In this document: positions 1 to 29,754 of the stretch, in pieces
Position numbering within the stretch: the first letter of the stretch is position 1
Layout of the letters: every line of letters begins with the position of its first letter
DNA from: a virus
DNA length: 29,754 nt
IMG/VR virus record: IMGVR_UViG_3300037230_000038
Span: 1-29,754 of that record
Strand: one strand, 5' to 3'
The notes under the pieces: model-generated
What the model saw: the letters and a program-made list of their open reading frames with translations, nothing else
Told to the model about the DNA's origin: nothing
Databases searched by the model: none
Made by a program: the position numbers and the translations under genes

Positions 1-1
1 C

Positions 2-136
2 TTCAGCCCCACACTTCCCTCTGACATGGGCGGCGGACCAGTGACCCTAAGCGCCGCGTCTCTGACGCCCAACGACTACTTCGCTACGTCCCGCCGCCCC
101 GCCTTTCTCGGGCACCCCGCGCCTTCGATGCGGTGA
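2..136 (+). CDS. 3' fragment of an upstream gene, unknown function
   Basis: This frame is open from the left edge of the window and ends at a TGA at 134-136. The other two plus frames are closed near the edge. The 44 visible residues include a Gly-rich stretch (DMGGGPV) and end PAPSMR; no family is recognised. It lies 20 bases before the next start and on the same strand, so it could be the upstream member of the same operon. It may also be chance, since GC-rich DNA often leaves short open frames. Confidence 0.3.
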   Translation, partial: FSPTLPSDMGGGPVTLSAASLTPNDYFATSRRPAFLGHPAPSMR

Positions 137-156
137 TCCAACACCCATAGCTATTC

Positions 157-528
157 GTGTCTCATCGCGCCTACGTCCGCGTTTTATCGCACCATCAGCC
201 GATCGGCTCGCGCACGCGCACGGCCATTCCCGCCGACGTGGCGGAGCAACTCGTGCAGCGCATGGCCGCCGAGCAGATCAGTCAGGATGTGATTCGCATG
301 ATGGCGCCGGATTCCGTATTCCTTCGCGCCATCCAAGAGGTTTCGCCGCAAGTCCGCTATATCCCTGCGAAACTGGCGTCCGGCGAAGTCGGCGGAACTC
401 GGTTCCGCGAACCCTCCGATCCTGCCTGGCAAGAGACCCACCGGGCCGCCATCCGATCGGTGCAGACTCGTTCTTACATGACATACAAAGCCTGGTCTGA
501 GCGATTCAAGACTGCGATTCCCGCATGA
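157..528 (+). CDS. Hypothetical phage protein, 123 aa
   Basis: This is a 123-residue protein with a GTG start; an in-frame TAG at 148-150 prevents a longer reading. It is soluble and mixed in charge, with a helical central segment (about residues 28-48, AEQLVQRMAAEQI) that could be part of a small DNA-binding or packaging-type helical protein, but no known motif is seen. Its last codons overlap the next gene by four bases (ATGA at 525-528), so the two are probably translationally coupled. It sits upstream of the recombinase and terminase block. Its function is unknown. Confidence 0.6.
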   Translation: MSHRAYVRVLSHHQPIGSRTRTAIPADVAEQLVQRMAAEQISQDVIRMMAPDSVFLRAIQEVSPQVRYIPAKLASGEVGGTRFREPSDPAWQETHRAAIRSVQTRSYMTYKAWSERFKTAIPA

Positions 529-761
529 GACTCCCCGAAAACGACTTACTGGTGCGCGTCGAGGACGACTATCTCCTCCGCTACATTCGCTACATGCGCC
601 GCTGCGAAGAGATCCTGGTGCGCCCCGCATCTTTCGATCTCTGGCGCCAAATTGAACCATGGCTGATCGAACGCGGACGGATCGCCGTGCTCGAAGTGCT
701 GCGCGCTGACTTATTGAACCGTGAAAACGCCGATTCCATTTCCCAAGCCTGCGCATCCTGA
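525..761 (+). CDS. Small hypothetical protein coupled to the upstream gene
   Basis: This is a 78-residue protein whose ATG overlaps the preceding stop in an ATGA arrangement, which argues for coupled translation and for a real gene. It is rich in Arg, Glu, Leu and aromatic residues (LLRYIRYMRRCEEIL, then WRQIEPWLIERG) and is likely fully helical. There is no signal peptide, membrane segment or recognisable motif. The coupled pair 157-528 and 525-761 may encode partners. No family is recognised. Confidence 0.6.
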   Translation: MRLPENDLLVRVEDDYLLRYIRYMRRCEEILVRPASFDLWRQIEPWLIERGRIAVLEVLRADLLNRENADSISQACAS

Positions 762-811
762 GCGGCGCCGCCGCAAGGACCGCGAGTGGCCCAAAGCCGC
801 CTAGTTCTGAT

Positions 812-1162
812 GTGTTCCATGGCCCGATCCGCGATCGCATCGCCCTCACCGAGATCCTCCTCTCGCCGGGTGCGGAGAGACTCTCGTTTGAAACCGTGCA
901 ATTCTGCGCCGAGTTGCTGATGAGCCCCGACTCCAAGGAATCCGCCATCGAATTCGCCAAGCGCCTCGGCACCTACAACAAAGCCGATCGCGCCGAGCAG
1001 TACCAGGGCCGCTACTCGAACGAGATTCTCAAGCGCAACGATGACCTGCTGTTTCAACGGCTGCGCGAGCTGGCGGATCGCGAGTTCCGCCACAAGGTCA
1101 TCCTGGCGGTGATCGCCCTGGTGCCTTCGATCATCATGTTTGCGATGTGGTACTTCGGCTAG
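812..1162 (+). CDS. Tail-anchored small membrane protein, 116 aa
   Basis: This 116-residue protein has a soluble charged helical body and one C-terminal hydrophobic segment (about residues 96-115, VILAVIALVPSIIMFAMWYF) ending almost at the stop, the layout of a tail-anchored inner-membrane protein. The GTG at 812 is the best available start: upstream in frame there are no ATG, GTG or TTG codons before a TGA at 722-724. A strong hairpin terminator follows 11 bases after the stop. The topology would allow a role in membrane remodelling, superinfection exclusion or lysis regulation, but no motif supports a choice. Confidence 0.55.
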   Translation: MFHGPIRDRIALTEILLSPGAERLSFETVQFCAELLMSPDSKESAIEFAKRLGTYNKADRAEQYQGRYSNEILKRNDDLLFQRLRELADREFRHKVILAVIALVPSIIMFAMWYFG

Positions 1163-1173
1163 GCTGCGCGCCG

Positions 1174-1203
1174 TGTCCGAGTTTGTTATTCTCGGACATT
1201 TTT
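1174..1203 (+). terminator. Rho-independent terminator after the first small operon
   Basis: A perfect 8-bp inverted repeat, TGTCCGAG (1174-1181) and CTCGGACA (1191-1198), encloses a 9-base AT-rich loop and is followed by TTTTT at 1199-1203. It lies 11 bases after the stop of the 116-aa gene. The T-run overlaps the annotated TTG start of the recombinase, which suggests the recombinase has its own promoter or a slightly later start. Confidence 0.8.
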
Positions 1204-1771
1204 GATTCTTTTTGAATTTAATCAAGTGCCACATCACCTCTCCATCGAGCAAATTCTTCGCCTTTTAGCCGCTGCGAAGGAACACGATCATCTGCACTGG
1301 CTCTCGATGGCCGTGACTTTTAATCACGCGCTCCGCGCCTCGGAAGTTGTTCGAATGAAACCCGCTTGCGTGGTGGACGGCAAACTCGTGATGAGTCGAA
1401 GCAAGCACTCGAACGACGTGAACGACAAACTGCGGACGCACGCGAATTCTCTCCTCGATGAGCGCCAGGCGCTGCTTGAATTGGTTGAAAAAACGCCCGC
1501 GAATTCAAGACTGTTCCCGGTGACTACGCGCACCTTCCAGCGCTGGGTAAACGCCGCCGGCGAGCGCGCTGGATTGCCGAACCTGCTTTGTCACCCCCAC
1601 GTTTTAAAGCACTCGGTGCTCTATTTTCTCCGGCGTAATGGATTGAACACAGACGAGTTAGCGCCGCAGAGCGGGCACAAGAGTGTTGACTCCCTGAAAA
1701 TTTACACCGATCTCACCCCGGAAGAAACGCAGCCGCTGGTGGACGCCGCGTTTGCTCGTATAGGGGCCTGA
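1202..1771 (+). CDS. Short tyrosine recombinase (phage integrase family, catalytic domain only)
   Basis: This 189-residue protein matches the catalytic domain of tyrosine recombinases. Visible family positions are Arg45 (HALRASEV, first catalytic Arg), Lys68 (candidate beta-hairpin Lys), His133 in HVLKH, His159 in SGHKS and the nucleophile Tyr168 in KIYTDL. The core-binding N-terminal domain of lambda-type integrases is absent; the size resembles FimB/FimE-type invertases. The second catalytic Arg, normally HxLRH, is Lys136 here. The TTG start at 1202 sits in a terminator T-run; GTG at 1226 is an alternative. It could integrate the phage, resolve dimers or invert a segment. Family assignment is strong; exact role is inferred. 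Confidence 0.85.
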   Translation: MILFEFNQVPHHLSIEQILRLLAAAKEHDHLHWLSMAVTFNHALRASEVVRMKPACVVDGKLVMSRSKHSNDVNDKLRTHANSLLDERQALLELVEKTPANSRLFPVTTRTFQRWVNAAGERAGLPNLLCHPHVLKHSVLYFLRRNGLNTDELAPQSGHKSVDSLKIYTDLTPEETQPLVDAAFARIGA

Positions 1772-1809
1772 TCCGTTTGATTGTTTTGATTTAGTACAAG
1801 TTTTCAACG

Positions 1810-2175
1810 ATGGGCGGGAAGCGACCAGGAGCAGGGCGGCACGCGGGTAATTGCGATTGTGAGAAGTGCCTCAAAAAACACGGCTCGCGCCCGGTCGACG
1901 GCAACCTCGCCCGCAAGATCAAGGCGAAGATCAAAGCCGAAGAGAAGTGGATTCTCGTCATCGACCTGGCTACGAAGAAAGCTCTCCGCACCGAAAATAC
2001 TGCCGATCTTCGGAATGCCCTTGAATACCTCGACAACCGCGATCTAGGCAACACCACCGACAACGTGAACCACATGCACGACAAGCCTTTAGAAGTGAAC
2101 GCTACGCTCACCCTGGGCGAAGGCATGAGACTTGCGATGCAGAAAGCCGAGGAACGTGTCCGCAGCCGCAAATAG
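1810..2175 (+). CDS. Putative terminase small subunit or packaging-associated protein
   Basis: This 121-residue basic protein begins MGGKRPGAGR, a Gly/Arg/Lys opening often seen in phage small terminase and other DNA-packaging proteins. It then has a compact CDCEKC cluster (residues 16-21) and an amphipathic helical middle with many Lys and Glu residues. Its stop at 2173-2175 lies inside the start region of the large terminase, so the genes overlap by about 20 bases, a typical coupled terS-terL arrangement. The call rests mainly on position, size and the N-terminal motif. No helix-turn-helix is clearly readable, so an unrelated small DNA-binding protein remains possible. Confidence 0.55.
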   Translation: MGGKRPGAGRHAGNCDCEKCLKKHGSRPVDGNLARKIKAKIKAEEKWILVIDLATKKALRTENTADLRNALEYLDNRDLGNTTDNVNHMHDKPLEVNATLTLGEGMRLAMQKAEERVRSRK

Positions 2176-3685
2176 CTACCAGGTGGATGCCGAGCAAGAG
2201 CTGCGCGAACGCCTCGCAGAGTTTCGCTGGGACCCGCTCGGCGCCGTGATGTACGGCTTCCCCTGGGGCGAAGGCGAACTTGCGCCATTCAAAGGGCCGC
2301 GAATCTGGCAGTGCGAAGAGCTCGATCGGCTCGGCGCCTGGCTACAGAATCCCGAGACCCGCTATCAGGTGTACCAGCGCTGGATCAGCTCCGGCCACGG
2401 CCCCGGCAAGACCACACTTCTCGCATTCCTCGCCTGGTGGAACCAATCCACCTTTCTCGATGCGATGGCGCGCATCACCGCCAACACCGACCGCCAGCTT
2501 ACCGGTACGACCTCTCCTGAATTCTCCCGCTGGTTTCGCCTCGCCATCAATTCCCACTGGTTTACTCCGAACGTTTCCTCGATCAAAGCCAACGACGACC
2601 GCCACGAGCAGACCTGGCGTCTGGATTTCGTGCCCTGGTCGATGGAGAACTCGCAGGCCTTTGCCGGCAAACATAATTCCCTGCGCCGCATGATGTATGG
2701 CTTCGAAGAGGCGAGTCCCATCCCGGCAGAGATCTTCAAAGTGGCGCGGGGCGGCCTGACCGATGCGAATACCGAGCGCATTCTCTTCGCCATCGGCAAT
2801 CCCACACACAACACCGGGGAATTTTACGAGCGCGTCTTTGGCTCGATGCGCACCGAAGGCACGTATCGCATCATCGACTCGCGCACCGTGGAAGGCTGCG
2901 ACCTGAAAGAAATCGCCGACTGGCTGAAAGAGTGCAACGGCGATGAGGATTCCGATTACTTCCGGGTGCGTGCTCGCGGCTTGTTTCCGAAAGGCGGAGA
3001 AGGCCAGTTCATCGATCTTGAAACTATCTCCCTCGCGCAGCAGCGCAAAGTTGTGCCGATTCATACCGATGCGCTGGTCGTAGGCGTCGATTTCGCCTGG
3101 GGTGGCGCCGACGACAACGTAATCCGTTTCCGTAAAGGTTCGGACGCGCGCTCGATTGCGCCGATTCGAGTGAAGGGTGAATTCACCCGCGACGCCGCGG
3201 TGATGGTGGGAAAACTGGCCGACGTTCTCAGCCGCACCTACAACGGGGAAAAAGTCGCGATGATGTTCGTCGATGGCTCGGGAGTCGGTGGCAATGCCGG
3301 CGCCGTCGTCGCAGGAGTTCGCGCGCTGGGTCATAAGAATGTGATGGAGATCAACTTCGGCCATGACGCCATCGATTCCCTGCACTACTGCTACCGCCGT
3401 GATGAGATGTGGGGGCAGATGAAAGCGTGGTTGCGGGCCAGTGGTGCAATCGACAGTGATCCCGGCTTGGCTGCTGATCTTGCGAAGCCGAAGTCGATCG
3501 GGAACGGCCAGCGGGTAAAGCTCGAACCCAAAGACTTGATGAAAAAGCGTCTGGCGAAACTCGGAATCGATTCCAGTTCTCCCGACGATGCCGATGCTCT
3601 CGCGCTCACCTTCGCCATGTCGGTTGCTCCAAAGAAAACCAACATGGCACAAAAGACGAAGAAAACCCACTCCCCCTGGGGATGA
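2156..3685 (+). CDS. terL: Terminase large subunit (packaging ATPase and nuclease)
   Basis: This is the DNA-packaging motor: an N-terminal ATPase pumps DNA through the portal and a C-terminal RNase H-like nuclease cuts it. Numbered from GTG 2156 (509 aa), it shows a Walker A-like GHGPGKT at about 80-86, the tandem acidic FEEAS of Walker B and catalytic Glu at about 183-187, and nuclease Asp residues in VVGVDFAW (Asp312), MMFVDGSG (Asp373) and PDDADALAL (about 477-480). I chose GTG 2156 because GAGG lies three bases before it; the frame stays open to TTG 2132. It overlaps the small subunit gene and is followed at once by accessory genes. Confidence 0.95.
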   Translation: MSAAANSYQVDAEQELRERLAEFRWDPLGAVMYGFPWGEGELAPFKGPRIWQCEELDRLGAWLQNPETRYQVYQRWISSGHGPGKTTLLAFLAWWNQSTFLDAMARITANTDRQLTGTTSPEFSRWFRLAINSHWFTPNVSSIKANDDRHEQTWRLDFVPWSMENSQAFAGKHNSLRRMMYGFEEASPIPAEIFKVARGGLTDANTERILFAIGNPTHNTGEFYERVFGSMRTEGTYRIIDSRTVEGCDLKEIADWLKECNGDEDSDYFRVRARGLFPKGGEGQFIDLETISLAQQRKVVPIHTDALVVGVDFAWGGADDNVIRFRKGSDARSIAPIRVKGEFTRDAAVMVGKLADVLSRTYNGEKVAMMFVDGSGVGGNAGAVVAGVRALGHKNVMEINFGHDAIDSLHYCYRRDEMWGQMKAWLRASGAIDSDPGLAADLAKPKSIGNGQRVKLEPKDLMKKRLAKLGIDSSSPDDADALALTFAMSVAPKKTNMAQKTKKTHSPWG

Positions 3686-3689
3686 CGCC

Positions 3690-3965
3690 ATGATGCCGAT
3701 GCAAAACTCGCTGGCCCAGCGCCTCTCGGGAATGGGAATGCAGCCGCCTGGTCCGGCACAGACTGCGCAGCCTGTTACGCCGCAGAACACACTCGCGCGG
3801 CCGATGCCGATGCGCCCAGGCATGACCGCACCAGGCGCGGGCGGTCCACCGATGTCGGGACCGGTTGGCGTGCAGATGCAGCCGCAAGTGCAGGCTCAAC
3901 CGCAGATGCAAGCCCAGCCACAGATGCAGAACAATCTCCGCCGCATGACGCCGATGGCCTACTGA
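3690..3965 (+). CDS. Low-complexity Met/Pro/Gln-rich protein, 91 aa
   Basis: This 91-residue protein is almost entirely Met, Pro, Gln, Gly and Ala and should be disordered. Residues 69-80 contain a doubled QAQPQM unit encoded by an 18-base imperfect tandem repeat. I chose ATG 3690 because GGGGA (3678-3682) lies upstream at suitable spacing and the stop of terL is only four bases away; the frame itself is open further upstream inside terL. An adjacent ATG at 3693 is an alternative. Such linker-like proteins occur as minor virion or assembly components, but no function can be assigned. Confidence 0.6.
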   Translation: MMPMQNSLAQRLSGMGMQPPGPAQTAQPVTPQNTLARPMPMRPGMTAPGAGGPPMSGPVGVQMQPQVQAQPQMQAQPQMQNNLRRMTPMAY

Positions 3966-3966
3966 C

Positions 3967-4170
3967 ATGGCGAAACTGAAAGCAGCCAGCAGAAACGCTC
4001 TCGCCGATCGCGTCTTCGGATTACCGAGCGAGCGCAAGTATCCGATGCCGGATAAAGAACACGCGGCCGATGCCAAGGGTCGCGCGACGCAGATGGTGAA
4101 ACGCGGCAAACTTTCATCCGCAGCGAAAGCCAAGATCGACGCCAAAGCCAATCGAATTCTCGGGAAGTAA
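3967..4170 (+). CDS. Small basic phage protein, 67 aa
   Basis: This 67-residue Lys/Ala-rich protein contains KYPMPDKEHAADAKGRATQ at about residues 24-42 followed by KIDAKANRILG. The 'YPxPDxxHAxxAxxRxxQ' pattern resembles a short domain I know from many phage proteins of unknown function (DUF6582-like). It starts one base after the preceding stop, so it is co-translated with it. Its basic character fits nucleic-acid or scaffold contact, but that is inference. Confidence 0.65.
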   Translation: MAKLKAASRNALADRVFGLPSERKYPMPDKEHAADAKGRATQMVKRGKLSSAAKAKIDAKANRILGK

Positions 4171-4250
4171 ACAAGCTTAATGGAGCCCGGCGCAGCGGAA
4201 TCTGCCGACTCGCCGCCCAGAGCTTGCTGCAGCACAAGGAATAGAACGTC

Positions 4251-5276
4251 ATGCCTCTACCAGCGAACACTCCAGTCGGAGCCTTTACAAATTTAACCAT
4301 CGCCGCCATCAACGCCGCGCTCGCGCAAGCGGGACTCGCCGCCACTACCGGAAATGTTTACTACTGTGATCCGGTCAACGGCCTTGATACCAACGACGGC
4401 CAGACACCGCAAGCGGCGCAACTTTCCGGCGGTCACGGTCCAGTGCAAACGTTGCAGGCGGGTTACAACCTTCTGCGCTCCGGCTTCAACGATGTGCTGG
4501 TGCTGATCGGCAACGGCCAGTCGAGCGGATCGGCGCGGCTCGCGGCTACCTTCACCTGGTCAAAGAATGCGGCGCACCTGATCGGCGTCTGCTCGCCCTC
4601 GGCAGTTTCTCAGCGCGCCAGAATTGCCAACGGCACTGCAGCTGCAGCCTTCGCGAATTTCTTCGTGGTGAGCGGCAATGGTTGCCTGTTCTCAAATATC
4701 AGCTGGTTCCAGGGCTTCGCGGCCGGTGTCGCGGCGGAAATTCTGATGACCATCACCGGCTCGCGCAACGCATTCGTGAACTGCGATTTTGAGGGCTTGG
4801 GCGATGCGACCGGAGCGGCTTCTGCGACTTCGCGCGTGTTGCTGATTTCCGGCGGTGGGCAGGAGAACGCTTTTTACCACTGCAATTTCGGCCTCGATAC
4901 CGTGCAGCGCACCGGAGCGAACGCGACGATCGAGTTTCAGAATGGCTCGACGCGCAACTCGTTTGAAGATTGCACCTTCCCGATCGACTCCGGCGATGGC
5001 GATCAGTTCATCCTCTACGCCGCCGCGGCCGCCGCCCTCGATCGCTACAACCTGTTCAAGCGTTGTGTGATCCTGAGCGCGGTGCAATCGGGCGGAACCG
5101 CACTCACCGCAGCCATCAAACTGGCAGCTGCAGCCGGTGGGATGATCGTGCTGTTTGATTGCATGACGGTGGGAGTGACCACGATCGCGGCAGACGCGAC
5201 CACTTTGGCTCAGGTTTACGCTTATGGTCCGACTGGGACCACGAGTGCATTTCTAGCCACAAACGTCACTTCATAG
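4251..5276 (+). CDS. Right-handed beta-helix virion protein, 341 aa
   Basis: This 341-residue protein shows the signature of a parallel beta-helix (pectin lyase-like fold): short strands ending in Cys/Asn-rich turns, such as NAFVNCDFEG, NAFYHCNFG, NSFEDCTFP and NLFKRCVIL, recurring every 30 to 50 residues between about 160 and 290. An N-terminal segment (NVYYCDPVNGLDTNDGQTP) resembles the entry region of phage beta-helix proteins that begin with a 'DxxxGxDxxxG' motif. There is no signal peptide. AAGGA lies about 15 bases before the ATG. Its place between terminase and portal is unusual for a tailspike, so a capsid decoration or minor spike role is as likely. It is followed by a hairpin. Confidence 0.7.
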   Translation: MPLPANTPVGAFTNLTIAAINAALAQAGLAATTGNVYYCDPVNGLDTNDGQTPQAAQLSGGHGPVQTLQAGYNLLRSGFNDVLVLIGNGQSSGSARLAATFTWSKNAAHLIGVCSPSAVSQRARIANGTAAAAFANFFVVSGNGCLFSNISWFQGFAAGVAAEILMTITGSRNAFVNCDFEGLGDATGAASATSRVLLISGGGQENAFYHCNFGLDTVQRTGANATIEFQNGSTRNSFEDCTFPIDSGDGDQFILYAAAAAALDRYNLFKRCVILSAVQSGGTALTAAIKLAAAAGGMIVLFDCMTVGVTTIAADATTLAQVYAYGPTGTTSAFLATNVTS

Positions 5277-5331
5277 CACCAGTTTCCGGCGCGCACCCCA
5301 CAACGCCCCTCGGGGCAAACTTAGCGTCGGC

Positions 5332-5368
5332 CGGGCCTTCCGTTTTCTTCCGCGAGGCGGAAGGCCCG
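5332..5368 (+). other. Strong inverted repeat in an intergenic gap
   Basis: CGGGCCTTCCG (5332-5342) and CGGAAGGCCCG (5358-5368) form a perfect 11-bp stem around a 15-base loop, in the 120-base gap after the beta-helix gene. A competing smaller hairpin, TTCCGC-GAG-GCGGAA, lies partly inside it. No T-run follows, so it is not a standard intrinsic terminator; it may be an mRNA 3'-end stabiliser or a protein site. The 11-mer CGGAAGGCCCG occurs again at about 14554. Confidence 0.5.
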
Positions 5369-5396
5369 CGAATCTTATCCTGAAACTCGTAAGCCA

Positions 5397-5591
5397 ATGG
5401 CAGAGCGCGCCGAAGACGAGAAGCTCTCGCACAAAGAAGTCGAGTACGAGCGCACCTCGGAGCATCCCGGCGAGCATTGCGGCAACTGTAGACACGTGAT
5501 CGAGGCGATGAGCGGAACCCGCTGTGAAAGTGTGAAGCCGCCGATCTATCTGAACGGATGGTGTATTCGATGGCAGCCGAAGCCAAAGTAG
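5397..5591 (+). CDS. HiPIP-like four-cysteine small protein
   Basis: This 64-residue protein has Cys at 28, 31, 43 and 56. The segment from Cys43 to Trp59 satisfies the classical HiPIP signature as I recall it: C-x(6)-I-x(3)-G-W-C-x(2)-W. HiPIPs bind one 4Fe-4S cluster through four Cys, and the CGNC pair at 28-31 supplies the first two ligands. Small HiPIP-like proteins are often annotated in phage genomes with no known role. There is no Tat or Sec signal, unlike bacterial periplasmic HiPIPs. Zinc binding is an equally valid alternative. It overlaps the next small gene by 22 bases. Confidence 0.7.
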   Translation: MAERAEDEKLSHKEVEYERTSEHPGEHCGNCRHVIEAMSGTRCESVKPPIYLNGWCIRWQPKPK

Positions 5592-5716
5592 TCGAAATCC
5601 CGCAGTCAACGAAGGTCCTCCCCTGCGGCAAGTGTGGGCGGGAAATGACCGTCAGCATTCGCACGGTGCTCGCTTTCTGTCCCGCGTGCTCGCAGAATCT
5701 CGGGGTGAAACGCTGA
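5570..5716 (+). CDS. 48-aa zinc-ribbon protein
   Basis: This short gene encodes 48 residues with two knuckles, CGKC (Cys19, Cys22) and CPAC (Cys37, Cys40), a typical C4 zinc ribbon with 14 residues between knuckles. It overlaps the HiPIP-like gene by 22 bases in another frame and its TGA (5714-5716) overlaps the next ATG in a TGATG arrangement, so it is tightly coupled on both sides. GTG 5561 is an in-frame alternative start. It may be a structural or nucleic-acid-binding accessory; target unknown. Confidence 0.7.
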   Translation: MAAEAKVVEIPQSTKVLPCGKCGREMTVSIRTVLAFCPACSQNLGVKR

Positions 5717-6165
5717 TGCCGAAGTTCCTCGAAACCAAACTCAAGCGCGAGTACGGGGAGAACTCCGCCGTCCCCTTCAAGGTGATGAACAAAATCGGCG
5801 CGATGCACGGCAACAAGGAAACGGCCAAAGGCCGCGAGATGGAAGAAAAACACGAGGCAGATATGAAAGCACCCAAAGCACCCAAGATGTCCGCTGAACC
5901 GATGCGCGAGATGCGCATCGAAATCCACCGCGGCCCGAAAAATAAAGTCACGGGCTTCACCGTCCACCACCACATGATGCCGAAGGCCACGAAGTCGATG
6001 GCGTTCAGCGAGAACACCACACACTCTCATCCTTTCGGCGTCGATCAGCACGCAGCCATGATGGATCACGTCGAGGAGCACACCGGAGCGCAGCTGGGCT
6101 CCAATGCGATGCCCAAAGAAGCGCCAGCGGGAGCGTCGGAAGACGAAGAGGAAGGCGAAGAGTAG
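5716..6165 (+). CDS. Hypothetical His-rich acidic-tail protein, 149 aa
   Basis: The ATG at 5716 overlaps the zinc-ribbon stop and GGGGTGA lies about eight bases upstream, so I prefer it to the upstream TTG in the same frame at 5632. The 149-residue product opens MPKFLETKLKREYG, has a segment FKVMNKIGAMHGNKETAKG (about 19-37) that resembles a conserved phage hypothetical family, a central cluster HHHMMP, and ends in a run of Glu/Asp. No enzyme motif is seen. It is directly followed by the next gene (TAG-ATG), which places it in the same operon. Confidence 0.7.
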   Translation: MPKFLETKLKREYGENSAVPFKVMNKIGAMHGNKETAKGREMEEKHEADMKAPKAPKMSAEPMREMRIEIHRGPKNKVTGFTVHHHMMPKATKSMAFSENTTHSHPFGVDQHAAMMDHVEEHTGAQLGSNAMPKEAPAGASEDEEEGEE

Positions 6166-6879
6166 ATGCCGATCTCTCTCGACGAACGCCAGAAGGTGAA
6201 TCACCAGCTCAAAAAACTGGGCTTCGGCGGCATCAACGACCCGAATCTCTTCGCCCAGATCGCGACGCTGTATCGGACGCATGATTCTTTTCGCGGATTG
6301 CTGATGTCGACCCGTCCCGCCGAGCGGCGCATCGCCTACGAAGCCATCCGCCCGCATCTGTGCTTCGTGGCGAAACCGCTTGACGTGTACGAGCGTGAGA
6401 TTCACGAGAAAGCCGAGCGCGAGCAGTGGGATGTGATCCACAAAGACAACCCGCACTGGCCGCAGCCCTTCAAAGTGGGCGAAGTCGAAACCGAAGAATA
6501 CAAACTGGAAAAAGCGGCGCAGGAAGCAATTGAAGCCGACAAGCACGCGAAGGCAAAAGGTGTGGTCTCGCTCATCTGCACGCACTGCACTGTGCTGGGC
6601 GCTTTTCCCGCCGACACTCGCAAAGCTGCGCTGAAAAAAGCGCACGACGAAGGTTGGCGCTGGGCGGAGAAAAACGGCGTGCTGAAAACTTACTGTCCGC
6701 AGCATGTTCCCGGCCGCGCCACGATGACGCTCGAATGCTCCGCGTGTTCCCTCACTCAACGGCATCGGGTGTGGGACGAACAGGACGGCTATTCGAAGGC
6801 CCGGTTGGCAGGCTGGGTTTTTGACGATGAAAAGTGTTTGTGTCCGAAGTGTGCGGCGAAGCCGGTGCTGGTGCAGTAG
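6166..6879 (+). CDS. Protein with two tandem zinc-finger repeats, 237 aa
   Basis: The start follows the previous stop with no gap. Residues 1-130 are helical and charged. The C-terminal part holds two related metal-binding units: unit 1 has CTHC (138-141), then DEGWRW, then CPQH (177-180); unit 2 has CSAC (191-194), then LAGWVF, then CLCPKC (224-229). The shared layout CxxC, helix with GW, CPx(C/H) suggests an internal duplication. Such fingers usually bind nucleic acid or stabilise small domains. Location just before the portal gene suggests a packaging or assembly accessory, but that is inference. Confidence 0.7.
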   Translation: MPISLDERQKVNHQLKKLGFGGINDPNLFAQIATLYRTHDSFRGLLMSTRPAERRIAYEAIRPHLCFVAKPLDVYEREIHEKAEREQWDVIHKDNPHWPQPFKVGEVETEEYKLEKAAQEAIEADKHAKAKGVVSLICTHCTVLGAFPADTRKAALKKAHDEGWRWAEKNGVLKTYCPQHVPGRATMTLECSACSLTQRHRVWDEQDGYSKARLAGWVFDDEKCLCPKCAAKPVLVQ

Positions 6880-6881
6880 TT

Positions 6882-7070
6882 TCAGATTTCGTGCGCTTCG
6901 ATCTTCTGCGGCTTAACCGTGAACAACTTGGCGGCAAACTGGCACTGGCTGTACGGATTTCCCTCACCACGTCTGAGAACTACGCGCTCTGGCGTGCTGC
7001 TCACAATCTCTAACTCATTCTTGCACTCTGGGCAACAAAGCGCCGGCGTTCTTACGAGTAAGCCAATCAT
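6882..7070 (-). CDS. Minus-strand 62-aa cysteine-containing protein (cassette 1)
   Basis: This 62-residue gene fills the 209-base gap between two plus-strand genes and points against them. It has CCPEC (Cys12, 13, 16) and Cys43, consistent with a small zinc site, and a basic C-terminal half. Its ATG is preceded not by a Shine-Dalgarno site but by TAAAAT six bases upstream, as expected for a leaderless message. Its stop lies two bases beyond the stop of the convergent neighbour. No family is recognised; the same arrangement recurs at five other junctions in this window. Confidence 0.65.
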   Translation of the reverse strand: MIGLLVRTPALCCPECKNELEIVSSTPERVVLRRGEGNPYSQCQFAAKLFTVKPQKIEAHEI

Positions 7071-7076
7071 TTCGCC

Positions 7077-7082
7077 ATTTTA
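7077..7082 (-). promoter_or_regulatory. Leaderless-type -10 element of cassette 1
   Basis: On the minus strand TAAAAT is followed by six bases and then ATG. It is preceded by TGGGT, a context shared with cassettes 2 and 4. No -35 hexamer is evident. The element lies just upstream of the portal gene start, which itself lacks a Shine-Dalgarno site. Confidence 0.55.
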
Positions 7083-7088
7083 ACCCAC

Positions 7089-9290
7089 GTGTCCACCCCC
7101 GATCCCAAAGAAATCCGCGACTGCTACCAGGACTACCGCGACGCCTGGCGCGAGATCCGCGACGAAGCCGCAGAAGATATGCGCGCCATCTCGACCGAAG
7201 GTCCGTGGACCCAGGAAGACCGCGACGCGCGCAAAGGCTCCGGCCGCCCCTGCATCCACCTCGACCAGTTGAATCAGTTTCTCGCCCAGATCAACGGCAA
7301 CGTCCGCAAATCGAAGCGTGCCATCAAGGCGATTCCCAAAGGCAATGGTGCCAACGACCAGGATGCGCAGAAACGTTCGGCGGCGATCATGGGGATCGAG
7401 GAGCGATCGCAGGCCCAGCCGATTTATCTGGGCGCGTTTCAGTCGATGACGGAACGTTCCTATGGCTTTGCCGTGATCCGCACCGAGTACAAGGACGACT
7501 CCAGCTTCGACCAGGAAATTCTCATCAAGCCGATCGCGAATCCCGACACGGTTCTGCTCTCGCCTTATTACACCCAGCCCTCCGCATCGGACGTGAAAGA
7601 CGGCTTCCTGCTCGAACTGATTCCGAAAACACAATTCAAACGGCTCTATCCCAAAGCGCGTGTGACCGACTTCGGCGATCAGGATTTAAACGACTCCACG
7701 ATCACCGACTGGATCAAAGACAAATACGTGCAGCGCGGCGAGTACTGGAAGGTGCAATCGAGCTTTAAGACTCTGTTGCTGGTCGAGACCGAAAAAGGCC
7801 CGGTCATCTTCGACGAAGAGGAATGGAAAGCCGCCAAGGCCTCTGGGTTGTCGGGAGAAGTTAAGCGCGATCGCAAAGTCGAAATCCCCAAAGTCTTTCA
7901 GTACATGACCAACGGCCTGGAAATTCTTGACGAGGTTCCCTGGGACGGCAGCCGCATCCCGATTGTTTCCTGCCTGGGTCCGGAGCGCTGGACCACCGAA
8001 GGCGGCATCGCCAAGCGGCAGTTGCTTTCGATGGTGAGATTCGCCCGCGATCCCCAGATGCTGCTCGATTATTTTGCCAGCGGCGAATGCGAGGAAGCCG
8101 GTCAGATTCCGAAAGCTCCATTCGTGGGCGCGGTGGGGCAGTTTGAAACCGATAAAGAAGCGTGGGACGAGGTCACAAAAGTTCCGCATGCTTATCTGCA
8201 GTACGACATCGTGCTCGACTCCGGCGGCAATCAGGCTCCCGCGCCTTCTCGTCCGCAGTGGGTGCCGAATTTCCAAACCTGGGAGATCGCGAAAGAAGCC
8301 GCCATCCGCGCCATTCAGGCAGGCATGGGCATCAGCCCCCTGCCCGACGCCGCCCAGCGTAGGAATCAGAAATCCGGCGTGGCACTCGAAAAGATCGACG
8401 ACATGATCTCGCTCGGCAGCTTCCCCTTCATCGACCGCTACGAAAACGGCTTCCTGCACAATCTGGGCTGGCAGTTGAATGAGCTGATCACCCCGATCAT
8501 CGACACCCAGCGTGATATGCCGATCTCGCAGCCCGATGGCAAGCGCTCGACCATGCAGCTGGTGGGAAACACCTCGCACCCGCTCAGGGAAGACGGCTCT
8601 TACGAAGTGCAGGGTCTCGACGAAGGCCATCTGCACACCGGCAAAGGTGAATTCGATGTGACGCTTTCTACCGGCCCGTCGCAGGAATCGGAACGCCAGG
8701 AGCAGGATGAGTTCGTCGATACCCTGATCGAAAATATCGCTACCCTTCCCCAGCCCGGAACTCCGGCGGCGAAAGTGTTCGCGCTCGGCATCCGCATGCG
8801 GCCCACGCTGGGACCGATCGGCCAGCAGATCGCGGATGTCTTCGATCCGCCGCCCGCCGATCCCAACATGCCGCCGCAGGCCCAGGCCGCTATTCAACAG
8901 TTGCAAGGGCTACTCCAGGCGGCGCAAACCGAAAACTCCGCGTTGCACATGGAGCGCGCCGGAAAAGTTCTCGAACAGCAGACCAAGTTGATCATGCAGC
9001 AGATGAAGGAAGACGGCGACAACCAGCGGGCACAACTGGCGAACGACATCAAGGTGCTGATCGCGGAGATCACCGCGAAGTCGCAGCACACACAGCAGGA
9101 GCAACAGATGTACGAAACCTTCTGGAAAGAAAATCACGGCGCGGCCCACGAAGCTGGATTACAGGCGATGGAGCACCAGCACGACGCGCAACAGACCGAC
9201 CAGAAGATCGCACTGGCGCAGGCTATGGCGCCGGCGGATCAGCCGGGCGCGCAAGGGCAGCCGCAGCCCCAAGGATCACCACAAGTTTAG
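7089..9290 (+). CDS. P22-like portal protein
   Basis: This 733-residue protein is close in length to the P22 portal (725 residues) and lies at the equivalent gene position, upstream of scaffold and coat. The portal dodecamer forms the vertex through which DNA is packaged and ejected. Typical features are the acidic/aromatic N-terminus (CYQDYRDAWREIRDEA), the conserved GRPCIHLDQLNQF region at about 52-64 and a central block ending QRRNQKSGVALEKI (about 421-434). The C-terminal 150 residues are Gln/Ala-rich and predicted helical, like the P22 portal barrel. The start is GTG, with no clear ribosome-binding site. Confidence 0.9.
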   Translation: MSTPDPKEIRDCYQDYRDAWREIRDEAAEDMRAISTEGPWTQEDRDARKGSGRPCIHLDQLNQFLAQINGNVRKSKRAIKAIPKGNGANDQDAQKRSAAIMGIEERSQAQPIYLGAFQSMTERSYGFAVIRTEYKDDSSFDQEILIKPIANPDTVLLSPYYTQPSASDVKDGFLLELIPKTQFKRLYPKARVTDFGDQDLNDSTITDWIKDKYVQRGEYWKVQSSFKTLLLVETEKGPVIFDEEEWKAAKASGLSGEVKRDRKVEIPKVFQYMTNGLEILDEVPWDGSRIPIVSCLGPERWTTEGGIAKRQLLSMVRFARDPQMLLDYFASGECEEAGQIPKAPFVGAVGQFETDKEAWDEVTKVPHAYLQYDIVLDSGGNQAPAPSRPQWVPNFQTWEIAKEAAIRAIQAGMGISPLPDAAQRRNQKSGVALEKIDDMISLGSFPFIDRYENGFLHNLGWQLNELITPIIDTQRDMPISQPDGKRSTMQLVGNTSHPLREDGSYEVQGLDEGHLHTGKGEFDVTLSTGPSQESERQEQDEFVDTLIENIATLPQPGTPAAKVFALGIRMRPTLGPIGQQIADVFDPPPADPNMPPQAQAAIQQLQGLLQAAQTENSALHMERAGKVLEQQTKLIMQQMKEDGDNQRAQLANDIKVLIAEITAKSQHTQQEQQMYETFWKENHGAAHEAGLQAMEHQHDAQQTDQKIALAQAMAPADQPGAQGQPQPQGSPQV

Positions 9291-9353
9291 AAGCACCTCC
9301 CGCGCCGCCGGTCCCGCGTCACATCCGGCACTCAAACACCAAAAAGGTAACCC

Positions 9354-10481
9354 ATGAAAACAGTCAGTGAAGAATCGGCCTCGGCAGCCGAACTCGAAAC
9401 TCCGCATTCGATGGATGAAGCGATGGAAACCGGCTTCCTGCCGGACGATGAACACTATCGCCTCACCGGAGAATTCAAGTCAGAAAAAACGGACGCCTCG
9501 GCAGCGGCTACCAAAAAAGAAAATCCGTCAGAGAAGCCGGGCGCTTCGGCAGCGTCCACCGAAGAAAAAGACGAGTCAGAGATCGATGACGCCTCGGCAG
9601 CGTCCTCCAGTAAAGCCGCGGCCTCGGAAACCGCAAAATCGCAGAACGAAGGAAGAAAAGAGAACCGCTGGCAAAAACGCGAACGCGAGCTGAAGGAACT
9701 GCGCGAAGAAAACGCGCGTCTGAAATCGCAATCGTCTCAGCCGCAACAACGCAGTGAACCCCAGCAGCCCTCGCAAGCTGCTACCGAGACGAAAGCGAAA
9801 GCCGCGCCCAAGCCCAAGATCGACGACGTCGACGCCAAAACCGGAAAGCCACTCTATAAAAACTTCGCGGAGTACGAAGACGCCAAGGATGCGTGGCTGA
9901 AAACGGAAACCCTCCGGGAATGGCAGGAGACGCAGGCCAAGACGCAGCAGCTCACCGAGCAGCAGCAGCGGGAGCGCGAGATCGGCCAGAGTCTCACCAA
10001 GAAGTTCGAACCGGTGCGCGCCAAATACGCCGACTTCGACAAAGTCGCACTGAATGAGAACCTGACGATTCCTAAAGGTTCGGTGACCGAGCTTTTCTTG
10101 CTCGATTCCGACCATGCCGGCGAAGTGCTCTATCACCTCGGCCAGCATCCGGAGATCCTCGGGAGTTTCTACGCCAATCACGATCCCAAAACCGGTAAGT
10201 TCACGAGTCTCATCACTCCCCAGCGCCAGTTCCGCAAGCTGATGGAGATCGAGGCCTCACTCACCGGCAGTTTGGGATCGGGTACGGGCGCGAACGGCGA
10301 CGACAAATCTTCCTCTTCCTCTGCAAAACCCGTCACCCAGGCTTCTCGGCCGCCGCACCAGGTTTCCGGTAAGGGAACCGTTTCCAAAGATGCGGTCGAG
10401 CAAGCCCTAGACGATGGCGACTTCGAGACCTACCAGCGCGCGCAAAACGCGAAGGAGCTCGCCCGCCTGAAGAAAAAATAG
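9354..10481 (+). CDS. Capsid scaffolding protein
   Basis: This 375-residue protein lies between portal and coat genes, where P22-type phages encode scaffold. The first third is disordered and Ser/Ala/Glu-rich with a 16-residue periodic DASAA/GASAA unit. A basic coiled coil follows (about 103-128, KRERELKELREENARL), then a segment around 157-170 (DVDAKTGKPLYKNF), and a Lys-rich C-terminal helix (AKELARLKKK). In P22 the C-terminal basic helix-turn-helix of gp8 binds coat protein; the basic tail here fits this. AAGG precedes the ATG by six bases. Confidence 0.8.
   Translation: MKTVSEESASAAELETPHSMDEAMETGFLPDDEHYRLTGEFKSEKTDASAAATKKENPSEKPGASAASTEEKDESEIDDASAASSSKAAASETAKSQNEGRKENRWQKRERELKELREENARLKSQSSQPQQRSEPQQPSQAATETKAKAAPKPKIDDVDAKTGKPLYKNFAEYEDAKDAWLKTETLREWQETQAKTQQLTEQQQREREIGQSLTKKFEPVRAKYADFDKVALNENLTIPKGSVTELFLLDSDHAGEVLYHLGQHPEILGSFYANHDPKTGKFTSLITPQRQFRKLMEIEASLTGSLGSGTGANGDDKSSSSSAKPVTQASRPPHQVSGKGTVSKDAVEQALDDGDFETYQRAQNAKELARLKKK
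9492..9605 (+). repeat. 48-base periodic coding repeat in the scaffold gene
   Basis: Three units start at 9492, 9540 and 9588, exactly 48 bases apart. Each begins with a Gly/Asp-Ala-Ser-Ala-Ala block encoded by near-identical bases (GCCTCGGCAGCG or GCTTCGGCAGCG). The remainder of each unit is variable and acidic. This indicates past in-frame duplication in a disordered region. Confidence 0.7.
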
Positions 10482-10491
10482 CGAGGAAACC

Positions 10492-11754
10492 GTGGCCAAC
10501 TTATTTCTGAACACCTCGTGGATCTCCATGGAGGTGTTGCGCAATCTCAAGAACGCTCTGAAGATTGCCGAATACTTCAATCACGACTGGGAAAAAGACT
10601 ACGAAAAGGCGTGGGCCGTCGGCACCACGATTCAGGTCAAATTCCCGCAACAGTTCACCATCCGGAACGGACTCGGATATAACCCGCAAGGCATCAACCG
10701 CATTTCGACCACGATTTCCCTGGACGAGCCCTTCGGCATCGACTTCCAGTGGGATGATTACGAAGCTGCGGTGAAAGCCGAGCGATCGGAAGAGGAAATT
10801 CGCGAACAGTACCTGGCTCCGGCCGGCGTGCAGCTCGCAAACGAATGGGATTCGCGCGCGGCTCTGTTCGCAAAGAACAACTGCTCGCAGATCGTGGGCT
10901 CGCTCGGCACCGATCCCACGTCTATCGTGTTTCTTGACCAGGCGCGCGCCCGGCTGCTGCAAAAAGCTGGAAGCTACCTGTCGAAGAAACGCGCTGCATT
11001 GATTTCTTCCTCGATGCAGACCAACTCCATCAACACCCCGGTGACCTCGCTCTTCCAACCGACCGATGCGATCACGGAAGCTTTTAAAGAGGGCTCGATG
11101 GGGAAGCTGAAGACCTTCGATGTCTTCGAAGAGCAGAACCTCTACTCCCACACCGCCGGAACCTGGGCGGCAACCGTCACTGTTGTCGGAGCCGGCCAGA
11201 GCGGAACTTCTCTGATCATTCAGGGCACCGCTGGCGACACGATCAAACAGGGCGACAAGTTCTCGATCGCCAATGTGAACTTCGTCAACCCGCGCTCGCG
11301 GCGTCCACCCGGCCCGCTGACTCCGCAAACCTTCACCTCGACGCAGGATTTCACGCTGACCGGTGGAGACGACACCATCACCATGCTGCCCGCGATCTAT
11401 GGGCCGGACGCGAACAGCCCGGACGGACACAGCCAGTATCAGAACGTGGATGCTCTGCCGGCAAATGGCGCGGCGCTCACGCTGTGGCCTGGTACAGCGA
11501 ATCCGAACGGTGCAGTTGGAACGGTCGGACTGGCGATGACCCCGATGGCCTTCGCCATCGTCGGCATGCGCTTCTATCTGCCGAAGGCGGTCGAAGCCCG
11601 TTCGCAGGCGGAAGACAAGGCCACCGGAATCCCGGTGCGCTTCGTGAAAGCCTGGGACGCCTACCACTCATTGCAGATCAACCGCTTCGATACGGTCGGC
11701 GGATTCGGCAACCTCTACCAGGACAACGCTTGCGTTGGACTGCTGGGAGCCTAA
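10492..11754 (+). CDS. P22-type major capsid (coat) protein
   Basis: This 420-residue protein matches the P22 coat family in size (P22 gp5 is 430) and position after scaffold. It forms the HK97-fold icosahedral shell. The N-terminus MANLFLNTSWISMEVLRNL is typical of the family, followed by a helix (ALKIAEYFNHDWEKDY) and the ISLDEPFGIDFQWDD segment near residue 75. A Gly/Ser/Thr-rich central part (about 210-330) could hold the inserted domain that P22-like coats carry. The start is GTG with GAGG eight bases upstream. There is no signal peptide, in contrast to the next gene. Confidence 0.9.
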   Translation: MANLFLNTSWISMEVLRNLKNALKIAEYFNHDWEKDYEKAWAVGTTIQVKFPQQFTIRNGLGYNPQGINRISTTISLDEPFGIDFQWDDYEAAVKAERSEEEIREQYLAPAGVQLANEWDSRAALFAKNNCSQIVGSLGTDPTSIVFLDQARARLLQKAGSYLSKKRAALISSSMQTNSINTPVTSLFQPTDAITEAFKEGSMGKLKTFDVFEEQNLYSHTAGTWAATVTVVGAGQSGTSLIIQGTAGDTIKQGDKFSIANVNFVNPRSRRPPGPLTPQTFTSTQDFTLTGGDDTITMLPAIYGPDANSPDGHSQYQNVDALPANGAALTLWPGTANPNGAVGTVGLAMTPMAFAIVGMRFYLPKAVEARSQAEDKATGIPVRFVKAWDAYHSLQINRFDTVGGFGNLYQDNACVGLLGA

Positions 11755-11818
11755 AAGGAGAGTCCCGCAAGTACTACACATTTGTATAGCTGTTTGCAGT
11801 GCACGGGACACAAAAACC

Positions 11819-12766
11819 ATGAAAAATACTCTGAAAACTTCGCTGATTCTCTGTGGTTTGCTCCTGGCGGCTTCGATGTCGTTCGCGCAAACTATTGTTT
11901 CGCACACCACGCTGTCGGCTGCGATCACTTCGACCAACTCGCAGGCGAACACCTTCCGGCTCACCTCGACCACGGGCATCGTTGCCAACTCGACGATGCT
12001 CTACCTCGACGGCGAAGCGGATTTCGTGAACGCCGTAACTTCGACCACGGTTTCGGTGACGCGTGGCCAGCCCACTTCCCGTGTTTCGACGCACCTGAGT
12101 GGCACCCTAGTCTGGTTCGGCCCTCCGTCTGAGTTCTACTTTCAGAATCCGGTCGGCTATCCCAGCGGCAGCTGCACCCGCAGTCAGTCCAGCGTTCTCC
12201 CTTACATCGACGTGAACAATTCGATCATCTCGGATTGCCTGGGCGGCGTGTGGGTGAACGGCATCACCACTCCGCTGACGCCGACGGTGATTTACTCTCC
12301 GCCTTCGGGCGGATCGGTGTTGACCGGGGTCGGAACCTCGACCACGACCACCAACACCAGCATGTACTGCTCGGAGATCGATCTGCCCTTCAATAAACTG
12401 TTGACCGGCCTTCGCGCTCTGAATGGTACGGCGGTCGGCAATGGCAATCGGCTGGTGGTGCTCTACGATGCGGCGGGGAATCTGCTCGCCAACAGCGCCA
12501 CGGCGGGAGCGGCTACGGCAAATGCCAGCACTTACCAGAGCTACGCCTTCACCTCGCAGTACTTTGCGGTGGGACCGGCTCGGTACTTCGGGTGCTCGCA
12601 GGCCGCGAATAGCTCCGACTCGCTGAATCTGGTCGTGACGGCGGATGGCAACGCTGGGCTTCTGACCCAAATTTACACGGGACAGACGTTCGGCACCATT
12701 CCCACCACCATCACCCCTTCCGCCGCTTACACCACGGCGCAGGGGCCGTATTTCGCGTTCTACTAA
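11819..12766 (+). CDS. Signal-peptide-bearing coat-adjacent structural protein
   Basis: Starting at ATG 11819 the 315-residue product has a clear Sec signal peptide: basic MKNTLK, a hydrophobic core (ILCGLLLAA) and a cleavage-like SFAQ-T at about residue 24. The mature N-terminal domain (TTGIVANSTMLYLDGEADFV, then STTVSVTRGQPTSR) resembles a beta-rich module common beside coat genes in environmental phages. The C-terminal half is beta-rich and Gly/Ala/Ser-heavy, perhaps carbohydrate- or surface-binding. The mature chain has four Cys. A minor capsid or decoration role would fit the position, but the signal peptide points to export. A terminator follows the gene. Confidence 0.75.
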   Translation: MKNTLKTSLILCGLLLAASMSFAQTIVSHTTLSAAITSTNSQANTFRLTSTTGIVANSTMLYLDGEADFVNAVTSTTVSVTRGQPTSRVSTHLSGTLVWFGPPSEFYFQNPVGYPSGSCTRSQSSVLPYIDVNNSIISDCLGGVWVNGITTPLTPTVIYSPPSGGSVLTGVGTSTTTTNTSMYCSEIDLPFNKLLTGLRALNGTAVGNGNRLVVLYDAAGNLLANSATAGAATANASTYQSYAFTSQYFAVGPARYFGCSQAANSSDSLNLVVTADGNAGLLTQIYTGQTFGTIPTTITPSAAYTTAQGPYFAFY

Positions 12767-12775
12767 GTTGATCCG

Positions 12776-12810
12776 GGAGCGCGGTCGAACCTGGCTGCGC
12801 TCCTGATTTT
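12776..12810 (+). terminator. Intrinsic terminator after the coat operon
   Basis: GGAGCGCGGTC (12776-12786) pairs with GGCTGCGCTCC (12793-12803), an 11-bp stem with two G-U pairs and a 6-base loop, followed by TGATTTT. It lies nine bases after the stop of the secreted coat-adjacent gene and would limit transcription from the highly expressed capsid block. Confidence 0.75.
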
Positions 12811-12816
12811 CTCCCC

Positions 12817-13326
12817 ATGCCCCTGAACGAATCGACCGGCAAAGCCCCGCGCGAGCGTTGGCCGCTCGAATTCGATTTGACCGGCGTGCCGCGCGACACG
12901 ACGACCCGCAAACAGCTCTTAGAACAGAAACGCAATATCGAAACTCTCGAAACATTTTCCGAGGAATCTATGCCCACTGTGCAATCCGTCCGCAACAGCT
13001 TCACCGTCGATCAGCCGACCACCGATGGTCCCGCGATCACCGACATCAACAACCCGCCGCGCAGGAACTACAACCCGCGCGATGCGAAAAACGAATTCCC
13101 CAGGATGCTCTACAACCACGAAACCGGGCGCGTGCTCAAAGTGGAAAACGAAAAAGAGCAGAAGGCGGCGCTGAAACGCGGCTTCGATCTGAAGCCCTCG
13201 CCGGATCACGACTACTCGAAGGTGAGCCGTGCGGGAATCGCCGCGAAAGCCAGCTCCGAGCCGAAGCGCGAAGAGGAGATGTCGGCGGAAGAGTTGGCGG
13301 CGCTCGACGAGCAGGATGTCGGCTAA
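12817..13326 (+). CDS. Hypothetical protein in the capsid-adaptor interval, 169 aa
   Basis: This 169-residue, charged protein has a basic middle with FPRMLYNHETGRVLKVENEK (about 107-126), a segment that resembles a small conserved phage family usually found near coat genes and having the form 'PxMLYxxxGRxxxV'. The C-terminus is Glu-rich. ATG 12817 gives the full frame but lacks a ribosome-binding site. ATG 12970 has GAGGA five to six bases before it and would give a 118-residue protein that keeps the conserved part, so it may be the real start. The stop overlaps the convergent minus-strand gene in CTAA. Confidence 0.7.
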   Translation: MPLNESTGKAPRERWPLEFDLTGVPRDTTTRKQLLEQKRNIETLETFSEESMPTVQSVRNSFTVDQPTTDGPAITDINNPPRRNYNPRDAKNEFPRMLYNHETGRVLKVENEKEQKAALKRGFDLKPSPDHDYSKVSRAGIAAKASSEPKREEEMSAEELAALDEQDVG

Positions 13327-13700
13327 CTGAACGCGGCGTCGAATTTGTACACGATGTCGCACGCCATCACATCCCAGTGCCGCAAACAACGGATGCTCAC
13401 ACCGCCAATCGGATCGCGGGCGGTGTAATGATACCCAAAGCTCTCGGGCAGCGGAAGAAGTTTGTGGCAGCGCGTGAATTCTGGTCTGATTTCCGCTGCA
13501 AATTTGCGTGTCATCTCCGGCAGTACGTGAAGTAGTTCGTTGCTCTTGACTACCGCTGAAACAAAATCGCGGCGTTCGTTTTCTTTGAGCAACTCTTCCA
13601 CATACTCGAATCTACGACCATTCATCTCGTTTACGACGTGCCGCAGGAATTCCATCGTGAGTTCAGGCATCGTCAGAGTTTTCTCGTCGAGTATCGCCAC
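13323..13700 (-). CDS. Minus-strand 125-aa protein (cassette 2), unknown function
   Basis: This 125-residue protein is soluble and helical in its first half (MEFLRHVVNEM, FEYVEELLKENERRDFV) and has His/Cys/Trp residues toward the end (RCLRHWDVMACD). No known fold is recognised. It is encoded against all neighbouring genes and exactly fills the gap between plus-strand genes: its stop overlaps the left neighbour's stop by four bases (CTAA). The GTG start has no Shine-Dalgarno site; TAGACT lies six bases before it. Codon use is less GC-biased than the plus-strand genes by eye, which would fit recent acquisition. Confidence 0.7.
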   Translation of the reverse strand: MAILDEKTLTMPELTMEFLRHVVNEMNGRRFEYVEELLKENERRDFVSAVVKSNELLHVLPEMTRKFAAEIRPEFTRCHKLLPLPESFGYHYTARDPIGGVSIRCLRHWDVMACDIVYKFDAAFS

Positions 13701-13706
13701 ACCAAA

Positions 13707-13712
13707 AGTCTA
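13707..13712 (-). promoter_or_regulatory. Leaderless-type -10 element of cassette 2
   Basis: On the minus strand TAGACT is followed by six bases and then GTG. It is preceded by TGGGGT. No -35 element lies at 16-18 bases. It overlaps the leader of the plus-strand adaptor gene. Confidence 0.6.
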
Positions 13713-13717
13713 ACCCC

Positions 13718-14548
13718 ATGCCCATCGCCCCTCCAGTCAATCCCCCGGCACCCCTGAGCTACAAGGTCTACGACATCTGCAAAGATGCCCTGATCGAAAT
13801 CGGCGCGGTCGCGCCTGGCGAAGACCCGGCTCCGGATGAAGCGCAGTGGGTCTTCCGCAAATTCAACTATCTGGTGGACATCTGGCAGGCGAAACAGTTC
13901 TACGTTTTTTCCTATGCCTTCAACGTCTACACGCTGATCGCGAATCTGAATCCGCAGACTATCGGGCCGAGCGGCCTGGCAACATTCTCGACCAAAGGCC
14001 AGCCGCGCCCGGTGCGCATCGAATCGGCGAATCTGCTTTTGCAAAACGACACCACCTCGGGCCTGGTCGATCTCGCGATCAATATCCGCGACCGGCAATG
14101 GTGGGCCGCGCAGCAGGTCAAAAACATTCAGACGAATGTTCCGACCGATCTCTACTACGACCCCACTTCGCCCGATGGCTCGCTGTATTTCTGGCCGGTG
14201 TGCAACGTCTCGCGCCAGGTGCGGCTGGAAATCTGGCAGACAGTTTCGCAGTTCGTCTCGATTCAAGATCCGATCGGCGGACCAGGCGGACCCGGAACCT
14301 TGCCTCCGGCCTATCGCGCGGCGCTGATGCTCACGCTGGCGGAGATGCTGCTCTCGGGCTCGAATCGCGCACCGTCGGCCTCACTCGAAAAGAATGCGCT
14401 GCTGGCGAGAGCGGCCGTGTTTGGGAACAACACGAAGAGTCCACGCATTGCAACGCAGGACTGCGGGATGCCGCAGGCGAAGCCGAGCGGGCAGAAGCAG
14501 GATTTCAACTGGGCGTACGGGAACTATCCGGGGGGAAGGCCGCAGTGA
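13718..14548 (+). CDS. P22 gp4-like head-tail adaptor
   Basis: This 276-residue protein lies after coat and before the gp10-like gene, the position of P22 gp4, the adaptor that docks on the portal after DNA packaging. The N-terminal helical region, YDICKDALIEIGAVAPGE followed by QWVFRKFNYLVDIWQ at about 47-61, has the family pattern of 'two helices with a conserved LG, then LNxxLxxW'. Aromatic residues cluster in the middle (RQWWAAQQ, LYFWPVC). P22 gp4 is shorter (about 166 residues), so this version carries C-terminal additions. Upstream is TCTAACCCC with no ribosome-binding site. Confidence 0.8.
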   Translation: MPIAPPVNPPAPLSYKVYDICKDALIEIGAVAPGEDPAPDEAQWVFRKFNYLVDIWQAKQFYVFSYAFNVYTLIANLNPQTIGPSGLATFSTKGQPRPVRIESANLLLQNDTTSGLVDLAINIRDRQWWAAQQVKNIQTNVPTDLYYDPTSPDGSLYFWPVCNVSRQVRLEIWQTVSQFVSIQDPIGGPGGPGTLPPAYRAALMLTLAEMLLSGSNRAPSASLEKNALLARAAVFGNNTKSPRIATQDCGMPQAKPSGQKQDFNWAYGNYPGGRPQ

Positions 14549-14858
14549 GGACGGAAGGCCCGAGTCTTTCCCACGTTCCATCGGCGCGTCTCCATTCGAG
14601 TTTCTTTACCCGGAAACCCGAAGGATGCGGCGAGAAAATCTCGCGTATCACTATGGTCTCTTGCTTCGCGTTCCACTCATCTACAACCCGATTCAGTGCT
14701 TGCATGGCGCACGTGTAATTTTCGGAGAAATCGAAAGTGGATTTCGGGATCACAATCTCTTTCGGGAAGCTCCACACCCGGCCCAGCGGAATCGCATGCT
14801 CCAGGGCGATCCCGGCGATGCCAGATCCGAAGAGTGAGAGGAACGAGCGGCGGTTCAT
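14505..14858 (-). CDS. Minus-strand small protein with a Tat-like signal (cassette 3b)
   Basis: Starting at ATG 14858 the 117-residue product opens MNRRSFLSLFGSGIAGIALE: twin Arg followed by S-F-L matches the Tat core, and a weakly hydrophobic stretch follows. I reject the longer frame from 15050 because the ATG overlaps the stop of cassette 3a (ATGA), implying coupling. The mature part, VWSFPKEIVI then NRVVDEWNAK, has no metal ligands and no known fold. Tat signals are usual for folded cofactor proteins; small 'MNRRSFL' proteins are known in environmental phages without a role. The last 44 bases overlap the adaptor gene antisense. Confidence 0.7.
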   Translation of the reverse strand: MNRRSFLSLFGSGIAGIALEHAIPLGRVWSFPKEIVIPKSTFDFSENYTCAMQALNRVVDEWNAKQETIVIREIFSPHPSGFRVKKLEWRRADGTWERLGPSVLTAAFPPDSSRTPS

Positions 14859-15034
14859 GGAACGACTGGCTTTTCTTTCCGTCGATTTTGTACTTCCTGA
14901 CCGAATTGCGAGCGCGGCCACTCGAACACAAAACCAACAATCGAAATTCCCCAAAAATCTACTGTCCAGAAAAAGCCGAGTAAGTTGACGCCCCAACAGG
15001 TCGCATTCGGCTTCCACTGATTCCAAATTCTCAT
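14855..15034 (-). CDS. Minus-strand 59-aa membrane protein (cassette 3a)
   Basis: Read on the minus strand from ATG 15034, this gives 59 residues: a short basic start (MRIWNQWKP), a Trp/Phe-rich hydrophobic stretch (about 13-38, including NLLGFFW and ISIVGFVFEW) and a charged tail (VQNRRKEKPVVP). One or two membrane passes are likely. It overlaps the Tat-signal gene by four bases and so would share its message. A leaderless-type TAGAAT lies six bases upstream of its ATG. Function unknown; together the pair suggests an envelope-acting moron. Confidence 0.65.
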   Translation of the reverse strand: MRIWNQWKPNATCWGVNLLGFFWTVDFWGISIVGFVFEWPRSQFGQEVQNRRKEKPVVP

Positions 15035-15040
15035 GGAGAC

Positions 15041-15046
15041 ATTCTA
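15041..15046 (-). promoter_or_regulatory. Leaderless-type -10 element of cassette 3
   Basis: On the minus strand TAGAAT is followed by six bases and then ATG of the 59-aa gene. The TGGG context of the other cassettes is not conserved here (GCATTGC precedes). It abuts the ATG of the gp10-like gene on the other strand. Confidence 0.55.
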
Positions 15047-15049
15047 GCA

Positions 15050-16798
15050 ATGCCCGGCAACTGGGGCTTCTGCGGTCCCACCTACGTCAGTCAATCGCAA
15101 AACGTTGACGACGAAGACGCCATGAACTGCTACTGCGAGCAGTCGGGCTCCCCGAACGCGAAGACGCCGATCGCGCTGCTGCACACGCCGGGCCGGAAAA
15201 TCTTCGCCCAGATCGAGGGCGAGAGTTCGATCCCCTGCATCTTCCCGATCAACGGAAGAGTGTTCGCCGCCGCCTCGCATCTCTATGAGTTGAATGCCAG
15301 CGGAAACGTGATCGCGAACTACGGCCCGATCGGCGGACCGCCAGCCGCGGGAACCTTGCCAATGATGACGGCTAACCAGACGCAGCTCGCCATCCTGAAC
15401 AACGGGCTGCTCTTTGTGCTCACGTTTCTTGGCGCGATCACCGCAGCGGGCGTGCATTCTGGCGCCGGGGGCTCGGGATACGCGCCAGGCGACACAGGAA
15501 CGATCGACGGAACTGGATCCACTTATCAAGTCCTGACGGTCGACGGCGGTGGGGCGGTTGCCACTTTCCTCTTCACGCCAGGCTCGGGAAATGCCACTCA
15601 GAACAACGTCGCGACCAGCGTTCTCACCGGATCGGGCGATGGAACGTTCGCAGTCGACATCACCGCAGTCGCCAACAATTCGCTCTACACCGTCGTCGCG
15701 GCGCAGTTTCAAGGGCTGATCTCACAGATCGGCTTCGTCGACGGCTACGTGATCGCGACCATTCAAAACTCGCATACCTTCCAGCAATCGAACTTGGAAG
15801 ATGCAACCGTGTGGAACGGGCTGAACGTCGCGACCCTGAGCTATTTCCCCGACAACATCGTTTCCATGTCCTGCTACGCGCGGGTGATCAAATTCTCGTC
15901 GGCGAAAAAATCGGTCTGGTACTACAACGGCGGCGCCGGCTTTCCGGTTTTCATTCCGATTCAGGGCGCGTACTTCGAAGGCGGATCGTGCGCCACTTTT
16001 GCCGACAGCGTGACTGCAAACAATACCGCCGTTTGGTTGTCGCAGGATGATCGCGGCTCGCTGGTTGCGATGCTCTCGAATGGTTTCGCGGGGCAGCGAA
16101 TTTCGACGCACGCGGTCGAATTGGCCTGGCAGAGCTACGCAGTTACGTCCGACGCCGTGACTTGGAGCTATCAGGAATATGGCCACACCTTCATCGTCTT
16201 CGACTTTCCCACAGCAAATAAAAGCTGGTGTTACGACATGCTCACCGGCTACTGGCACAAGCGCGGCTTCTGGCTGGCTGCGAATGGGACTTACATCATG
16301 GACCGGGCGATCTGCCACGCGTTTGCTTTCGGGATGCACCTGGTCGGCGACTGGGCCTCGGGCACGGTGTATCAGCTGTCTTCCCTTTTCTGCACCGACT
16401 TCGGTAATGCCATCCGGGGTTATCGCAGATCGCCGACACTCTCGATCGAGAACAAGTGGGTTTATTTTCCGCAGATTGAATTCGACGCTGAAGTCGGTTT
16501 AGGGGTATCGGCGCTCGACGCACAGCTTTGGGAATCAGTGTATGGAGTCCCGCCGCTCACCGATGGCGATGGCAACGCGCGGCCGCCGTTGCTGATGCTG
16601 CGCTGGGCCGACGATGCCGGGAAGCGCTGGTCGAACGAATACCCGCTGAGTGTGGGATCAGTCGGGAATTACAACAAACGGGTGATCAAGCGCCAGCTGG
16701 GCCGCGCGCGGAAGCGAGTCTGGGAAGTCAGCTGGACCGATCCGATCCCGTGGAGATTTGCGGATGCCTATGTGACGGCGGAGCCGCAGAGTCGCTAG
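15050..16798 (+). CDS. P22 gp10-like tail hub protein with an inserted domain
   Basis: This 582-residue protein occupies the gp10 position and has the family's beta-propeller-like repeats: alternating short strands such as PINGRVFAAASHLYELN, GYVIATIQNSHTF and TAVWLSQDDRGSLVAM. P22 gp10 (472 residues) closes the packaged head and attaches tailspikes. About 85 residues (roughly 128-212) look like an insertion: GGSGYAPGDTGTIDG and LTGSGDGTFAVDIT follow the 'GSGYxxGD...GTGAxxxV' pattern of a module seen repeatedly in phage structural proteins. The C-terminus is basic (KRQLGRARKRVWEV). No Shine-Dalgarno site precedes the ATG. Confidence 0.85.
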   Translation: MPGNWGFCGPTYVSQSQNVDDEDAMNCYCEQSGSPNAKTPIALLHTPGRKIFAQIEGESSIPCIFPINGRVFAAASHLYELNASGNVIANYGPIGGPPAAGTLPMMTANQTQLAILNNGLLFVLTFLGAITAAGVHSGAGGSGYAPGDTGTIDGTGSTYQVLTVDGGGAVATFLFTPGSGNATQNNVATSVLTGSGDGTFAVDITAVANNSLYTVVAAQFQGLISQIGFVDGYVIATIQNSHTFQQSNLEDATVWNGLNVATLSYFPDNIVSMSCYARVIKFSSAKKSVWYYNGGAGFPVFIPIQGAYFEGGSCATFADSVTANNTAVWLSQDDRGSLVAMLSNGFAGQRISTHAVELAWQSYAVTSDAVTWSYQEYGHTFIVFDFPTANKSWCYDMLTGYWHKRGFWLAANGTYIMDRAICHAFAFGMHLVGDWASGTVYQLSSLFCTDFGNAIRGYRRSPTLSIENKWVYFPQIEFDAEVGLGVSALDAQLWESVYGVPPLTDGDGNARPPLLMLRWADDAGKRWSNEYPLSVGSVGNYNKRVIKRQLGRARKRVWEVSWTDPIPWRFADAYVTAEPQSR

Positions 16799-16992
16799 AA
16801 GTCATGTAGAGCCCGAAGTTGCCCAAGTAGTTCTTCGCACGCTTCACGCAAGATGTTCTCGCATTCTTTATCGTCGTCGGACCTGATTCCTTGGTTTTGC
16901 GGACCCTTGGCGGGCTCGCCTCTGTGGCGCAGTTTAGCGCCGTACTTCTCCATCACGAAGTCGATCGCGTCGTCGTCCGTCAGTATCGTCAT
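16795..16992 (-). CDS. Minus-strand 65-aa acidic protein (cassette 4)
   Basis: This 65-residue acidic protein starts MTILTDDDAIDFVMEKYG and has a second helix near the end (ECENILREACEELLGQLRAL). No motif is recognised; a small acidic helical protein could be an inhibitor or adaptor. Its stop overlaps that of the gp10-like gene in the palindrome CTAG (16795-16798), so the cassette fits its gap almost to the base. There is no Shine-Dalgarno site; TAGAAT lies six bases before the ATG. Its first codons (ATGACGATACTG) resemble those of cassette 2 (GTGGCGATACTC). Confidence 0.65.
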   Translation of the reverse strand: MTILTDDDAIDFVMEKYGAKLRHRGEPAKGPQNQGIRSDDDKECENILREACEELLGQLRALHDF

Positions 16993-16998
16993 CGGCGA

Positions 16999-17004
16999 AT
17001 TCTA
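16999..17004 (-). promoter_or_regulatory. Leaderless-type -10 element of cassette 4
   Basis: On the minus strand TAGAAT is followed by six bases and then ATG. It is preceded by ATGGGT, as in cassettes 1 and 2. No -35 element is evident at the usual distance. Confidence 0.6.
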
Positions 17005-17008
17005 ACCC

Positions 17009-17341
17009 ATGCCCACCACTCCCTATCTTCCGCCGCCGCCGACGACCCAGGGTTCGAATCTCTCACCCACCGATTACCAGTGGATGCTGATCGTGCAGGG
17101 CCTCGCGCCGCTTTATGAAGTCGATACCTCAAAGGGCAGCTACACCGAAGCGGCGCCAGCTGCGGGAGTTTCGAGCTCCGGGCAGACCGGGCAATGCAAG
17201 GAAATCAGCTACGTGAAGACCTCGGCCGACGGGAACACGTACACGCTCACTGGAGTCCAGGGGGGCGCGCTCACACTGACGGCGCAATACAGTTTTTTCA
17301 AGATCAAGAGCGACGGAACGAAGTGGTGGAAGGTCGGTTAA
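17009..17341 (+). CDS. Small protein at the position of the P22 needle gene
   Basis: This 110-residue protein sits between the gp10-like and gp14-like genes, where P22 encodes the trimeric coiled-coil needle gp26. The sequence does not look like a coiled coil: a Pro-rich start (YLPPPPTTQG) leads to a helical segment (DYQWMLIVQGLAPLYE) and a beta-rich C-terminus (GNTYTLTGVQGG, then SFFKIKSDG, ending KWWKVG). It could be a shorter tail plug or an unrelated minor tail protein. There is no ribosome-binding site; TTCTAACCC precedes ATG. Its stop overlaps the next start (TAATG). Confidence 0.6.
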   Translation: MPTTPYLPPPPTTQGSNLSPTDYQWMLIVQGLAPLYEVDTSKGSYTEAAPAAGVSSSGQTGQCKEISYVKTSADGNTYTLTGVQGGALTLTAQYSFFKIKSDGTKWWKVG

Positions 17342-17877
17342 TGGAAAACGAGATCAGGGCGCTGGAGCACATGTATCGCGAGCCGCGCATCGCCGGGAAA
17401 CTGCCGAGTGCTGGCGATTCGAGCAAAATATTCCGTTCGCGTGACTATCGGGCGATCCGCGAGATGGTCAGACACCCGCGAGTCTTCCCTCACGTCTGCG
17501 ATGACTTCACTTCCAACCCCGATACCTGGAAGCCGATCGAAAGCGATCTCGTGACCTACTTGCTGGCGACGGACGAAAAAGGCCCGTTCGGGCTGGGCGT
17601 CTTCATGCCGGATAGCTGGGCGTGCTGGAAATCTCACATGGCGTTTCTCCCGCGCAGTTATGGCAATCAGGCGCTCACGAGTTTCAAGATGATGCTCGGC
17701 TGGATGTGGCAGAACACTCAGGCGCGCAGGCTGGTCGGGGAAATTGCGCGGGATAACAAACTGGCGATCCGATTTGCCACTCGTGCGGGATTTGCATATT
17801 ACGGCGTGAATCGGAAATCGAAACTGCGCGGCGGGGTGCTGGTCGATCAGGTGTGTCTAGGAATCAGCAAGCCATGA
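17341..17877 (+). CDS. GNAT-fold protein similar to P22 gp14 (DUF2824-type)
   Basis: I chose ATG 17341 because it overlaps the preceding stop (TAATG). The 178-residue protein has the C-terminal half of an acetyltransferase fold: GPFGLGVFMP strand, AFLPRSYGNQALTSFKMML helix region (about 102-119), ARRLVGEIA, then the typical NKLAIRFATRAGF (139-151). P22 gp14 is, to my knowledge, a related DUF2824 head-assembly protein, and the gene order fits. The classical acetyl-CoA loop (R/QxxGxG/A) is present only loosely as RSYGNQA, so catalysis is uncertain. The 3' end overlaps a minus-strand gene by 21 bases. Confidence 0.75.
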   Translation: MENEIRALEHMYREPRIAGKLPSAGDSSKIFRSRDYRAIREMVRHPRVFPHVCDDFTSNPDTWKPIESDLVTYLLATDEKGPFGLGVFMPDSWACWKSHMAFLPRSYGNQALTSFKMMLGWMWQNTQARRLVGEIARDNKLAIRFATRAGFAYYGVNRKSKLRGGVLVDQVCLGISKP

Positions 17878-18045
17878 AGGTGGCACTCTCCCTTGCGACA
17901 GCGCAAGGTGATCTTCAACTTTTTTCTCGCACTCATCGCAAAGAAAATCGGATTGGTTATCACACTCGTAAATCCAGCCGATGTGTTTGCCGCACTCATC
18001 GCAACGCAGTTCGGTCGGATGACAGAAGTGATTTTCGATAGCCAC
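17857..18045 (-). CDS. Minus-strand 62-aa zinc-ribbon protein (cassette 5)
   Basis: This 62-residue protein has two CDEC knuckles (Cys15/18 and Cys36/39) with 17 residues between, plus Cys8 and Cys28: a clear small zinc ribbon. It fills the gap before the gp7-like gene in reverse orientation. The start is GTG in a GTGGCTATC context, close to cassette 2's GTGGCGATA; AGGA directly abuts it, too near to act as a ribosome-binding site. TAGACT lies seven bases upstream. A role as host transcription or translation modulator is plausible for a ribbon this small, but not shown. Confidence 0.7.
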   Translation of the reverse strand: MAIENHFCHPTELRCDECGKHIGWIYECDNQSDFLCDECEKKVEDHLALSQGRVPPSWLADS

Positions 18046-18052
18046 TCCTGAA

Positions 18053-18058
18053 AGTCTA
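18053..18058 (-). promoter_or_regulatory. Leaderless-type -10 element of cassette 5
   Basis: On the minus strand TAGACT is followed by seven bases and then GTG. It is preceded by ATGGGTT. The hexamer is identical to that of cassette 2 and the following bases (TTT) also match. Confidence 0.55.
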
Positions 18059-18063
18059 AACCC

Positions 18064-18813
18064 ATGTCAGTCGTCAGCTCACTTCTCGGCGCCGGGGGCT
18101 CGATCGCCAACGGCATTATCGGATCAAACGCAGCGCAAGGCGCAGCGAGCGCGCTCGAAGGCGGGGCGCAGCAGGCGCAGGCGCTTGAACTCTCCAATCA
18201 GAATTCGGCCAATACCGCGCAGCAAACTGCGCTCTCAAATGTCACCTCAGCCGAGCAGCCTTATCAAAGCGAAGGTTCGACCGGCGCGAATGCCGTCGCC
18301 GGTTACATCTCGAATGGCGGCTTCACCGCACCCACGCTGCAGCAAGCCCAGCAGACTCCCGGCTACCAGTTTCAGCTACAGCAAGGCACGCAGGCGATCA
18401 ATGAGAACGCGGCGGCCAATGGGACGCTCCTGTCCGGCAACACCGGCACGGCGCTTGAAAACTACGGCCAGAATCTAGCCCAGAACGCTTACCAGCAGAC
18501 CTACAACAATGCGCTGAATGCGTATCAGACGAACGTGTCCACGGCGCAAGGTGCGGCCAATACCGGGATCTCTTCCACCGGGCAACTGGCTTCGACCAAT
18601 CTCGGCGTGGCCGGAAATACCGCGAACATCGATCTCACCGCCGCCCAGCAGCAAGCCCTGCAGATCAATAACGCAGCCCAGGCGAAAGCCGGTGGCATCA
18701 CGGGATCGGCGAACGCCATCGAAGGGGCCATCGGCGGGGCGACGGGGGCGGCGCAGGGCGGCATTGCTGCCAGCCAGATGCCCTCCTGGGCCTCGTCGGG
18801 ACTGGGGTTCTAA
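18064..18813 (+). CDS. P22 gp7-like DNA ejection protein
   Basis: This 249-residue protein is close to P22 gp7 in size (about 229) and occupies the first ejection-protein position. It is rich in Gln, Ala, Asn and Gly; it opens with a glycine-rich hydrophobic stretch (SLLGAGGSIANGIIGSNAA) and contains a conserved-looking PGYQFQLQQGTQAINENAAANG block at about 100-121. In P22 the three ejection proteins leave the head before the DNA and form a channel through the envelope. The Gly/Ala C-terminus (EGAIGGATGAAQGG) fits a membrane-active protein. TCTAAACCC precedes the ATG. Confidence 0.8.
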   Translation: MSVVSSLLGAGGSIANGIIGSNAAQGAASALEGGAQQAQALELSNQNSANTAQQTALSNVTSAEQPYQSEGSTGANAVAGYISNGGFTAPTLQQAQQTPGYQFQLQQGTQAINENAAANGTLLSGNTGTALENYGQNLAQNAYQQTYNNALNAYQTNVSTAQGAANTGISSTGQLASTNLGVAGNTANIDLTAAQQQALQINNAAQAKAGGITGSANAIEGAIGGATGAAQGGIAASQMPSWASSGLGF

Positions 18814-18816
18814 ATT

Positions 18817-20421
18817 ATGGCAGCCTACGCACCTCTCGGCGGTCTTCCGCAAGCTCAGGCTTTAGGGCAACAAGGCGCTCTTCAGTCCCAGCAGGTCAAT
18901 CAGAACGCGCTCGCCGAATATACGAAGGCCGCCCAGGAAAAGCAGCAGACTGCGCTCCTGCAGCAGCAAACCCAGGCCGCGGCCCAGGAGAACCAGATTC
19001 GCCAGCAGCAGATGAAAGACCAGGATGCGCTGACGAAAACCATCACGCAATACGATCCTTCACAGCACTCCATTTCCGATATTCCAAAAATGGTGACCGC
19101 GAACGGCGGATCGGGGCAGGCCGCGCTACAGGCGCAGCAAGGGCTCATCGCGCAGCGGAAGAATCTCGCTTCGCTCTCCGATGAGCAGTTCGCCGAAGAG
19201 CAGAAGAAAGCCGATCTCATCCAGGGGGTGCATGACCAGGTCAGCCAGGCGGCGCCGGAACAAAAGCAGGATGTGTACTCGCGTGGATTGACTTCTCTGC
19301 AGAACGCCGGAGTTGATGTCTCGAAAGAGCCGCTGCAGTATCCCGGCGACGATGTGTTCGCGCAGCACTTACCGGCGATCCGGCTGCACTCGGCGATTGT
19401 GGCCGAAGCGGAAAAAGATCGCGAACTCTCGGCCAAAGAACAGGAAGCGCAGGCCAAGGAACAAACCGCCAATCAAGGGAATTACGAAGTCGTGCCCGCG
19501 CTTGGTGTCCGCGTCAACAAGACCACCGGAGAAACCACGCCGATCAATGGAGCCGCGCTCTCTCCGCAGATGATGGAAGGCAAGTACGTGGCGCTGGCGC
19601 AGAAGAAAGCTGCGAATCAGCCACTCAGTGCGGATGATGCGGCATTCATGAAGGGCTACGAGAAATATAAAACGCTGGTGCCAACCGCGACCGTGAACCT
19701 GCAGGCTGGACTCCTGAACCCGCAAGCGAAGCAGATGGCGGCTGATCTTTATACGCAAACCGGGCAGTTGCCCGCTGGAATGCGTTCTCCTGCGATGAGT
19801 GCTGGAATTCTGAATCAGGCTGCGGGAGCGCCCGGAACGCAAGCGCCGAATATCGCGCAGAACAAAATGAACTACGGCGCCGCAACTGCGTTGCAGAAGT
19901 CGGCAACCTCCGGCGACATGGCGAAAAACATCACATCATTCAACACTGCGATCGCTCACGCCTCGCAACTGAAAGAAGCTGCCGACGCGCTCGACGATGG
20001 CGACGTGCATCTGCTGAACGCGCTCGGCAACCAGATGGGCTACCAGTTCGGCTCGGACAAAACCACCAACTTCAACGTCATCAAAAACGCGCTCTCCGGG
20101 GAAATCTCGAAAGTGTTCAAGGGCGGCGAAGCGACCGACGCGGAAATCAAAGCCGTGCAAGAACCGTTCTCTGCAGCAAATTCCCCGGTGCAATTGAAGG
20201 GCGCGATCGATAACGCGATCCACCTGATGAACTCAAAACGAGATGCCCTCAAAGATCAGTACACGCAAGGGATGAAGGGGCAGCCGAATTTCGGCGGCGA
20301 AAATGGCGGCGTGCAACATGTCGCCGGTGGTCAAGCGCAAGGATTGAACGAAGGCGCGACCGGAACAGGGTCCGACGGCAAAAAGTACGTCGTGAAAAAT
20401 GGAGTCTGGGCTCCGCAGTAA
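18817..20421 (+). CDS. P22 gp20-like DNA ejection protein
   Basis: This 534-residue protein follows the gp7-like gene after three bases. Residues 8-70 are a Gln/Ala-rich coiled coil (QALGQQGALQSQQ, then EKQQTALLQQQTQAAAQ). The middle is mixed, and the C-terminal part has a distinctive block, MGYQFGSDKTTNFNVIKNAL then GEISKVFKGGEATDAE, at about 407-447, which resembles the conserved ends of phage internal proteins. P22 gp20 has 471 residues. The assignment rests on gene order, size and composition; no catalytic motif such as a transglycosylase is seen. Confidence 0.7.
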   Translation: MAAYAPLGGLPQAQALGQQGALQSQQVNQNALAEYTKAAQEKQQTALLQQQTQAAAQENQIRQQQMKDQDALTKTITQYDPSQHSISDIPKMVTANGGSGQAALQAQQGLIAQRKNLASLSDEQFAEEQKKADLIQGVHDQVSQAAPEQKQDVYSRGLTSLQNAGVDVSKEPLQYPGDDVFAQHLPAIRLHSAIVAEAEKDRELSAKEQEAQAKEQTANQGNYEVVPALGVRVNKTTGETTPINGAALSPQMMEGKYVALAQKKAANQPLSADDAAFMKGYEKYKTLVPTATVNLQAGLLNPQAKQMAADLYTQTGQLPAGMRSPAMSAGILNQAAGAPGTQAPNIAQNKMNYGAATALQKSATSGDMAKNITSFNTAIAHASQLKEAADALDDGDVHLLNALGNQMGYQFGSDKTTNFNVIKNALSGEISKVFKGGEATDAEIKAVQEPFSAANSPVQLKGAIDNAIHLMNSKRDALKDQYTQGMKGQPNFGGENGGVQHVAGGQAQGLNEGATGTGSDGKKYVVKNGVWAPQ

Positions 20422-20424
20422 GTC

Positions 20425-22722
20425 ATGTCCGCCGCTCCAACCCTGACCTGGGAGCAGTACCAGAAACTCCCTCCGGGCAAGCGATCGCGGCCGCTGACCG
20501 ACGCCGAATTCGCCGCGCTCACAAAACCGCAACGTATCGCAGCCGGACTTGACGAAGACGACCAGGGCGCACCGGCAAATTTTAATGGTCCTGTTTTTCC
20601 CAATCCCGATCACATTCGTCCGCAGCTCGACACCGACTCCGCGATCCCGGTCACGCGGCTGCCGAATGGAGTCAGCTTCCAGAAAGGTAACTTCTCGGGA
20701 GCGCCGCCGATGGATGTGTCGAATCCGGCCGCGACGGATGTCATCCCGGCGATGGGGCGTGAAGTGGGGGCGAATATGAGCGGGCAACCCGTCACCATCA
20801 CGCCCGACACTTCCGGAGCGCCGCCGGTCACGATCACGCCGGATGCAGCTCCGAAGAAAAGCCTCTATCAGCAAGGCCGCGACGCCTACGACGCCGCACA
20901 TGGAGACGTGGGATCACCGGGAAGTTCCGAAGGCGCAGGCCTGCGCGGTGGACTCTCCGACTGGGACGAAGCTTCGTTCGGAGAAATCGGCGGCGGTGTC
21001 AAAGATATTCTCTCCGGCAACGTCGCTCGCGGACTGCATCGCATCATCAGCGGCGGCGGTTCGATGGCAATGCCGGCGGCCGCGCTCGCCGCCCCTGCAG
21101 CGCCTTTAACAACTGCTGCAAGCGTTGTCGGCGGAACTGCTGGCGGAAAGATTGCACAGAAAGGCGCGACGGCCCTCGGGGCAACTCCAGACCAAGCGGA
21201 CCTAGCCGGAGATGTGGGCTCGATTGTCGGGGGAGTGGCTGGCGCAGGAGGTGTAGCTGGAGCCAAATCGGGTTTGCGTGCAGTGGGGAATACTGCTACG
21301 GAACTCGGCGCGGCGGCGGACCCAGATGTGGTTGGAATGGTGTCGCCGCGTGCGGCGAACGCTCTACGCGTCGCAAAGAAAGTTGGCAAGCTCGCCACTA
21401 AATTCAGCGGCGATGAAACTCCGCCGGTCTATCCCGGAGCTACAGAACCAACAGGCGCACCGGAGCAAATCAATCCCGCGCTCGCAAGTGAAGCGCGTTC
21501 CCTTCCCGGTCAAATCAGCCCGGAAGTGATTCGCCCGCCCGTCGAGACAGCACAACCAATCCCGCCACGTTCGGGGCTCGCATTGCCCGCAGCACCTCCA
21601 GCGCGCAATCCGGCGGCTGAACTGCCAGCGGCATTTCAACCTCCTCCGCCGAAAGCTCCGCCCGTGCCTGGCACGGCAGATGCGCCGTTTAAATCTCTCT
21701 CGGAACTGTCGCCGAAAGCAGTTGACCAGGCGATCCAGGAATTAGGCCCGAAGGCATCCGTCGCCGACCTCACGCAACGCGCAAACACTCTCGAACAGCA
21801 ACTCAATACCGCTCTGGGCGGAAAGCCACTCGTACCCGGCGTCTCACTCAAGAATCAGCCAGTCGCGCAGGGCGTGAAACTTCCTGACGGATTTACTCCA
21901 GTCGATTCGTCGATGTTGAAAGGCTACAAGTACGACCCGGACGCGCAGCACTTCGAAGTCATCACCAACGATGGAAGCCGCTACGGAAGAATGGGAACCA
22001 CTCCCGACCAGGCGGCAGCGTTTGAAGAAGCCGATTCGAAGGGCCGCGCTTGGAATGTCCTGAAAAACTCGCCCGGAGTGATCGCCACGAAAAACGGAGC
22101 GCCGCGCACGGTTCCACTGTCCATGCGCTCGGCAGCGCCGGAAGACGCGGCGTCTGGACAGACACCTGGACAAACGGCCGGACAAACCACTGCCCCAGCT
22201 ACCGCGAAAGCCGCACCAGAAGCCGGAAGTGCAGAGACAGGCGATCTGCAATCCCAACTAGAGAAAATGCTCGATGAGGTAGTTGGTCAAAAGAAGGCAG
22301 CGGCGAGAGCCGGCGCGGACACGAGTTCGACTTCCATCCTCAATCGCCTGGTGAAAGGCGAAGCGGGCCAGGCCGGAGCGCCAGGAAGTGTCACGGATGC
22401 CGATGAAGGAATCGCGGACATTCAAAATCGCCCCACATCATCGACCAAGACGGGAGAAGTTCCGGCGCGCGGCTTCCTGAATAAAGTCGGAGCCGACGAG
22501 AACAGCGTCCTCAAAACCCAGGGAGATTTGGATAGCGTTTTCTATCACCGTCAGCAGATCGCAAAAAACGGGACGCCGAACGTGGAGCTACACGTGGATG
22601 AGGCGGGCAATGTGATCGGGGCGCAAGGACGACACCGCGCCATCGCGGCGATTCAGCAAGGCGGACCAGGTGCGAAAGTTAACGTCACGATTTATAAGCA
22701 CCCTTTCCAGTCTCCTGAGTAG
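20425..22722 (+). CDS. P22 gp16-like ejection protein with KTSC and ParB-like domains
   Basis: This 765-residue protein is third in the ejection series and longer than P22 gp16 (609). Residues 1-200 are polar. A hydrophobic Ala/Gly region follows at about 213-260 (MAMPAAALAAPAAPL), suited to membrane insertion, then a Pro-rich linker. Residues about 490-555 (MLKGYKYDPDAQHFEVI, then GSRYGRMG and EADSKGRAWN) resemble a KTSC domain. The last 45 residues (VELHVDEAGNVIGAQGRHRA) match the N-terminal ParB/Srx-like nuclease signature, with the GRHRA motif. Both modules occur in polyvalent phage proteins delivered with DNA. The final 38 bases overlap a minus-strand gene. Confidence 0.7.
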   Translation: MSAAPTLTWEQYQKLPPGKRSRPLTDAEFAALTKPQRIAAGLDEDDQGAPANFNGPVFPNPDHIRPQLDTDSAIPVTRLPNGVSFQKGNFSGAPPMDVSNPAATDVIPAMGREVGANMSGQPVTITPDTSGAPPVTITPDAAPKKSLYQQGRDAYDAAHGDVGSPGSSEGAGLRGGLSDWDEASFGEIGGGVKDILSGNVARGLHRIISGGGSMAMPAAALAAPAAPLTTAASVVGGTAGGKIAQKGATALGATPDQADLAGDVGSIVGGVAGAGGVAGAKSGLRAVGNTATELGAAADPDVVGMVSPRAANALRVAKKVGKLATKFSGDETPPVYPGATEPTGAPEQINPALASEARSLPGQISPEVIRPPVETAQPIPPRSGLALPAAPPARNPAAELPAAFQPPPPKAPPVPGTADAPFKSLSELSPKAVDQAIQELGPKASVADLTQRANTLEQQLNTALGGKPLVPGVSLKNQPVAQGVKLPDGFTPVDSSMLKGYKYDPDAQHFEVITNDGSRYGRMGTTPDQAAAFEEADSKGRAWNVLKNSPGVIATKNGAPRTVPLSMRSAAPEDAASGQTPGQTAGQTTAPATAKAAPEAGSAETGDLQSQLEKMLDEVVGQKKAAARAGADTSSTSILNRLVKGEAGQAGAPGSVTDADEGIADIQNRPTSSTKTGEVPARGFLNKVGADENSVLKTQGDLDSVFYHRQQIAKNGTPNVELHVDEAGNVIGAQGRHRAIAAIQQGGPGAKVNVTIYKHPFQSPE

Positions 22723-23008
22723 GCTCTGGAAAGAGGAGAGCAGCGGCCTGCATCTGGGCCATCACTGACTCTAGAACCGCGTCAGGAAGTTCGGCGGTTT
22801 CACGTTCCGGGAAAGGTTCCGACACCATGAGGGGCGTTGGTTGCGAGTAGCGGTCCATAAGCTTCGCCGGCTGGCCGCAACAGATCGCGGGCAGCAGATC
22901 CTTTATGGCGCGGCGGTGACGAAATCGCTTGCAGCTGCCCTGGCACTTCCAGACTTCGCGCTTCTCCCAGTTCACGATCTCGTATTCGATGGAGTCAGCT
23001 TCGACCAT
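22685..23008 (-). CDS. Minus-strand 107-aa Cys-containing protein (cassette 6)
   Basis: This 107-residue protein has CQGSC (Cys22, 26) and a CC pair (43-44), a possible zinc site in a basic N-terminal half (CKRFRHRRAIKDL), and an Ala/Glu-rich helical end. Its ATG (23006-23008 on the plus strand) overlaps the divergent ATG of the fibre gene in CATG. Upstream of its start lie TAGGAT five bases away and AGGA six bases away, so leaderless or leadered translation is possible. It overlaps the ejection gene's 3' end by 38 bases. Confidence 0.65.
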   Translation of the reverse strand: MVEADSIEYEIVNWEKREVWKCQGSCKRFRHRRAIKDLLPAICCGQPAKLMDRYSQPTPLMVSEPFPERETAELPDAVLESVMAQMQAAALLFPEPTQETGKGAYKS

Positions 23009-24491
23009 GCCTAATCCTATCTCCGCCCTCCGCCGCTTCCTAGACCACCAACGGGGGGTTACCCTCTTCGCTTTGGTGCTATTACTACTGAGTACCTTCG
23101 TGCATTCGCAGACGGCCGTCGTCCTGGCGCCGCTGCCCCAGCTCCAGTTCTTCGATCAGACCGGAACTCCTCTGGCCTTTGGCTGTGTCTTCACTTACCA
23201 GGTCAACTCAACCTCACCGCTTGCGACTTATACCGACTACACCGGGGTGACGCAAAATGCGAATCCGGTGATCCTGACGGCCGGCGGATCGGCGAACATC
23301 TGGCTTCTCGCGGGACAGGCCTATACCTTCCAGGTGAAATCAGCCGGTGGCACGAAGTGCTCAGCGGGAAGCACGCTCTACACAGTGAACGGCATCGGTG
23401 GCGGGGCAAGCACGCTCACGACCATCGTTCCCTACTCTCCAACTCCAGCCTTTCAGGATGCGGCACAGAATCAACTCTTCGAAATCACTCTTACCGGCAA
23501 CGCCAGCGCGCAGCCCTTGACCTTCGTGGGAGTGACTCCGCCGGGTTTCATCACTTTTCAGATCACGCAAGATGGAAGCGGCGGACACACGTTCTCCTGG
23601 CCGGCTAATTCGATCGGCGGCTGTACCATTGGCGGCGCCGCCAACCAGGTGACAACACAGCAGTTCGTTTACAACGGCACGAATGCGACCGCGATCGGGC
23701 CATGCGTCACCGGAAGCGGTCCGCAGCTGGGCACGGGAGATATTTATGATTACGGATTGAGTTCAGGCGCGCAGCCGGTCTGCTCGGACAATTTTCTTCT
23801 AACCTCCATCTGCAGCACCGTCTTGGAGATCACCGTGAACGGGCAAACTATTCCACCCGGCGGCTCGGGCAACGTGAACGTCAGCGCGGCGACACACTCG
23901 CTTGCGCTGAATGAAGGCAACGGCAACGCCATCACCGGGCTCTTGCTCGCAAACAATCAGATCCCCGTTGGACAAACCAGCACCAATCCGACGGGCTCGA
24001 CCATTCCGACGTGTGGCGCGGGAACGCATTTATTTTTCTCGGGTACGCTGCCCCTGACCTGCACGGTCGATCTAGCGATTCAGGCATTTAACGAGGAGCT
24101 GTTGGGCTCGCCGGTGAGTGTTTCCGCAAACACTGCGACGACGTATCTCTCGCACCAGATCACGATGCCATCGAGCGGCTGTCCCTGCCGGGTGCAGGCA
24201 AGCTACGGAGCTTATTTCACGACGGGCAACACGGGAATTATCGTCGCCTGGATCTCTGATGCGACTGTCACTTTTTCCACTGCGCAGGTGGATGGAGCGA
24301 ATTCGTTTTCGAATGGCGGAATCAACGGCAGCGGCTTCTCCCCTACTTACGCGAACAGTGCGGTTGTCACCTTCAGCGCGCAAATTGAAACTTCGGTTTC
24401 GGGCGGCTTGACGGTGAACGTGAGCAACAATTCCGGCTTCCCCGCCGCGCAATCGACCTGGATGGATCTCGCCGTCTTCACCAGTAACTAA
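23007..24491 (+). CDS. Tail-fibre-like protein with Sec signal peptide
   Basis: From ATG 23007 (GGAG about 13 bases upstream) the 494-residue product has a basic N-region (LRRFLDHQRG), a hydrophobic core (VTLFALVLLLLS) and a cleavage-like VHSQ-T near residue 35. The mature N-terminus FFDQTGTPLAFGCVFTYQ, then PLATYTDYTGVTQNANPVIL and IWLLAGQAYTFQV, follows the head-binding/fibre N-domain pattern of tailspikes ('GxPLxGGxxxxY...TYxDxxGxxxNxNPVxL...G'). The C-terminal part is beta-rich, Gly/Ser/Thr-heavy, with 10 Cys in the mature chain. A fibre domain behind a signal peptide is unexpected. Confidence 0.75.
   Translation: MPNPISALRRFLDHQRGVTLFALVLLLLSTFVHSQTAVVLAPLPQLQFFDQTGTPLAFGCVFTYQVNSTSPLATYTDYTGVTQNANPVILTAGGSANIWLLAGQAYTFQVKSAGGTKCSAGSTLYTVNGIGGGASTLTTIVPYSPTPAFQDAAQNQLFEITLTGNASAQPLTFVGVTPPGFITFQITQDGSGGHTFSWPANSIGGCTIGGAANQVTTQQFVYNGTNATAIGPCVTGSGPQLGTGDIYDYGLSSGAQPVCSDNFLLTSICSTVLEITVNGQTIPPGGSGNVNVSAATHSLALNEGNGNAITGLLLANNQIPVGQTSTNPTGSTIPTCGAGTHLFFSGTLPLTCTVDLAIQAFNEELLGSPVSVSANTATTYLSHQITMPSSGCPCRVQASYGAYFTTGNTGIIVAWISDATVTFSTAQVDGANSFSNGGINGSGFSPTYANSAVVTFSAQIETSVSGGLTVNVSNNSGFPAAQSTWMDLAVFTSN
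23014..23019 (-). promoter_or_regulatory. Possible -10 element of cassette 6
   Basis: On the minus strand TAGGAT is followed by five bases and then ATG, one base closer than in the other cassettes. The AGGA within it could act as a ribosome-binding site instead, so this assignment is weaker. Confidence 0.35.
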
Positions 24492-24535
24492 TTTTTCGAC
24501 TTCCCCTCAAAAACTCTTTCGAAAGGATTTCCTTT

Positions 24536-26656
24536 ATGAACCTTCGCCGATCGTTTCTTCTCCGATCCCTGCTTCGCCGCTTTCTGTTTTTCCTGTTTGC
24601 GCTCGCGCTGAGTCCGTCGCCCCCTTTGCTGGCGCAATCGACCGCGAAAACGTTCACTCTCACGGCCGCGAATCAGTGCGCGACCATCGGGGTCACTGCG
24701 TTGCCGACGGTCGGAATCTATGTGAGCGGAACCTTTTCGATGACCTTGCAGCCCGAGGTTTCGATCAATGGTTCGACGCCGCAGAATTCGCAGGTCACGC
24801 CTTCCACTTCGACCACGCCGCAATCGACGATCACCACAACCGGCAATTACCTGGCCGCAGTCGGAGGCTACGATTCGTTCCTGCTGTGCGTATCGAGCTA
24901 CAGCTCGGGCTCGGCAACGGTTGTGCTGAATCCTTCACCGGCGCTGAATGCTGGATTGATCGGAGGGGCGGCGGGGAGCGCGACTGCAGCGGCTCTCAAT
25001 GGCGTGTATGCCGCGAATGGTTTCGGTCTGCACGACGACGGGCGGTTCATTCTCGACGTGAGCACCAGCCTTTCATCTCCGACCGTTACTTGCCCGAATA
25101 ACGATTGCAACTTCACTGCCGCAGATAACGGGAAAATCTGCTTCGCCACGAATATGACGCAGGGCGGCGGACCGAACTTCAGAACCGCGAAGGTGATTCT
25201 GGGGCAAGCCACACTGACCGTGCTCACATCTCAGACGGCAAACTGCGGAAGTTCGAACGCGAATACCGCAGTCTCCGCCGCTGGGGTGTTTATCTGGGGA
25301 AGCGATGACACCACTCCGCTAAAAAACGCCTTTACGCAAGCTCTAGGCTCATGCTCCGGGCTGATTCTTCCTGGCACTAACAGCCAGGGAACGGGACCGG
25401 CGGCCATGTTAGTACAGGCCGCCGAGTTCGGCTACACCGGGACGATGGCGACGAATGCGAACTGTTCGCTGGGGGTAGGGGAATCGGGGCGAGGGATGGC
25501 GGTAAGGGGACAGGGAGAGCGCACCAGCTATGTCATCCCGACGCCGAACTTCGATCCCACGACTTGCACCTTCGGACCGAACGCGCAAGGGTGTTTTTTC
25601 GGCACACCCGATGGATACGAAATCAGTGATTTCACAATTTGGGGCGGGGGCAACGCGAATCCTGGCTCCGGTTTTAACGGGAAAACCGCCGTGAATATGG
25701 GCGGAGCGAACTGGGTCTACGCCCATGATATGCAGTTTTTGGGCTGGGGTGCGGGAAACACGAACGGAATCGGCGGAGCGGGAATCTATATTGCCGGTCT
25801 CTACGCCGTCCTCGATCACGTCAACCTGGATGGATTTGGCGGCGGCAATGGTAGTTCTGCGGTCCTAGCCGGAGGGGCCACGGAAATTATCGGCGGACAG
25901 TTCTGGGATGTCAGCGGAAACCTGCTGGAGATTTCTAGCGCGATTCCCACCCCGGTGCAGACCTTCGGCAACACGATGGGAGACGCTTTTACCGGCAAAT
26001 GCGTGGTCAAGGTGGACAACTTCAGCACTTGGAACTCCTACGGGGACATCATTGGCTACGACATCGCCAACCCTGGAAACCTGATCTGCGCATCCACTGC
26101 TGGGTACGTGATGAATCTTTCTGGCGATTCCCTAGCTACCAACACCACGGGGATCACCGCGATCAGCAACCCGGCTTCCACCGGCATCGTGCGCTTGCAG
26201 AATACGACGATCTCTGTTCCCAGTGGCACGGCGATCAATAACGTCGGCTCTTATTTCGATCTTGGCGGCAATCAAATTCTTTCGGCGACAACCCCTTACA
26301 CCGGCGCGGGCAACGTCTTCGGCTCACTCTCGATCACCGGCACAGTACAGACCTCCGGCAATGTTGCGTTGACCGGTTTCGGCAGTTCGCCTTCCGTGGG
26401 CACGGTGAGTGGAGACAGCCGCCTAGAACAGTTCACCATTACGATCGGCTCAACTCCTACTACGGGATCGATGGTGGTCACTTTTCCCACGCCCTTCTTA
26501 ACGGCTCCGATTTGCAACGCGCCGGTTGTGGCTGGCACCAACACCACGCTCGGCTACTTCACTCCCGGAACGATCAGTGCGACCAGCGCGGCTTTCACCT
26601 ACGTGGGAACTCTAGTGGGAGCGGATACCTTGGTCGTGCAGGTAGCTTGCCAATGA
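24536..26656 (+). CDS. Tailspike-like beta-helix protein with Sec signal peptide
   Basis: This 706-residue protein starts with a strong signal peptide: arginine-rich MNLRRSFLLRSLLRR, hydrophobic FLFFLFALALS, and LLAQ-S near residue 34. AAAGGA precedes the ATG. The middle (about 280-560) reads as a parallel beta-helix, with short repeats such as YEISDFTIWGG, VYAHDMQFLGWG and AVLDHVNLDGFGG. A beta-rich Gly/Thr C-terminal domain (TITIGSTPTTGSMVV) could be receptor binding. The mature chain has 14 Cys. It sits where P22 encodes its tailspike, so receptor recognition or polysaccharide degradation is likely, with the export signal unexplained. Confidence 0.75.
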   Translation: MNLRRSFLLRSLLRRFLFFLFALALSPSPPLLAQSTAKTFTLTAANQCATIGVTALPTVGIYVSGTFSMTLQPEVSINGSTPQNSQVTPSTSTTPQSTITTTGNYLAAVGGYDSFLLCVSSYSSGSATVVLNPSPALNAGLIGGAAGSATAAALNGVYAANGFGLHDDGRFILDVSTSLSSPTVTCPNNDCNFTAADNGKICFATNMTQGGGPNFRTAKVILGQATLTVLTSQTANCGSSNANTAVSAAGVFIWGSDDTTPLKNAFTQALGSCSGLILPGTNSQGTGPAAMLVQAAEFGYTGTMATNANCSLGVGESGRGMAVRGQGERTSYVIPTPNFDPTTCTFGPNAQGCFFGTPDGYEISDFTIWGGGNANPGSGFNGKTAVNMGGANWVYAHDMQFLGWGAGNTNGIGGAGIYIAGLYAVLDHVNLDGFGGGNGSSAVLAGGATEIIGGQFWDVSGNLLEISSAIPTPVQTFGNTMGDAFTGKCVVKVDNFSTWNSYGDIIGYDIANPGNLICASTAGYVMNLSGDSLATNTTGITAISNPASTGIVRLQNTTISVPSGTAINNVGSYFDLGGNQILSATTPYTGAGNVFGSLSITGTVQTSGNVALTGFGSSPSVGTVSGDSRLEQFTITIGSTPTTGSMVVTFPTPFLTAPICNAPVVAGTNTTLGYFTPGTISATSAAFTYVGTLVGADTLVVQVACQ

Positions 26657-27279
26657 AGATGAAACGCTTTCTTTTTCTCGCGGTCTTAGTTTCGGCGTCT
26701 CTTTCGTTCTCGCAGAACGTGCGCTACTCCGCCGCCTTCCCTTCCATCTCTTCGACCACAACCACGCCGTACCTGGTCGCCAATGTCGCGCCGAATCTGC
26801 CGACGCTCTCGGTGTGCAACTCGCCGGCGAATCAGGTTCCCTGCACCAATTACGCGACCACGTACACCAGCGCTGGAGTTGCCTGCTCGAATGGCAGCCA
26901 GGACACGCCCGATCCGCAGCCGTCGAGCTGTCAAAACACCGGCGACGCGCAAGGCAACGTCGGCTTCTGGGCCGCGCCGGGCAAATACGATTACACCGTC
27001 TGCATCCAGAACACGACTACCTGCTACGGCCCGTACACGGTGACGCTCGCGATCGGCGACACCAACGGCACTTGCACCATGACAGGCGGGACGTGCGCAG
27101 CGATCACATTTGCGACCGCTTATAAGACCACACCCACTTGCTCCGTGACCTGGACGGGAACGGGAACGCTCACCGGATTTCTCGCCAGCCAGCGGACCAG
27201 CTCCGGGCTGCAGCCGAAGTCGAGCGTGAATTCTGATACAGCGGTCGTCGATTGGAAGTGCCAGGGAGCGCCGAACTAA
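26653..27279 (+). CDS. Secreted Cys-rich small fibre-like protein
   Basis: The ATG at 26653 overlaps the preceding TGA (ATGA), giving 208 residues; Met at 26659 is an alternative start. Signal peptide: MKMKRF, hydrophobic LFLAVLVSAS, cleavage-like SFSQ-N near residue 21. The mature chain contains YTSAGVACSNG, then GNVGFWAAPGKYDYTVC, a module that resembles the short beta-domain of the upstream fibre ('TYTxxxG ... W-APGxYxYxV'). Ten Cys in about 187 residues suggest disulfides after export. It is coupled to the spike gene, so it may be a partner or cap. Exact role unknown. Confidence 0.7.
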   Translation: MKMKRFLFLAVLVSASLSFSQNVRYSAAFPSISSTTTTPYLVANVAPNLPTLSVCNSPANQVPCTNYATTYTSAGVACSNGSQDTPDPQPSSCQNTGDAQGNVGFWAAPGKYDYTVCIQNTTTCYGPYTVTLAIGDTNGTCTMTGGTCAAITFATAYKTTPTCSVTWTGTGTLTGFLASQRTSSGLQPKSSVNSDTAVVDWKCQGAPN

Positions 27280-27292
27280 TTCAGGAACCCCC

Positions 27293-27769
27293 ATGAACTC
27301 CATCCAGCGACAATTTCTCGACGCGGCCACGGCGCAAGCTCTGAAAGCCAACCATCCTTTCCCGCAGATGGCCGCATGCGAAGCCGCGCTCGAATCTTCG
27401 TGGGGACACAGCGAGCTGGCGCGCGAAGCCAACAACCTTTTCGGCATGAAGCAGCACGCGCACCCGATCTACGGCACGATGAATTTGCCGACCGAGGAAT
27501 TTATCGGCGGCAACTGGCTCTCGGTCACGGCGCACTGGGTGAAGTATTCCGACTGGCGCGCCTGCTTCGCCGATCGGCTGGCAACCCTCGAAAGACTTTC
27601 GAACGCCTACCCGCACTACAAAGCCGCGATCGACGCGAAAGACGCGCACACCTACATCACGGAAGTGTCGAAGACCTGGTCCACCGATCCGAATCGCGCG
27701 CTGAAGGTGGAAGGAATTTACGCGGAGTACACGGCGGTCCGCCCGGCGCCGCCCACGAGTGTCACCTAG
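27293..27769 (+). CDS. Endolysin: glucosaminidase-family muramidase
   Basis: This 158-residue protein is a single glucosaminidase domain (FlgJ C-terminal / GH73-like), cleaving peptidoglycan glycan strands. Visible motifs: ACEAALESSWGHSELA with catalytic Glu34 in ESSWG, NLFGMKQH, then YSDWRACFADRL and YPHYKAAIDA, and WSTDPNRALKVEGIY near the end, all characteristic of this family. There is no signal peptide or transmembrane segment, so a holin is needed for release; the next gene is a good candidate. The ATG lies 13 bases after the previous stop. Confidence 0.9.
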   Translation: MNSIQRQFLDAATAQALKANHPFPQMAACEAALESSWGHSELAREANNLFGMKQHAHPIYGTMNLPTEEFIGGNWLSVTAHWVKYSDWRACFADRLATLERLSNAYPHYKAAIDAKDAHTYITEVSKTWSTDPNRALKVEGIYAEYTAVRPAPPTSVT

Positions 27770-27823
27770 AAAAACCTCATCCTCTCGAAAACCTTGGTAG
27801 GTAGAAAAGGAAAACTCCACACC

Positions 27824-28090
27824 ATGAAACAACTGAAAGCTCTCTGGACTTCCCTGCCCTCCTGGGCGAAGGGTTGCATTTTTATCGGAGGAAGCGCCGC
27901 CTCGGGTGCGATCAAGAAATACTTCGAGACGCCAAACGCCTGCCTGAGTTTGCATTGTCTCGCGATCGTCGCACTCTCCGCCCTACATGTGGGATGCATT
28001 GCCGCCGTGGGATGGGTCATGCAATCGCCCGTCGGAAAAACTTTGCTGGCCGATGTCGAGCAGCAATCCCAATCCCCCGCAGTGAAGTAG
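27824..28090 (+). CDS. Holin-like membrane protein
   Basis: From ATG 27824 (GAAAAGGA about 12 bases upstream) this 88-residue protein has two hydrophobic stretches, about 19-36 (GCIFIGGSAASGAI) and 43-66 (LSLHCLAIVALSALHVGCIAAVGWV), with a charged N-terminus and polar C-terminal tail. Size, topology and location directly after the endolysin fit a class II-type holin that permeabilises the inner membrane. Its stop abuts the next gene (TAG-ATG). Identity as a holin is from context, not from a conserved motif. A longer TTG start at 27794 is less likely. Confidence 0.7.
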   Translation: MKQLKALWTSLPSWAKGCIFIGGSAASGAIKKYFETPNACLSLHCLAIVALSALHVGCIAAVGWVMQSPVGKTLLADVEQQSQSPAVK

Positions 28091-28537
28091 ATGGAACACT
28101 GTCTCTTTCTCTCCACTGTTGAGTTCGATCCGGAGTCGCTTGCCATCCGCGTGCAAACGGAATGCGCCTGGTCACACGTGGGATTTCTGCGGCTCGCGGA
28201 CGACTGGACGTTCTCGGCGATGGCGGATGAAAAAGGTGTAGCCTGGCGCGCGCCGAATCCGAAAGCGAAAGTGTTGAAACTCTCGGGCGCAAACATCGAA
28301 GCGGCGCTCGCTCGCGCACTCACGCAGGAAGCGAAGCCTTACGACAAGCTGGATATTGTCGGACTGGCGCTGGGCGCGAATTTCGAGACCAAGGGTTCCT
28401 TCATCTGCTCGACGCTGGTGGCCTGGTCGTTTGAGCAGATCGGCGCGCCGCTGCTGAATCCGACGTTCATTCCGCGCGAGCACCTCACCCCGCGCGACAT
28501 TTTACTCAGCCCGTTCGTGGCTGAACTCAAACCGTAA
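28091..28537 (+). CDS. Permuted NlpC/P60 (YiiX/YebB-type) cysteine hydrolase
   Basis: This 148-residue protein has the permuted papain-like order: His first (WSHVGF, His29), then Cys in FICSTLVAWSFEQIG (Cys106). The 'SHVGxL' and 'FxCSxLVAxxxxxxG' motifs match YiiX/YebB-type permuted NlpC/P60 hydrolases, which cleave amide or peptide bonds in peptidoglycan or modify lipids. It starts at once after the holin-like gene and is in the lysis cassette. No signal peptide is present. It could be a second lysin or a virion-associated hydrolase; substrate unknown. Confidence 0.75.
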   Translation: MEHCLFLSTVEFDPESLAIRVQTECAWSHVGFLRLADDWTFSAMADEKGVAWRAPNPKAKVLKLSGANIEAALARALTQEAKPYDKLDIVGLALGANFETKGSFICSTLVAWSFEQIGAPLLNPTFIPREHLTPRDILLSPFVAELKP

Positions 28538-28557
28538 ACACACAAGGAGAATTTTCT

Positions 28558-29118
28558 ATGAAGGGTTTCACGCTCGCATTTCTCTCGCTCGCTCTGTCTC
28601 TGGCGAGCTTCGCGCAAACCGCACCCGCTGCACCGACTGCGCCCGCACCGATTGCGACAGCCGCGGCTCCCAGCGCCTTTCCGAGCACCACTTTTTCGGT
28701 GAACCTTTCGCCGATCACCTTGCCCGGCGGAAAAAGTTCGGTGACCGGGACGATGAACGGAGCCTCCATCAGCGTCACGCCCAACGTGGACGTGGAGAAT
28801 CTGAACATCATCTCGACCAGCTTTAATTACTTTGCGGGCGGCGCGAAATATTTTCTGCCCTCGCTCTCGAAGGCCCTCAACAATGCCAGCCCCACACTGA
28901 ACGGCTTCAACTTTCAGTTCTATCTCACCGGCACCGTGGGCGCGGTGAAAGTCTTGGGCGGCCCGCAAGGCGGCCACTGGGGAGAGACGGTCGGCGGCGG
29001 CATCAACTATGCCTTCAGCGGCAACATCGGCTTAGGCGTGGAAGTGCAATACGCGAAGTTGCCGGGTTACGCGAATAACACCTGGCTCGCGGCCTTCGGA
29101 CCGAATTTCCACTTCTAA
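28558..29118 (+). CDS. Secreted outer-membrane beta-barrel-like protein
   Basis: This 186-residue protein has AAGGAG before its ATG and a Sec signal peptide (MKGFTLAFLSLALSLASFAQ-T near 20), then an Ala/Pro-rich linker. The rest alternates hydrophobic and polar residues (FNFQFYLTGTVGAVKVL, GETVGGGINYAFSGNIGLGVEVQYAKL) and ends in Phe (FGPNFHF), the C-terminal signature of outer-membrane barrels. Phage-encoded outer-membrane proteins such as lambda Lom are known to alter the lysogen's surface. It may mask receptors or modify adhesion. It overlaps a convergent gene in CTAA. Confidence 0.7.
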   Translation: MKGFTLAFLSLALSLASFAQTAPAAPTAPAPIATAAAPSAFPSTTFSVNLSPITLPGGKSSVTGTMNGASISVTPNVDVENLNIISTSFNYFAGGAKYFLPSLSKALNNASPTLNGFNFQFYLTGTVGAVKVLGGPQGGHWGETVGGGINYAFSGNIGLGVEVQYAKLPGYANNTWLAAFGPNFHF

Positions 29119-29546
29119 ACGGCTTCCTTCAGCCGCTTCGGCCCGTTCTCGCCCTGCTCCCGGTCGAGCGTGGGCGGGAGCGCCAGGGTTTTACGGAAGT
29201 CGCTCCAAGCCTTGAGCACCTTGGGCTCGACGAGTCCCGTGCCGGGATGCCCGCCTTTTTTCCGCAGTTCCAGCCAGCTGAGCAGCGTGAACGTGGGATC
29301 GTTGGTCACCATGTCTTTGATCTGCTCGTACACGATGTAGTTCAGCGGCTGGGTTCGCTGCGGCGGAGCGTCGCCTTTCGCGATCAGGTCGGTGCAGGTG
29401 ACACAGATACACACCGAAGCTTGCGACGAGCGGATGGTTTCTTCGATGCCCACCGCCCGAAGGCGTATGTCGGCGACGATGGCGGCTTCGTTGACATCGA
29501 TCATCTCCCCACAGCGAAGGCAGGGGGCGGGTTGGCGTGCGGGCAT
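29115..29546 (-). CDS. Minus-strand zinc-finger-like protein with Shine-Dalgarno start
   Basis: The 143-residue product starts at ATG 29546, which has AGGAG six bases upstream; I reject a longer frame to 29603. CLRC (Cys9, 12) and CVTC (Cys48, 51) form a likely zinc knuckle pair. A helical segment (YEQIKDMVTNDPTFTLLSWL) and a basic, Gly-rich C-terminal half follow. No family is recognised. Its stop overlaps that of the outer-membrane-like gene (CTAA). Unlike the internal cassettes it uses a normal ribosome-binding site, so it may belong to an early or regulatory transcript reading leftward. Confidence 0.7.
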   Translation of the reverse strand: MPARQPAPCLRCGEMIDVNEAAIVADIRLRAVGIEETIRSSQASVCICVTCTDLIAKGDAPPQRTQPLNYIVYEQIKDMVTNDPTFTLLSWLELRKKGGHPGTGLVEPKVLKAWSDFRKTLALPPTLDREQGENGPKRLKEAV

Positions 29547-29684
29547 GATTTTCTCCTGAGTGCTGCGTTTTGGAAATGGTTTTGGAAACGCGACCAAGCC
29601 CACTTTACCACCGCTGGTTACTTCGGGTATCTAGACCGTCAACAGCGGGGAAGTTCAGGCTGTCGGGGTGAGGGAAAAAAATTT

Positions 29685-29754
29685 ATGTGTGATGGATGCA
29701 ATCAAACCCAAGCGGCGATCCCCGGCTACGGCGTTGCGGGACAGGGCAAGTCAG
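29685..29754 (+). CDS. 5' fragment of a divergent gene, open to the window edge
   Basis: An ATG at 29685 with GAGGGA about nine bases upstream starts a frame that stays open for 23 codons to the window edge. It begins MCDGCNQTQ, with a CxxC knuckle. The 138-base gap to the minus-strand gene (29547-29684) would hold divergent promoters, though none with clear -35 and -10 elements is seen. Because only 23 codons are visible, it could be chance. Confidence 0.4.
   Translation, partial: MCDGCNQTQAAIPGYGVAGQGKS

Follow-up and report, generated by a model that had tools for sequence, protein, structure and literature searches.

In a virus record of 29,754 bases from IMG/VR (IMGVR_UViG_3300037230_000038; hereafter the window, meaning this whole stretch of DNA), we found predicted Sec signal peptides (SPs) on a coat-adjacent protein and on the proteins of a fibre cassette, coupled with cysteines that come in pairs. 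Judged from sequence, export and disulfide bonding of these proteins are very likely real, and it is probable that virions take them up from the exported pool. We also favor, by a slightly narrower measure, the broader proposal that virion assembly is divided between two compartments in a large tailed-phage clade, with DNA-filled heads made in the cytoplasm and disulfide-bonded fibres, spikes, and decoration made in the periplasm and joined to them at lysis, a trait gained together with paired Cys, perhaps more than once. To our knowledge, tailed-phage assembly is taken to be entirely cytoplasmic, and the open-access literature that we searched yielded no description of tailed-phage fibres that bear Sec SPs.

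A P22-like head module and predicted exported proteins

By its gene content, the window (G000) is a record of a P22-like podovirus, and the group to which it belongs is that of soil-type, P22-like bacterial viruses. The head module comprises terminase (phrog_2), portal (phrog_156), scaffold (phrog_8865), and coat (PF11651) and further includes a gp10-like Hc3 protein (phrog_578) and a DNA ejection protein (phrog_598). PHROG matches place the portal, scaffold, gp10-like plug, and ejection genes in P22-type order, and the module is followed by a fibre cassette and then by a lysis cassette with a glucosaminidase. A coat search returned 44 relatives in IMG/VR, whose records are often fragments, so that absence of a gene from a single contig means little. 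The features discussed below, with proteins named by their start coordinates, are as follows.

10492..11754, +, P22-type coat protein without SP (PF11651, E 3e-24; phrog_283, E 8e-48)
11819..12766, +, predicted exported coat-adjacent protein, SP MKNTLKTSLILCGLLLAASMSFA with predicted cleavage before Q; mature chain 292 aa, all-beta, 4 Cys
11819..11887, +, SP of the coat-adjacent protein (rule-based scorer)
23007..24491, +, tail fibre/spike with a predicted head-binding domain behind the SP; SP 34 aa, 10 mature Cys
23007..23108, +, SP of 23007 (rule-based scorer)
23109..23420, +, predicted head-binding domain of 23007; conserved Cys pair, FGC-V-FTY and GGT-x-C, restricted to SP-bearing homologues
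24536..26656, +, large spike-like protein, predicted to be exported; 14 Cys in the mature chain, two of them an invariant pair in a conserved N-terminal domain
26653..27279, +, Cys-rich protein, predicted to be exported; mature chain with 10 Cys, six invariant
27293..27769, +, glucosaminidase endolysin without SP (PF01832, E 1.8e-17)
27794..28090, +, putative holin, from its hydrophobic segments and the adjoining endolysin
28558..29118, +, SP-bearing protein resembling an outer-membrane barrel; no Cys, Phe at the C terminus

The head cluster of the same phages also has an antisense ORF with a twin-arginine (Tat)-like leader, and in most relatives this ORF also encodes part of the phage's own coat protein in diverged form. 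It is possibly, though not necessarily, connected with the exported fibres.

Signal peptides are conserved in the surface protein families

SPs were called with our own rule-based scorer, which uses an explicit background. It confirmed the five SPs that an earlier note on this DNA had placed on 11819, 23007, 24536, 26653, and 28558, with the ends SMSFA↓Q, FVHS↓Q, PPLLA↓Q, SLSFS↓Q, and LASFA↓Q, respectively. Those of the first four are predicted Sec type-I SPs with A/S↓Q cleavage sites. The predicted SPs have a positive n-region, a hydrophobic h-region, and an A-X-A-like site, and 78/82 have [AGS]Q at the predicted cleavage site. The coat, portal, and ejection proteins had been described as lacking SPs, and indeed the portal, scaffold, coat, connector, and ejection proteins of the window all scored negative. 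Core families from 20 related contigs likewise had no SP by this scorer, bar one false positive in an Ala/Gly-rich ejection family with 20 members. With these core families and the SP-less phage contigs L261 and L262 as negative controls, chance hydrophobic N termini were rejected as a source of the calls; in the stretches read, these two sister contigs have no SP genes of at least 150 aa. The suggestion of signal-like anchors fared poorly, since the cleavage sites are canonical (-A↓Q) and second hydrophobic segments are nearly absent past the SP, and a membrane anchor was rejected on the latter ground.

Comparison with homologous fibres, a check that the earlier note had proposed, returned an SP in every intact homologue among dozens of related IMG/VR phages, and related SP-less spikes in other phages. 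The SP is kept in 33/33 coat-adjacent proteins, 18/18 members of the 23007 family, 17/17 of the 24536 family, and 11/11 of the 26653 family by rule (12/12 with one more recognized by eye), a conservation far beyond chance. SP sequences have diverged more quickly than the mature parts, with a mean pairwise identity of 0.25 versus 0.57 in the 23007 family and 0.33 versus 0.74 in the 26653 family; therefore, it is as an export signal, rather than as a sequence, that the SP is conserved.

The start codon is ATG in 33/34 coat-adjacent genes and in 18/19, 16/18, and 12/12 genes of the 23007, 24536, and 26653 families, respectively. Shine-Dalgarno-like motifs precede several members, including 23007, 24536, and 28558 of the window; that of 11819 is weak, and its near relatives have one. 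Only 1/86 genes has a Shine-Dalgarno-supported start near the mature N terminus, which argues against true start codons downstream of the SPs, as the earlier note had considered, and led us to reject internal-start products. Likewise, no conserved internal start among these genes could yield an SP-less form.

Paired cysteines accompany the signal peptides

Recounting gave 4, 10, 14, and 10 mature Cys for 11819, 23007, 24536, and 26653, the numbers from which disulfide formation in the periplasm had been suggested, and that suggestion is strengthened by SP-specific Cys pairs and by even counts across homologues. We compared 74 distinct head-binding-domain homologues, a set that is not a random sample in that one of the two scan patterns behind it required the first Cys (the second, neutral pattern returned both kinds): 31 have an SP and both Cys, 42 have neither, one has an SP and one Cys, and none has the Cys pair without an SP. 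The P value for this association (Fisher, 5e-20) is naive because the Cys and SP statistics share ancestry among homologues.

Mature SP-bearing spikes of the 23007 family contain 6 to 16 Cys, a count that takes six values and is even in 27/27, and SP-less spikes have an even count in 9/18 of those with any Cys; Cys density per 100 residues is 0.25 in SP-less versus 2.10 in SP-bearing spikes. The count is also even in 33/33 mature coat-adjacent chains and is less regular in the 24536 (15/17) and 26653 (7/11) families. Taking all SP families together, counts are even in 75/81 proteins compared to 42/110 cytoplasmic virion proteins, and no Cys occurs in the three ejection families. The conserved Cys pairs, missing from SP-less homologues, and the even counts are both seen in sequence; with the conserved SPs, they make export and disulfide bonding very likely.

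A tailspike head-binding domain lies behind the signal peptide of 23007

According to profile comparison, the N-terminal domain of mature 23007 is a podovirus tailspike head-binding domain, for which virion attachment is predicted. The mature 23007-family profile matches a solved spike, PDB 9vyg (E 2.5e-5), and 7eeq, "Tailspike head-binding domain" (E 2.1e-4), with the alignment beginning at mature residue 1. Conservation in 23007 is highest over this domain, by which solved spikes attach to the head; the predicted structure of 23007 is poor in this region. The domain is 49.5% identical to the SP-less spike of Xanthomonas phage PBR31 (QIN95345) and also matches the spikes, without SP too, of Vibrio 1.211, ctNMl277, ctn9Y15, and DSL-LC05; more divergent family members further match those of Rhodoferax P26218, PAE2, and ctfPj964, likewise SP-less. 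In the gammaproteobacterial and Rhodoferax phage spikes the domain starts at the start codon, and in the 23007 family an SP precedes it. Gene order in PBR31 runs from ejection proteins to the head-binding-domain spike to lysis genes, the same as in the window. Moreover, head-binding-domain copies in the window and in the 18 related contigs holding one all have an SP, and no SP-less copy that could serve the virion was found among them.

Coat-adjacent, spike-like, and accessory proteins

The gene right after the coat gene is SP-bearing in every relative with enough sequence, and a wider scan of coat-adjacent homologues found 49 SP-bearing and 3 SP-less proteins; one SP-less homologue, L250, has 0 Cys. 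The structure model of the coat-adjacent protein (pLDDT 83.6) has as its best PDB match the cyanophage A4 capsid chain 9jwb_Z (Foldseek E 1.3e-4, TM 0.39/0.54), and family members match tail-fibre and virion-structural PHROGs. The protein is a likely candidate for a capsid decoration protein or head fibre.

In the 24536 family, C15 and C85 are invariant, members match between them four different tail-fibre PHROG families, and one relative (L048) weakly matches K1-lyase_C. Relatives of 26653 reach about 1000 aa, and one of them has a hit to a "head decoration" PHROG. With hhalign, neither the N-terminal domain of 26653 nor that of 24536 matched the head-binding domain, and homology to it was rejected. 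The proposed fibre or spike identity therefore stands for 23007, through its profile match to solved structures, and less firmly for 24536, through tail-fibre PHROG matches, but falls for 28558: this protein is free of Cys, its last residue is aromatic, its overall look is that of an outer-membrane barrel, and only 2/20 relatives tested have it. Phage lambda Lom is an SP-bearing outer-membrane barrel encoded near the tail genes (PMC12309495). By analogy, 28558 may be a Lom-like outer-membrane barrel, accessory and separate from the fibres; it resembles Lom in its SP and its position near tail genes, although its barrel is inferred and it has no family match and no sequence match to Lom.

Distribution of the trait and host

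A coat tree groups 25 SP phages together with good support and places three more near SP-less phages. The SP label needs 2 changes on this tree and 3 on a Cys-masked domain tree, and either a single gain with losses or a few gains is possible on these sequences. One phage (G512) has an SP-bearing fibre but a coat-adjacent protein with neither SP nor Cys; thus, fibre export and coat-adjacent export can be gained or lost separately. The single match in genome contigs belongs to a metagenome-assembled genome labeled Betaproteobacteria (L116, nzgw573), in which another phage contig of this kind (C16, 37.7 kb) also occurs. Host candidates could not be told apart by SP style, as A↓Q is common there too (11/27), and a search for 16S in this context found none.

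Probable export before assembly and its alternatives

Spikes and decoration proteins such as P22 gp9 and T4 Soc and Hoc join finished particles last and from outside. The SPs in our phages follow the same division: parts built in early or from inside the head (coat, scaffold, portal, plug, and ejection proteins) are SP-less, and the SP-bearing ones are of the types, spikes and decoration, elsewhere known to be added last. In the explanation that we prefer, head, portal, connector, and ejection proteins would be synthesized and assembled in the cytoplasm, while the coat-adjacent decoration protein, fibres, and spikes would be made as Sec precursors and cut at A↓Q by signal peptidase I. The mature proteins would fold in the oxidizing periplasm with every Cys paired, and when holin and endolysin open the cell, the periplasmic pool would meet finished heads and attach last. 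Processing, disulfides, periplasmic pool, and late addition at lysis are steps that we infer, and as a whole, exported virion-surface proteins finished in the periplasm and added last at lysis seem the probable account of these sequences. Of the three readings offered by the earlier note, fibres assembled after export fits best, because the mature N terminus appears to be a virion-attachment domain, the spike is syntenic with that of PBR31, and the sole head-binding-domain copies in the related contigs are SP-bearing. Against this, an exported pool must meet heads at lysis, where dilution would be severe, and the Tat-like-leader coat fragments hint that some exported structural-protein pieces may act off the virion.

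The main rival takes up this hint: free spikes and decoration-like proteins could modify or mask receptors, block superinfection, or serve as adhesins of lysogens, with virions using other proteins or a fraction of these. SPs and disulfides suit secretion for its own sake, a short integrase gene hints at lysogeny, and both the coat fragments and the accessory outer-membrane-like 28558 occur in the same phages or nearby. We nevertheless consider such a role unlikely, since the strongest conservation in 23007 falls on the head-binding domain, these contigs lack an SP-less copy of it for the virion, synteny with PBR31 marks the gene as a spike, and no surface anchor is seen, hydrophobic segments past the SP being nearly absent. 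Less likely still is a division into two pools, in which inefficient export leaves part of the protein in the cytoplasm to join virions and the rest has a surface role. Slow or fast-folding precursors can escape Sec, and the tail proteins PblA and PblB of Streptococcus mitis phage SM1 reportedly have a dual localization; however, the Cys are strictly even and conserved, so that the functional form is unlikely to fold in a reducing cytoplasm, and the genes offer no internal start from which a cytoplasmic form could be made. It is very improbable that the hydrophobic N termini are uncleaved anchors or non-exporting vestiges of host-derived genes, for although cleavage is predicted only, the n-, h-, and c-regions and the [AGS]Q sites are canonical, every homologue retains the SP even though the sequences diverge fast, and its coupling to the Cys pair is near perfect.

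If export before assembly is true, a clade with Sec-exported, disulfide-bonded receptor-binding and decoration proteins breaks the rule of cytoplasmic assembly, and periplasmic folding factors become host requirements for phage infectivity. The combination of SP, head-binding domain, and even Cys would then be a sequence signature for finding such phages in metagenomes, where annotation pipelines would otherwise label these genes as host secreted proteins and miss phage receptor-binding proteins.

Comparison with known systems

Virion proteins with cleaved Sec SPs are familiar from the inovirus M13, whose pIII and pVIII have them and whose pIII also has disulfides. The window families resemble both in their SPs and pIII in its predicted disulfides, but inoviruses assemble in the membrane, whereas tailed phages, the window's kind, do so in the cytoplasm. 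PblA and PblB offer a likeness as tail proteins found on the host surface, outside the virion; unlike the SP-bearing fibres of the window, they are not known to have a Sec SP and are released by lysis. The cyanophage A4 chain 9jwb_Z, equated from protein length with A4L_25 of Anabaena phage A-4L, resembles the coat-adjacent structure model in fold, but A4L_25 lacks an SP and sits in the tail gene region. Known spikes with a podovirus head-binding domain (7eeq, 9vyg, and the PBR31 spike) share a homologous N-terminal domain and a gene position between ejection and lysis genes with 23007, yet they start at the domain, without SP or Cys pair, while in the 23007 family the SP comes first and the Cys are paired. 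Finally, the window orders its coat, portal, scaffold, connector, and ejection genes as the P22-like head module does and differs from it in the extra SP-bearing gene right after coat and in the predicted exported fibre cassette.

Antisense ORFs with a conserved leader and coat fragments

14508-14858, minus strand: antisense ORF with a twin-arginine-like leader, conserved across relatives, and a variable tail

The leader of this ORF (MNRRSFLSLF..AGIALEHAIPLGRVWSFPKEIVI) is strongly conserved and is followed by a hypervariable tail of ~70 aa. Among related phages, 22 distinct ORFs of this type were found (for example, in contigs L099, L116, L268, L036, L012, and L041), and 15 of these tails match the profile of a virion protein of the phage group itself, 14 the coat and one the gp10-like connector/plug family, while none of 440 shuffled controls matched. 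The coat segments involved differ each time (3-54, 28-62, 81-120, 99-122, 245-271, and 370-405), and the coat nearest to such a fragment is usually not that of the same phage. The window's own ORF has no significant match. An ORF joining this leader to a coat fragment could encode an exported coat-fragment decoy, serve in immunity, or be a relic, and such ORFs may be of high interest.

Probable exported fibre cassettes and possible host

Contig L050 (IMGVR 3300047539_000056) encodes consecutive large proteins with Sec signal peptides (498, 422, 906, about 480, 778, and 1294 aa) and is an extreme case of an exported fibre cassette. Signal-peptide-bearing relatives of the spike-like 24536 protein also occur in L049 and L051 (44 and 65 kb), where no P22-type coat match was detected; thus, the trait may extend to phage lineages beyond the P22-type-coat group.

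A MAG labelled Betaproteobacteria, nzgw573 (L116), includes two contigs of the window's phage group, C94 and C16 (29.1 and 37.7 kb), a weak pointer to the host, since binning may be composition-based.

Other window proteins

1202-1771, plus strand: short tyrosine recombinase (189 aa; PF00589, E 8e-16)
4251-5276, plus strand: 341-aa cysteine-rich protein without signal peptide, beta-helix-like in appearance (NVYYCDPVNGLDTNDG)
18064-22722, plus strand: three ejection-protein families
28558-29118, plus strand: signal-peptide-bearing, Cys-free, outer-membrane-barrel-like protein with C-terminal Phe

The recombinase comprises the catalytic part only. Cysteine counts were zero for all three ejection-protein families in every one of the 16-19 contigs counted. 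Encoded between terminase and portal and found in 10/21 contigs, the 4251-5276 product is possibly a cytoplasmic spike or head protein. The 28558 protein, with homologues only in related contigs G001 and G005, is possibly the product of a Lom-like lysogenic conversion gene.
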